A stretch of 64,000 nt of DNA from Heliocidaris erythrogramma (lineage: Eukaryota; Echinodermata; Echinoidea; Camarodonta; Echinometridae), in the NCBI GenBank assembly GCA_025617745.1, contig CM046863.1, positions 59,600,085 through 59,664,084 of the forward strand. Direction: 5' to 3'. The translations under genes and the position numbers were made by a program. Below are positions 1 to 64,000 of this stretch, piece by piece. The notes below the pieces were generated by a model. It did no database searches. It saw nothing but the letters and a program-made list of their open reading frames with translations, and had not been told where the DNA came from. The first letter of the stretch is position 1; every line of letters begins with the position of its first letter.

Positions 1-1106
1 GAAAATGGACCGGTAGCCAATGAAGTGAGCGGAGAACAGGAGATATATGGTCATGTTTTCTGCTAAGAGTGACTAATCTAGCGGCTGAATTTTGGATACG
101 TTGAAGTGGGGATATATGAGAAAGAGGGAGACCAGCAAGGAGGGAGTTGCAGTAGTCCAAATGAGAGGAGACAAAGGCGTGGACAAGTCGCTCAGCGGAT
201 GATTGGTCAAGCAGACGCCTGATCTTCCCTATTTTAAAAATACCCCAAGATGCAGATTTGCAGATGTTTCTAATGTGGTGTTTAAGGGTTAAGTGTTTGT
301 CCAAAGTAAAGCCAAGGTCTCTAACACATTCAGAACTCTTTATTACTCCATCCTGAGTATTTAAATTTGCTAGAGGATCTGTATTCCTGAACTGAGACGA
401 AAAATGGATGAGTTCAGACTTGTCTTCGTTCAGACGGAGTCTGTTAGTAGTGGACCAGGCTTTGATGTCCATGAGACATTCTCTCAGTGAGTTAACAGCA
501 GCAATCCTATCACCAGGTGACATAGTAATGTAAATTTGAGTGTCATCGGCGTACATAGCGTAGTTGACACCAGGATGGCGATTGATGATTCTTGCGAGGG
601 GACCTGTATAGAGCAGAAAAAGCAGGGTACCGGCAACGGACCCTTGTGGAACTCCACAGCTGAGAGAACAAGGAGTTGAACAAGTCTCACTGATTATCAC
701 ACTCTGTGTGCGATCTTGAAGGTATGACTTGATCCATTGGATGACAGTGCCTGTGATGGAATAGTAATTACTTAGTCGTTGTAGAAGCAAGGTGTGATCG
801 AGCGTGTCAAACGCAGCCGAATAATCCAGGAGAAGAAGAGCAGCCTCACTGCCCTTATCAACAGCAAGGAGGAGATCATTCAGCACTTTCAACAATGCAG
901 TTTCTGTTGAGTGGAAGTTGCGATACGCTGACTGGTTTACAGGAAGCAGATGATTACTGTCCACATGAAACATTAGCTGATTAGCCACAATCCTTTCAAG
1001 GAGCTTACTCACAAATGGCAGGTTGGCAATTGGTCGATAATTGCTGAGAACATCAGGATCGAGGTTTGGTTTCTTCAGCTGAGGGGGAAACAAGAGAGTG
1101 TTTAAA
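1..1106 (-). mobile_element. Non-LTR retrotransposon reverse transcriptase fragment (CR1/L2-like)
   Basis: One uninterrupted minus-strand frame runs from about 1106 off the left window edge, roughly 368 codons without a stop. Reading it I see, in order, an NYRPI motif near 1050, AFDTLDH near 810, a GVPQGS motif near 650, the catalytic YADD at 542-553, and close to the edge SAARLV and HWLPV, which are typical of the RT tail in CR1/L2-type elements. No endonuclease domain is present. The reading frame stops abruptly where the ACCACAG-rich inverted repeat begins at 1104, so the 5' part is truncated. It looks young because the frame is intact. It is not part of the NLR gene. The exact clade is uncertain. 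Confidence 0.88.
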
Positions 1107-1290
1107 TACCACAGGAAATACTACAAAGAAATATGTACCACAGAAATATCGTACAACAGTACGTGCTGTGTTATTTATGTGGTAGAGTGTACACGGCTGT
1201 AAAAGATACCACATAAATCATAAATAACACAGCACTGTCGTATGATATTTCTGTGGTACATTTTTCTTTGTAGTATTTCCTGTGGTATTT
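1104..1290. repeat. Long inverted repeat (about 80-bp arms, 22-nt spacer)
   Basis: The arm at 1104-1184 is nearly the reverse complement of 1207-1290. Both contain the ordered blocks AAATACCACAGGAAATACTA, GTACCACAGAAATATC and ACAGCA on opposite strands. The right arm carries one short insertion near 1218. The spacer is 1185-1206. Such a sequence could fold into a long hairpin. It abuts the retrotransposon break at 1104, so it may be the end of a foldback element inserted there. Confidence 0.85.
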
Positions 1291-2005
1291 CTTTTACCAC
1301 ATGGCTACCACAGGCGATCACATCAGCAGTATACCACAGGAATCTGTGTGGGTCTTTTCATCCCTGTGGTATTTTTAGGTCCAAGTATGTACCACAGGCT
1401 ACTCCTCTGCAGCACCACAGGAATCTGTATGGTATCTCTTACAGCCTTGTCACACTGTACAACAGTACAGCACTGTTGTATGATATTTCTGTGGTAAATT
1501 TTCTTTGTAGTATTTCCTGTGGGTAAATGGGTACCACATGGGTACCACGGGCGACACATACCACAGGAATCTGTGTGGGCCTTTTCATACCTGTGGTATT
1601 TTTATTTCCAAGTATGTACCACAGGCTATACTCCTCTGCAGTACCACATGAATCTGTGTGGGCCTTTTCATCCCTGTGGTAGTTTTAGTTCCAAGTATGT
1701 ACCACAGGCTATACTCCTCTGCAGTACCGCAGGAATCTGTGTGGGCCTTTTCATCCCTGTGGTATTTTCTGTGGTATTACACTGTACTATATAAATACCA
1801 CAGCACTGCTGTATGGTATTTTTGTGGCATAGTTTTTCTTTGTGGTATTTCTTATGGTATTTTTCATACCACATGGGTGCCACAGGCTACACCTCTGCAG
1901 TACCACATGCTTATGTGTGGTACCTCTTCATCCCTGTGGTATTTTCTGTGGTATTATAAAGTACCATAGAAATACCACAGGAATACCACAGGATATTTTT
2001 GTAAG
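1291..2005. repeat. ACCACAG/CTGTGGT-rich degenerate tandem repeat
   Basis: The heptamers ACCACAG and CTGTGGT recur on both strands throughout. A sub-unit beginning ACCACAGGAATCTGTGTGGG recurs near 1333, 1559, 1641 and 1724, about 83 bp apart in the last pair. A larger unit beginning ACAGCACTG recurs near 1228, 1466 and 1800. Short open frames here are by-products of the repeat and are not genes. Confidence 0.8.
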
Positions 2006-2544
2006 GGTTAATTCAAGCTGCCAACAAGAAAGATACGCGAGCCTAGTATATTTCAATAAATGTTGAAACCATGGGTGCGATCTGGGGAGGGTTGGAGACC
2101 GTGACGCACCCCCTGAAATTCTGAAGATTGTACAGCAACTAGTAAAAGTCATTATTGTTTTGATTTTTTTTTAGAACTAGATGACAAACAAGCGTCCCGC
2201 AAATAATCACATTTTACTGCACTTGAGAGAGCATCTGGTCCGGAGGGGGGGGGGGGGGGGGGGGGGGGACGCGCCCCTATAATTCTGAAGATTGTACAGC
2301 AACTAGTGGTAAGGCTAGTCACCCCCCACCCCTGCCGTGACAAGAAATCGGTGCTCATGGTTGAAAAAAATCACCTCCGTCTATTGTAGGTTCCAAAATT
2401 TTTAGCTTTCATTACTGTGAGAAACAATTATTGCAAATTGGAAACAGTCCGTTTAGATGAGAAAGTGTGCTTGTTTTAAAGTTCTATTTTATGGAATGAG
2501 AAGAAGAAAAAAAAATAAGTGAATGAATTCTTAATCTTTTGCAG
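2006..2544. repeat. Local duplication with poly-G tract, otherwise non-coding
   Basis: The 26-bp block that starts ATTCTGAAGATTG occurs at 2118-2143 and again at 2282-2307, separated by 164 bp. A poly-G run of about 22 lies between them (near 2247-2268). A related block beginning TTAGAACTAGATGAC near 2172 recurs near 3266. The remaining sequence is AT-rich with no gene that I recognise. It ends in the pyrimidine tract and TTTTGCAG acceptor of the next exon. Confidence 0.6.
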
Positions 2545-2610
2545 GTGTATATCTACCAAACCAGCATGGACCATGTGACGAGAACAAGACTCCACTGCAA
2601 ATTAACCCAG
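2545..2610 (+). CDS. Candidate small linker exon upstream of the NACHT exon
   Basis: A 66-nt open block is bounded by a TTTTGCAG acceptor (ending 2544) and a GTATGA donor (2611). Read with two leading bases, it encodes VYLPNQHGPCDENKTPLQINP and leaves one base. That phase-1 end joins exactly to the two leading bases of the acceptor at 3774, creating a GAT codon and continuing into SYRVKISE. The exon is therefore 1-1 symmetric. I do not recognise its sequence. Its upstream partner is not visible. Support comes only from splice signals and phase agreement. Confidence 0.55.
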
Positions 2611-3773
2611 GTATGATTGGAACATAAGGCAACGAAGCACATAAACATATTTTAATTTAAGTCTTGCTTATCTTCCTCAACACGCATTTCATAGTGTGGA
2701 AATAGAGTTTTCATGCAGTGTATATGAATTCGGATATCATTTTCGGAAAAATGAACCATCGGAATAATTAACTCCTTTCCCATTTCTTTTTTAAATTACG
2801 AACCCTGTTTCACTTTTAGAATTATAAACCATGGGAATAAGAATACGAAACTTCGGAATAAAGAACTTTTTTGGAATTTTGAACCTTTGGAAAAACGACA
2901 TGTAACATATTACTTTCGACACCTATGCTTAGCCTTTCCTCATGTAAAGGCTCAAATAATTGATCACTTATCGGGGAGATGGAAACGTGTGGAACTTGCG
3001 AAATGTTCGTTTACTTGTACACATAGCACGCCCGCTATGCGTGTCCGTCGGCCTAACGCAATAAAAGTTTAGATGGCACGGACTTCACCGAACTCAATAG
3101 GATGGTTCGCTCAGCTTTTTACTACTTCCATATCTACAGAATTACAGGTTGGTTAGACTACTTTTTGCTCCTCATTGCCCCTTTGCATCGTCGCCAACAT
3201 TGATGGCACAATGATTGTTTTTTTTTTTTCATATTTGTTTTTAATTGGATTTTCATTGCGTAAAATTAGAACTAGATGACAAATACCAGACAAAAATTCT
3301 TCAGAAGGGTCCCAGAAATAATCACAAGTCTGAGGGCACTCCCAGTACCGAATAGTTCTGAAGCTCCGATTCTGCTGCCTTCTATCATATCGAACCGGCT
3401 ATAAACCGGAAAACAATATTGTTGCACAAGAGAATCAAACTATTCACAGTCTTTTTTATGAGAAGTGTAGCCTGTAAATGGAAATATGGTTTTGATGCAA
3501 CGAGTGGTTAGTTGGTATCTTAGTTATCTGAAGAAAAAAAAAACATGTATTATAACAGAGAGAGACAGAGAGTCGAAGAAAAAAAACAGAATTGCATTTC
3601 GTTAGTTTTATGATAAGTTGTTTTATGATAAGTAAGAGAGCTATGTCGTACCCTATGATTCATTGGTAGGGGGATTGAAGGTCCTCATTTGACCAACTTC
3701 TTCACACAATATACTCATCAGGGGTTAAGACGAAAATGTGAATGGTTTGTCTTTTGTGATTGGATCATTTCAG
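2611..3773 (+). other. Intron before the NACHT exon
   Basis: This AT-rich stretch has no protein-like frame. It holds a third copy of the AACTAGATGACAAA block (near 3270) and a degraded relative of the 2118/2282 repeat. The acceptor is the pyrimidine-rich TTTGTGATTGGATCATTTCAG ending at 3773. A methionine start at 3689 would also give an open frame through the acceptor, but the protein similarity to NLR pre-NACHT sequence begins only after 3774. Confidence 0.5.
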
Positions 3774-5368
3774 ATAGCTACAGAGTGAAGATCTCAGAGT
3801 CCTTGACAGTCGAGCGATGTCGTGAAAAACTGGCGAAGAAATACCTCAATTCCTCATGCAAAATCCATATGGCTCCATGGGATCCAAATGACTTTGCTGA
3901 GTTTGAGGACATGCACACGGTTGTCACCATAGTGAAAAAGGACAAACATGGAAAAGACACAAAAGAGAAGGAGACTCTGTCGGGGTCTGTTGCTGAAATA
4001 CTTTCAACGGAAGTAAACGGCAGGCCACCAGAACGAATCCTCATTTCGGCCCCCGCTGGACGCGGGAAGACAACAGCTGTCGCTAAAATGGCTTACGACT
4101 GGGCTAACAGAGTGCAGAAATCACCCCATGAAAACTTGCCTCTGCTATTCGCTGTTAAGCTACGAAAAACCAGCAAGCAGACGTCAATCGCAGAAGCAAT
4201 CAGATCTCAGTTATTGAGTGACATTGCTGATCTAACCCAAGATGGACTACACAGATTTATCAAAGAAAATCAGGACATTTGTCACATCATACTAGACGGG
4301 CTAGATGAGTATGCCGGTATTTCCGCAAACAAAGGATTGGGAAGCAACATTGTCAGTGTGATCAGCTGGGAGGAATATCCAGAATGCAGAGTCCTTGTAA
4401 CAACACGCCCTCACCTAGAGAACTTCTTCAATCAAGGGGAACTTCCAAGGGTGTACACAAAGATGTGGATCGAAGGATTCTCCCGAGAGAGCTCAAGAGA
4501 GTACGTTGACAAATATTTTGCCTCGACTTCGAATCCTTCTAAGGGGCATGGTCTAAAGGATTACCTCGATGGCCAACCCCTGATTAATGAACTTGTTAGG
4601 ACACCTCTGTTTTGTCTCATGGTCTGTCATTTGTGGAATAAGGAACAACTGGACACGGATACCACAACCCAGACAGAACTCCTGGACAAAGTGAATGCAT
4701 TAATGATGCACCATGCCAACGCCCGTTCACAGTCAGGGGCACAGTTCACAACTGGTGAATTAAGCACAATAATTTGTAGCTTAGGGGAGATTGCTCTAGC
4801 TAGTTTACTCGACGATGCTAAAAAGCTAGTCTTCACACCACATGATTTCCGAAGAGTTCCAGCTATCCTTGAAAGTGCATGTGAGCTTGGGATAATATCC
4901 AAGACGACTGTTACTTCAGAACACCTTTCTCAGTCCCATGAGACCACTTCTACTATCATCGAGTTTTATCACAAACTCGCGCAGGAGCACTCAGCTGGAA
5001 AATATCTAGCTGCTGAATGGAAGAAATGCAAGAAGAGATTTTGGCCATGGAAGACTTCTAAGTTAGACACAGTACTGAAGAAGAAAGAAGCAAACATCGA
5101 TGACTATGAGCATCTCATCAGATTCGCTGCTGGCACGGATAGAAACCTCTGCATTAGAATAATGGAGGCTCTTCTTGCCAACGGATACTTGGATGAGAGC
5201 GAGCGATATCGTATTCTCCTTGACTGCTCATCAGAGACCAAGGGTACTGAAGGAAGCGTGTCTTCGTTGGTTCAAAGATGTGTAACTGCACAAAGTATTG
5301 TTCTGAAGTCCCCAACTGTCTACACAGTTGTTGGAATGCAGAATCTTCCACAGCAACTGAAGCTTCAG
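3774..5368 (+). CDS. NLR-like NACHT NTPase exon (large exon of the immune-receptor-like gene)
   Basis: This exon encodes the nucleotide-binding engine of an NLR-type protein, which in this family switches between ADP- and ATP-bound states and oligomerises in the cytosol. Numbering codons from 3776: a pre-NACHT segment with MAPWDPNDF (about 36-44), Walker A APAGRGKTT (92-100), Walker B LDGLDE (about 173-178), sensor TTRPH (209-213), and the conserved winged-helix/helical segment FYHKLAQEHSAGKYL (about 397-411). It is one unbroken 1,595-nt exon. The end is set by the CAG|GTATGT donor at 5368/5369, in phase 0; without that splice the frame runs only to 5413. The next exon (6172) also starts in phase 0. 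No death, CARD or PYD domain is visible in the window, so any effector domain must lie upstream of it or be absent. Confidence 0.9.
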
Positions 5369-6171
5369 GTATGTGGTGTGAAGACTTCCACCTCCCGTCA
5401 CTTAGACAAATAATTAGCATGATATCACATGTAAATTCCTTTAGGGGATTTCAAGTATTAATTTCTCATTTTTTTTACAGCACTGCGATCTACACCAGTG
5501 AAATGAATATACATGTATACGTATTTTAAATCACAAGACAGATATCCGTAGAGAACGTGCAAGAGTCGACATATATATCGATTTTACTTATTTAGCTTTA
5601 GATCCTCCTGTGCCGTTGAGCACATTGGGCAGCAAGCAAAATACTGGGTGAGAGAAAATTAAATGGCACACATTTAACGAATATACTTCGGAATGTACAC
5701 GCGTTAAGGACAGGACTGGATGGGCAATATCCAGATGGGAAACTACATGAAACGTAATGTCTAGAAGGAATGCACACTATCATCACTAGCCGGAATTTGA
5801 CACGTTGACTACTGATTTTTCTAATTCCCGTAGGATTAATACATATAGCGCACACTGTTCCAGTAGCCAATGGGTTAACGTGTATTCTCTGATTTTGGTT
5901 TTCATTACTATTGATAAACCGCGATTAGAACAGGCTGCAAAGAAATATCCTTCCATCAACCTTTAGCGCAGACAATAATCTTTCTATGCTGCTCTCACCT
6001 AACCCCGTTATTTCACAAAGGTTAAACTTGATAAGCACTTTCCTATTATGTTACTTCACTTTATTAAAAATAAAACCCCAGTTAATTCTATTCTGCCGTA
6101 TCTATATCTAAATCAAAACCAAACTGCATAATGTTTGTTATCTCTCATTCTCTATCAACTATTAAACACAG
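5369..6171 (+). other. Intron between NACHT exon and first LRR exon
   Basis: This is 803 nt of AT-rich sequence with no repeat or reading frame that I can support. The donor is GTATGT and the acceptor is the AAACACAG at 6164-6171. Confidence 0.6.
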
Positions 6172-6695
6172 GTTAGAGAAGTTAAATTCGAGGGGTCTAC
6201 TATGACTACAGACGTGACGAGTGGGTTATGGTCCTGTCTCGCATCATTTTCGATGCTTCATACTATTACCATAACCGACTCCTCTCTCAGTTTTCAATCA
6301 TCTCCTCCTAAGCTTTCATCCGTCACAAAGCTGATCGCCACGAAATTGATGTCACAGAGCTACGAAGGCCTGATCTCATCGTTACCTGCCTTGAAAGAGA
6401 TCGATGTCACTATTGATGATGTAGAGAGAGACACAACTCATATTACGGCCTCCAGGCCTATGGGGCACAGCAGGGATGAGCAGCTTGCTGTACATATCAA
6501 GCTACAAGCCTCGTCATCACTTTCAACAGAAGAGAAGACTGAATGGGGAGAGACGAATGCAACGGTGGGTCTTCTGGTCAGCGAACACACCCCAAACCAA
6601 CAATGCCTACGTGTGTCCGGGCTGAAGGGCAGGGATGAGGAAGCCTTGGTTGAACTCTTCGGAAAGTCAACACAACTAACGTCATTGAATTTTGA
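6172..6695 (+). CDS. LRR exon A (first after NACHT; chimeric)
   Basis: A 524-nt exon, phase 0 in and phase 2 out (donor GTAAGT at 6696). It opens VREVKFEGSTMTTDVTSGLW, unlike all other LRR exons, and continues WSCLASFSMLHTITI. From DSSLSFQSSPP onward it is nearly identical to exons B-E of the 3.7 kb array, with scattered changes such as ERDTTHI for ERDTAHI and EHTPNQQ for EQTPNQQ. The pattern of regularly spaced leucines and isoleucines (LHTITI, LKEIDVTI, QLTSLNF) fits LRRs that would form the ligand-sensing C-terminal part. The mix of a unique 5' part and a shared 3' part suggests gene conversion or unequal exchange. Confidence 0.85.
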
Positions 6696-8277
6696 GTAAG
6701 TAAATCTAGCCCTACAGACTATAGCACAAGCGTTGCTGGATACCCCAACATCGGATCGCAACGTCAATCTCGCCGACGCCTATAAAATTTAACAAATCGC
6801 CTAGGTATCGGTACCGCCGATTTTTATCTGACCCAAGCTTTAGTCTGTTTATCCTTTCTTGTCTTGTAAAGTACCTGTGAGTCCCCGTTCTTGTAGCAAT
6901 CTTTGTCTTCGTTCTGTAATGTTGTCATTAACCTGTTCAGTTCCCCTTTCTATAGCTTCCTTTTGTTCCACAAAATATGCAGAAGTTATAGACGTTACAT
7001 ATTTATCTGGAAACCTCGTTGCCCCAAAAATATATGTGGGTTTTCTTTCTCCTCGCTGCCAGAATATCGGAACTTTGAAATCCTCAGGGGAGGGGTGCTG
7101 CAGTAATTGCCGAGAGGGGGGGGGGGGGGCGGCTCCTTTTGCCCGAATATCAACTTTGGAATTTCTAAATGTTTGCGAGTGAGCAATTCTTTATAAAACT
7201 TTTTCTAGAGAAAATGCACAGAAGTTTCATACAGAAGTTACATGATTATCTTGGAATCTCGCTGTCCAAATAATGTGGATGTTTTATCTCCTCGCTGCCC
7301 GACTATGAAATGGTGGTCGTCCGAATATCGGAACTTTGAAAATCCTCGGGGCAGGCGGGCTGCAGGCTGCAGCCATCGCCGAAGATGGGGACGCCTTTTG
7401 CCCGAAAATTAACCCATTGACTACAGGGACCGGGTGGCTTCTGTATTGAGCCTATGAGAGTTAATAAATTGACCAGTCAACAGTAAACTTTCCATTGTTT
7501 TGCGAGCGAAGTCAGCGAACGAAGCGACCGAGCAAAATAGAAGATGGTCAGCTTTTCAATCTTTTTCTTTCTTTCCCTTTTCATTTCCTTCTTTTCTTTC
7601 TGTTTTTGATTTCCTTTGATTTCCCTTCGATTTTCTTTTTTCTTCTCCTTTCTCTTTTCTCTTCCTTTTCCCTTTTCCCACCACTCTTTCTTTTTGCCGA
7701 CAGAGATGGCGCATTTGCCGACAGCAATTTCGAGTGTGGGGGCCCGGGGGGGGGGGGGGGGGGGAGATTAGAAAATATGTTTCTATAAAAAATAGTGTAT
7801 ACATTTGTTGTATCCTGTAAATCCATGTGTGTTGTTTTTTGTGCGTTTTTTCCCTTCTATAACAGACTACACAGATCAATTGCCCTAATTTTTTTTCTTC
7901 AAACACAAATAGTCATTGTTCATCATAATGATGTCCTTATTAATATATTTTCATTGTTATATTTGTTATATTTATCATCATTATCACTATTATCAGGAAG
8001 TAGTAGTCGTAATAGTAATAGTAGTAGTAGTAGTAGTAATATCTTAACATCATGATTATTATTATTACTACCATAGTGGTAGTAGCAGTAGGAGCAGTAG
8101 TATCACTTTTATTTGTTGTAGGCCTATTATTGCTGGTGCTTCTTATAATTAATTCTTATTACCACGGTGCAGATGTAGATTTCGTTTCTTTTTTCTATAT
8201 TGATTGTATATGTTTATTTCCCAATAATTTATCTTATCACATTCTTTCCGTCATTTCTTTTTCAAATATATTTTTAG

Positions 8278-8320
8278 GAGTGAAAGTGGTTCTCTACACT
8301 GCGACATACATGCCGTCCAA
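8278..8320 (+). CDS. Mini exon 1 (43 nt)
   Basis: The acceptor is ATATTTTTAG (ending 8277) and the donor GTAAGTAG (8321). The first base completes the split codon left by exon A (GA+G), then it encodes SESGSLHCDIHAVQ and ends in phase 0. It thus bridges the phase-2 end of exon A and the phase-0 start of exon B. Confidence 0.8.
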
Positions 8321-8973
8321 GTAAGTAGACTGATATGTGCACATGCCTTTAAAATAACGGAGAATGGAAATTACCCCAGAATAGCATTGTCTGTCTTAAC
8401 TCTTTCATTGCCGATACTATGTGACAGATGGACTTGTCATTTTCAGTCACCAAATGCTCGACCACAGGAACGATATATATGGTGGTCAATGTATATCAAC
8501 ATTTTGAACATAAATCAAGCATTCTAAATATATGATTATAATTATATACTACCATAGAAATTTTCAGAGAAAATTGCAGATTTTTAAAAAGATATTAGAT
8601 ATTTCAACTTTAAACAATAGTAAACAAATGAGAAACCAAAAATAATTGGCAAAAAAGAAACTTAAATGTAATTTTCAATAATTCTTATGCATTAAATTGG
8701 GTAAAGTAATAATGTTTGGTATCATATTATATTTTGTGAAATAATAGATGGTTAATGAAGTGCAGACATTTGAAAAGTAAGCGTTGAATTTTTGAAGAGA
8801 ACTACACCCCTTGGCACAGTAAGAGTTAAACAATTAGACCATTTACCCGATTTTCAATGAAGTGATAGTTTGGACTAGGCTTTTAGACTTTTCCACTCGT
8901 TAACTACATGTAGTTAAATTATTTTATCCCCATACATGTATGTGAGAAGTGGTTTGTTTTCATTTCGTTACAG

Positions 8974-9497
8974 AATGCTATGCTTGAGATAAAGCATTGC
9001 CAGCTCTCTATTGAGATGACCGAAAACTTGTGGTCCTACCTCAGATCCGTCGCTGCTCTAAAACATCTCTTCATCTCAGACTCCTCTCTCAGTTTTCAAT
9101 CATCTCCTCCTAAGCTTTCATCCGTCACAAAGCTGATCGCCACGAAATTGATGTCACAGAGCTACGAAGGCCTGATCTCATCGTTACCTGCCTTGAAAGA
9201 GATCGATGTCACTATTGATGATGTAGAGAGAGACACAGCTCATATTACGGCCTCCAGGCCTATGGAGCACAGCAGGGATGAGCATCTTGCTGTACATATC
9301 AAGCTACAAGCCTCGTCATCACTTTCAACAAGAGAGAAGACTGAATCGGGAGCGACGATTGCAACGGTGGGTCTTCTGGTCAGGGAACAAACCCCAAACC
9401 AACAATGCCTACGTGTGTGCGGGCTGAAGGGCAGGGATGAGGAAGCCTTGGTTGAACTCTTCGGCAAGTCAACACAACTATCTTCATTGAATTTGGA
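8974..9497 (+). CDS. LRR exon B
   Basis: A 524-nt exon with a TTTCGTTACAG acceptor and a GTAAGT donor at 9498. It begins NAMLEIKHCQLSIEM and ends STQLSSLNLE. Candidate LRR segments are LEIKHCQLS, LKHLFISDSSLSF, LKEIDVTIDDV, CLRVCGLKG and LSSLNLE. The phase is 0 to 2. The protein sequence is the same as exons C and D. Confidence 0.9.
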
Positions 9498-9748
9498 GTA
9501 AGTAAATCTAGCCCTACAGACTATACACTCTGAGTTTTTAGACAATAATTAGTTCTTATGAAGGTCAGGGTCAAGGATATGCTGATATATATAGGAACCA
9601 AAGCATTCTCATTTAGGTCTGTTTTTTTGTGAAACAATGTCTTGTTCATGGAGCATTATTATAGTTTTGGATCTACGTTAATTTGTTCAGGTTCAATTTG
9701 TTCAATATGTTCAATTTCAACCCGACCTTTTCTAATCGTTCATTTTTT

Positions 9749-9779
9749 AGGTGGGCTGTACTTCAAGTACAGACCACCT
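9749..9779. repeat. Terminal hairpin of an interspersed element (copy in unit 1)
   Basis: A 31-nt imperfect palindrome: AGGTGG, G, CTGTACT, loop TCA, AGTACAG, A, CCACCT. It follows TTTTTT and precedes TTATT-rich sequence, then ACCCACTTTTTTGTGTCC. The same order (AG plus palindrome, A/T-rich tract, CCCACTTTCTTG, later GACGTCATCNAGGCGCC) is found at 40824 with a different palindrome. Copies also lie at 13469-13499 and 17189-17219 in units 2 and 3. Confidence 0.75.
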
Positions 9780-11425
9780 TCTGTTTGTGTACGACATTTT
9801 CTTTATTTATTATTATTATTTTTATTATTTATTTTTATTTCTACCCACTTTTTTGTGTCCGCTATATCTCCAAAACTGCTTGGTCAAATGTAATCAAGTT
9901 CGGTACGATGGTAGATATGGTTATTCTCTTGGCACACGAACATTTTCAATACAGTCATAGAGTATCGTGACGTCATCTAGGCGCCGTCGATGCGATTTCG
10001 ATGGATTTTGAGGGGTGAGAGGGGCACATTCGGCGGCAAGTCTGAGATGCTTCGTCAATCAATCGGGTTTTCCGCCGACAGAAATGACTATTTTTTGGTG
10101 ATCGGCGGCCTGTCGCTCATTTTTAAGTGCCAGTTAAAATTTTGCGATCGATCGGCGAAGAAAGCCCTGGCGGCACCCATCGCCGACTTTTCGGTGGCTG
10201 TCGGCGGCTAGTCTGTGATTCGGCCGGGGGACCATTGACTAATCGGCGGCGTATCGTCGTTTTATCTCCGATTTCATTGACTCGGCCGGGGACCATTGAC
10301 TAATCGTCAGCGTATCGTCGTTTTATCTCTGACTGAATGCCGACATATACCCCCCCCCCTCCCCCCATCGACGATGTTCAAAGGAAACCGTCGGGGGGGG
10401 GGGGGGGCGTCGGTTTTTTGTGAATGCTCGATAGCACAAGCGTTGCTGGATACCCCAACATCGGATCGCAACGTCAATCTCGCCGACGCCTATAAATCGG
10501 TACCGCCGATTTTTATCTGACCCAAGCTTTAGTCTGTTTATCCTTTCTTGTCTTGTAAAGTACCTGTGAGTCCCCGTTCTTGTAGCAATCTTTGTCTTCG
10601 TTCTGTAATGTTGTCATTAACCTGTTCAGTTCCCCTTTCTATAGCTTCCTTTTGTTCCACAAAATATGCAGAAGTTATAGACGTTACATATTTATCTGGA
10701 AACCTCCTTGCCCAAAAAATATATGTGGGTTTTCTTTCTCCTCGCTGCCAGAATATCGGAACTTTGAAATCCTGAGGGGAGGGGTGCTGCAGTAATTGCC
10801 GAGAGGGGGGGGGGGGGGGGCGGCTCCTTTTGCCCGAATATCAACTTTGGAATTTCTAAATGTTTGCGAGTGAGCAATTCTTTATAAAACTTTTTCTAGA
10901 GAAAATGCACAGAAGTTTCATACAGAAGTTACATGATTATCTTGGAATCTCGCTGTCCAAATAATGTGGATGTTTTATCTCCTCGCTGCCCGACTATGAA
11001 ATGGTGGTCGCCCGAATATCGGAACTTTGAAAATCCTCGGGGCAGGCGGGCTGCAGGCTGCAGCCATCGCCGAAGAAAGGGACGCCTTTTGCCCGAAAAT
11101 TAACCCATTGACTACGGGGACCGGGTGGCTTCTGTATTGAGCCTATGAGAGTTAATAAATTGACCAGTCTACAGTAAACTTTCCATTGTTTTGCGAGCGA
11201 AGTCAGCAAACGAGCAAAATAGAAGATGGTCAGCTTTTCAATCTTTTTCTTTCTTTCCCTTTTCATTTCCTTCTTTTCTTTCTGTTTTTGATTTCCTTTG
11301 ATTTCCCTTCAATTTTCTTTTTTCTTCTCCTTTCTCTTTTCTCTTCATTTTCCCTTTTCCCACCACTCTTTCTTTTTGCCGACAGAGATGGCGCATTTGC
11401 CGACAGCACTTTCGAGTGTGGGGGC

Positions 11426-11474
<49 letters not shown>

Positions 11475-11995
11475 GATTAGAAAATATGTATCTATAAAAA
11501 ATAGTGTATACATTTGTTGTATCCTGTAAATCCATGTGTGTTGTTTTTTGTGCGTTTTTTCCCTTCTATAACAGACTACACAGATCAATTGCCCTAATTT
11601 TTTTTCTTCAAACACAAATAGTCATTGTTCATCATAATAATGTCCTTATTAATATATTTTCATTGTTATATTTGTTATATTTATCATCATCATCACTATT
11701 ATCAGGAAGTAGTAGTCGTAATAGTAATAATAGTAGTAGTAGTAGTAATATCTTAACATCATGATTATTATTATTACTACCATAGTGGTAGTAGCAGTAG
11801 GAGCAGTAGTATCACTTTTATTTGTTGTAGGCCTACATGTGTTATTATTGCTGGTGCTTCTTATAATTAATTCTTATTACCACGGTGCAGATGTAGATTT
11901 CATTTCTTTTTTCTATATTGATTGTATATGTTTATTTCCCAATAATTTATCTTATCACATTCTTTCCCTCATTTCTTTTTCAAATATATTTTTAG

Positions 11996-12038
11996 GAGTG
12001 AAAGTGGTTCTCTACACTGCGACATACATGCCGTCCAA
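11996..12038 (+). CDS. Mini exon 2 (43 nt)
   Basis: It has the same sequence and splice signals as mini exon 1 (acceptor TTTTTAG, donor GTAAGTAG at 12039) and encodes SESGSLHCDIHAVQ between exons B and C. Confidence 0.8.
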
Positions 12039-12693
12039 GTAAGTAGACTGATATGTGCACATGCCTTTAACATAACGGAGAATGGAAATTACCCCAGAAT
12101 AGCATTGTCTGTCTTAACTCTTTCATTGCCGATACTATGTGACAGATAGACTTGCCATTTTCAATCACCAAATGCTCGACCACAGGAACGATATATATGG
12201 TGGTCAATGTATATCAATATTTTGAACATAAATCAAGCATTCTAAATATATGATTATAATTATATACTACCACAGAAATTTTCAGAGAAAATTGCAGATT
12301 TTTAAAAAGATATTAGATATTTCAACTTTAAACAATAGTAAACAAATGAGAAACCAAAAATAATTGGCAAAAAAGAAACTTAAATGTAATTTTCAATAAT
12401 TCTTATGCATTAAATTGGGTAAAGTAATAATGTTTGGTATCATATTATATTTTGTGAAATAATAGATGGTTAATGAAGTGCAGACATTTGAAAAGTAAGC
12501 GTTGAATTTTTGAAGAGAACTACACCCCTTGGCACAGTAAGAGTTAAACAATTAGACCATTTACCCGATTTTCAATGAAGTGATAGTTTGGACTAGGCTT
12601 TTAGACTTTTCCACTCGTTAACTACATGTAGTTAAATTATTTTATCCCCATACATGTAAATGTGAGAAGTGGTTTGTTTTCATTTCGTTACAG

Positions 12694-13217
12694 AATGCTA
12701 TGCTTGAGATAAAGCATTGCCAGCTCTCTATTGAGATGACCGAAAACTTGTGGTCCTACCTCAGATCCGTCGCTGCTCTAAAACATCTCTTCATCTCAGA
12801 CTCCTCTCTCAGTTTTCAATCATCTCCTCCTAAGCTTTCATCCGTCACAAAGCTGATCGCCACGAAATTGATGTCACAGAGCTACGAAGGCCTGATCTCA
12901 TCGTTACCTGCCTTGAAAGAGATCGATGTCACTATTGATGATGTAGAGAGAGACACAGCTCATATTACGGCCTCCAGGCCTATGGAGCACAGCAGGGATG
13001 AGCATCTTGCTGTACATATCAAGCTACAAGCCTCGTCATCACTTTCAACAAGAGAGAAGACTGAATCGGGAGCGACGATTGCAACGGTGGGTCTTCTGGT
13101 CAGGGAACAAACCCCAAACCAACAATGCCTACGTGTGTGCGGGCTGAAGGGCAGGGATGAGGAAGCCTTGGTTGAACTCTTCGGCAAGTCAACACAACTA
13201 TCTTCATTGAATTTGGA
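12694..13217 (+). CDS. LRR exon C
   Basis: A 524-nt exon that looks base-for-base identical to exon B, with the same acceptor and donor (GTAAGT at 13218). Its start lies exactly 3,720 bp after that of exon B. The identity suggests very recent duplication or ongoing gene conversion. An assembly duplication cannot be excluded from sequence alone, although the flanking intron differences argue against a simple copy error. Confidence 0.88.
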
Positions 13218-15715
13218 GTAAGTAAATCTAGCCCTACAGACTATACACTCTGAGTTTTTAGACAATAATTAGTTCTTATGAAGGTCAGGGTCAAGGATAT
13301 GCTGATATATATAGGAACCAAAGCATTCTCATTTAGGTCTGTTTTTTGGTGAAACAATGTCTTGTTCATGGAGCATTATTATAGTTTTGGATCTACGTTA
13401 ATTTGTTCAGGTTCAATTTGTTCAATTTGTTTAATTTCAACCCGACCTTTTCTAATCGTTCATTTTTTAGGTGGGCTGTACTTCAAGTACAGACCACCTT
13501 CTGTTTGTGTACGACATTTTCTTTATTTATTATTATTATTTTTATTATTTATTTTTATTTCTACCCACTTTTTTGTGTCCGCTATATCTCCAAAACTGCT
13601 TTGTCAAATGTAATCAAGTTCGGTACGATGGTAGATATGGTTATTCTCTTGGCACACGAACATTTTCAATACAGTCATAGAGTATCGTGACGTCATCTAG
13701 GCGCCGTCGATGCGATTTCGATGGATTTTGAGGGGTGAGAGGGGCACATTCGGTGGCAAGTCTGAGATGCTTCGTCGATCAATCGGGTTTTCCGCCGACA
13801 GAAATGACTATTTTTTGGTGATCGGCGGCCTGTCGCTCATTTTTAAGTGCCAGTTAAAATTTTGCGATCGATCGGCGAAGAAAGCCCTGGCGGCACCCAT
13901 CGCCGACTTTTCGGTGGCTGTCGGCGGCTAGTCTGTGATTCGGCCGGGGGACCATTGACTAATCGGCGGCGTATCGTCGTTTTATCTCCGATTTCATTGA
14001 CTCGGCCGGGGACCATTGACTAATCGTCAGCGTATCGTCGTTTTATCTCTGACTGAATGCCGACATATACCCCCCCCCCCCCCCCCCATCGACGATGTTC
14101 AAAGGAAACCGTCGGGGGGGGGGGGGCGTCGGTTTTTTGTGAATGCTCGATAGCACAAGCGTTGCTGGATACCCCAACATCGGATCGCAACGTCAATCTC
14201 GCCGACGCCTATAAAATTTAACAAATCGCCTAGGTATCGGTACCGCCGATTTTTATCTGACCCAAGCTTTAGTCTGTTTATCCTTTCTTGTCTTGTAAAG
14301 TACCTGTGAGTCCCCGTTCTTGTAGCAATCTTTGTCTTCGTTCTGTAATGTTGTCATTAACCTGTTCAGTTCCCCTTTCTATAGCTTCCTTTTGTTCCAC
14401 AAAATATGCAGAAGTTATAGACGTTACATATTTATCTGGAAACCTCGTTGCCCCAAAAATATATGTGGGTTTTCTTTCTCCTCGCTGCCAGAATATCGGA
14501 ACTTTGAAATCCTGAGGGGAGGGGTGCTGCAGTAATTGCCGAGAGGGGGGGGGGGGGGGGGCGGCTCCTTTTGCCCGAATATCAACTTTGGAATTTCTAA
14601 ATGTTTGCGAGTGAGCAATTCTTTATAAAACTTTTTCTAGAGAAAATGCACAGAAGTTTCATACAGAAGTTACATGATTATCTTGGAATCTCGCTGTCCA
14701 AATAATGTGGATGTTTTATCTCCTCGCTGCCCGACTATGAAATGGTGGTCGCCCGAATATCGGAACTTTGAAAATCCTCGGGGCAGGCGGGCTGCAGGCT
14801 GCAGCCATCGCCGAAGAGGGGGACGCCTTTTGCCCGAAAATTAACCCATTGACTACGGGGACCGGGTGGCTTCTGTATTGAGCCTATGAGAGTTAATAAA
14901 TTGACCAGTCTACAGTAAACTTTCCATTGTTTTGCGAGCGAAGTCAGCAAACGAGCAAAATAGAAGATGGTCAGCTTTTCAATCTTTTTCTTTCTTTCCC
15001 TTTTCATTTCCTTCTTTTCTTTCTGTTTTTGATTTCCTTTGATTTCCCTTCAATTTTCTTTTTTCTTCTCCTTTCTCTTTTCTCTTCCTTTTCCCTTTTC
15101 CCACCACTCTTTCTTTTTGCCGACAGAGATGGCGCATTTGCCGACAGCACTTTCGAGTGTGGGGGCCCGGGGGGGGGGGGGGGTGGGGGGGGGGGGGGGA
15201 GATTAGAAAATATGTATCTATAAAAAATAGTGTATACATTTGTTGTATCCTGTAAATCCATGTGTGTTGTTTTTTGTGCGTTTTTTCCCTTCTATAACAG
15301 ACTACACAGATCAATTGCCCTAATTTTTTTTCTTCAAACACAAATAGTCATTGTTCACCATAATAATGTCCTTATTAATATATTTTCATTGTTATATTTG
15401 TTATATTTATCATCATCATCACTATTATCAGGAAGTAGTAGTCGTAATAGTAATAGTAGTAGTAGTAGTAGTAATATCTTAACATCATGATTATTATTAT
15501 TACTACCATAGTGGTAGTAGCAGTAGGAGCAGTAGTATCACTTTTATTTGTTGTAGGCCTACATGACTTGCTGGTGCTTCTTATAATTAATTCTTATTAC
15601 CACGGTGCAGATGTAGATTTCATTTCTTTTTTCTATATTGATTGTATATGTTTATTTCCCAATAATTTATCTTATCACATTCTTTCCGTCATTTCTTTTT
15701 CAAATATATTTTTAG

Positions 15716-15758
15716 GAGTGAAAGTGGTTCTCTACACTGCGACATACATGCCGTCCAA
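15716..15758 (+). CDS. Mini exon 3 (43 nt)
   Basis: Identical to mini exons 1 and 2, with donor GTAAGTAG at 15759; it joins exons C and D. Confidence 0.8.
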
Positions 15759-16413
15759 GTAAGTAGACTGATATGTGCACATGCCTTTAAAATAACGGAG
15801 AATGGAAATTACCCCAGAATAGCATTGTCTGTCTTAACTCTTTCATTGCCGATACTATGTGACAGATAGACTTGTCATTTTCAATCACCAAATGCTCGAC
15901 CACAGGAACGATATATATGGTGGTCAATGTATATCAATATTTTGAACATAAATCAAGCATTCTAAATATATGATTATAATTATATACTACCACAGAAATT
16001 TTCAGAGAAAATTGCAGATTTTTAAAAAGATATTAGATATTTCAACTTTAAACAATAGTAAACAAATGAGAAACCAAAAATAATTGGCAAAAAAGAAACT
16101 TAAATGTAATTTTCAATAATTCTTATGCATTAAATTGGGTAAAGTAATAATGTTTGGTATCATATTATATTTTGTGAAATAATAGATGGTTAATGAAGTG
16201 CAGACATTTGAAAAGTAAGCGTTGAATTTTTGAAGAGAACTACACCCCTTGGCACAGTAAGAGTTAAACAATTAGACCATTTACCCGATTTTCAATGAAG
16301 TGATAGTTTGGACTAGGCTTTTAGACTTTTCCACTCGTTAACTACATGTAGTTAAATTATTTTATCCCCATACATGTAAATGTGAGAAGTGGTTTGTTTT
16401 CATTTCGTTACAG

Positions 16414-16937
16414 AATGCTATGCTTGAGATAAAGCATTGCCAGCTCTCTATTGAGATGACCGAAAACTTGTGGTCCTACCTCAGATCCGTCGCTGCTCTA
16501 AAACATCTCTTCATCTCAGACTCCTCTCTCAGTTTTCAATCATCTCCTCCTAAGCTTTCATCCGTCACAAAGCTGATCGCCACGAAATTGATGTCACAGA
16601 GCTACGAAGGCCTGATCTCATCGTTACCTGCCTTGAAAGAGATCGATGTCACTATTGATGATGTAGAGAGAGACACAGCTCATATTACGGCCTCCAGGCC
16701 TATGGAGCACAGCAGGGATGAGCATCTTGCTGTACATATCAAGCTACAAGCCTCGTCATCACTTTCAACAAGAGAGAAGACTGAATCGGGAGCGACGATT
16801 GCAACGGTGGGTCTTCTGGTCAGGGAACAAACCCCAAACCAACAATGCCTACGTGTGTGCGGGCTGAAGGGCAGGGATGAGGAAGCCTTGGTTGAACTCT
16901 TCGGCAAGTCAACACAACTATCTTCATTGAATTTGGA
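16414..16937 (+). CDS. LRR exon D
   Basis: A 524-nt exon that appears identical to exons B and C, with donor GTAAGT at 16938. It begins exactly 3,720 bp after exon C. Confidence 0.88.
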
Positions 16938-19343
16938 GTAAGTAAATCTAGCCCTACAGACTATACACTCTGAGTTTTTAGACAATAATTAGTTCTTATG
17001 AAGGTCAGGGTCAAGGATATGCTGATATATATAGGAACCAAAGCATTCTCATTTAGGTCTGTTTTTTGGTGAAACAATGTCTTGTTCATGGAGCATTATT
17101 ATAGTTTTGGATCTACGTTAATTTATTCAGGTTCAATTTGTTCAATTTGTTCAATTTCAACCCGACCTTTTCTAATCGTTCATTTTTTAGGTGGGCTGTA
17201 CTTCAAGTACAGACCACCTTCTGTTTGTGTACGACATTTTCTTTATTTATTATTATTATTTTTATTATTTATTTTTATTTCTACCCACTTTTTTGTGTCC
17301 GCTATATCTCCAAAACTGCTTTGTCAAATGTAATCAAGTTCGGTACGATGGTAGATATGGTTATTCTCTTGGCACACTAACATTTTCAATACAGTCATAG
17401 AGTATCGTGACGTCATCTAGGCGCCGTCGATGCGATTTTGATGGATTTTGAGGGGTGAGAGGGGCACATTCGGCGGCAAGTCTGAGATGCTTCGTCGATC
17501 AATCGGGTTTTCCGCCGACAGAAATGACTATTTTTTGGTGATCGGCGGCCTGTCGCTCATTTTTAAGTGCCAGTTAAAATTTTGCGATCGATCGGCGAAG
17601 AAAGCCCTGGCGGCACCCATCGCCGACTTTTCGGTGGCTGTCGGCGGCTAGTCTGTGATTCGGCCGGGGGACCATTGACTAATCGGCGGCGTATCGTCGT
17701 TTTATCTCCGATTTCATTGACTCGGCCGGGGACCATTGACTAATCGTCAGCGTATCGTCGTTTTATCTCTGACTGAATGCCGACATATACCCCCCCCCCC
17801 CCCCCATCGACGATGTTCAAAGGAAACCGTCGGGGGGGGGGCGTCGGTTTTTTGTGAATGCTCGATAGCACAAGCGTTGCTGGATACCCCAACATCGGAT
17901 CGCAACGTCAATCTCGCCGACGCCTATAAAATTTAACAAATCGCCTAGGTATCGGTACCGCCGATTTTTATCTGACCCAAGCTTTAGTCTGTTTATCCTT
18001 TCTTGTCTTGTAAAGTACCTGTGAGTCCCCGTTCTTGTAGCAATCTTTGTCTTCGTTCTGTAATGTTGTCATTAACCTGTTCAGTTCCCCTTTCTATAGC
18101 TTCCTTTTGTTCCACAAAATATGCAGAAGTTATAGACGTTACATATTTATCTGGAAACCTCGTTGCCCCAAAAATATATGTGGGTTTTCTTTCTCCTCGC
18201 TGCCAGAATATCGGAACTTTGGAATTTCTAAATGTTTGCGAGTGAGCAATTCTTTATAAAACTTTTTCTAGAGAAAATGCACAGAAGTTTCATACAGAAG
18301 TTACATGATTATCTTGGAATCTCGCTGTCCAAATAATGTGGATGTTTTATCTCCTCGCTGCCCGACTATGAAATGGTGGTCGCCCGAATATCGGAACTTT
18401 GAAAATCCTCGGGGCAGGCGGGCTGCAGGCTGCAGCCATCGCCGAAGATGGGGACGCCTTTTGCCCGAAAATTAACCCATTGACTACAGGGACCGGGTGG
18501 CTTCTGTATTGAGCCTATGAGAGTTAATAAATTCACCAGTCAACAGTAAACTTTCCATTGTTTTGCGAGCGAAGTCAGCGAACGAGCAAAATAGAAGATG
18601 GTCAGCTTTTCAATCTTTTTCTTTCTTTCCCTTTTCATTTCCTTCTTTTCTTTCTGTTTTTGATTTCCTTTGATTTCCCTTCGATTTTCTTTTTTCTTCT
18701 CCTTTCTCTTTTCTCTTCCTTTTCCCTTTTCCCACCACTCTTTCTTTTTGCCGACAGAGATGGCGCATTTGCCGACAGCAATTTCGAGTGTGGGGGCCCG
18801 GGGGGGGGGGGGGGGGGGGGGGGGGGGAGATTAGAAAATATGTATCTATAAAAAATAGTGTATACATTTGTTGTATCCTGTAAATCCATGTGTGTTGTTT
18901 TTTGTGCGTTTTTTCCCTTCTATAACAGACTACACAGATCAATTGCCCTAATTTTTTTTCTTCAAACACAAATAGTCATTGTTCATCATAATAATGTCCT
19001 TATTAATATATTTTCATTGTTATATTTGTTATATTTATCATCATCATCACTATTATCAGGAAGTAGTAGTCGTAATAGTAATAGTAGTAGCAGTAGTAGT
19101 AATATCTTAACATCATGATTATTATTATTACTACCATAGTGGTAGTAGCAGTAGGAGCAGTAGTATCACTTTTATTTGTTGTAGGCCTACATGACTTGCT
19201 GGTGCTTCTTATAATTAATTCTTATTACCACGGTGCAGATGTAGATTTCATTTCTTTTTTCTATATTGATTGTATATGTTTATTTCCCAATAATTTATCT
19301 TATCACATTCTTTCCGTCATTTCTTTTTCAAATATATTTTTAG

Positions 19344-19386
19344 GAGTGAAAGTGGTTCTCTACACTGCGACATACATGCCGTCCAA
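19344..19386 (+). CDS. Mini exon 4 (43 nt)
   Basis: The same 43-nt sequence as mini exons 1-3, with donor GTAAGTAG at 19387; it joins exons D and E. Confidence 0.8.
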
Positions 19387-20042
19387 GTAAGTAGACTGAT
19401 ATGTGCACATGCCTTTAAAATAACGGAGAATGGAAATTACCCCAGAATAGCATTGTCTGTCTTAACTCTTTCATTGCCGATACTATGTGACAGATAGACT
19501 TGTCATTTTCAATCACCAAATGCTCGACCACAGGAACGATATATATGGTGGTCAATGTATATCAATATTTTGAACATAAATCAAGCATTCTAAATATATG
19601 ATTATAATTATATACTACCATAGAAATTTTCAGAGAAAATTGCAGATTTTTAAAAAGATATTAGATATTTCAACTTTAAACAATAGTAAACAAATGAGAA
19701 ACCAAAAATAATTGGCAAAAAAAGAAACTTAAATGTAATTTTCAATAATTCTTATGCATTAAATTGGGTAAAGTAATAATGTTTGGTATCATATTATATT
19801 TTGTGAAATAATAGATGGTTAATGAAGTGCAGACATTTGAAAAGTAAGCGTTGAATTTTTGAAGAGAACTACACCCCTTGGCACAGTAAGAGTTAAACAA
19901 TTAGACCATTTACCCGATTTTCAATGAAGTGATAGTTTGGACTAGGCTTTTAGACTTTTCCACTCGTTAACTACATGTAGTTAAATTATTTTATCCCCAT
20001 ACATGTAAATGTGAGAAGTGGTTTGTTTTCATTTCGTTACAG

Positions 20043-20566
20043 AATGCTATGCTTGAGATAAAGCATTGCCAGCTCTCTATTGAGATGACCGAAAACTTGT
20101 GGTCCTACCTCAGATCCGTCGCTGCTCTAAAACATCTCTTCATCTCAGACTCCTCTCTCAGTTTTCAATCATCTCCTCCTAAGCTTTCATCCGTCACAAA
20201 GCTGATCGCCACGAAATTGATGTCACAAAGCTACGAAGGCCTGATCTCATCGTTACCTGCCTTGAAAGAGATCGATGTCACTATTGATGATGTAGAGAGA
20301 GACACAGCTCATATTACGGCCTCCAGGCCTATGGAGCACAGCAGGGATGAGCATCTTGCTGTACATATCAAGCTACAAGCCTCGTCATCACTTTCAACAG
20401 AAGAGAAGACTGAATCGGGAGCGACGATTGCAACGGTGGGTCTTCTGGTCAGGGAACAAACCCCAAACCAACAATGCCTACGTGTGTGCGGGCTGAAGGG
20501 CAGGGATGAGGAAGCCTTGGTTGAACTCTTCGGCAAGTCAACACAACTATCTTCATTGAATTTGGA
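20043..20566 (+). CDS. LRR exon E
   Basis: A 524-nt exon that differs from B-D at one visible residue (STEEKTES for STREKTES, shared with exon A) and by a silent change (ATGTCACAAAGC). The donor GTAAGT is at 20567. It is the last member of the first array. Confidence 0.88.
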
Positions 20567-20685
20567 GTAAGTAAATCTAGCCCTACAGACTATACACTCT
20601 GAGTTTTTAGACAATAATTAGTTCTTATGAAGGTCAGGGTCAAGGATATGCTGATATATATAGGAACCAAAGCATTCTCATTTAG

Positions 20686-20945
20686 GTCTGTTTTTTGGAG
20701 CTCACGCGCATAAGCCTTAAAGTACCTGAATCACTCCCTAGGACTAGGCCTAGGCCTAGGCCATCAGAGAAGAAAAATGTATCAAGCGTACCAAGAGACA
20801 CGACAAGAGGACTGGGTCTCTTGAATGGAACATTCGACAGTGACGAGGTGATATTGTCCTGGGTAATTTCCGGACCCGAGGAGATATTGATTGATCTCGT
20901 CGAGCCTTCAACGCGTTTGATATCATCTTGTCTGTATATAGAACA
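20686..20945 (+). pseudogene. Half LRR exon fused to the end of the 3.7 kb array
   Basis: From GAGCTCACGCGC at 20698 the sequence matches the 3' half of exons I and J: ELTRISLKV, SEKKNV, RGLGLL, DEVILS, LIDLVEPSTRLISS, ending LYIEQ with a GTGAGT donor at 20946 in phase 2. The 5' half and its acceptor are absent. An AGGCCT repeat has expanded inside it, adding RTRPRPRP. An array-derived CATTTAG at 20679-20685 would give a frame-preserving phase-0 start at 20686 (VCFLELTR), in frame only if exon E is skipped after mini exon 4. It is more likely a non-functional fragment. Confidence 0.75.
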
Positions 20946-23841
20946 GTGAGTAATCATTCTAAGTTTCTTAATCTTACAGTAGGCCTAGGCCTAGGCCTAC
21001 TTATCGGTTTCTCAGCCCGCCTCTGTGCTTTTTTCATGTTTTGTTCCTTGACTTACTTCATGTAGACCTATTTGACATGAAATGGGCATCAGAATTACTT
21101 TCTTGGTCAAGTTAATGTGTTGACAAAGTATCGACCTAAATTCCATTTAACTTTGACATAAGATTCAAGGATGATATTGATATTGGGTATAATGTTTAAG
21201 TCAAGACAAAGGACCAGTAAGGTTCAAAATATTCAAGAAGATATCACAAGAATGATACGACTCGCAGAAAATCAAACAAACTGTGAAAGCTTTTGTAGGA
21301 ATTAAACATGTGATGAATCAGTTGAAGTTGAAAATATAGAAAGTAGCTCAAATTTCCATCATAATAATTATATAACAATGATAAATTATGACATAGGATA
21401 TTGTCAAATCTTATTTTGAATGCTGTGGCCAAAGAAATTGATCATGTTTATACTCATGTTTATTTCGTACTTGTCCAGTATATTTTTTACATGCCAGTCA
21501 CCCTCCATTATACCATCTCCATTCAAACCGCCTGTTCATTGTACAGACTAGGCCTAGGCCTACAGTAATTTCTTCAATTGTCATGTTTCATGCATACACT
21601 CAATGTTCAGTCAGTGTGACTACGCGTGTACATTAACTGTACAGTTGTACATGCCTACATGGGCATTATTGTATTCAAACTCTACATGCTACAATGTAGG
21701 CTACTTGTGTCATGTTCATTGCCAAACGCATCAAAATATTTTGTCATATCTGAAACATGTCATACACATGTCAAGATATTCATCTATGTTCGCCACTGTT
21801 ATTACTTTTATTGGTGTTTGTTCAGTTATCAAGTTGAGACATACTGTGACTGCCCAATGCGATACTTGTAGAGGAACTATTGACAAGTTCCACTTGCTTT
21901 TTTATGGCAGTTGTTACCCAAATTTTGAGAATGATGCATCACCAGTAAAGTTGAACCCTAAATCACCTTAATAAGCCACCTGACTTCTAGTAGACACCAG
22001 TGTTGTAGTCAAGGCCCAAAGCCTCAAGACCAAGGCATTGACTAGCAAGGCCAGGCTTTACCCACAAGGCCAAGGCCAAGCTAATGCCAATTAGGCTTTA
22101 CCCACAAGGCCAAGACTAAGGCCAAGGCTTGAACCTTCAAGGCCAAGACCAAGCAGACTGAGGCTAAGGCTTTACCCACAAGGCCAAGGCTTGAACCTTC
22201 AAGGCCAAGACTAAGACCAAGGCTTTACCCACAAGACCAAGACTAAGGCGAAGGCTTTATCCACAAGGCCAAGACTGAAAGGCCATTTTAATGCGTGAAC
22301 TTTAAAGGCCAAGACCAAGGCATCAAAAAAGAAAGGAGGGGGAAATGGAACAATCAAAGATGGAGGCGCACACACAAAGAAAAGAAAGCAGGCACTGTCT
22401 TCAAGAATCATCATGACAGCAGGGGTGGTTGAACATTTTTAGAGGGAAAGGGGTGGTCATTGCAAAAAAAAAAAAATCTTTGAAAGGGGGGGGGGGGGGC
22501 ACCTACAAAGACATGGTGGGGAAAATTGCCATAACCCTTACATGACCTTCTTTGGTAGATGTAGATGTATCATTCTTTCTTGACATACTAAATGGTAATT
22601 TATTTGCAAGCAAGTACGTGAACCAACTATTAAAGGCACTGTATGTTATTATGATTTTATCAGGAGATATGTCACTGCTCACAAACCCACAATGCCCTTT
22701 TATTCAGCTGATTTTCATGCTCACGATGTTAGGCCTCTTGCCAAAATAGTGAATATGAGGTCTCATTCCAGGTTGCATAGTGCTGTAGTGGTGTATATTG
22801 GGATTACATGTATGGCTCTCACAGCATAATATAATGAACCCCCCCCCCCCCCCCCAAAAAAAAAAAAAAAAAAAAAAAAAAATGAAAGAAAGAAAGAAAC
22901 TTATTAAGTATGTAACTTTAAAACTAAGCAGTAATTTTTTTTTTATTTATTATCTTCAAAGATGGAGAGCAGAATTTCGAAATTATGAAATACTGATTAA
23001 CAGTTTCCTCGAATGGGGCGTCAAATTCATAAAAATCCAGGAGAATTCGTGTCAAGAAATTTAGCAAGTCAAACGAAGGTTATGATTTCTTTCAAAATTC
23101 GAAGTGCTATTTGTAGCTTTATCCTGTATGGGGTAAAATACGAAGCAACAAGGATGACAGCTCCTATATTGATTGAACCCTTTAAAAAGCCATTTCTAAA
23201 CTGGATTGTAATTGTGTGTATATTCATGCGTGAAAAGTTGGCGATATCCTGAAGAACGTTATGTAGGAGAGCAAAGCAAACAAGCTTCAGAAAATCAGTC
23301 GAATTTTATACACTAAAACGACTGCATGAACTGCCATTTACCTTGCTTACTGGTGCTCGTTTAATCAACAATAATAATTTTCGTCTTCCTTTTCTACCCT
23401 TTCTCTTTCTCAAATCATATCTTTTGCTCCCCATTGAAGTGCCCCCCCCCCCCCCCCCTGCAAAACAAAGCACAAAAATATGTATGATTGTATATGTAAA
23501 TAAAGATTAGTACAGCTTTTGCATATGACGACGGAATGAATAAAAAAAACTACAAAATAGACATATATAATTATGATATAACAATAATAATATTGGATGG
23601 CTCTACTTTCGGTGAATGTCGAAAATACTGCCCGTAAAAGAACCATATTGACCTCGTCTTAGACTCTGGGCAATATTATTCTGATATCCCCTCAAGACCA
23701 GTCAATATTATATAATTATTGATCACATTATAATTAGTATTATCTCCATCATAGTAATTAACATGATTGTTTCACTCTAGACACTGAAATAATTTATTAC
23801 CGACTGTCAAGTTTTCCTCATTTCTCTTTTAATTCCTACAG
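20946..23841 (+). other. Intron of the I/J cassette type
   Basis: This intron resembles those after exons I and J (a shared ATGAAATGGGCATCA region near 21076 and the ACACTCAATGTTCAGTCA region near 21596), so it came with the half exon and not with the 3.7 kb units. It carries AGGCCT hexamer runs (20979-20998, 21549-21563), a degenerate AAGGCCAAG repeat, poly-G/C and poly-A runs (near 22487, 22840, 23441), and no supported gene. Confidence 0.6.
22005..22325. repeat. Degenerate AAGGCCAAG tandem repeat
   Basis: Variants of AAGGCCAAGAC and AAGGCTTTACCCACAAGG alternate about ten times with irregular spacing. It is non-coding minisatellite sequence within the intron. Confidence 0.8.
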
Positions 23842-23881
23842 GTTTTCTGGGTCAATGCCCTCGGACAGACGCGTATCAAAT
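23842..23881 (+). CDS. Mini exon 5 (40 nt, FSGS type)
   Basis: The acceptor is TTCCTACAG and the donor GTAAGTAG at 23882. One leading base is followed by FSGSMPSDRRVSN, phase 2 in and 0 out. It belongs to the type that follows I/J-like exons, which fits the half exon upstream. It joins exon E (or the half exon) to exon F. Confidence 0.78.
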
Positions 23882-24883
23882 GTAAGTAGGCCTGATAGGC
23901 CTTATTCTTTAGGAATATTCTAGAGAACAATCTGTGTGTTCCACCTTTTGGAAAATGGAGCAAAATAAATGATATTTCTTCAGTGTATTTCAATTACTAA
24001 TTAATAACTGTTTAAAACTACAATTATATACTTATTTGTTGTATTTATTTACTACAAATAATATTTTCCGAAGTTATTATTGAATGAAAAATTGTAAATG
24101 TTTACTAAAATTGTAAATGGTTAGTTACTACTCGTTCGAACACAAGCTGAACAATATGAATTGTCATTTTATGTGATTTATTTTAAGTTTTCGTAATTTT
24201 GTGTACATTTTGCTTCTCCAGACTACCGATATACAGCAATTAAATATGTTTTTCTCTCGACATGAACATTTATAGAAACAACTCAAACAAGCTGTAAAGC
24301 GTATATTTTTTCCATGATAGCTAGAGCAAGAGATTGTATTTAACTCCCTAAATTGAATATTATGTAAAGGCTGGTCACAATAAGCCACTTCGGAGATACA
24401 ATCTGAGCATGAGCAGATAAAGGTCATCTGTACCAAATTCTAAAACCCACTGACACTAATATTCGATATGTGCTCATGAATGTCATGTAATCATTATTCA
24501 ATTATGCACTAATGGTGCATTCCATGATATCCAGGTGGAAGTATTCTTTTTAAAGGGGGAAACAAAAGCTATTCATGAGGCACCTCTGTCACTCCCAGAG
24601 TTATTTTTCTGAAGTGCACATAAAGGGACCCTCCATGTCTAAAATATCTGTGGATATTTGGGGTCATTTGTACCATGCGCTAACCCCGAACTGGCTTATT
24701 ATCTGATAACGAAAACGAGTTTTTTCCTTTAGTGATTCACCCTAGATTCGCCCTACGATTAACATACACGAGCATACTCACACACTTTATAGTAGGGTGC
24801 AGCTTTAATTGAAAATCTCGTTATCGTTATCGGACAAATGTGACCGGCCTTTGCCGCATGTATGTTCCTGTATTTCATTGCAG
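23882..24883 (+). other. Intron before exon F
   Basis: AT-rich. The region near 24300-24370 (GCGTATATTTTTTCCATGATAG, AACTCCCTAAATTGAATA) is homologous to the introns before exons J and K. Exon F therefore has a type-2 intron upstream and a type-3 exon body. No gene is seen. Confidence 0.6.
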
Positions 24884-25380
24884 AATTCTAGGCTTGAGAT
24901 AAAGCACTGCCAGCTATCTAATGACATGATCAACAAGTTGTGGTCCTGCCTCCGATCCGTCGCCTCTCTTTACCATCTCTCCATCTCAGACTCCTCTCTG
25001 AGTTTCCCATCATCTCCTCCTATGCTTCCAGCGGTCACAAAGGTCATAGCCAGGGGGGTGACGTCACAGAGCTCCGAAAGCCTGCTCTCATCGCTCCCAG
25101 GCTTGAAAGACATCGATATCACTATCGATGATGCAGAGACGGACATATCTCAGATCACGGCCTCCAGGCCTATGCGTCAGACCGGGGATCACGTCTCATC
25201 CTCATTTTTGACAGAAGAGATGACTGGCTCGATAGAGACGATTGCAGGGCTGGGTCTTCTGATCAGCGAACAAACACCAAATCAACAATGGCTACGTATC
25301 TCAGGGCAGAAGGGCAGAGATGAGGAAGCCGTGATTGACCTCTTTGTCAAGTCGACACACCTAAAGTCACTGGAGTTGGG
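24884..25380 (+). CDS. LRR exon F
   Basis: A 497-nt exon, phase 0 to 2, with acceptor TTTCATTGCAG and donor GTGAGT at 25381. It starts NSRLEIKHCQLSNDMINKLW and ends STHLKSLELG. It shares the DSSLSFPSSPP block with the others but has its own central segment (RPMRQTGDH, EEMTGSIETIAGLGLL). It is about nine codons shorter than exons A-E. Confidence 0.88.
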
Positions 25381-27268
25381 GTGAGTACAGTGGCGGATTT
25401 AGGGGGGTGGGGCAGGCACATCGATCGGCCCGTGCCCCCCTCCATTTGGAAGGAAATTGCATAGTGCCCCCTTTTTTAATGAAAACACTCTTTTTTCTTT
25501 CTTTTTTTGTTGTTTGTCAGAGAATTATGGAGGGAAACTGGACCCCCTACCCCACCCCCCACTGAGCGAATTTGGAGATCTGGCGGGGAACAAAAAATGT
25601 CGCCTTTTGCCCGAATATTAACTTTCCAGGGTTTTCGCCAGTGACAAAAAATTGGCTCGTTTTGACTTCTTTTTCATTCCTTTAGTTTTCCTTTCCATCT
25701 TGTCTTTCTATAATTGTTTTCCTTTCCCTCCCCTTTTCTTTAAACTTGTCTTATTTATTCTCCTTTCTCTTTTCTCCATTTTCTTTTGCTTATCTATTTC
25801 TCACTCCATATTTCCCCTCTTTGTTTTGTGTTTTTGTATCTTTAGCCGACAAAGGTTCTTTCTTTTTGCTTTTGTTTTTGTTTTTGTTTTTTGTTTTGTT
25901 TTGGGGGGGGTGGGCTGGGGGAGGGGTTGTGACCAGTGGCGTATCTAGGAATTCTGCCGCCCGGGGCAAACTATCAAATCTGCACGCCCGCCCCCACCCC
26001 CATGCCCAAACTCAAATTAATGAGCGTTTTTAAGTTAGAAATGATAGCACTACGTGAAAATGAGTTTGATGCACATAACCCGGGGTTGTTAGCCCAAATT
26101 TAATGAGTTATTGTATAAGCGAGGGAGCAACGAGACCGAGCGGAAGATTTTTTTTCTTTTCCTTTTCACCCCTCAACTTGAATTTTCTTATGTATTTTAC
26201 CCTTACAAAGAAAAAAATCCAAGGGAATACAGCAACCTTGCAATATATGAAATTTTGAACATTCCTATTTTATGGGAGCAAAGTGAATGAAAACCCTGAA
26301 GAAATATATTTGAGGAAGGCAATTTCAAGTCAAATTTATGATCTCTTTCGAATGTTCTATGTTTTGAAAATGCTTTTTATGCACATTATATCCCATCTGG
26401 GGTGCAAAATTTAACAAGCTCCTGCCTTATAGGGGGGGGGGGGGGGAGGGCAAAGGAACTAGAGTAAATTAATGGTTAACACTTTAAAAGCGGCATGGGG
26501 GGGAATAGATCTTGAACATAATTATGCGAGGGAGCAAAGTGACCGAGCTTTATGAAAAATTTCGCATTTCAAACCCTATAAAACAACATTTCTTACGCAT
26601 TTTGTCCTTGACTGGGGCGCAAATAGCGCTTAAAGACCATAACATTTCTTGTACTTCTACCCCTTTATTTTCTCTCTTTTGTGTTTCTTGCGCCCCTTTC
26701 AAGTGCCGTCCGTTGCACGTCCCCCACCCTCCCTTTAGATACACCACTGCTTGTGATACCCCATCCCCTCTAGCGACATCCCTGTTGAGAATATAAATAT
26801 TTGGAGTTTTCCATTTAGTGTAACAAATTCAAAGGCAAATTGTAGTAGTAAAATTCTAATAGACGACTGTATCTCTTATCAATTGTTAATAACCCATACC
26901 CATGTTATTTTTCTTATTACAGACGGTATGTTCATTATAATATCCTATTAATATTATTGCTATAATTGTTGATTTTTATCATCATTATTACTTACCTGGC
27001 GTAGGGGTCGCATTGAGGATGCACCCCTAAGTCGAGACTTGCCATTGCACTACGGCTTGATGAATCTTGCGATTCCCCCAAACGTGGGAATTATCATTAT
27101 TACTTATTATCATCATTATTATTACTTTTATTGCTGTTTTGCTTTTATTGCTGTTACTATTTTATTACCACCGTACAGACGTAGATTTCATTTATTTTCT
27201 TTATTGATTTCATTTCTTACAATCGTATTGAACCACATTTCCTCATTTCTTTGTCATATATCATGTAG
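25381..27268 (+). other. Intron F-G with nested repeats
   Basis: It starts with a CAGTGGCGGATTTAGG-bearing repeat at 25389, also found directly after exons G and H and at 31518. A pyrimidine tract, a hAT-like MITE and a GGCGTAGGGGTCGCATTG block (about 26998-27080) follow. No gene is seen. Confidence 0.6.
25934..26749 (+). mobile_element. hAT-like MITE, copy 1
   Basis: The left end is CAGTGGCGTATCTAGG and the right end the inverted ...AGATACACCACTG. It is flanked by GTTGTGAC (25926-25933) and CTTGTGAT (26750-26757), a degraded 8-bp target duplication as expected for hAT elements. It has no transposase. The interior has GCGAGGGAGCAA motifs and a poly-G run. Confidence 0.8.
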
Positions 27269-27311
27269 GAGTGAATGTGGTTCTCTAAACTACGACAGCT
27301 GCGCCGTTCAG
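27269..27311 (+). CDS. Mini exon 6 (43 nt)
   Basis: The acceptor is ATCATGTAG and the donor GTAAGTAG at 27312. It encodes SECGSLNYDSCAVQ after the split codon, phase 2 to 0, between exons F and G. Confidence 0.78.
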
Positions 27312-27566
27312 GTAAGTAGACTTGCAATACTGATACGTCCACGTAGTTCTAAAATAAACAAGTGAAATTCTCTGCCTGATGGGAAAGTTACAACAAAGTG
27401 GCACTTTCTTTAAAAAAAATGAAATAAAGTATTTGCTTGATTATCACTGAAGCGAGATTTTGGACTTTCTTTTCAATATACTTCCATTTCCTACATGTAT
27501 TGCTATACATTGTAGTATCCCGAAGCGTGTGAATGTGACACAGTGTCTGTTTGCATTTCATTGCAG

Positions 27567-28063
27567 AATTCTAGGCTTGAGATAAAGCACTGCCAGCTAT
27601 CTAATGACATGATCAACAAGTTGTGGTCCTGCCTCCGATCCGTCGCCTCTCTTTACCATCTCTCCATCTCAGACTCCTCTCTGAGTTTCCCATCATCTCC
27701 TCCTATGCTTCCAGCCGTCACAAAGGTCATAGCCAGGGGGGTGACGTCACAGAGCTCCGAAAGCCTGCTCTCATCGCTCCCAGGCTTGAAAGACATCGAT
27801 ATCACTATCCATGATGCAGAGACGGACATATCTCAGATCACGGCCTCCAGGCCTATGCGTCAGACCGGGGATCACGCCTCATCCTCAATTTTGACAGAAG
27901 AGATGACTGGCTCGATAGAGACGATTGCAGGACTGGGTCTTCTGATCAGCGAACAAACACCAAATCAACAATGGCTACGTATCTCCGGGCTGAAGGGCCG
28001 AGACGAGGAAGCCGTGGTTGACATCTTTGTCAAGTCGACACACCTAAAGTCACTGGAGTTGGG
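27567..28063 (+). CDS. LRR exon G
   Basis: A 497-nt close copy of exon F (changes include TIHDAE for TIDDAE and VVDIFVKS). The acceptor is TTTCATTGCAG. The donor at 28064 is GTGGGT, where F and H have GTGAGT, and may splice less efficiently; read-through reaches a stop at 28083. Confidence 0.86.
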
Positions 28064-29857
28064 GTGGGTACAGTGGCGGATTTAGGGGGGGGGGGGGGGT
28101 GGGGCACATCCCCCCCCCCCCCCCCATTTGGAAGGAAATAGCATAGTGCCCTTTTTTAAATGAAAAACCTTTTTTTTCTTTCTTTCTTTTTGTTGTTTGT
28201 CAGAGAATTATGGAGGGAAACTGGACCCCCACCCCACCCCCACTGAGCGAATTTTGGAGATCTGGCGGGGGACAAAAAATGTCTCCTTTTGCCCGAATAT
28301 TAACTTTCCAGGGTTTTGTCGCCAGTGACAAAAATTGGCTAGTTTTGCCTTCTTTTTCTTTCCTGTAGTTTTCCTTTCAATCTTGTCTCTCTAAATTTGT
28401 TTTCCTTTCCGTCCCCTTTTCTTTTAGCTTTTTCCTTTCTCCTTTTTCTTTTCTCCGTTTTCTTTTTTCTATTTCTCCCTCCATATTTCTCCTCTTTGTT
28501 TTTTTTTCTGTTTTTTTTTGGGCCGACAGAGGTTGCACATTTACCCACATTTTCTTTCTTTTCTTTTCGGGTTCTTTTTTTTTTTTTTGGGGGGGGGGGG
28601 GGCGGGGGGAGGGGTTCTGGATAGTGGCGTATCTAGGAATTCTGGCGCCCGGGGCAAATCAAATCTGCGCCCCCCCCCCCCCCCCCCCCCCATGCCCAAA
28701 CTCAAATTAACGAGCGTTTTTAAGTTAGAAATGATGGCACTACGTAAAAATGAGTTTGATGCACATAACCCGGGGTTGTTAGCCCAAATATAATGAGTTA
28801 GTGTATAAGCGAGGGAGCAACGAGACCGAGCGGCAGAATTTTGTTTTTCCTTTTCACCCCTCAACTTGAAATTTCTTATTTAATTTTCCCTTACAAAGAA
28901 AATAATCCGAGGGAATACAGCGACCTACCAATATATGTTTGTTTGTTTGTTTTTTTTTTTTTTTTTTTGGGGGGGGGGATTTTGAACGTTCCTATTTTAT
29001 GGGCGCAAAATAAAAAACCCTGAAGAAATATATTTGAGGAAGGCAATTTCAAGTCAAATTATTGATCCCTTTCGATTGTTCTATATTTTGAAGATGTTTT
29101 TTATGCACTTATATCCCATCTGGGGCGCAAAATTTAACAAGCTCCTGCATTACATATGTAGGGGGGGGGGGGGGCAAAGCAACTAGAGTAAATTAATGGT
29201 TAACACTTTAAAAGCGCCATTGGGGGAGGGGGCGCGAAATAGATCTTGAACATAATTATGCGAGGGAGCAAGCGACCGAGCTTTATGAAAATTTCGCATT
29301 TCAAACCCTATAAAACACCATTTCTTACGCATTTTGTCCTTGACTTGGGCGCAAATAACGCTCAAACACCATAACATTTCTTGTATTTCTCCCCCTTTAT
29401 TTTCTCTCTTTTGCGTTTCTTGCGCCCCTTTGAAGTGCCGCCCGGGGCACGTTCCCCCTTTGCCCCCCCCCCCCCTCCCCAATAAATACGCCACTGGTTG
29501 TGACACCCAATCCCCCTCTAGCGACGTCCCTGTTGAGAATATAAATATTTGGAGTTTTCCATTTAGTGTAACAAATGCAAAGGCAAATTGTAGTAGTTAA
29601 ATTCTGATAGACGACTGTATCTCTTATCAATTGTTAATAACCCATACCAATTTATTGTCTTCTATCAGAACAGACGATATGTTCATTATAATATCCTATT
29701 TATATTATTGCTATAATTATTGATTTTTATCATTATTATTTTATACTTACCTGGCGTAGAGGTCGCATTGAGGATGCACCCCAAGGTCGAGGCTTGCCAT
29801 TGCACTACGGCTTGATGAATCTTGCAATTCCCCCAAACGTTATTATCATTATTACTA

Positions 29858-29889
<32 letters not shown>

Positions 29890-30017
29890 GCTTTTATTGC
29901 TGTTACTATTTAATTACCACCGGACAGACGTAGATTTCATTTATTTTCTATATTGATTTCATTTCTTACAAACGTATTGAACCACATTTCCTCATTTATT
30001 TGCCATATATCTTGTAG
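28064..30017 (+). other. Intron G-H with nested repeats
   Basis: The layout matches intron F-G: CAGTGGCGGATTTAGG at 28073, pyrimidine and poly-G tracts, the second hAT-like MITE, then GGCGTAGAGGTCGCATTG near 29753 and a (TTA)n tract near 29860-29890. No gene is seen. Confidence 0.6.
28622..29496 (+). mobile_element. hAT-like MITE, copy 2
   Basis: It sits at the same place in the cassette as copy 1. The left end is mutated to TAGTGGCGTATCTAGG. The right end AAATACGCCACTG is followed by GTTGTGAC (29497-29504). It was inherited through cassette duplication, not from a new insertion. Confidence 0.8.
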
Positions 30018-30060
30018 GAGTGAATGTGGTTCTCTAAACTACGACAGAAACGCTGTTCAG
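30018..30060 (+). CDS. Mini exon 7 (43 nt)
   Basis: The acceptor is ATCTTGTAG and the donor GTAAGTAG at 30061. It encodes SECGSLNYDRNAVQ and joins exons G and H. Confidence 0.78.
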
Positions 30061-30280
30061 GTAAGTAGACTTTGTACTACTGATGGGATCTGCCTGATGG
30101 GAAATTACAGCAAAAGTGGCACTGTTTGTTTGAAACAAATAAATCATTTGCCTGATTATCACTGAAGGAAGAGTTCGGACTTACTTTTTAATATACATGT
30201 ACTCTCACTACCTACTTGTATTGTCATAGTATCCCGATGCGTGTGAATGTGACAAGTGGTTTGTTTGCATTTCATTGCAG

Positions 30281-30777
30281 AATGCGAGGCTTGAGATAAA
30301 GCACTGCCAACTATCTACTGAGATGATCGACAAGTTGTGGTCCTGCCTCCGATCCGTCGCCTCTCTTTACCATCTCTCCATCTCAGACTCCTCTCTGAGT
30401 TTCCCATCATCTCCTCCTATGCTTCCAGCGGTCACAAAGGTCATAGCCAGGGGGGTGACGTCACAGAGCTCCGAAAGTCTGCTCTCATCGCTCCCAGGCT
30501 TGAAAGACATCGATATCACTATCGATGATGCAGAGACGGACATATCTCAGATCACGGCCTCCAGGCCTATGCGTCAGACCGGGGATCACGCCTCATCCTC
30601 AATTTTGACAGAAGAGATGACTGGCTCGATAGAGACGATTGCAGGACTGGGTCTTCTGATCAGCGAACAAACACCAAATCAACAATGGCTACGTATCTCC
30701 GGGCTGAAGGGCAGAGACGAGGAAGCCGTGGTTGACCTCTTTGTCAAGTCGACACACCTAAAGTCACTGGAGTTGGG
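30281..30777 (+). CDS. LRR exon H
   Basis: A 497-nt exon with acceptor TTTCATTGCAG and donor GTGAGT at 30778. It begins NARLEIKHCQLSTEMIDKLW, mixing an exon B-like start (NAxLEIKHCQLS) with the exon F body. The rest is nearly the same as exon G. Confidence 0.88.
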
Positions 30778-30881
30778 GTGAGTAAAGTGGCGGATATAGG
30801 GGGGGGGGGGGGGTGGGGCACATCCGGCCCATGCCCCCCCCCCCCCCCCCTTGGTAGGAAATAGCATAGTGCCCCATTTTT

Positions 30882-31480
30882 AGCTCACCTGAGCCTAAGG
30901 CTCGAGTGAGCTATTGCGATGGAAATTTGTCCGTCGTGCGTCGTCCGTTAACGTTTTACATTTTCATCTTCTTCTCCAAAACCCATGATCGGAATTCAAC
31001 CAAACTTGGTAGGAATCATCCTTAGGGGTAGGGGACCCAAAGTTGCTAAAATGGTTGCTAAAATGGTACATATGGCCCATGGTAGGAAATAGCATAGTGC
31101 CCCATTTTTAGCTCACTCGAGCCTTAGGCTCAGGTGAGCTATTGCGATGGAAATTTGTCCGTCGTCCGTCGTCCGTCGTGCGTCGTCCGTTAACTTTTTA
31201 CATTTTCATCTTCTTCTCCAAAACCCATGATCGGAATTCAACCAAACTTGGTAGGAATCATCCTTAGGGGTAGGGGACCCAAAGTTGCTAAAATGGTACA
31301 TGTGGCCCCCAGGGGGCCCAGGGGGAGGGCCCCCAATTGTAAAAGCTATGTAAATTTCAAACATCTTCTTCTCCAGAACCAGGCATAGCTCAGACTTGGT
31401 ATTGTGTATGGAGATACCTCTATAGATGAAGAATGAATGTTGTTCATGAAATTTCTCTGCGTGGCCCTATAGGGCCCTAT
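30882..31480 (+). mobile_element. Hairpin-ended element, tandem partial copies
   Basis: A 31-nt palindrome at 30882-30912 (AGCTCACCTGAGCC...GGCTCGAGTGAGCT) is followed by GTCCGTCG repeats and ACATTTTCATCTTCTTCTCC. The block repeats 228 bp later with its palindrome at 31110-31140. The second palindrome is the exact reverse complement of the first, while both flanks keep the same orientation. The same body occurs at 46735-47490. No coding capacity. Confidence 0.8.
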
Positions 31481-31481
31481 A

Positions 31482-31512
31482 GTCGACACACCTAAAGTCA
31501 TTGGAGTTGGGG
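31482..31512 (+). pseudogene. Relic of an LRR exon 3' end
   Basis: The stretch AGTCGACACACCTAAAGTCA through GGAGTTGGG plus its GTGAGTACAG donor copies the end of exon H (30747-30777). The following CAGTGGCGG-type flank is duplicated as well. It marks a local duplication around the hairpin element and has no acceptor, so it is not expected to be spliced. Confidence 0.8.
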
Positions 31513-31932
31513 TGAGTACAGTGGCGGATTTAGGGGGGGGGGGCACATCCGACCCGTGCCCCCCCCCCCCCCCCCCTTTGGAATGAAATAGCAAAGTGCC
31601 CCCTTTTAAAATGAAAAACACTTTTTTTCTTTCTTTTTTGTTTGTCAGAGAATTATGGAGGGAAACTGGACCCCTCCCCTACTGATCGAATTTTGGAGAT
31701 CTGGCGGGGGGGGGGGGGGGGGGGGGGGGGGATTCCAGGGTTTTTGCCAGGGGCAAAAAATTGGCTAGTTTTGCTTTTTTTTCTTGCATTTAGTTTTCCT
31801 TTCCGTCGCCTTTTCTTTTTTATTATCCTTTCTCTATTTGTCTATATATTTCTCCTTCCATATTTTTCCTCTTTTTTTCTGTTTTTTTGGCCGATAGAGG
31901 TTGCTCCTCTCCTCTCCTCTCTTTTCTTTTCC

Positions 31933-31963
<31 letters not shown>

Positions 31964-31973
31964 GGGTTGTGAC

Positions 31974-32793
31974 CACTGGCGTATCTAGAAATTCTGGCGC
32001 CCGGCGCAAACTATCAAATCTGCGCCCCTCCCCCATGCCCAAACTCAAATTAACGAGCGTTTTTAAGTTAGAAACGATGGCACTACGTAAAAATGAGTTT
32101 GATGCACATAACCCGGGGTTGTTAGCCCAAATATAACGAGTTAGTGTATAAGCGAGGGAGCAACGAGACCAAGCGGCAGAATTTTGTTTTTCCTTTTCAC
32201 CCCTCAACTTGAAATTTCTTATTTAATTTTCCCTTACAAAGAAAATAATCCGAGGGAATACAGCGACCTACCAATATATATATATTTTTTTTTTTTTTTT
32301 TTGGGGGGGGGGGGAATTTTGAACATTCCTATTTCATGGGCGCAAAATAAATATATTTGAGGAAGGCAATTTCAAGGCAAATTTATGATCTATTTCGAAT
32401 GTTCTATACTTTGAAGGTGATTTTTATGCACTTATATCCCATCTGGGGCGCAAAATTTAATAAGCTCCTGTCTTATGCGGGGGGGGGGGGGGGGGGCAAA
32501 GCAACTAGAGTAAATTAATGGTTAACACTTTAAAAGCACCATGGGGGAGGGGGCGCAAAATAGATTTTGAATATAATTGTGCGAGGGAGCAAAGCGAAAA
32601 TTTCGCATTTCAAACCCCATTTCTTACGCATTTTGTCCTTGATTTGGGCGCAAATAACGCTCAAAGACCATAACATTTATTGTATTTCTTCCCCTTTTCT
32701 TTCTTTTTTCTTGCGCCCCTTTCAAGTGCCGCCCGTGCACGTTCTCCCTCTGCCCTCCCCCCCCCCCCCCCTCTCCTTGTAGATACGCCACTG
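31974..32793 (+). mobile_element. hAT-like MITE, copy 3
   Basis: It is flanked by GTTGTGAC on both sides (left 31966-31973, right 32794-32801), a perfect 8-bp target duplication. The left end reads CACTGGCGTATCTAG (one mutation) and the right end AGATACGCCACTG. It is the third copy at the equivalent intron position. Confidence 0.85.
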
Positions 32794-33277
32794 GTTGTGA
32801 CACCCCATCCCCCTCTAGCGACGTCCCTGTTGATAATATAAGTATTTGGAGTTTTCCATTTTAGTGTAACAAATGCAAAGGCAAATTGTAGTAGTAAAAT
32901 TCTGATAGACGACTGTATCTCTTATCAGTTGTTAATAACCCATACCAATTTCTTTTCTTCTGTCAGAACAGACGATATGTTCATTGTAATATCCTAGTTA
33001 TATTATTGCTATAATTGTTGATTTTTATCATCATTATTATTATACTTCCCTGGCGTAGGGGTCGCATTGAAAGAAGGATGCACCCCCAGGGCTAGGGTGA
33101 GGATTGCCATTGCACTCCGGCTTACTATTATCATCATCTTTATTATTGCTTTTATTGCTGTTACTATTTAATTACCACCGTACAGACTTAGATTTCATTC
33201 ATTTTGTATATATTGATTTCATTTCTTACAAACGTATTGAACCACATTTTCTCATTTCTTTGTCATATATCATGTAG

Positions 33278-33320
33278 GAGTGAAGGTGGATCTCTAAACT
33301 ACGACAGCTGCGCCGTTCAG
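33278..33320 (+). CDS. Mini exon 8 (43 nt)
   Basis: The acceptor is ATCATGTAG and the donor GTAAGTAG at 33321. It encodes SEGGSLNYDSCAVQ and joins exons H and I. Confidence 0.78.
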
Positions 33321-33585
33321 GTAAGTAGACTTGCAATACTGATACGTCCACGTAGCTCTAAAATATACCAACAAATGAAATTCTCTGCCTGATGGGGAGT
33401 TTACAACAAAGTGGTGGCACTTTCTGTAAAAAAAATGAAATAAATTATTTGCTTGATTATCACTGAAGCGAGATTTTGGACTTTCTTTTCAATATACTTT
33501 CATTCCCTACATATATTGTCATGCATTGTAGTAGTATCCCGAAGCGTGTGAATGTGACAAAGTGTCTCTTTGCATTTCATTGCAG

Positions 33586-34091
33586 AATTCTAAGCTTGAG
33601 ATAAAGTACTGCCATCTATCTACAGAGATGAACGAAAAGTTGTGGTCCTGCCTCAGATCCGTCGCTTCTCTAAAACATCTCTCCATCTCAGACTCCTCTC
33701 TCAGTTTCCCGTCATCTCCTCCTGAGCTTCCATCCATCACAAAGCTGATAGCCGAGAGAGTGACGTCACAAAGCTACGAAGGTCTGTTCTCTTCTTTACC
33801 TGGCGTGCGAGAGATCGATATCACTATCGATGATGTAGGGAAAGAAGACGTATCTCAGATCCAGACTGGTCTTCGTCGACGTCTGACGGGACAGGAGCTC
33901 ACGCACATCAGGCTTAAAGCACCCGATACACTCCGGTCAGAGAAGAAGAATGTAGAGACGATGAGAGGACTGGGTCTTCTGATCGGGGACGAGGTGATAT
34001 TGTCAGGGGTAGTATCCGGACCTGAGGAGAAATTAATTGATCTCGTGGAGCCTTTGACACGTTTGATATCATCTACTCTGTATATAGAACA
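33586..34091 (+). CDS. LRR exon I
   Basis: A 506-nt exon, phase 0 to 2, with acceptor TTTCATTGCAG and donor GTAAGT at 34092. It starts NSKLEIKYCHLSTEM and ends LISSTLYIEQ. The 3' half is distinctive: GLRRRLTGQELTHIRLKAPD, SEKKNVETMRGLGLLIGDEV, SGPEEKLIDLVEP. The N-terminal part resembles exon H, the C-terminal part exon J. Confidence 0.88.
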
Positions 34092-35320
34092 GTAAGTAAT
34101 GACTCCTTTTTTCAAAAAATATTTTATTACTTCCATTTTCAAAATAACATCTTTAAAAATCAAGGTAAATCTGGTAAAAAAAGGATAGACATCTATACCC
34201 ATATGCCAGAAATATACTATGCAACCTTATCTGATTACATTTATTGATACAATTAAATTAACTATTAACAATGAGATAAACATAACATTTTATCAGCACT
34301 ATCACGCGCATGGTTTTATTGAATAGAAGATTATATTTCAAACATTTTTTTAAAAGAGTGAACCCCCCCCCCCCCCCAAAGAAGAAGAAGAAAAAAAAAA
34401 CAGAAAAAGAAGAAAAGGAAAATCGATTCAAAATTTCTCGCATCAATCGCGGGTTTCCCCAATTATCAGCAGGCCTTTGTGTGTGTTCTTGTTCATGTTT
34501 TTAAGCCATACATTTGAAATGAAATTGGCATCATAATTACTTTTTTGGTCCGGTTAATGTGTAGACTTTTAAAAAACAAAATATCCACCAGAAATCCATA
34601 AACTTGGTCACAAGACTCAATGATTATCAAAGATGATCATTGGGTGTAATTATGTTATGACAATAGGTATAACATATCCTACCTTTTTATCACCAAAAGA
34701 GGTATAAAAGAACTCCCAGGAAAACAAAAAACATACACACAAAACACCCTTTAACAATTTTGGAAAAAATAAGAGATGATTCTGTTCAAGTTATAAGAAG
34801 AAAGAAATTAGCTCAGATTTCAATTATATTACAATGGGCATGTTGTGAAATTCTGAAGTATGACATTGTAGAGCCTGGCCTTATTTTGAAAACTATGGGT
34901 CAGAGAACTTTGTCATGTTTGTTCTCATTTATTGCATGCTTGTCAATTACATTTTTCACCTGCCAGTCACCCTCCATACCATCTTCATCCAAATCCCCTT
35001 TTCATAAGTTTTATCTTCTTCTTCTTCTTTTCCTTCTTTTTTCTTCTTCTGCTTATTCTCCTTCTTCTTTTTCTTCTTCTTCTTCTTCTCTTCTTCCTCT
35101 TCTTATCCTAATTATTTGTTATCATTATTATTACCATCAACATTGTTATTATGTCATTGCTAATTTTTATCATTGATTAAATTCTTAGTAGTATAATAAT
35201 TAGCATAGTCCTTAACACGATGTTATTATAACTGTTACCAGCAGCACTTTCACTCTCGAAGCCGAAATATTTGATTAACATCTGTCTTGGTTTTCCTCAT
35301 CTTTCTCCTAAATTCTATAG
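34092..35320 (+). other. Intron I-J
   Basis: AT-rich, with a poly-C/poly-A stretch (34362-34400), a CTT microsatellite (about 35010-35105) and no supported gene. It is homologous to the introns after exon J and after the half exon at 20945. Confidence 0.6.
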
Positions 35321-35360
35321 GTTTTCTGGATCGCTGAAATCGGACAGACGGGTAACAAAT
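35321..35360 (+). CDS. Mini exon 9 (40 nt, FSGS type)
   Basis: The acceptor is AATTCTATAG and the donor GTAAGTAG at 35361. After the split CAG codon it encodes FSGSLKSDRRVTN; it joins exons I and J. Confidence 0.78.
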
Positions 35361-35869
35361 GTAAGTAGACTGGTAGGCCTCATTAAATGTTCAACAAAAG
35401 GAATTTATACATTCTGCTTCATAGAAAATACACCAAAATAAATGATATTTCTTCCTTATTTATTGCATTGTGCAAATGGCCTACATGTATTTCGTACTAC
35501 AATAAAATATTTTTCAAAAAGATTTGTATTTTTGTAGAAAATTGTAAATGGCCAAGAAGTTAATTAAATAATTGGTTTCTTGTAATGAAACTATTTATTG
35601 GAACAGAAGTCGAGCAAAATCACATCTTATTTCATGCCATTTCTTGTCAGCTTGTTTACACTTTGTTTCTCCAAACCACGGATATACTGCGATTTAGTTC
35701 TTTTATAGGCCTATATCCTTCTTCTTGTCATTAAGATTCATGAGAAGAACCCGAAACTCGTAAAGCGTATGTTTTGTCCATGATAGTGAGAGGAAGAAAT
35801 TGTATGCAACTCCCTAAATTGAATATGATGCAAAATTGACGCATTCATTTTCCTTGTATTCTATTACAG

Positions 35870-36375
35870 ATCCCTATGTTAACAATTGAGGACTGCCATC
35901 TATCTGCTGAGATGACCATCAGGTTGTGGTCCTGCCTCAGATCCGTCGCTTCTCTAAAACATCTCTCCATCTCAGACTCCTCTCTCAGTTTCCCGTCATC
36001 TCCTCCTGAGCTTCCATCCGTCACAAAGCTGATAGCTGAGAGAGTGACGTCACAAAGCTACGAAGGTCTGTTCTCTTCTTTACCTGGCGTGCGAGAGATC
36101 GATATCACTATCGATGATGTAGGGAAAGAAGACATATCTCAGATCCAGACTGGTCTTCGTCGACGTCTGACGGGACAGGAGCTCACACGCATCAAGCTTA
36201 AAGCACCCGATACACTCCGGTCAGAGAAGAAGAATGTAGAGACGATGAGAGGACTTGGTCTTCTGATCGGGGACGAGGTGGTATTGTCAGGGGTAGTATC
36301 CGGACCGGAGGAGAAATTAATTGATCTCGTGGAGCCTTCGACACGTTTGATATCATCTAGTTTATATAAGGAACA
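35870..36375 (+). CDS. LRR exon J
   Basis: A 506-nt exon with acceptor TTCTATTACAG and donor GTAAGT at 36376. It starts IPMLTIEDCHLSAEMTIRLW. From SVASLKHLSISDSS on it is almost identical to exon I, which points to exchange between the two. It ends SSLYKEQ. Confidence 0.88.
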
Positions 36376-39030
36376 GTAAGTAATTACTACATCTTTTGTT
36401 TTAAGATTCTTCTAATTACTTCCATTTTCAAAATAACATTTTTACAAATAATCAAGTTAAGATAGCAAATCATATATGCAAACTTATATAATTACATTTA
36501 TTGGTACAATGATTATCAAACCAACTAATATGAGTCAAACATTTCATAAGCACGATCATGCACGTGGTATTATTATTGAAAGAAAATTTACATTTAAAAC
36601 ATCTTTCTAAAATAATGAACAAAGAAAACAGAATGTAGAAGAAAAGGAAAATCTAGTAAAAATCTATCGCGGGTTTCCTTTTTATTAGCATGCCTTTGTG
36701 TGTGTCCTGGTTCATGTTTTTTAATCCATACATTTGACATGTATGCACGCATGTATGTATGTGGGCACACGCACACACAAAAAATTCTCTGACAAGCCCT
36801 CCCAAAAAAGGTCCTCAGCATTTTAGTGTGTCTCCTTTTCACTCCAAAATTCTCTGACAAGCAAAAAAAAAAGGTCCTCAGTATTTTTGTGTCTCTCCGG
36901 ACGAGCAAAAACAAAAAAGGCCCCCCCCCCTGGATCCGCCACTGAGTAAGGTATAAAATCTTAGATTTTTTCCAAGTCAAAATTCTTAAAAGGATATCCG
37001 TATTCTAATGTAATGATAAGTAAGTATTCTACCCTATATTTTAGCATGCTATACTAGGGAGGATGCTTCAATGGTCCGCTGGGCTGCTGACACCGTTAGC
37101 TATGACTATGATAAAAACATACGAATACACCTTCCATGAATACACGTTTCGCAGGTTTTAGACTTTAGTTGACCTATTTATAGATCTATGCCTTAGCTGT
37201 GCATGTGCGCGCCGCGAAGCGCAGTCGCGTCGACAGTCGGCATACGCGCATTGTGGAATTTTCTACACAAAATAATGATATGATATATGATAGAGAGCCG
37301 CGCCTAGGCGCTAGCACCGGTACGGTCGATCCGACATAAGTACATACCGACATAATTATAACACTGACTGCCATATCAAGAGGTGAGATCAAAATGTTTT
37401 TAATCGTTCGGGCTTCGTGGCAGCGTCCCGGGGCTAGACTGAGACCTGGGGGGCGTTTCATGAAAGGACTTGTCAGATATTTTATCCGACAAATTTGCTC
37501 TCAGCCAATCAGATGCAAGGATTTCAGTAGCTTATAACAGTTGTCGGATAAAATATCTGACAGCTTCCTTTCATGAAACGCTCCCCTGAGACTGAGTAGA
37601 CCTGTAACACTAACAGAGTTAGGCCTACAGTAGATCTAACGCCAACTTTTATAGATCTAAAGTTAGGCCTAATACTATAGTTAAAGTAATAATAGACGAC
37701 TGGGCTTGCAGGCCGCCGATGTACTTAGTGCTAGCCCTAACTTAGTCGGGCGATCAACGGGACTAGCTAGCTTCGTGGAGCCTAGGCCTAGCCGAGGCCT
37801 GCCTAAAGGCTACGTCTAAAATAGCAATTTTAGGTATAGCCTACAATGTAGGCTCTTCTAAATTGTGAAAAGGAGAAGTACAGTGGCCTAGAGTAGACTC
37901 TAGACGGTGGATATAGGCTAGGTCCAGGAGAGGGGGTCTTAACTGCTCCATAGCGCTAGCCTAGTTAGGCCTAGGGCTAGGCTAACTAAAACTAGTGCAG
38001 TCGGTCAAGCCCAAAATTATGAGCATAATCATTTCTGTTCGGTTCTCCCATATGTTTTGTGTATAATTTTCTTACGGTACGATTTTCATTTTAAAACGTA
38101 AATTGCATAGGCCTAGGCAAATTTTGGCTGCAGTCGTGTCACTCGACTCGGCTATCTGACTAGACATAGTGATGTCACTGAATCAAAGAAATTTGTTTAA
38201 CCTGTCGGTGGTTAACTTTTTTAGATTATTTCTTTAACAGATTCTTGGAATTTTTTCTTAAACTTAAGAAAAATGTCTTAGAAGTTTATTGAATACGGCC
38301 CCTGAAATCCATAAACTTTGAAGAGTTACAGAAAATATCACAAGAAGAGTACTATAAAAACAATCGCAAAAAAAAAATGAACAATTTTGGAGAAACTCAG
38401 TCTAAGAGATTATTCTGTTCAAGTTTTTAATAGAAGAAATGAGCTTACATTTTCATTGGCATTATATTTACAAAGTCAAAGCAATGGGCATGATATGCAG
38501 TCGTGAAATAGGATATCATTTCCCATACACTTTGTCATTGTGTCAGAAAACTTGGTCATGTAAATGCTCATTTATTGGATGCTTGTCCATTACATTGTTC
38601 ACCTGTCAATCACCCTCCATACCATCTCCATCCAAACCACCTGTTCATTGTACATTTCATCCCATTGTCATGTTCCATCCATACACTCAATGTTCAGTCA
38701 ATGTTCTATGTATACACTCAATGTACATTGTATTCAAGTTATACACACTACGTGTCATGGTCATTGTCAAACACATTGCATAATGCTATCACTCTCTCAC
38801 ATACATACACACTTCCATGTCTCCTCATGACTTCGATTTTAATTCGTATGCTTTACTAATAAGTTTTATCTTTTTCTTCTTCTCCTATTATTATTATTAT
38901 TATAATTATAATTATTGTCATTAACGTGATTCTTATTATAATTGTTACCATCTGTACTATCACTCTAGAAGTTGAAATATTTTATTACCGACTGTCTTGT
39001 TTTTCTTCATCTTTCTCCTAAATGCTATAG
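36376..39030 (+). other. Intron J-K with CpG-rich and AGGCCT-rich stretches
   Basis: It contains a CAGTGGCGGATCCAGG-type repeat end on the minus strand (terminus at 36944), a short CpG-rich stretch (about 37195-37345, with GCGCGCCGCGAAGCGC), a palindromic MITE, and an AGGCCT-rich region (about 37620-38120). The last part matches the introns after exon I and the half exon. No protein-like frame is visible. I cannot tell whether the CpG-rich stretch has promoter activity. Confidence 0.55.
37448..37586. mobile_element. Palindromic MITE (GGGGCGTTTCATGAAAGGA ends)
   Basis: The ends GGGGGGCGTTTCATGAAAGGA and TCCTTTCATGAAACGCTCCCC are inverted, and the arms continue with TGTCAGATATTTTATCCGACAA and its complement. 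The element is about 139 bp with a short unique centre. It has no coding capacity. Confidence 0.75.
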
Positions 39031-39070
39031 GTTTTCTGGATCGCTGAACTCGGACAGACGCGTATCAAAT
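39031..39070 (+). CDS. Mini exon 10 (40 nt, FSGS type)
   Basis: The acceptor is AATGCTATAG and the donor GTAAGTAG at 39071. It encodes FSGSLNSDRRVSN and joins exons J and K. Confidence 0.78.
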
Positions 39071-39470
39071 GTAAGTAGGCCTGATAGGCCTCATTGTTTA
39101 GAAATGTTCAACAAAAGCAATTTATACATTCCACCTTATGGAAGTTATAGCAAAATAAATTATATTTCTTCCTTATTTATTGCATTGTGCAAATGGCCTA
39201 ATTCATACTACAAATTAAATGGCAATTTCCAAAAGATGTCAGTAAAAAAATTGTGAATGTCGTTTAGACCCCCCCCAAAAAAAACAAAAAAAAATAATAA
39301 TAATAATAATAATAATTCATATAAAATAAATTTTAAAAAATAATACGATCTAGTAGTAGTTGTAAAGTGTGTGTTTTGTCCATAATAGTGAAAGCTAGAG
39401 ATTGTATGTAACTCCCTAGATTGAATATGATCTAAAATTGTCACATTTATTTTCTTGTATTTCATGACAG

Positions 39471-39988
39471 ATCCCTAGTTTAACGATTGATGACTGCCAA
39501 CTATCTGCTGAGATGACCATCAGGTTGTGGTCCTGCCTCAGATCCTTCACCTCACTGTCCAAGCTTACTATCTCACACTCCTCTCTCAGTTTCTCTCCAT
39601 CTCCTCCTGAGCTTCCATCCGTCACAGAGCTGATAGCCAAGAGAGTGACGTCACAAAGCTACGAAGGTCTGCTCTCATCGATACCTGGCTTGAAAGAGAT
39701 CGATATCACTATCGATGATGCAGAGAGAGACATATCTCAGATCACGGCTTGTCTTCGTCTGACCGGGGGACAGCAGCTCACACACATCAGCCTTATAGCA
39801 CCGTACTCACTCCCATCAGAGAAGAAGAATGTATCGAGAGAGACGATGAGAGGACTGGGTCTTCTGATCAGAGAACAAACCAACAACCTACAGCGGCTGT
39901 ATGTGTGGAGGGTGAAGTGCACAGACGAGGAAGACTTGGTTTACCTCGTCGAGTGCTGTAGACATGTGAAGACGATGAGATACGTAGA
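39471..39988 (+). CDS. LRR exon K
   Basis: A 518-nt exon with acceptor TTTCATGACAG and donor GTAAGT at 39989, phase 0 to 2. It starts IPSLTIDDCQLSAEMTIRLW. It is the most diverged cassette, for example SFTSLSKLTISHSSLSFSPSP, and ends with NLQRLYVWRVKCTDEEDLVYL and HVKTMRYVE. It combines an I/J-like N-terminal half with a C-terminal layout closer to exons A-H (REQTNNLQRL versus REQTPNQQCL). The phase-2 end means at least one more coding exon must follow. Confidence 0.87.
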
Positions 39989-40348
39989 GTAAGTTATTGT
40001 TCAACTCATAATATAAAATAGATTGTATGAGATGATTCTATTCCGTTTTTCTGTAGTAATAACGTGTAATAGTATGAATGCATAAAGGGATGAATAGTTT
40101 AGACGTGGGTGCAGCCTAGTTTTATGTTGATTCTTATTGATTAAAAAAATATATATTAGTTCTCCTTATTGTTATTTTCTTATTTCAATGTACAGTAGGC
40201 TATTAGTACTAGTATATCTGAATGTAAATTGAGCAAACTAAACTTGCATTTAGGTTACTATAATTAGATCTATTATCATAATAATTTTTTTAATCATTTT
40301 TTTATTGTTATTATTATTATCATTATCATTATCAGTATTACCATTATA

Positions 40349-40700
40349 GGTTTTCCGGTCAATGCAATCATTTGGTCACTCAAATTTATAATTCAAATTA
40401 ACGCAAATGTCGCTCTTGGACGAATTCTGTAATTCAAATTAAGAATGCAAACATTCAAATTCAACGAGTCAGCCAAACATGCATTCAGTTTACAAATTTG
40501 TGCATGCCGGTCTTATGAGATCAGTGATCGCATTTACAAGTTGAAATCACATTATGTGAATTTGTTTTCCTGTTGTTTAATTTGAATGCTGGGCCCGGAT
40601 TCGTACTATGAACAATTCTTTCTTGGTCGACATTTACGTTACGTTGAATGCACGAAATATGAATGTGAGTGACCAAATGAGAAAAGTTGCCGAGAAAATT
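40349..40700 (+). repeat. Duplicated segment, copy 1 (possible decayed mini-exon region)
   Basis: It starts at an acceptor-like ATTATAG followed by GTTTTCCGGTCAATGCAATC, which resembles the FSGS-type mini exon (GTTTTCTGGGTCAATGC), but no GTAAGT donor follows. The segment recurs at 43658-44042, including TTGGTCACTCAAATT, TCGCTCTTGG and AATTCAACGAGTC blocks. Confidence 0.6.
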
Positions 40701-42114
40701 TTTATAATTATCAGTATTTTAAAGTGGCAGAAGTAGTAGTACGGTAGTAGTAGTGGTGTTATTATTATTATCAGCAGCATCATCATACACATTATCATTA
40801 TTATTATTAGTATTATTATTATTAGGTGATCTGTCATGACAGATCACCTTTTAATTTCGTCAGAATTTTCTTTCTTTATTTATTTATTTATTTATTATTT
40901 ATTTATTTTTATTTTCTCCCACTTTCTTGTTTCCAATAAATCTCAAAAACTTCTCAGTCAATGTTCATGACATTTCTATCAGTCATCAGGTCATATAAGG
41001 TCAAGCTGAAAAATATTTTTCAAGGTCATTAGGTCATCGTTACGTCATCCAGGCGCCATTTTGCAAAATGACATTATCAATAATATCTTCATAACCAGTC
41101 ATCAAAAATGAACCATATTTGGCATATATTAACTTCAGGTCAAGGGTCAACAGAAAATGTCATCAAAATCCGCGCGCACATCATGACGCGCACGTACGCG
41201 CGCGTCAAAATTTAAAAATGCTCAAAATCACTTTTTAGTCAAATTAGAGTATGGTTCAGGACATTTTAAGCATTTCAAAATTTTCCGTCCGTGCGCGTCC
41301 GTGTGCGCGTTATGCGCGCGCGCAGCGCGTACATAACGTAAAAACGCCGTTTTTTCGCATGGTTTGTCTTCCTGACACTATTCTTGACAATTTTCAACTA
41401 TTTACAGTCATTCTCGACCTTCCATAATACCACACGCGTGCGTCAAACTTTAAAATTCGTGCGCGCGTCAATGGGCATTCTAATGTAAAAAGTGGTAAAA
41501 ACATGCCTATATAGAATCTGCCATAGCTCGTCAGAATGGGCGGAAACCCCCTAATTTCTTTACATATTCTGAAAGCCTGGGAGATGTAGATTTGAATTCA
41601 TGCAGAATTTTTGCCGATCTCATGTTCTGACGTCATCATATTTGCATATGAACTCAAAAAAATGATTTTGAAAAAATGACGTCATCATTCTTGTATTCAT
41701 TTGATAATAATTCAGTAACAGGTGGTCAATTTTCTTCCAAATTTTGATATGTTATAACTGATACAATTATCTACAAGATCAGTGTTCACCATTTCTCATT
41801 TTGATGACGTCATCACACTGAAATTTTCAATTAAAGATGCCATGTCAGAATTTTCCCTATTCGCGTGTTATGTCTATGGAAGATGATTTTTTTTCGAATC
41901 ATGAATGTACATGACATTGTTCTGTGAGCAGTATCTCAGTTATTTTTCGTCTATTTCCTTCAAGATTTTAATATGTTGTAGCCTGATTAATACTCTTTCT
42001 ATGAGGGTTCGGTTTTTTCAATCTGATGTCGGGATCATTGTCAATTTTAAACTACACAATTTGATTTGAGAATCCCGTTTTTCGTTTACGTGTTATCTCT
42101 ATGGGAAATATTTT

Positions 42115-42198
42115 GGTATATTGGTCAAAGCACTTGACTCCCACACCGGTGACCCAGGTTCGATCCCCGGGGGTCCATAATTTTTTTTTTTTTTTTTT
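42115..42198 (+). promoter_or_regulatory. tRNA-like pol III promoter head followed by T run
   Basis: GGTTCGATCCC at 42157-42167 fits the B box of tRNA genes. TTGGTCAAAGCA about 35 bp upstream is a weak A-box match. A run of about 18 T follows at 42181-42198, as in a pol III terminator. The ends do not pair into an acceptor stem, so this is not a functional tRNA; a SINE head is more likely. Confidence 0.5.
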
Positions 42199-42618
42199 GC
42201 TTCTTTTTGCCTGTCATTTTACCATCCTCTTCGACTATTATAACATAAACAATCACAAACCATGCAATAAACTGCCTTATTTTCCGTGTTATATCTATTA
42301 GAAAGTAGTGTGTACAACCCTATGGAAATTGTGATTCCCTGTCGTGTATTAGAGCTATGGGGTTTATCTCCAAAGTATCCTGCAATATCAAATAGTCCTA
42401 TTTGATATCACAATTTCTCAGAATTGGCTTAGTCAATTATCTTCAAATTTTTGTCAGTCATCAGTCCTAATAAGGTCAATTTCCCGCATCTTTTTCAAGG
42501 TCATCAGATTATTGTGACGTCATCCAGGCACCATTTTGTAAAGATCAACTTATGATCGTATCTTCTTCACGAAATGTCATCTTTCATATTTGGCATGGCT
42601 AATGTCAATGTCACTTCA

Positions 42619-42906
42619 GTCATGGTCATCACCATTATCATTATCATCATCATGATTATCATCAACATCAATATCATCATCACTGAGATGATATTCATGA
42701 TGATGATGATTATCATCAGCATCATTATCATCACCATCAATCATCATCATTATCACCATCATAATCATCATTATCATCGTCATTATATTATCATCATTAT
42801 CATCATTATCATCACCATCATCATCATCGTCATGATGATATTCATGATGATCATAATGATTATCAACATCATTATCATCATCACTGTCATGATATTCACG
42901 AATCAT
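42619..42906. repeat. ATC/ATG microsatellite
   Basis: Imperfect TCATCA, TTATCA and CATGATGATG units fill this stretch. Both strands give long open frames of I, M, D or H; these are repeat artefacts. Confidence 0.9.
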
Positions 42907-43229
42907 CCAAAATTCCTGTTCACACACTCTATGCCCCATTGAAACAAAGGGGGCGCTATTTCACTAAAATAGGTAGTAGAGCCTATGAATTGAAAATACT
43001 AGGAAAGGCTGAAATCATAAAAATTGTGAATAGATTCATTATAATTACCGATATCAACGTCATGTTTCATATCATCATTTTGTCATTCGTCTTCGTCAAA
43101 AATATCAAGATCAAGACAGATCACCTAATTCGTCTCCAGTGACGAATTAAATTTCTAGTTATTATTATGTTGCCACGATTTCTTTTGTAAGTGCAATGTT
43201 ATTCTAGTGTACATGTGAACGATCTAACT

Positions 43230-43525
43230 AAAACATAATCCCCGAGTACAGTACATTATTCAAGCTCTTTTAATATGGCTTCAAAGAAAATATAGGTCAC
43301 TTTTAAAGGTCATTCACCTGACGCTCTGAGATTAGAAAACGATAAAGGAAAGAGAAGTGCATGATATAGATCTAGACAAGCTGTAGATCAGCACTGTTGA
43401 TCAGCGATGTTGATTTCATGCCCTGTGAGAGCGAAATTTGCGGAAGTAACAACACATGCAAAAATCTGATTGAACATTTCCAGTATCCACGTGTTACATT
43501 CACAACTGATAACCTAAAATCATGA
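43230..43525 (+). repeat. Duplicated non-coding segment, copy 1
   Basis: AAAACATAATCCCCGAGTAC through the ATCCACGTGTTACATTC block is repeated at 44912-45190 with few changes. It contains no gene. Confidence 0.8.
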
Positions 43526-43657
43526 TTCAATGAAGATACATGTAGGCCTACTAAGAAAGAAAAAACTCTATAATTATACGATAATTAGATTTATTATCAT
43601 CATTTTAATTTCCTTCTTTTTAATTATTATTATTGTTACCACTATTATTATTAATAT

Positions 43658-44042
43658 GTTTTCCCGGTAAATTTAATCATTTTTGGTCACTCAAATTAAT
43701 AATTCAAATCAACGCAATTGTCGCTCTTGGTCGAATTCTGTAATTCAAATTAAGAATGCAAACATTCAAATTCAACGAGTCAACCAAACATGCATTCAGT
43801 TTACAAATTCATGTATGTCGGTCTTTTGAGATCAGTGCATGCAAGTTAACACGTTCGGTTTACTGCTTAAATGGAATTCGCAGATCTACTATAAAAGTGC
43901 TCGCATTTGCAAGTTGAATTCACATTATGTGAATTTGTTGTCCTGTTGTTTAATTTCTTTCTTGGTCGACATTTACGTTATGTTGAATGCACGAAATATG
44001 AATGTGAGTGACCAAATGATTAAAGTGGCCGGGAAAACCTAT
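43658..44042 (+). repeat. Duplicated segment, copy 2
   Basis: A second copy of 40349-40700. Here the mini-exon-like start is further decayed (TTTTCCCGGTAAATTTAATC) and lacks the acceptor AG. It adds a block near 43842-43890 not found in copy 1. Confidence 0.65.
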
Positions 44043-44130
44043 ATTTAAAAATATTATTAGTGTTCGTATATAGTAGTGTTGTCGTTATTATTATTACACT
44101 CTTATAAAAATAAGGTTTTTTTGAGCACCT

Positions 44131-44636
44131 TTAAAGGCCAAAAACAGTGATATGCATAGCATGGGCCGTATGCAAATGAGTGAACCGATGATGTCACAAA
44201 CTCACTTTTCCTTATGTATTTTATTATATGAAATTTCAAATATTTCAATTTTTATACATGTACATGTAGATGTGATAATAAAGAATCCCTTCCTTGTATG
44301 AAAATAAGTTACAATAATGATGATTTTACATGTTCCATATGGAGTTAAACCATGTTTTATATTATTGAAGCAAAAAAATGAAATATATGATATTTCATAT
44401 AATAAAATATACATAAGGAAAAGTGAGTGCATGACATCATCGGTTCACTCATTTGCATACGGCCCATGCTATGCATATCACTGTTTCATAAAATAATGCA
44501 AAACTTCAAAATGCCGTAACTTTCTTATTTTACATCCGATTTCAGTGAAATTTTTACTGTTATGCTTGTTTAATTTTACTCTGTTTATTCAAATCAACTT
44601 GATATTGAGGTGGACTTGGCCTTTAAAAGGTGCTTA
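44131..44636. mobile_element. Foldback MITE with TTAA ends, family 1
   Basis: It begins TTAAAGGCCA and ends TGGCCTTTAA. Arms of about 90 bp (44145-44236 and 44391-44484) pair, including CAGTGATATGCATAGCATGG and CAAATGAGTGAACCGATGAT. The right arm is longer than the left. TTAA targets are typical of piggyBac-related elements. The same family is found at 56644-57185. Confidence 0.75.
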
Positions 44637-44754
44637 TATTTGCAACACCAGTGCCACCTTTTAGGGTGTCCCTAAGCACCTTTTGAAAAGGTTTTCATCG
44701 ACACCTTTAAAGGTTCTCATCACGAAAAAAAAATGAATGAATAGTTAGGTTTTA

Positions 44755-44905
44755 AGAGGTGTATCAATCAGATATGATTATTTACGTCTGTGTGGACCGA
44801 CCTTTAACGTCACCATCCGAAAGACGTGACCGGGGCTCGAACCAGCACCCCAAGTCAATTTGTAACTGCCCCGTCAGCTTGGTTTACAGGCGCACGCCAA
44901 AACGC
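44755..44905 (-). mobile_element. Probable tRNA-derived SINE
   Basis: On the minus strand it reads TGGCGTGCGCC (44889-44899, A-box-like), GGTTCGAGCCC (44833-44843, B box), then CTTTCGGATGGTGACGTTAA and GGTCGGTCCACAC. This order resembles tRNA-headed SINEs of invertebrates. Family assignment is from memory and not verified. Confidence 0.5.
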
Positions 44906-44911
44906 CCAGTT

Positions 44912-45190
44912 AAAACATAATCCCCGAGTACAGTACATTATTCAAGCTCTTTTAATATGACTTCAAAGAAAATATAGGTCACTTTTAAAGGTCATTCGCC
45001 TGACGCTCTGAGATTAGAAAACGATAAAGGAAAGAGAAGTGCATGATATACATGTAGATCTAGACACCGTAGAATTTAAAATTGTTCAGCGATGTACATT
45101 TCATGGCCTGTGAGAGCGAAATTTGCGGAAGCAAAAAGAAAATATCCAATATCCACGTGTTACATTCACAACTGATAACCTAAAATCATG
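44912..45190 (+). repeat. Duplicated non-coding segment, copy 2
   Basis: Copy of 43230-43525, immediately downstream of the SINE-like sequence. It has a small ACATGTAGATC expansion near 45051. Confidence 0.8.
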
Positions 45191-46452
45191 ATGCGATGAA
45201 GATAGAAAGAAAGAAGTTTAGTCTTGAACTGAGATGATGCAAAGAAATGACTTTACAACATTTTGACCGAAATTTTTTCCGTATGGTGGTACATTCAAAA
45301 GGTATAAAACTGACCAAAAAAGCCATCGGGGAGAGGACTTTATTATGTTTTCTCAAACAGGTGCAGTTGGACAATGATGGAGTTTACAAAATCCTCTAAA
45401 AAATTGTGGCTACTTTTCAGAAAGTAACACAATTTTCACAATTTTATAACTTATTGATGAAATGGTCATTTCGCATCAAATTTCCCCCAAGAAAATTACA
45501 ATACTCAGAATTGCACTTTGTAAATTTGACCAGAATTGAATGTAATGTTTTGAATAATTTTTAAGGTTGGAACATAAAAAAAAGCTTTTTCTCTACATCC
45601 AGAGCAATTTAGGGGCAACAGTCGTCAGTTTGTTTGTCAATTTTCTGTTGTCAGTTTTTTTAATAAATATTTTTGTACTGTACAGCCACATACCTTTCCC
45701 ATCTGGCAATGGCCTGTTTACTAATGTATTTCAATTCATGCATGTTTCTCTCCAGAATCCTTAGTTACCAACTATTTGGTGCACCTGCTATGCATAATGG
45801 CGTCTATATAGATGGAATCCATTTTGCATATATTAGTTGTTGCTATGTCGGCCAAGCTTTCGAGTCGTCAAGAGAAACTTTTGTTCAAAAAGTATGCATA
45901 AAATTAGTAAACAGGTCTATTGTAGTCCGTGGGCCTTAAGGGAAAATAATTACCCAAATTTTCAGGGGCCGTCTGGCAACCCATCCCGACAGAATTTGTT
46001 TGTTTGCTTGTTTTTATTTTGTTATTGTAAATATATTATTATTAAATATTAAGTAATTGTTGCTCAAATATCGGGAATTTTAATGAAGAGGATTGTGCTG
46101 TTTGTTTTCCATCGTATTTCGGGTTGATCGTCTGAATAACATGATGTCATCAGTGACGATACCAAGATGTGGCAGGGGTGCCCATAACTCCCTTTCCCCT
46201 ACCATCATCTCATGAACTAGGGTCTATACATTTTTTATCTTTGAATCGAATGCTGATGAAATGACTACTTTTTCGGCTGTTTATTTTTCTTTTCCTCCCC
46301 CCCCCCCCCGAACATACCGAAGATGTAACTTTTGTTGATACACTTGATATAGGAATTCTCTGTCTCTTTGTCTCTCGCTCTCTCTCTGTTTCTTTTCCTT
46401 AACTCTGACACCCAGCACACCTTACCTCTATCTCTCCGTTTTCTGCACATAG
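45191..46452 (+). other. Non-coding stretch before candidate downstream exon
   Basis: AT-rich with no supported gene. A TCTCTCCAG followed by AATCCTTAGTTACCAACTAT near 45753-45776 faintly resembles the start of exon K, but it stops at once and is treated as chance or a relic. A pyrimidine-rich tract (46365-46450) leads to the next acceptor. Confidence 0.5.
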
Positions 46453-46549
46453 GCTTAGATGGTGTGGGACTGAAGAGGGCGGCAGACTGGACTCTCATCT
46501 CGAGGGTCTTGGCACATCACGCGGAGGACTCGAAGTGTCGGTTTACAAT
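46453..46549 (+). CDS. Candidate downstream exon (97 nt) with strong splice sites
   Basis: The acceptor is TCCGTTTTCTGCACATAG and the donor AAT|GTAAGT (46550). Two readings are open. With one leading base it is phase 2 to 0, directly compatible with exon K (LRWCGTEEGGRLDSHL...VSVYN). With two leading bases it reads LDGVGLKRAADWTLIS...SKCRFTM, which looks more protein-like but would need an intervening exon; in that frame a TAA follows the ATG if unspliced. I cannot decide between them. It may belong to the NLR gene or to a separate one. Confidence 0.45.
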
Positions 46550-46700
46550 GTAAGTCAATTCTTCCTTGTTGTGTAGACTGTTAGAGTACACTTTCACTGT
46601 TTGTTTGTTTCATGTATGTAATAGCCACGATGGCGATACGTTTCCTTTGTTATGGCTTTCAGTCTTTTGCTTCTATTTCATTTTTTTTCTCTTGGTTTTT

Positions 46701-47490
46701 AGTTCTGCTATAAAGCAGAACAATCGACAATCTTTTTTACATTTTCATCTTCTTCTCCAAAACCCATGATCGGAATTCAACCAAACTTGGTAGGAATCAT
46801 CCTTAGGGGTAGGGGACCCAAAGTTGCTAAAATGGTACATGTGACCCCCAGGGGGGGGGGGGGCAGGGGGAGGGCCCCCAATTGTAAAATCTATGTAAAT
46901 TTCAAACATCTTCTTCTCCAGAACCAGGCATAGCTCAGACTTGGTATTGTGTATGGAGATACCTCTATAGATGAATAAATGAATGTTGTTCATGAAATTT
47001 CTCTGAGTGGCCCTATAGGGGCCCTGTGGGGGTAACATACTGGAGGGGGGGGGGGGGGTGGGCGCTGCCAGGCAAAATGTACATTTTCATCTTCTTCTCC
47101 AAAACCCATGATCGGAATTCAACCAAACTTGGTAGGAATCATCCTTAGGGGTAGGGGACCCAAAGTTGCTAAAATGGTACATGTGGCCCCCAGGGGGGCC
47201 CAGGGGGAAGGCCCCCAATTGTAACAGCTATGTACATTTCAAACATCTTCTTCTCCAGAACCAGGCACAGCTCAGACTTGGTATTGTGTATGGAGATACC
47301 TCTATAGATGAAGAATGAATGTTGTTCATGATATTTCTCTGAGTGGCCCTATAGGGGTCTGTGGGGGTAACATACTGGAGGGGGGGGGGCAAGTTTCCGC
47401 CATCCATAAACTTTTTCATTGGTGCTAGAGAGAACATGCACCAGATGTGAATTGATCCACCTCAGGTGAGCGTCGTGCCCCCTGGGGCTC
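46701..47490 (+). mobile_element. Hairpin-ended element, two further body copies
   Basis: A hairpin GTTCTGCT-ATAA-AGCAGAAC (46702-46721) precedes ACATTTTCATCTTCTTCTCC. The body repeats from about 47080, and the end near 47460-47475 has CACCTCAGGTGAGC. The body is the same as 31196-31480, but the hairpin sequence differs completely from the one at 30882. Poly-G runs lie at about 46850 and 47045. Non-coding. Confidence 0.75.
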
Positions 47491-49727
47491 TTGTTTTTTG
47501 TCCGTTCTATAAGGAAGTGGCGTAGGGGAGACGGGGCACGGGGCACGTGCCCAATAACATGCCTAATGACATAGTGAAGAAAAGAAACCCAGAAAAGGAG
47601 AGTCAAATACAGAAAGGGGATGAAAATGAAAAGAAAAATGAAAGGACCCTCTCCACACCACATCTTATTGCATGTCTTGTTAATTCATATTTCATGCACC
47701 TGACAAGATTTTTTTTTTTAGGGGGGGGGGGGGTCATATTTCTGTCTCCTTTGTTTTCAATTTTAATTTCATTGCCCACACACCAGATGCACTACCAACA
47801 AAAAGCAAAATACTGCTACAGTATGTTCTTCTGATTCGTATTTCTTATCGACTTAATTTCTTATTCCATTTTTATATTTCAGTTCACTTTGTTTCCCCTG
47901 ACTGGATTTGCGCCATAATTATCGAATACACTTGCTTTCGTTATCCTTGCCTGTGTTTTGTTTCGTTGCTTTGATTTTCAATATGATTATTGTCATTATT
48001 AACCCTGTGTGTATTTGACAAAGTTTGTTTTTCTCAACTCATTGTTTGACTCGCTGTTGTATGTTCGTTTCTTTATAACATGTAATCACTCCCTTGACTT
48101 TCCTTTCTCTTTTGTTTCGTCTCACATTTGTTTTCTTTACCGTTTTCTAAACTTATTTTCCCAAGCAGTAGTAGTAGTACAAGTAGTAATAGTAGTATTT
48201 GTTTCCTGTTCGCTTGAAGAAAACAAAAAAATACAGTTCGCCCCCGAAAAGTTTATTGTGATCAAACTATGTGCTGTATAACAGCAATTATCTATTTTCC
48301 ATAAAGTAGAAGTATTTTGATTTCAAATGACACCTTGATGGCATTCCTACATGTACGTGCTTGCTGTACCGAGATGCATTATTTTAGAAATAACATGTAA
48401 AAGTCCACTTGTGTCAGATTTGGGTGAAACCGTGAAAACGTTAGGATTACATGCAAACATGACCCGAGGGAAAGCCAATGACAACATTTCTTTTATTTGC
48501 TTCTTGTCAAAATGAGGGTAGAGGTGATTCCCTTATCATAAGATAAAAGACGGCCGACTTTTTGTTAATGGCGGATGTCAAAAAAAAAGGGCTTATTTGT
48601 ACTGAAATGGTACCTGCAATCAGTATGGACATCAAGTTTTTGCAGTGTTCAGAACTGCAACGTCTTTAAAGAACACAGCAGAGAGCAATTAGGTGATATT
48701 TTTTTTTAAAGAAATAAATTAAGGGGCACCTTCCATTGTCATCAAATGGTAAAGTATGGTATAAAGGGCACATAAGGCAGGAACAAATACCAGACTATGG
48801 CAATTTTCCACCTCAGGATGGGCACCTTTTCCATTACAAGATGGACACTTTTTTCATTTGATGTACATTTATTGACTTTGGAATATCCAGAGGTGTACGC
48901 CCCTACCACCCACGGCAAGTGGCATTGGCCCATGTCTTATGAAAATTCCGATGAAATACATATCATCACACAATATGAATCTTGTTTATCATTATCTTTT
49001 TAATCTTACATTTCCCCTACGTCATGTTCGCATGTGATACTGACGTTATTACGCATTTACCCAAAGTTTGCACTAATGGATTTTTATATGCCATTTTCAA
49101 AGCAATCTTACTCTGTGAAAAATTGATCGATGCATGTAGATTATTGCAATCCAGGTATCATTTGAAAGCATATATGTCTTTCTACTTCATAACGAACAAA
49201 GAATTATATTCATTCAGCTCATAGTTTGTTCACATAAGCCTTTTTTTTAGGGTTTCGTTTTCTTTTCTTTTTGTGGGACTCACTGTATAATGATTACAAC
49301 TTTCAAAAATGCATAACTTTCATATTGCTATTCTTTATGGACCCATTGTACATTATAAATAAAAGGCTGGATAAAGAAGCGAATTTACTAGGCCACTGCT
49401 TAGGGGGACGGTCCCGGTAGGGGGTCCTATCGTAGTCTTTTCTCGTCATTTTCACTCTTCTGTTTTTTCAGTATCTTTCTTGTTTCTTCTTCTCCCTTTC
49501 TTTGTCATGCGATGGGGGGGGGGGGGGGGGGGGGGGAACGTACTCCCCGTGCCCTCATTTAGCTCCGCCACTGATGGGGGACAAGGAGCACACTCCCCGA
49601 TGATACAGTAAGAAAAGAAAACAGAAAAAGGAGAGTCCAATAAAGGTGTGGACGAAAAAACCCATAAATGGACCCCTAGCCAACCTCCCCTATTGGATAG
49701 CCTTGTTAATTTGCATTTCATTCACCT
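47491..49727. other. Non-coding stretch with repeat ends
   Basis: It contains a GTGGCGTAGGGGAGACGGGG repeat start near 47516, a poly-G run near 47720, AT-rich unique sequence, and a second CGCCACTG-bearing repeat near 49568. I see no supported gene or splice pair. Confidence 0.5.
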
Positions 49728-49729
49728 AG

Positions 49730-49889
49730 GCCCCGTCTTACAAAGAGTTGCAATTGATTTCAATTGCAGTTTGCAATTGATATCAATCACAACTCTGTAC
49801 TTAAGAGATAGGAGATTGGAAATTTGCGATTGATTTGAGGACTTGCGATCGATTTAAATCGATCGCCACTCTTTATAAGATGGGGCCCC
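49730..49889. mobile_element. Palindromic MITE flanked by a duplicated 50-bp block
   Basis: The ends GGCCCCGTCTTACAAAGAGT and ACTCTTTATAAGATGGGGCC are inverted, and the interior is rich in ATTGATT and ATCGAT. The block ACCAACCTCCCCTATTGGAT ... TTTCATTCACCT occurs on both sides (49679-49728 and 49891-49941). Confidence 0.75.
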
Positions 49890-49941
49890 TAACCAACCTC
49901 CCCTATTGGATGATCTTGTTAATTCGCATTTCATTCACCTG

Positions 49942-50920
49942 GTAAGATCGGTGACACCAGTGGCGTAACAACAAATGTTTGGATCTTTTTTTCGCCAGCC
50001 TTCCAAATGTCACTCAGATAACGATAACGTTCTCTTTTTGTTTTTGTTTGTCAAAAATTGTCAGGGGACAGTCTGTCCTCCCCCCCCCCCCCCCCAAAAA
50101 AAAAAATAAATAAATAAATAAATAAAAAATAAATAAATCCATAACGCGATTGTCCTCTCAATGCTTGGACCCACGTCATGCCACTTTAGTAAGGCCTCAT
50201 ATTTCCCTGTCATCATGGATACAAGGTAGTATATTCATGATGTAATGTAAGTTTACATTAAATGAAACCGCACATTTGTCTTTTTCGTTGTCACAACAAT
50301 AAATGAAGGTTCAAAATTCTTCTAATTCGTTGATGAAGGGAAGATGTCTGATATTGTTTGGGTTTTGTTTTTTTTTACTTTTCAGAATAATACTGGTATG
50401 GTTTATGCGCATTTCGGCCGTTGCTTAGATATAATTTTTCTGCTTTCTGGGAAGCGACTCCTTAAATACCATCCTGATAAACTGGAAAGAAAGTCGCCCA
50501 GTACCATGTTTTCTTATTCATTCATAGTCAGTAGACCCATGTAGGGCCAGATTGTTTGAATTCTATAGGATGCGTCAAGGGAAGGACTGGTCATAATCTA
50601 TATGCATTGTCACCATGAGCTTAAGATGTCTATTTCATCATTTAATGGGGACAGTCTATGGATATCTAAATAAGGCACCTTTCCATATCTATCTCATTCT
50701 AAAAGCATCGTCTTTTTTTTGCAGGATGACCATGGAGGTTTTTATGGGTACATTTCTCACGTGCATTGAGCTACACTGATTGTTACGCACTACTGTGGAT
50801 GCTAACATGGTACATTGCCAACCAACCATACCTGAGATACATCACGGGAATGTTAACTACAAGGATGGGTGCAGTTGCGACTATTTTACCCACATGTTTG
50901 CATAATAATGTACTAAACAG
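49942..50920. other. Non-coding stretch
   Basis: A repeat start CAGTGGCGTAAC (49966), a poly-C/poly-A/AAATA tract (50080-50138) and AT-rich unique sequence. No gene is supported. Confidence 0.5.
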
Positions 50921-51599
50921 CAGTGGTGTATCTACGGGAGGCAGAGGGGCGGCACTTGAAGGGGGCGCCAAAGAAAGAGAGAAAGAAAATGAGAAATACA
51001 AGAAAATTCATGTCTTCCGGTTGAGGGTTATTTGTGCAAAATGCCTAAAAGGTGGTGTTTAATAAGTTGTGAATTGCAAACATTTTCTAAAGCTTTTCTC
51101 CCTCACATATGTTCAGTATCTAGCTATGCTTTGCCCCCCCCCCCCCCCCCCCCCTCCCATGGGATATAAGTGCATAAAAAAGCAATTTCAAAGTAGACCG
51201 TTCGAAATAAGTCATAACTATGCCTTGGAATTGCCTTGATATATTCCTCGGATATATTTCTTCAGGTTTTTCATTAATTTTGCGCCTCCAAATTTGGAAC
51301 GTTCAAAAATTCAACAACAAAAATGTTATTTCTGGGTCACTGTATTCCCTTGGAAATTATTTTTCTCAGGGTAAAATACATAAGAATTTTTTTTTTTCTG
51401 AGCGGTTAAACAAATTAAAAAAGATTTCCGCTCCCGCGCTTACAAAATAGTTCATCAAAATTGGGCTGACAATCCCAGGCTGGGTGCATCACATAGTGCC
51501 ATATCCTTTCTAAATTAAAGACGCTCAATAAACTGAGATTGGGAGGGGCGCAGATTTGATAGTTTGCTCTGGGCGCCAGTATACCAAGATACGCCACTG
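50921..51599 (-). mobile_element. hAT-like MITE, copy 4 (inverted, perfect 8-bp target duplication)
   Basis: The ends are CAGTGGTGTATCTACGGG and CAAGATACGCCACTG. They are flanked by CTAAACAG on both sides (50913-50920 and 51600-51607). The interior CGGCACTTGAAGGGGGCGCC is the reverse complement of the right part of copies 1-3, so it lies in the opposite orientation. It is an independent insertion. Confidence 0.9.
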
Positions 51600-51615
51600 C
51601 TAAACAGGAATATGA

Positions 51616-51618
51616 AGA

Positions 51619-51697
<79 letters not shown>

Positions 51698-51757
51698 TAG
51701 TAGTAGTAGTAGTAGTAGTAGTAGTAGCAGCAGTAGTAGTATTAGTAGTAGTAGTAG
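51616..51757. repeat. (GTA)n microsatellite
   Basis: GAAGAAGAAGTAGTAGTAG and further GTA units run with few interruptions. Translations on the minus strand are Y, T or L homopolymers and are not genes. Confidence 0.95.
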
Positions 51758-53330
51758 CAAATGTGTCATAATTGTGTGGGGACCTTATTCTTTTTAGTGC
51801 AATATATTTCAAATATTTAGTCTCACTTTCGTTGGACTTTGTAAGATTTGATATTGTTCGAGTCGACATGTAAGTCATGCTTGCTTTATATCGGCCGTGT
51901 ACATAGTTAGAGATGATTTGTAATCATTGCCATAACTTCTACCAATATGCTATTCACCATCAGTACTGAACAACATTACTTGCTAACATAATGAAGTTCA
52001 TTAGATGAATGGGTGCTATATATATGAATATGTATATAATAATGCAGCTACATTTTTGTATACCAGTCTGTTTCATAGTCATCATCATCGTCATCTTTAT
52101 AAATGTGTATAGAATTGCGACTTGAATACCGCTAGGTATTTAGTGTACTGTAAATAGGTTTGGTAAAAACAAAGTCATCAAATATATGTACAATCTATAC
52201 ACTATGGGGTATACAGCTAACTCATAGGTATCTTTGATCAGGATTGCAATTGTAAATAAGCAATGAAAATTAATTAATGAATTTTGTTCATTAACATGTA
52301 TTCAAAATTAGTCTTCATAAAACATGCAGGGTTGATAGCATATAAATATAAAACCAAAATCACTGGACAGATGACATTAATGTGTAGTATTGACAAATCA
52401 GTGAAACTTTCGTTTCATTCTCTCAAAAGCAAAATAGTCTGTGTATAATCATATGCCAACAAACATCATTTCATCTGTTGTAAACAGAATTATTTAAGAT
52501 TTAATCAGAAATGTTACATACCCTCTACCCCAATAACGTGATTTGGGGATTTAAAAATATCAATATGTATTATATAATGGTGTTATCATTGTCATTATGT
52601 CGTTCAAGATAGAATGGACTCCATTTGTTTTATTCAAATGAAGCTTTAGACAGCAAGAACGAAATATACTAAACGATGATTATCTACATAATTCCATATA
52701 GTGAATGAACAAAATCGAAACTATATCTTTTGTTTCTTATTGACTGGTTCATGGTCATCTAGAGATTGTATTTCATCAGTAAGCAATGATTTAAATATTC
52801 AGTACATAATCATATGCACATGTTTATAATATGAGATTATACTGTTTGCAAACTACACATTATTTACTTGTTTGTCTATGTCGTTCACTTATGCCATAAC
52901 ACGTCTCGGAGACCAGTGGGAGAAAAAAGAATGCAAATTACAAGCGAGAAATGAAATAAATAATGTGAAACTAAACGAAAAATGACAGCATTTACAACAC
53001 ATTCTATTTGGAGCTGCCATGTATAACGATTCGACATTCTTAAAAGATAGTGTTTATACTGCACAATAAACAATGCACAAGTTTTTTTTCTTTTTCTTTT
53101 TCTCCAACCTACCCCCCGCGAGGATTATCAAGTTTAGAGAGGATGTAAGAAGACTACTGCATGAACTCTTGGAAAGATAAAGTGGAGAGAGAGAAAGAGA
53201 GAGACGCGCAATCGGAGTTGAGAGTAATGCAGATAGAGAGACTGGAGTAGGGGATAGAGCGGAAAGTATACGGAGAGAAAGAGCAAAGAGACATAAAGCT
53301 CTATCAAGATAGAAACGAGAGAATAATACA
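51758..53330. other. AT-rich stretch without recognised features
   Basis: No protein-like frame, splice pair or repeat structure that I can support. Confidence 0.5.
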
Positions 53331-53650
53331 ACAACAACAAAAAAACACACTCAGATTGGAGAAAGAGCAGGGGACATAAAAGATAGAGAGAGAGAGAGAG
53401 AGGGGGGGGGGGGGGGAGATTTATCAAGATAAAGTGGGAGAGATAACATAAACTCGGAGCGGGGAAAGAAGAAAATTAAGACAAGATGGAGAATTAGAGC
53501 AGTAATGAGAGAAGGGGAGAGTGAGTGTGTGAGAGAGGGAGAGCGAGGAAGGGGCAGGGTCCGAGTTAGAGGAGAGGAGAGAAAAGAAAGAGAGAGTGAG
53601 TCTTTCGACCCCCACCCCCTTCCAAAATCTCTCTCTCTCTCTCTTTCTGT
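53331..53650. repeat. Purine-rich GA/GAGAGA tract
   Basis: Strong strand asymmetry with GAGAGAGAGA runs, a poly-G run near 53402-53416, then a switch to CTCTCTCTCT near 53630-53643. Low-complexity sequence. Confidence 0.8.
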
Positions 53651-55958
53651 AGATGTGTGTGTCTCTCACATCACATTGTCGGTTGATGTTCATATCTTTG
53701 GCAATGTTATATCAAACAATCTTTATACAGACTGAACCAAAAATAGGTGGTTGTTTATTGTTGTAGTTGAATATGATGGCGCGCTTCGATCTCTCCAGAT
53801 TATACGCGCCAGCCACTTTCATCAGTGGGACTTCGGCTAAGGAAGGCCCACGTATAACGTCTATCCATTTGGTGATTATTAGTTGCATGAAATCATTAGT
53901 GAAAAAAAAATTATATATACATGAATATATATTCCATCACCTTAATTATTACACGAAAGCCGAAGCGAAATAGCAAAAATTCAATTATCCAATTTAAGTA
54001 TTGTGAGATAAATGCAATGCGCGCGATACTGACTGTTCATGGAAAAAGCAGACTGACCAAAACGGTTAGTGGCATGTACATAACATAATAATTCCCGAAT
54101 ATAATCAGGGTTAGTCAAAAGTTGCTTAAGGGTTGGGTTATTGAGTTTTAACTTTCTGATCATTATGTGTCTCTCTTTTTCGTATTTTGAACAACGTAAA
54201 ATGAAATGTTCGATAGTTTCAAATACTTTACACACTTCGCAAAGACCGGAAGAATGCTGATTGATTTGTAACATATAAAAATTTAATGTACCCTGTACCT
54301 ACTCTCAGTTGTTGGATCAGGCATTCATCTCTCCGAGACAAGCCTTTTCTGTATGCCTGCTCGGTAACCTTGTCCTGCAGAGCATATAGAAATCTTCCCT
54401 TTTCTGAACTATTCCATTCATTTTGCCAAATATTTTTATAATAAACCAACCGAGAGCATGCAAGTTCGCTTGTAGTGTTAGATAAAACAATGTCTAAATG
54501 GAATCCATTCAAAAAAGACAAGAATATCCTTCGACAAAAAGTTTTGAATTTTGTGTAAGATTTCATTGACAATAGCGCATCTAATAAAGTATGAGTCGAT
54601 CATTTGAAGGGCTGACAATGAGTCGCTTAAAATGACCACTGAGCAGGACTTTACGAAACTGTCTAACCACTCCAGAGCCATTAGAATGGCTACGAGTTCC
54701 GCTCTCATGATACATACATGTGACAATCTAAAAGATTTAATCACCTGATATTGGGGAAATAAAACGCAGCTCCTGTTCTGAGATCTTCAAGTTTAGACCC
54801 ATCTGTATATACATGCAAATATCCTTTCCATATTATTCCTATTCTGTCCTGAACAATGGAATTCATCTCGGCTGCAAGCATATCCTTTTTTGGTATTTTG
54901 CCTCGAGTATCAAATGACACAAGAGGACGGGATAATCGCCATTCGGGAATTTTCGGTATTAAATTGTCTTGATTTTCTACATTTACTTCGTCTCGACTGG
55001 CTCTAAGGCTAAATGGTGCTTTCCCACCCTTCCATTCACTTCTATTCATGGTATAATGATCACCAAGAATTTCTTTAGAAGGATAACAAATATTATACAA
55101 AATCATACATTTCACTGCCATAGTCTAAAACAGATAAAAAAAAAATTCCTTTATCATCATCAAGATTTCATACTTATTTCCCCATGTAGTACCTGAAACG
55201 CAGCGTAATAAATTTAATCTTTTCTTACACTTCTCAATAAGTGCGTTAATATGGACCGACCAAGTTAGTTTATAATCCAGCCACATACCAAGAAACTTAA
55301 ACTGCTCGCAATGAGGCAAAACATGCCCATTTATTTTCAAAGCAATGTCTTTCTTTTGTTTATTGGTAAATACCAAAACTACCGACTTGGTGTGTGAAAT
55401 CTTTAATTTCTACCTCCAGCACCAAATTTCAATTTCATGGAGGGCTTCCTGTAGTCTCTGGCGAACCAGATCTAAGTTGGAACCAGAAAACCAAATTGCG
55501 ATATCATCGGCATAACATGATAATTTAACTCCACTTTCGTTAATCTTTAAGTCATTCAACATCAAAGTAAAAAGTACAGGACTTAAATAGCTCCCTTGTG
55601 GGATACCGTTTTCTAACACATAAATTTCCGACAAACAATTATTGTTAACCTTAACATTACAATATCTATTCTTTAAGAAAGCTTTAATAAAACACAATAA
55701 TTTTCCATGAATTTCTAACCTTGACAATTTTTTTTAAAGAGACCTCCTTTCCATAACGAGTAATATGCCTTTTCCAAGTCTAGAAAAACAGCTACAGTAT
55801 ATTTTTTCTCACTCAATGCTGAATGTATGTCGGTCTCGAGTCTGATTAAATGATCTTTGACGTTTCGATATTTACGGAATCCTGATTGAATTGGGTATAA
55901 AAGTTTATTTTTATCTAAATACCAAGTCAGCCGATTTTTACTCATTTTTTCCGTGACT

Positions 55959-56544
55959 TTAAAGGAGAATGAAACCCTGGGGAAATATCCATTTTAATGC
56001 AAAGATAGTAAAGACAGAAGCAATTTAAAAAAAGTTCCATCAAAATCGGTTAAGAAATGAAAAGTTGTGAAAGTTTGAAAAGTCTCGATTTACTTTCTAT
56101 GGCGATCCTCAAATTGGCTATTTGCTTCAATGTGGCAGGTTTTTGTGGACAACTCTCCATATGTTTTGTACACAAAATTTCAGATTTTCTCCATTATCTC
56201 TCAAGGTACAGCTTGTCTCTTTTTTAGCTCTATGTATATCATGGTAAAATGTATTTTACACAATATATGTTGAGTCACAAAGAGACAAGTAGCATCTTTA
56301 GAGATAATGGAGAAAATATGAAATTTTGTGTACAAAACATATGGAGAGTTGTCCACAAAAAACCTGCCACATTGAAGCAAATAGCCAATTTGAGGATCGC
56401 CATAGAAAGTAAATCGAGACTTTTCAAACTGTCACAACTTTTTCATTTCTTAACCGATTTTGATGGAACTTTTTTTAAATTGCTTCTCTCTTTACTATCT
56501 TTTCATTAAAATGGATATTTCCCCAGGGTTTCATTCTCCTTTAA
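55959..56544. mobile_element. Foldback MITE inserted in the retrotransposon (family 2)
   Basis: The ends TTTAAAGGAGAATGAAACCC and GGGTTTCATTCTCCTTTAAA are inverted, with arms of roughly 260 bp. The retrotransposon codons on either side (...SSLF and KVTEKM...) rejoin at a TTTAAA site, so TTAA (or TTTAAA) is the target duplication. Confidence 0.85.
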
Positions 56545-56643
56545 AGAGGGAAGATAATAACGAAATTGGTCTGTAAGATGACACATCCGTCGGTTCTTTT
56601 CCAGGTTTAAAAATAGGTATCTGGACAACTTCATACCACTGGC

Positions 56644-57185
56644 TTGAAAAATTTCATCAAAATAGAATGTAAAATAAGAAAGTTATGGTATTTTAAAGTT
56701 TCGCTTAATTTCGCAAAACACTTATATGCACTTCCTGCTCAGTATGCAAATGAGGGAACAAATGACGTCACCCACTCACTATTTCTTTTGTATTTTATTA
56801 TGTGAAATATAGAATATTTTAATTTCTGCAGACTTCACAATTAGGAAGCTCTCATTGAATTGTGTATAGGTTGCAACAATGGCAATTACACATGTTCAGC
56901 GAGGAATCAAACCTTGTTTCACATTATAACAAAGAAAAATTAAAATATTTCGTATTTCATGTAATAAAATACAAAAGAAATAGTGAGTGGGTGACGTCAC
57001 TGGTTCCCTCATTTGCATACTGAGCAGGATGTGCATATAACTGTTTTGCGAAATTAGCGAAACTTTAAAATACCATAACTTTCTTATTTTACATCCTATT
57101 TTGATGAAATTTTCAGTGTTATGCTTGTTGGATTTTTCTCTATTTATTCAAATCAACTTTTTGTTAGGGTGGACTTGACCTTTAA
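56644..57185. mobile_element. Foldback MITE inserted in the retrotransposon (family 1, left end lost)
   Basis: The right end GTGGACTTGACCTTTAA matches the family at 44131-44636. Paired arms include CTCAGTATGCAAATGAGGGA and CCCTCATTTGCATACTGAG. The left arm stops near 56644, directly against RT coding sequence, so the terminal TTAA is missing on that side. Confidence 0.8.
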
Positions 57186-57843
57186 CAATGGCGTTGTATC
57201 GACTTTGAATATCTAATTTAGAGTCACTTTTATACTCTTGATTTAATAATTCCTCTTTTATTGCATTTCTATACCCTTCCCAATTTACATTTCTAAAACT
57301 CCATCTACATCCGATATCTGCGTATTCATGTATTATCGTATTGCCCGACTGTTTCAATTTAATAACAATCGCATTGTGATCACTGCCAAAGTTGTTAGAC
57401 CATACTTCCCACTCCATTTTACACGCTAGTTCCTTGGAAATTATAGATAAATCTAACATTGAATATGTTCAAAATAAGGGTCTAACCTCGGTGGAGAACC
57501 GTCATTTAGCAATGCTAGATTCTGATTTTCCATAAAAGTCTCTACGGTTCTGCCGTTTGCATCTAATTTACTGCTCCCCCAGTGGTAAAATTGTAAAGAA
57601 ATGGTCACTAGATGGCGCTTGACCACTCACCAACCATACACGTAATGGCGAATGGAACTTCCAACTTTATCCCTCAATCTCCATTAATCAAACTGTATCG
57701 TTATGCAAACATAAAATAATTCCATATGCCAAACATACAAATCAACGTTATCGCATACGTCATCACAAATCACATCACAATCACAAATCCTTACCCGTTA
57801 AATTATGGGAAAGCGATCTGAAAATAGTTGATTATAGATACCT

Positions 57844-58067
57844 TGTAGCCGGCAATATCGTGAAATAGTCCCCCGCTTCAAAAAAAATCTAAGTTTTTTT
57901 AGGATTAGGATTAGGTTAGGGTTTAGGATTAGGGTTAGGTTTTAGGGTTAGGGTTAGGGTTTAGGATTAGGATTAGGGTTAGGGTAGGGTTTAGGATTAG
58001 GGTTAGGGTTAGGGTTTGGGTTAGGGTATGCTGGGGACTATATCACGATTATGCCCTTATAGCCTAC
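57844..58067. repeat. TTAGGG-like telomeric tract inside an inverted repeat
   Basis: TTAGGG and variants (TTAGGA, TTTAGGG) fill 57899-58028. On either side, TCGTGAAATAGTCCCC (57859-57874) and GGGGACTATATCACGA (58033-58048) are inverted with one mismatch, and the match continues weakly outward to GTAG/CTAC. A short second tract lies at 59624-59650. Confidence 0.8.
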
Positions 58068-58268
58068 AAACTTACATTAAGCAATCAGTGATTATGGATA
58101 TTTCATTTTAGACATTTCATGACCTCCAGCCCCCTGAAATGTATCAGCAAAGATCCTTCGAAAAGTGTAGAGGTGACGTCATATTAAAAAGGTAATCCTT
58201 TTGGTAATTGGGTAGTCATGGTAGTGTCTGAAGGTGCGTAGATGTACCATCTTAGTGAGAAAGGTAAA

Positions 58269-58328
58269 TAAATGGGGGGGGGGGGGGAAGAACATTCAAA
58301 TAAATCACTAAAATTGAAAGAAAATTCC

Positions 58329-58359
<31 letters not shown>

Positions 58360-58388
58360 AAAATAAATAAATAAAAAAATAAAAAAAT

Positions 58389-58419
<31 letters not shown>

Positions 58420-58600
58420 AAAATTGAAATAAAACCAAAAAAAAATAAATAAATAAATAAATAAATAAAATAAAATAAATAAAAAAATAAGAAAAAATAA
58501 AAAATAAAAAAAAAATAGATAAATAAAATAATAATAATGATAATAAAATAAATAAATAAAAACATAATAATATTAATTGAAAAAATATATATATATATAA
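58269..58600. repeat. Poly-G, poly-C and AAATA low-complexity tract
   Basis: A G run near 58274-58287, a C run near 58328-58349, then a long A-rich AAATA microsatellite and TATATA. No gene. Confidence 0.9.
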
Positions 58601-60447
58601 TGAAAAAACTGAGGAGAGGACTCTTCTTCTAAATATGTTACCAAATTACGAGTGCAATTCTAACCGAAACAGGAAATAAGACTGCCATTGATGGCTATCT
58701 AGTGTTAGCTAATTCATTTTTTTTTTAAGTTTCCCAGGCTAGGTTACATGAAAACTACGATATAGCTCTTCAAAAAGTTGGTACTATTTAAGTTAGTTTG
58801 GCTGCGATTCAACACATTTCAAGCAAATCAGCCGATTATTCGCCGCCGGTACTCTGGCGTCAGAGTGCAGTAATGTCCTAGGCCGATTACCTCGCGCAGT
58901 CGATTGCTCAATTACTCACACGAGCTGACGAGCACGAGACGTATCGCCCAAGGCATCGGTAACTTTTCACATCTCTCATTTTATTAAAGTTATATCATAC
59001 AGATAATTTAAAAGGTAAAACCACGTTTATTTTACTTGAGTGACACCTTCAAAGTAGAAAATTGTACATAATTATTCAGATTACGACCCGAATTAAATTT
59101 TGTCATGACACTGTTCTAAACGTCGAAACCGCCTGAAGCTCCTGAGTGGATAACTGGCCACTTGCCTATATCTTGCATCTTCAACAAAAACTTCGACGAG
59201 TTTTGTTCGACATCGTTCGTGAATACTACTTTTCTTACTACTTAAATTTATATAATTCCCGAAAAGAAACAATTCTAATAATCAGATACAAATTTGTTTT
59301 GATATTCGCTATATTATTTATTCAAAATAACAATGTATGTTAAATATATAGGAATTTACTATGAACATTATTTTCTAGAGACTTTCTGTGGGCAATAAAT
59401 CTCGTCCGCGAACATTGACATAATTATTGATTATTAGAGGTTTTATGCAATGGATCTAAGTGATTATGGTAGGATAACATAGAAGCGAGATGAAATCATT
59501 GTAACTCCTATTGAAACTATTATGGTAACTCAGAGTATTATGTGACAGGTTTGTTTTTAAGGTTACCTCCTTGCATACCTTTTAATCTTCATGATTTGTT
59601 TTTATTGTTAAGGACAATGTGAAGATTAGGATTAGGGTTAGGGTTAGGTTCATGCAGGGTTAGCTTTATAGGTTTAGGATTAGGATTAACATGGTTAACA
59701 AAGTTAGACCAGAGCAATTGTCACAGGAGCAAATGTCAGGAACCGCTTCGGTGCTTTAGGGTAAGACTACCAGTGACTGGAAGACGTTATTTCAGTTGTC
59801 CTGTTTACAGTGGACAGGGAGTTATGAAGGATTAAGTGAAAGAACTCGTTTTATCATAATACCCACATCTACCATCATGTTATTGTTAATGACGTTGATG
59901 GGAATTGGTAACTTTGTGGAGGCTAGATTTAATAAATTGTTAAATTCTGATATGTGTCTTGTATAATGATGTTCAGAAGGATAAATAAATAGCCAGGCAG
60001 GGAAAGGTTTTCTCTACCTATTATTATCAAGATATCTATGAATGAATACTGCCATTTACCAAACCGTACGGGGGTACGCTTTAGTCTAACACTGCAGTCT
60101 ACGGAGGAAAATGAGTTTGGCACTTCCGGTCACTTGTATATGTTTACTTTTGTGAAGCACATGATGATTTTGGGGGCTTTTTTTCTTAGACTTCATTTTT
60201 ACACCATATTACCTACACTTATAGCATGTTGGCCAGGCAGCTCAGATTTGTATCGAGCCTCTACAAAGTTACCAATTCACTTTAATAGAATAGCAAACAT
60301 GCATTGAACATATCATTTAAGCAAATTTATGTTTCATTACATTTTATTATTATTGCTTTGAAACATTACGTCTAAAGAATGATGATTTACGGTCCTTTTC
60401 AATCTAGGTTCACAACCAACATTATGCGATCTCCCTCTTGACAAATA
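58601..60447. other. Non-coding stretch before the Tc1 element
   Basis: AT-rich with a short TTAGGG-like tract at 59624-59650 and related TTAGGATTAGG near 59685. No supported gene. Confidence 0.5.
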
Positions 60448-62140
60448 CACTGTTGGTCATAATGTTAGCATAATTCGTATTTTCATAGTCATCCGTTGAT
60501 TTAATCATATTTAAAAGCCTAAATAGATAATATTGACCAGGTTCATTGATTACATAATGATTTTGTATTGTCGAGGTAAAAGTCGGTCAAGTGAAACATT
60601 CCATAACGTGGCCTATCTTATTGTTTGGTGCTATGAAAGGCGGAGCCTCCTTTCTGCTGTTGTTTTGCTGTCCATTTCGTGCAGAAAGCCTACGTTTGTT
60701 AACAGCCCGTTTTCAGAGTTAGCTTGATCAATTCCTACCAAATTTGGTACATTGATTCCTTACACTATGCCTCGCCCAACAGCACTTGCAATTCGTCAGA
60801 GGGTCCTTGCACTCCGACGGAATGGACGGACACAGGCCCAGATTGCAGATATTCTTGGACTATCGCAGAGTTGTGTGTGCCGCATCCTCAGAAGACATCG
60901 AGAGGCGGGTACTTTGAGTCCAGAGAGATCTACAGGTCGACCACGAAGAACATCCGCACGGGATGACCGTCAACTGTTGAACATGTGCCGTAGGAACCGG
61001 AGAATGCCAGCGAGTCGTCTTTGCCACTTGTGGAGGAGGCACTTCGGAGTGAACGTTTCACGGGAAACCGTAAACAGGAGACTTGTCCAACATGGCTACA
61101 GAGCTCGGCGAATGACCAAGGTTCCACGTCTCACTGTTCGCCATCGGGTTGCTCGACTCCAGTGGGCTAGGAGGCACAGGAGATGGCAGCTTGGTCACTG
61201 GCGCCATGTAATCTTCACTGATGAAAGCCGGTACATCCTTGACCTCACCGATGGGAGGCAGAGGGTTCGACGATTGTGGGGCGAGAACCTCCGTAATGAC
61301 TGTGTCCAGGAAACCAATCAAGCGGGTGGAGGCTCAGTGATGGTATGGGTCGGAATATGTTATGGCGGAAAACGCCATAGGCTGCACCTGAAGGAAACGT
61401 CAACGCCGTCGTGTACCGCGATATCCTGGAACGCCATTGTCTTCCATACGCGAGAAGGGTATATGGCAATAACTTTCAGCTCCAAGACGACAACGCTCGA
61501 TCACATAGGGCACGTCTGGTGAGGGAAATCCTTGACGCAGAGGACGTGCAGCAGATGCCTTGGCCTGCCTGTTCCCCCGACATGAACCCCCATTGAGCAC
61601 GCCTGGGATGCATTAGGCCGTGCCATCAATTAGAGAAACAATCATCCTCAAAATGTGCAGGAGTTAGCCCAGGCACTGACCGAAGAGTGGGATGCACTGC
61701 CCTTGAACACCATCAACAACCTTGTGGACAGTATGCCACGGCGTGTGGAGGCACTGGTGCGTGCCAGAGGTGGCCATACCAGGTACTAAGTGACCCAACA
61801 AGATTAAAAAGAGGAACACTTCCCTTCAATCATCAAAAGATCCCAAGATTTTATTTTTCACGATAAAATTATCATGGTTAAACATTTACCAAAAACGATA
61901 CAGTTTTCCAGGAATCCAAGGTCTGGATGATTGTGTTTGTCAAAAGTGGTTTAAACCAGTGTATAAAGTTTGTATGAATTAATTTTTGTCTTATATTTTT
62001 TATTTCATATGTTGAGAACAGATTTATCAATAAAATCGGTGAAGATATAAGCTTTATTTTGCAAAAAAATGACTCGTATTGTTGTCAATAGTGTACGAAA
62101 GGTAGACAAAAAATATATGCTACCATTATGACCAACAGTG
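60448..62140 (+). mobile_element. Tc1-like DNA transposon with intact ends
   Basis: The ends CACTGTTGGTCATAATG (60448) and CATTATGACCAACAGTG (ending 62140) are perfect inverted repeats, continued by TAGCAT. The element is flanked by TA on both sides (60446-60447 and 62141-62142), the Tc1/mariner target duplication. Length is 1,693 bp. Confidence 0.92.
60767..61789 (+). pseudogene. Tc1-type transposase, disabled
   Basis: The likely start is ATG 60767 (MPRPTALAIRQRVLALRRNG). The N-terminal half shows two helix-turn-helix regions (QIADILGLSQSCVCRIL; VSRETVNRRLVQHGY). The catalytic triad is TDES (D at 61220), QDDNARSH (D at 61489) and, after NP, IEHAWD (E at 61595), giving the DD34E spacing of Tc1. 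A frameshift near 61380-61400 and a second, opposite one at the C run 61587-61591 break the frame, and a TAG stop lies at 61631. The C-terminus resumes in the first frame and ends GGHTRY at 61789. Non-autonomous now, but its ends could still be mobilised by a related enzyme. Confidence 0.9.
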
Positions 62141-64000
62141 TACATCTGCAATGCCCAAACGCCCTGTTTTCATTTCAATTGTTTATCATCATACCTATTG
62201 TTTAATTTTGATTTCGTTTAATAAAAATGATATACAGCTTATATATACATTACATGTATTTAACTGTAATGTTAACGTTATCATACACTCTGCAATTGTA
62301 AATGTTGCAGTATAGTATGTTGTATTTTGTCATTGCTAGTAAGCCGAATGTGAATAAACATCGCAAAGAATATACAACCTGTACAATTCAACATAATTAT
62401 ATTGATCTGTGACCAAAGAAGCAAACGCTTGATACTACATACTGTACATTCTAAGCATACAGCCTTTTAAACCATAAATTTAGACAATATTTTAATAAAA
62501 TGTCAATGTATATTCTTCTTTGGCTCTTCCATTGTCATTATGTGTTTGTTTGAAGAAATATGCGTTGGATGAAAAAGTCTTTAATGTTCATTTGGAACAA
62601 GTTTCCTCCAAGTGCTTCTTTCTAGACATTGAATAGTGTAGAAGATAAACTGCAGACAAAACAAATTGAATTGCAGTGCACTTCCCGCTTTTTCAATAGC
62701 TGTTTCATTATTTGTAATCAGTCATGTTATTCGTTTTTTCCCCCTTAATAATTCAATAAACAAAATAATGATACTATTAATGTATTACTACTAAGGCAAT
62801 TAATGAATGAACAAGATATCTAACAAAAGGCCTAATTATTTATCTGTCATTTTTTTTTTGTGTAATGTCATTTTTTACCTGCTCGACCATCTCAATCAGA
62901 TATTCAAAACTTTAACAATAATTAATGGACAGTTAATGGTATAGCGTGTCGAGGGGGGGGGGGGGGGGGGGGGGGCTTAAGCTGAGGATTGTAAGCTCAA
63001 AGTTTATAATCTCATGAAATGCAGACATGCAACCAGGCGTGAATTGCAATTTATATAATAAACTTGTATATTCACCAGATATAAATATTTGATTGTGAAA
63101 TATGATTTTTGTTTTCTTCAAAAATTGCTGGTTTCCCAGGAAAAAAGAAAGTGCTCTTTCTTCTTCAGTGAACCTTTAATAGTCGGAATCATAACAATTT
63201 GGACCCCTGAAATTCTTACAAATTTTGTTGTTTTCTATACTTATTTAGATATTTTTATGTGTGTGTTTCTTATTTGTTTTATTCCATGTTCACATAATGT
63301 CCATTCTCATATATCTGCAGATATATACATTGACATAGGGACGTGATTTAAGGCTGACAAACTTTAAAACACGGTTTCCAAAAACCATTAAAAATCCATT
63401 CCCCATTTGCCCAAACTAGCGATATTAACATGTGATACAAAGCATGATCTCTTACTCCCTCCCCCTCTTATTAATGAAACTATGTAAATAATCATGTAGC
63501 CTGTTGAGGTCCCTGGTTAAAAAAGCTAGACATGCCTTTATTACCTCTCGTTTATTTTCGTAATGAGATCATCTATATTAATAGTTAATATTCATGATAG
63601 CTGTTAGTCGCTAATTGATATAAGATAGCACAATCGTCTAAAGTCTAAGTTGTTTATCTGTGAAATTATCTTTGGTAATATTTGTCACTCGAGGAAACAA
63701 AAAAACGGTTTGCAAAATTATGTTTTAAGAATTTATCATGTACATATATCATGATAAAACTGAAGGTGCTTTTGAGTTTGCCATCTAACAAGCTCCATCC
63801 CTGGGGAGGAGGTGTCTAGATAAGTACCTACAGGGGCGTCGCACAGTGGGCAGAAGTCAAACCAAAGTGCGGCGAAATAGGAGTTTGATGATTGTGATTT
63901 TTCTAACTTTGTAAGTCTTGTTGGAAGATAAAACCCTAACGAACACTTCCGAGCAATATTCTCTTTTCATATATTTAAAGTGTTTGTTTTTTCTTGAAAA
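62141..64000. other. AT-rich stretch at the right edge
   Basis: A poly-G run near 62954-62976 and otherwise unique AT-rich sequence. I see no supported coding exon or repeat. Confidence 0.5.

Follow-up and report, generated by a model that had tools for sequence, protein, structure and literature searches.

An NLR-like gene of the sea urchin Heliocidaris erythrogramma with an array of frame-neutral LRR-like exon cassettes

Overview

The window analysed in the present study (the whole stretch of 64,000 nt of Heliocidaris erythrogramma DNA) is best explained as containing an intact-looking animal NLR gene with a C-terminal array of LRR-like cassettes, which turns over without a penalty to the reading frame and is joined into one protein; we assign this reading as a whole a probability of about 0.74. 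The cassette layout recurs in paralogues, and the array contains mosaic exons, remnants of dead cassettes and a 3.7-kb unit that was recently amplified in tandem. The histories of the cassettes disagree with those of the NACHT exons.

Gene layout and reading frame

The gene comprises one NACHT exon (3774-5368) followed by 11 long exons alternating with 10 mini exons. The features are as follows.

3774..5368, + strand: NACHT exon (Pfam NACHT), acceptor TTTCAG/AT (upstream intron of phase 1), donor CAG/GTATGT (phase 0)
6172..6695, + strand: L1, NACHT-proximal long exon, 524 nt; first ~105 nt unlike other cassettes, remainder L2-like
8278..8320, + strand: mini exon, 43 nt
8974..9497, + strand: L2, 524 nt
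11996..12038, + strand: mini exon, 43 nt
12694..13217, + strand: L3, 524 nt, identical to L2 across 524 nt
15716..15758, + strand: mini exon, 43 nt
16414..16937, + strand: L4, 524 nt, identical to L2 and L3
19344..19386, + strand: mini exon, 43 nt
20043..20566, + strand: L5, 524 nt, 3 differences from L2-L4
20697..20945, + strand: dead cassette after the L5 intron, second half of an L9'-type exon without the acceptor side
23842..23881, + strand: mini exon, 40 nt
24884..25380, + strand: L6, 497 nt
27269..27311, + strand: mini exon, 43 nt
27567..28063, + strand: L7, 497 nt, weak donor gtgggt
30018..30060, + strand: mini exon, 43 nt
30281..30777, + strand: L8, 497 nt
31481..31511, + strand: dead cassette, 31 nt remaining from the 3' end of an L6-L8-type exon
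33278..33320, + strand: mini exon, 43 nt
33586..34091, + strand: L9, 506 nt, mosaic, 5' end L8-like, remainder L10-like
35321..35360, + strand: mini exon, 40 nt
35870..36375, + strand: L10, 506 nt, mosaic, 5' end L11-like, remainder L9-like
39031..39070, + strand: mini exon, 40 nt
39471..39988, + strand: L11, 518 nt, the family's last cassette type, whose donor is overlapped by an in-frame TAA
43208..43238, + strand: weak candidate for a terminal coding exon (10 codons plus stop), at the start of a block conserved with paralogues B and C

The gene may end either in this last exon or, as a possible alternative, at the TAA of L11.

Every long exon enters in phase 0 and leaves in phase 2, its length leaving 2 nt over, and every mini exon (40 or 43 nt, 1 nt over) enters in phase 2 and leaves in phase 0. 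All 11 long and all 10 mini exons are bounded by acceptor AG and donor GT, the donor of L7 being weak, so that the exon arrangement and phases described in the first-pass annotation were recovered in full. The annotation had also counted about 2,570 joined codons; the joined frame is open as claimed, with all 22 exons open, but joining from base 3776 gives 7,655 nt, or 2,551 codons, with no stop. In most long exons the stop met on read-through is the donor GTRAGT itself, read in phase 2.

Patterns built from the window's own mini exons match ten times on the forward strand and never on the reverse strand, and gave no match in any of 20 Markov-random control windows. Stop-free runs of at least 165 codons number 15 on the forward strand (a transposase frame among them) and none on the reverse strand, compared with 0 or 1 per random window. 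The Rfam scan of the window gave no match at gathering thresholds.

One cassette consists of a mini exon and a long exon of ~500 nt, together ~187 aa. Taken singly, each of the two exons shifts the frame, but the pair is neutral (0 in, 0 out); whole cassettes can therefore be gained or lost, and the earlier statement that any number of pairs keeps the frame holds. The frame likewise survives crossing-over within a long exon, provided that it is in register.

Domains of the predicted protein

The NACHT exon matches PF05729 with 63.9 bits (cut-off 26.7), and the best PDB matches are NLRP3 chains (E 8.5e-7); Fisna was not among the Pfam matches of this exon. Its acceptor is conserved in paralogue B, and the DNA immediately upstream contains indels whose lengths are not divisible by three. 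Further sequence conserved with B lies upstream of the NACHT exon, at 2382-2704, 2947-3056 and 3669-3779 and in a piece ~14 kb before the window. None of these pieces could be called as an N-terminal exon, and two aligned ones (the pre-window piece and 3640-3800) contain frame-breaking indels and look non-coding. For the ORF at 2755-3069, Pfam gave no match at E 0.01. A genome search for the Death domain, in which 150 of 338 candidates were scored, gave 137 matches; none of them falls in the 53-60 Mb interval of C11. Neither the upstream conserved DNA nor these Death matches revealed an N-terminal effector domain of this gene.

The long exons had been described as LRR-like. A profile of 11 sequences matches ribonuclease inhibitor (RI-type) LRRs in the PDB with E 5.5e-5, and a deeper profile of 28 sequences with E 2.5e-4. 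The match spans positions 2-39 only, was not extended by the deeper profile, and no single stretch is significant alone. Pfam LRR_14 was detected in two of the 11 long exons (best E 0.0021), that of L9 scoring 17.2 bits, below the cut-off of 40, and the AlphaFold2 model of L3 (11 sequences) was unusable (pLDDT 38). These profile matches support the earlier LRR description for an initial stretch of ~37 residues in every long exon, and not beyond it. By eye, ~7 LRR-like units can be counted per cassette. About 77 continuous LRRs in one protein would be exceptional, which counts against a single product of this length.

Cassette turnover within the gene

The claim that the long exons expand by intragenic duplication with the frame kept was borne out, and marks of the proposed unequal crossing-over are visible as near-identical 3.7-kb units, mosaic exons and dead remnants. 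Three full units (units 2-4) differ by 0.5-0.9% in their introns and not at all in their exons, each having differences of its own. Over 174 aa, the identity among L2-L5 is 99-100%. Each pair within L6-L8 is separated by 6-8 nonsynonymous changes, and L6-L11 have clearly diverged. If exons changed at the intron rates, 567 exon bases would stay unchanged with a probability of 0.03, 0.06 and 0.006 for the three L2-L4 pairs, which are not independent; exon identity beyond the intron divergence is suggestive only.

Five triplets, picked after an earlier comparison of the exons, were subjected to maximum chi-square split tests. Three of them indicated mosaics not reproduced in any of 2,000 shuffles: L9 (27:5 to 4:139), L10 (27:6 to 9:119) and L1 (17:11 to 10:118). 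The remaining two splits were matched in 321 of 2,000 shuffles (L10 against L2/L11) and 27 of 2,000 (L11 against L10/L8). Positions 20697-20943, in the first dead cassette, share 97.6% identity with cassette 2 of paralogue D.

Paralogues and separate histories of cassettes and NACHT exons

The same genome contains at least 81 related NACHT exons, the window's own included. Intragenic duplication of the sensor thus takes place, but not as the alternative to whole-gene expansion that had been suggested. The next NACHT match past the array in the stretch searched lies at C11:59,693,321, beyond the window end; a second NACHT exon among the long exons, which would have assigned them to separate genes, was looked for and not found.

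Two partial mini-exon patterns gave 87 and 179 matches across the genome, only part of the places of the latter being itemised, and 0 and 0 in controls. Four other genes (A2, B, C and D) show the long/mini alternation too, with cassette numbers that differ; of their 27 later long exons, 26 are accompanied by a recognised mini exon. The typed cassette list leaves out one row, the latter part of an A2 exon that is split in two. In one paralogue, whose NACHT exon encodes a protein sequence 100% identical to that of the window gene, the 54 kb read contain four cassettes. This variation in repeat number is between paralogues of one assembly, not between alleles. Genome-wide cassette counts are lower bounds, biased towards L3- and L10-like types.

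The divergences of the two parts of these genes do not agree, a feature absent from the first-pass annotation. Between the window gene and B, dS is 0.33 for the NACHT exon and 0.025-0.13 for the cassettes. Compared with D, the NACHT exon has dS 0.006, but L10 and D_c3, which may not be true counterparts, differ by dS 0.11; the close pair L1 and D_c1 (dS 0.016) counts against discordance with D. This disagreement suggests that genes have exchanged cassettes or NACHT exons with one another.

The NACHT exon has dN/dS 0.32 between the window gene and B, and 0 nonsynonymous and 2 synonymous changes relative to D; the L6, L7 and L8 pairs have dN/dS 0.38-0.42. These ratios can be taken as signs of constraint. 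For the majority of cassette pairs in the window, dN/dS is 0.5-0.9, so constraint on the cassettes is weak. Diversifying selection was considered for L11 and C_c5 (21 nonsynonymous, 3 synonymous; P = 0.12 against 3:1), L1 and D_c1 (12 and 2; P = 0.28 against 3:1) and A2_c6 and A2_c7 (8 and 0); these pairs, chosen after the fact out of 19 comparisons, were rejected as evidence for it.

Proposed mechanism and alternative explanations

The engine of turnover is probably unequal crossing-over together with gene conversion, within and between arrays. The array ends would be fixed, with L1 beside the NACHT exon and L11 last, and the middle variable. The array would be spliced into one protein with a long LRR solenoid, and variation in cassette number and type may alter ligand recognition across the germline repertoire. 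A broader scheme can be put forward tentatively, its chances being somewhat below even: a genome-wide pool of frame-neutral LRR cassettes would circulate among at least 81 NACHT genes by crossing-over and conversion, the germline would repeatedly rebuild each sensor, with its two end cassettes fixed, independently of the signalling module, and individuals would differ in cassette number at this locus.

The most serious competitor, although improbable, is a splicing menu as in DSCAM or NLRP3, with one or a few pairs chosen per transcript. Frame-neutral pairs would suit it, and skipping of LRR exons is documented in the available portions of reports on NLRP3 (PMC6642158) and brown-algal ROCOs (PMC11378527). 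However, a mini exon and a long exon would have to be skipped together, which is probably harder than skipping one symmetric exon, and L2-L4 are identical, so a choice among them changes nothing. The same identity means that these copies add no diversity, which would fit a decaying duplication, where the first few cassettes are used, the others are unexpressed spares and their number has no consequence for the protein. Dead cassettes are indeed common (two in the window, and broken exons, frameshifted or stop-bearing, in each of A2, B, C and D), most donors give an in-frame stop if unspliced, and most cassette pairs are weakly constrained. We nevertheless consider decay distinctly unlikely, given the fully open exons of the window gene, the L6-L8 ratios near 0.4 and the recurrence of the distinct L11 type, with at least 66 matches, counted by eye, at 81% identity or more over nearly the whole exon. 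The mini exons and their splice sites are, moreover, more conserved across genes than their flanks: mean pairwise identity is 0.86 among mini exons of 43 nt (16 of 23 listed) and 0.91 among those of 40 nt (10 of 10 listed), and 1.00 and 0.97 for the first 8 donor bases, against 0.50-0.80 in the nearer flanks and 0.38-0.62 in the intron beyond 20 nt.

Least probable of all is that an assembly artefact, such as collapsed or falsely duplicated haplotypes, accounts for the number of 3.7-kb units. A copy-number error could hide in units as similar as 2-4, but haplotype duplication is expected to repeat the whole locus and not one internal tandem unit. In addition, the units carry their own differences, L6-L11 have diverged, and other genes contain multi-cassette arrays too.

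Comparison with known systems

Frame-neutral or shuffled repeat exons are known, as far as the available portions of the cited articles go, from NLRP3 (PMC6642158), zebrafish NLRs (PMC4852459), Prunus TNLs (PMC6141779) and brown-algal ROCOs (PMC11378527), and shuffled repeats also from fungal NLRs (PMC4986451, PMC12222747, PMC2873952). The accounts below are limited to the same portions.

Like the window gene, NLRP3 is a NACHT protein with RI-type LRRs whose LRR exons can be added or skipped safely for the frame (PMC6642158). Each of its LRR exons, 171 bp long, encodes two LRRs and preserves the frame alone (PMC6642158), which no LRR-like exon of the window gene does; here, two asymmetric exons make up one symmetric unit. 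Some window units are nearly identical and their number varies between paralogues, which sets them further apart from NLRP3. Zebrafish NLR-B30.2 genes resemble the window family in forming a large family with a large NACHT exon and exon shuffling between members; LRR number is 0-6 or >20, and groups 1, 2a and 3 have a fixed last LRR. Each zebrafish LRR is on a single exon, and the available text describes no two-exon cassette (PMC4852459). S. purpuratus has 203 NLRs, as quoted in PMC8913654; this set is, like the window family, a large animal NLR expansion, for which the part of that source considered describes no cassette array.

The Prunus Ma TNL shares with the window gene repeated exons after the NBS-LRR part, duplicated and lost within the gene, but is a plant TNL with five post-LRR exons, and mini exons do not appear in the available text (PMC6141779). 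Brown-algal LRR-ROCOs shuffle in-phase LRR exons in candidate immune receptors, as the window gene appears to do; they differ in having 72-bp single-LRR exons of phase 2, a ROC-COR GTPase in place of NACHT and alternative splicing (PMC11378527). The fungal het-d/het-e/hnwd genes also encode NACHT proteins with near-identical sensor repeats, for which unequal crossing-over of repeats and exchange between paralogues have been proposed (PMC4986451, PMC12222747, PMC2873952). Fungal high internal conservation is defined by repeats >85% identical over at least 100 aa and by a repeat number that differs between individuals (PMC4986451); L2-L5 of the window gene reach the values for identity and length. 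The fungal repeats are WD40, ANK or TPR and not LRR, and a two-exon cassette is not described in the available portions (PMC4986451, PMC12222747).

The window gene would be a concrete animal NLR case in which the sensor evolves by cassette turnover, on a clock separate from that of the NACHT domain, and its anatomy shows how the frame is protected. Should individuals differ in cassette number, this would be a germline route to receptor diversity for animals without antibodies. Lamprey LRR receptors have fixed ends and a variable middle. Such a route, if true, would resemble the repeat shuffling of fungal NLRs and, more loosely, these lamprey receptors.

Cassette layout of the NLR-like gene

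The first-pass annotation proposed frame-neutral LRR cassettes within an NLR-like gene, and its exon layout was borne out. One NACHT exon is followed by 11 long LRR-like exons (L1-L11, 497 to 524 nt), starting in phase 0 and ending in phase 2, and the ten mini exons that separate them, 43 or 40 nt long, lead from phase 2 to phase 0. Both exon types are asymmetric, and the joined mini-long pair, the cassette, is 0-0. All these exons joined comprise 2,551 codons with no stops.

3774 to 5368: NACHT exon; acceptor TTTCAG, donor CAG/GTATGT, phase 0
20697 to 20945: dead cassette in an intron
31481 to 31511: dead cassette in an intron

One paralogue keeps the TTTCAG acceptor and has frame-breaking indels immediately before it. 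Stop-free runs of 165 codons number 15 on the plus strand and none on the minus strand, with 0 or 1 per window in 20 random windows; at least one of the 15 is a transposase. Mini-exon patterns derived from the window's own mini exons found no match in the twenty random windows. The window also contains the following elements.

43160 to 43559: block of ~400 nt, shared with paralogues B and C (see below) at 94-96% conservation; part recurs at 44911 to 45204 (85%)
53981 to 57468 (-): non-LTR-like retrotransposon pieces: RVT_1 (E 1.4e-11) and, weakly matched, RNase H and endonuclease, the frames being short and separate
57899 to 58027: telomere-like, chromosome-internal TTAGGG array (6-nt period, 21 copies, 82% matches)
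60728 to 61522 (+): Tc1/mariner-like transposase ORF (Pfam HTH_Tnp_Tc3_2, E 4e-16)

Encoded domains

The NACHT exon scores 63.9 bits against Pfam NACHT, and its best match among solved structures is NLRP3 (E 8.5e-7). Among the 11 long exons, Pfam LRR_14 was found in two (best E 0.0021) and LRR_4 in one (E 0.2), under the cut-offs where bits were given. A profile of the eleven matched ribonuclease inhibitor with E 5.5e-5 (profile positions 2-39), the match consisting of five weak places along the inhibitor, none significant alone; lower-ranked matches include unrelated proteins. A 28-sequence profile gave E 2.5e-4 against the same protein. Inspection by eye suggests that a long exon with its mini exon may hold seven LRR-like units, each ~27 residues long. 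The AlphaFold2 model of L3, with alternating strands and helices, is too poor (pLDDT 38) to confirm such units.

As for an N-terminal domain, none of the at least 137 Death-domain matches in the genome (150 of 338 candidates scored) falls at 53-60 Mb of the window's contig (C11). These matches, many in clusters, lie on contigs C2, C6, C10, C11, C21 and others; at 8.0-8.8 Mb of C21, several occur in the same region as two NACHT exons of the family.

Distribution of the family

The search covered a 1.06-Gb assembly of 26 contigs, in which the window is C11:59600085-59664084. The NACHT exon has at least 81 matches, itself included (81 scored of 346 candidates), and exons like L3, L10, L11 and L1 at least 150-151 each (150 candidates scored). 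When up to 2 mismatches were allowed, partial patterns for the two mini-exon types gave 87 and 179 matches and reversed controls 0 and 0.

The order NACHT, L1 and then mini-long pairs recurs in three paralogous genes on C11: the neighbour A2 (59.70-59.74 Mb), B (58.57-58.60 Mb) and D (53.53-53.58 Mb). For a fourth, C (58.67-58.71 Mb), the sequence examined was 58.67-58.70 Mb, the NACHT exon and L1 being known from match lists. A recognised mini exon precedes 26 of 27 later long exons in these genes (A2 9/10, B 9/9, C 5/5, D 3/3); the exception is in A2, at 59,720,584. Among the matches listed, L1 was matched from its first residue in 69 rows and L11 at 81% or more over nearly its whole length in 66 (both counted by eye), which fits with a single fixed first and last cassette per gene.

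In a table of the 39 NACHT exons listed on C11, the window gene has 11 long exons, a complete count since the queries were taken from it. The others have 0 to 9, which are lower bounds; B has 9 in this table and 10 in its fetched stretch. A2, with 11 cassettes, is absent because its two NACHT matches were not among the 81 scored. Upstream of its array lie a NACHT exon in four pieces (C11:59698333-59699913) and, at 59,693,321, another partial match to NACHT. From 5' to 3', the pieces share 65, 69, 81 and 96% identity with the window's exon, as if the broken exon were itself a mosaic.

Turnover of cassettes within and between genes

Between 6.7 and 20.7 kb, the window consists of ~3.7-kb units in tandem, with 97.8-99.2% similarity in BLAST alignments. 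Intron substitutions number 20/3,130 between units 2 and 3, 15/3,061 between 3 and 4, and 27/3,040 between 2 and 4; the long exons of these units show 0/524, and that of a partial fifth unit differs at 3/524. Older duplicate layers (78-93% alike) lie near L6-L9, L9-L10 and L10-L11. In L6-L8, a repeat like CAGTGGCGGAT (25381-25400, 28064-28085 and 30778-30800) begins ~7 nt into the intron, adjoining the 5' splice site, and was probably copied along with the cassette; it may resemble hAT element ends.

Three of the long exons are also composite. The first ~105 nt of L1 are unlike other cassettes and the remainder is 93-100% like L2; L9 is L8-like, then L10-like, and L10 is L11-like, then L9-like. 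Five triplets, picked after the similarity patterns were seen, were put to a split test. Of 2,000 shuffles, 0 reached the observed split for each of these three mosaics, which supports them; the counts were 27/2,000 for L11 and 321/2,000 for L10 against L2/L11.

The NACHT exon of D encodes the same protein as the window's (0 nonsynonymous, 2 synonymous changes), and a third at 100% lies at C11:53,700,978 with at least one long and one mini exon. Within the 54 kb examined, D has four cassettes: L1, L9-type, L10-type and a frameshifted L11. Its L1 differs from the window's by dS 0.016, and its third cassette from L10 by 0.11. For B, dS against the window gene is 0.33 in the NACHT exon and 0.058 (L1), 0.068 (L2), 0.025 (L6), 0.13 (L9) and 0.11 (L10) in the cassettes. 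These unequal values in B and D point to separate exchange or replacement of NACHT exon and cassettes. The 31-kb gap in D's array holds two stretches 97% identical to window positions 60.4-62.1 kb.

Since the pair is 0-0, whole cassettes could be gained or lost without a frame change, and in-register exchange inside a long exon would also preserve the frame. Left unspliced, the phase-2 donor GTRAGT places a stop directly after the long exon (L7, with gtgggt, is the exception), so failed splicing would terminate the protein after that cassette. The true end of the gene may be the TAA at the L11 donor, which is conserved in both B and C; alternatively, the last exon may be one of 10 codons (43208-43238), located at one edge of the 94-96% conserved block. 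Constraint is clear on NACHT (dN/dS 0.32 against B) and L6-L8 (0.38-0.42) and weak in most cassette pairs (0.5-0.9). It seems that the array would form a long LRR sensor, and cassette number and type may alter what it binds.

Comparison with known systems

No earlier description of a two-exon mini-long cassette was recognised from titles and abstract starts, in a literature collection with few subscription journals. Excerpts of published accounts describe related arrangements. NLRP3 has frame-preserving LRR exons of 171 bp (PMC6642158). Zebrafish NLRs carry LRRs on single exons, 0-6 or more than 20, the last being fixed in three groups (PMC4852459). Fungal NLRs contain near-identical WD40, ANK or TPR repeats in variable number (PMC4986451, PMC12222747), Prunus Ma has five repeated post-LRR exons (PMC6141779), and the LRR exons of brown-algal ROCOs are in-phase, shuffled and alternatively spliced (PMC11378527).
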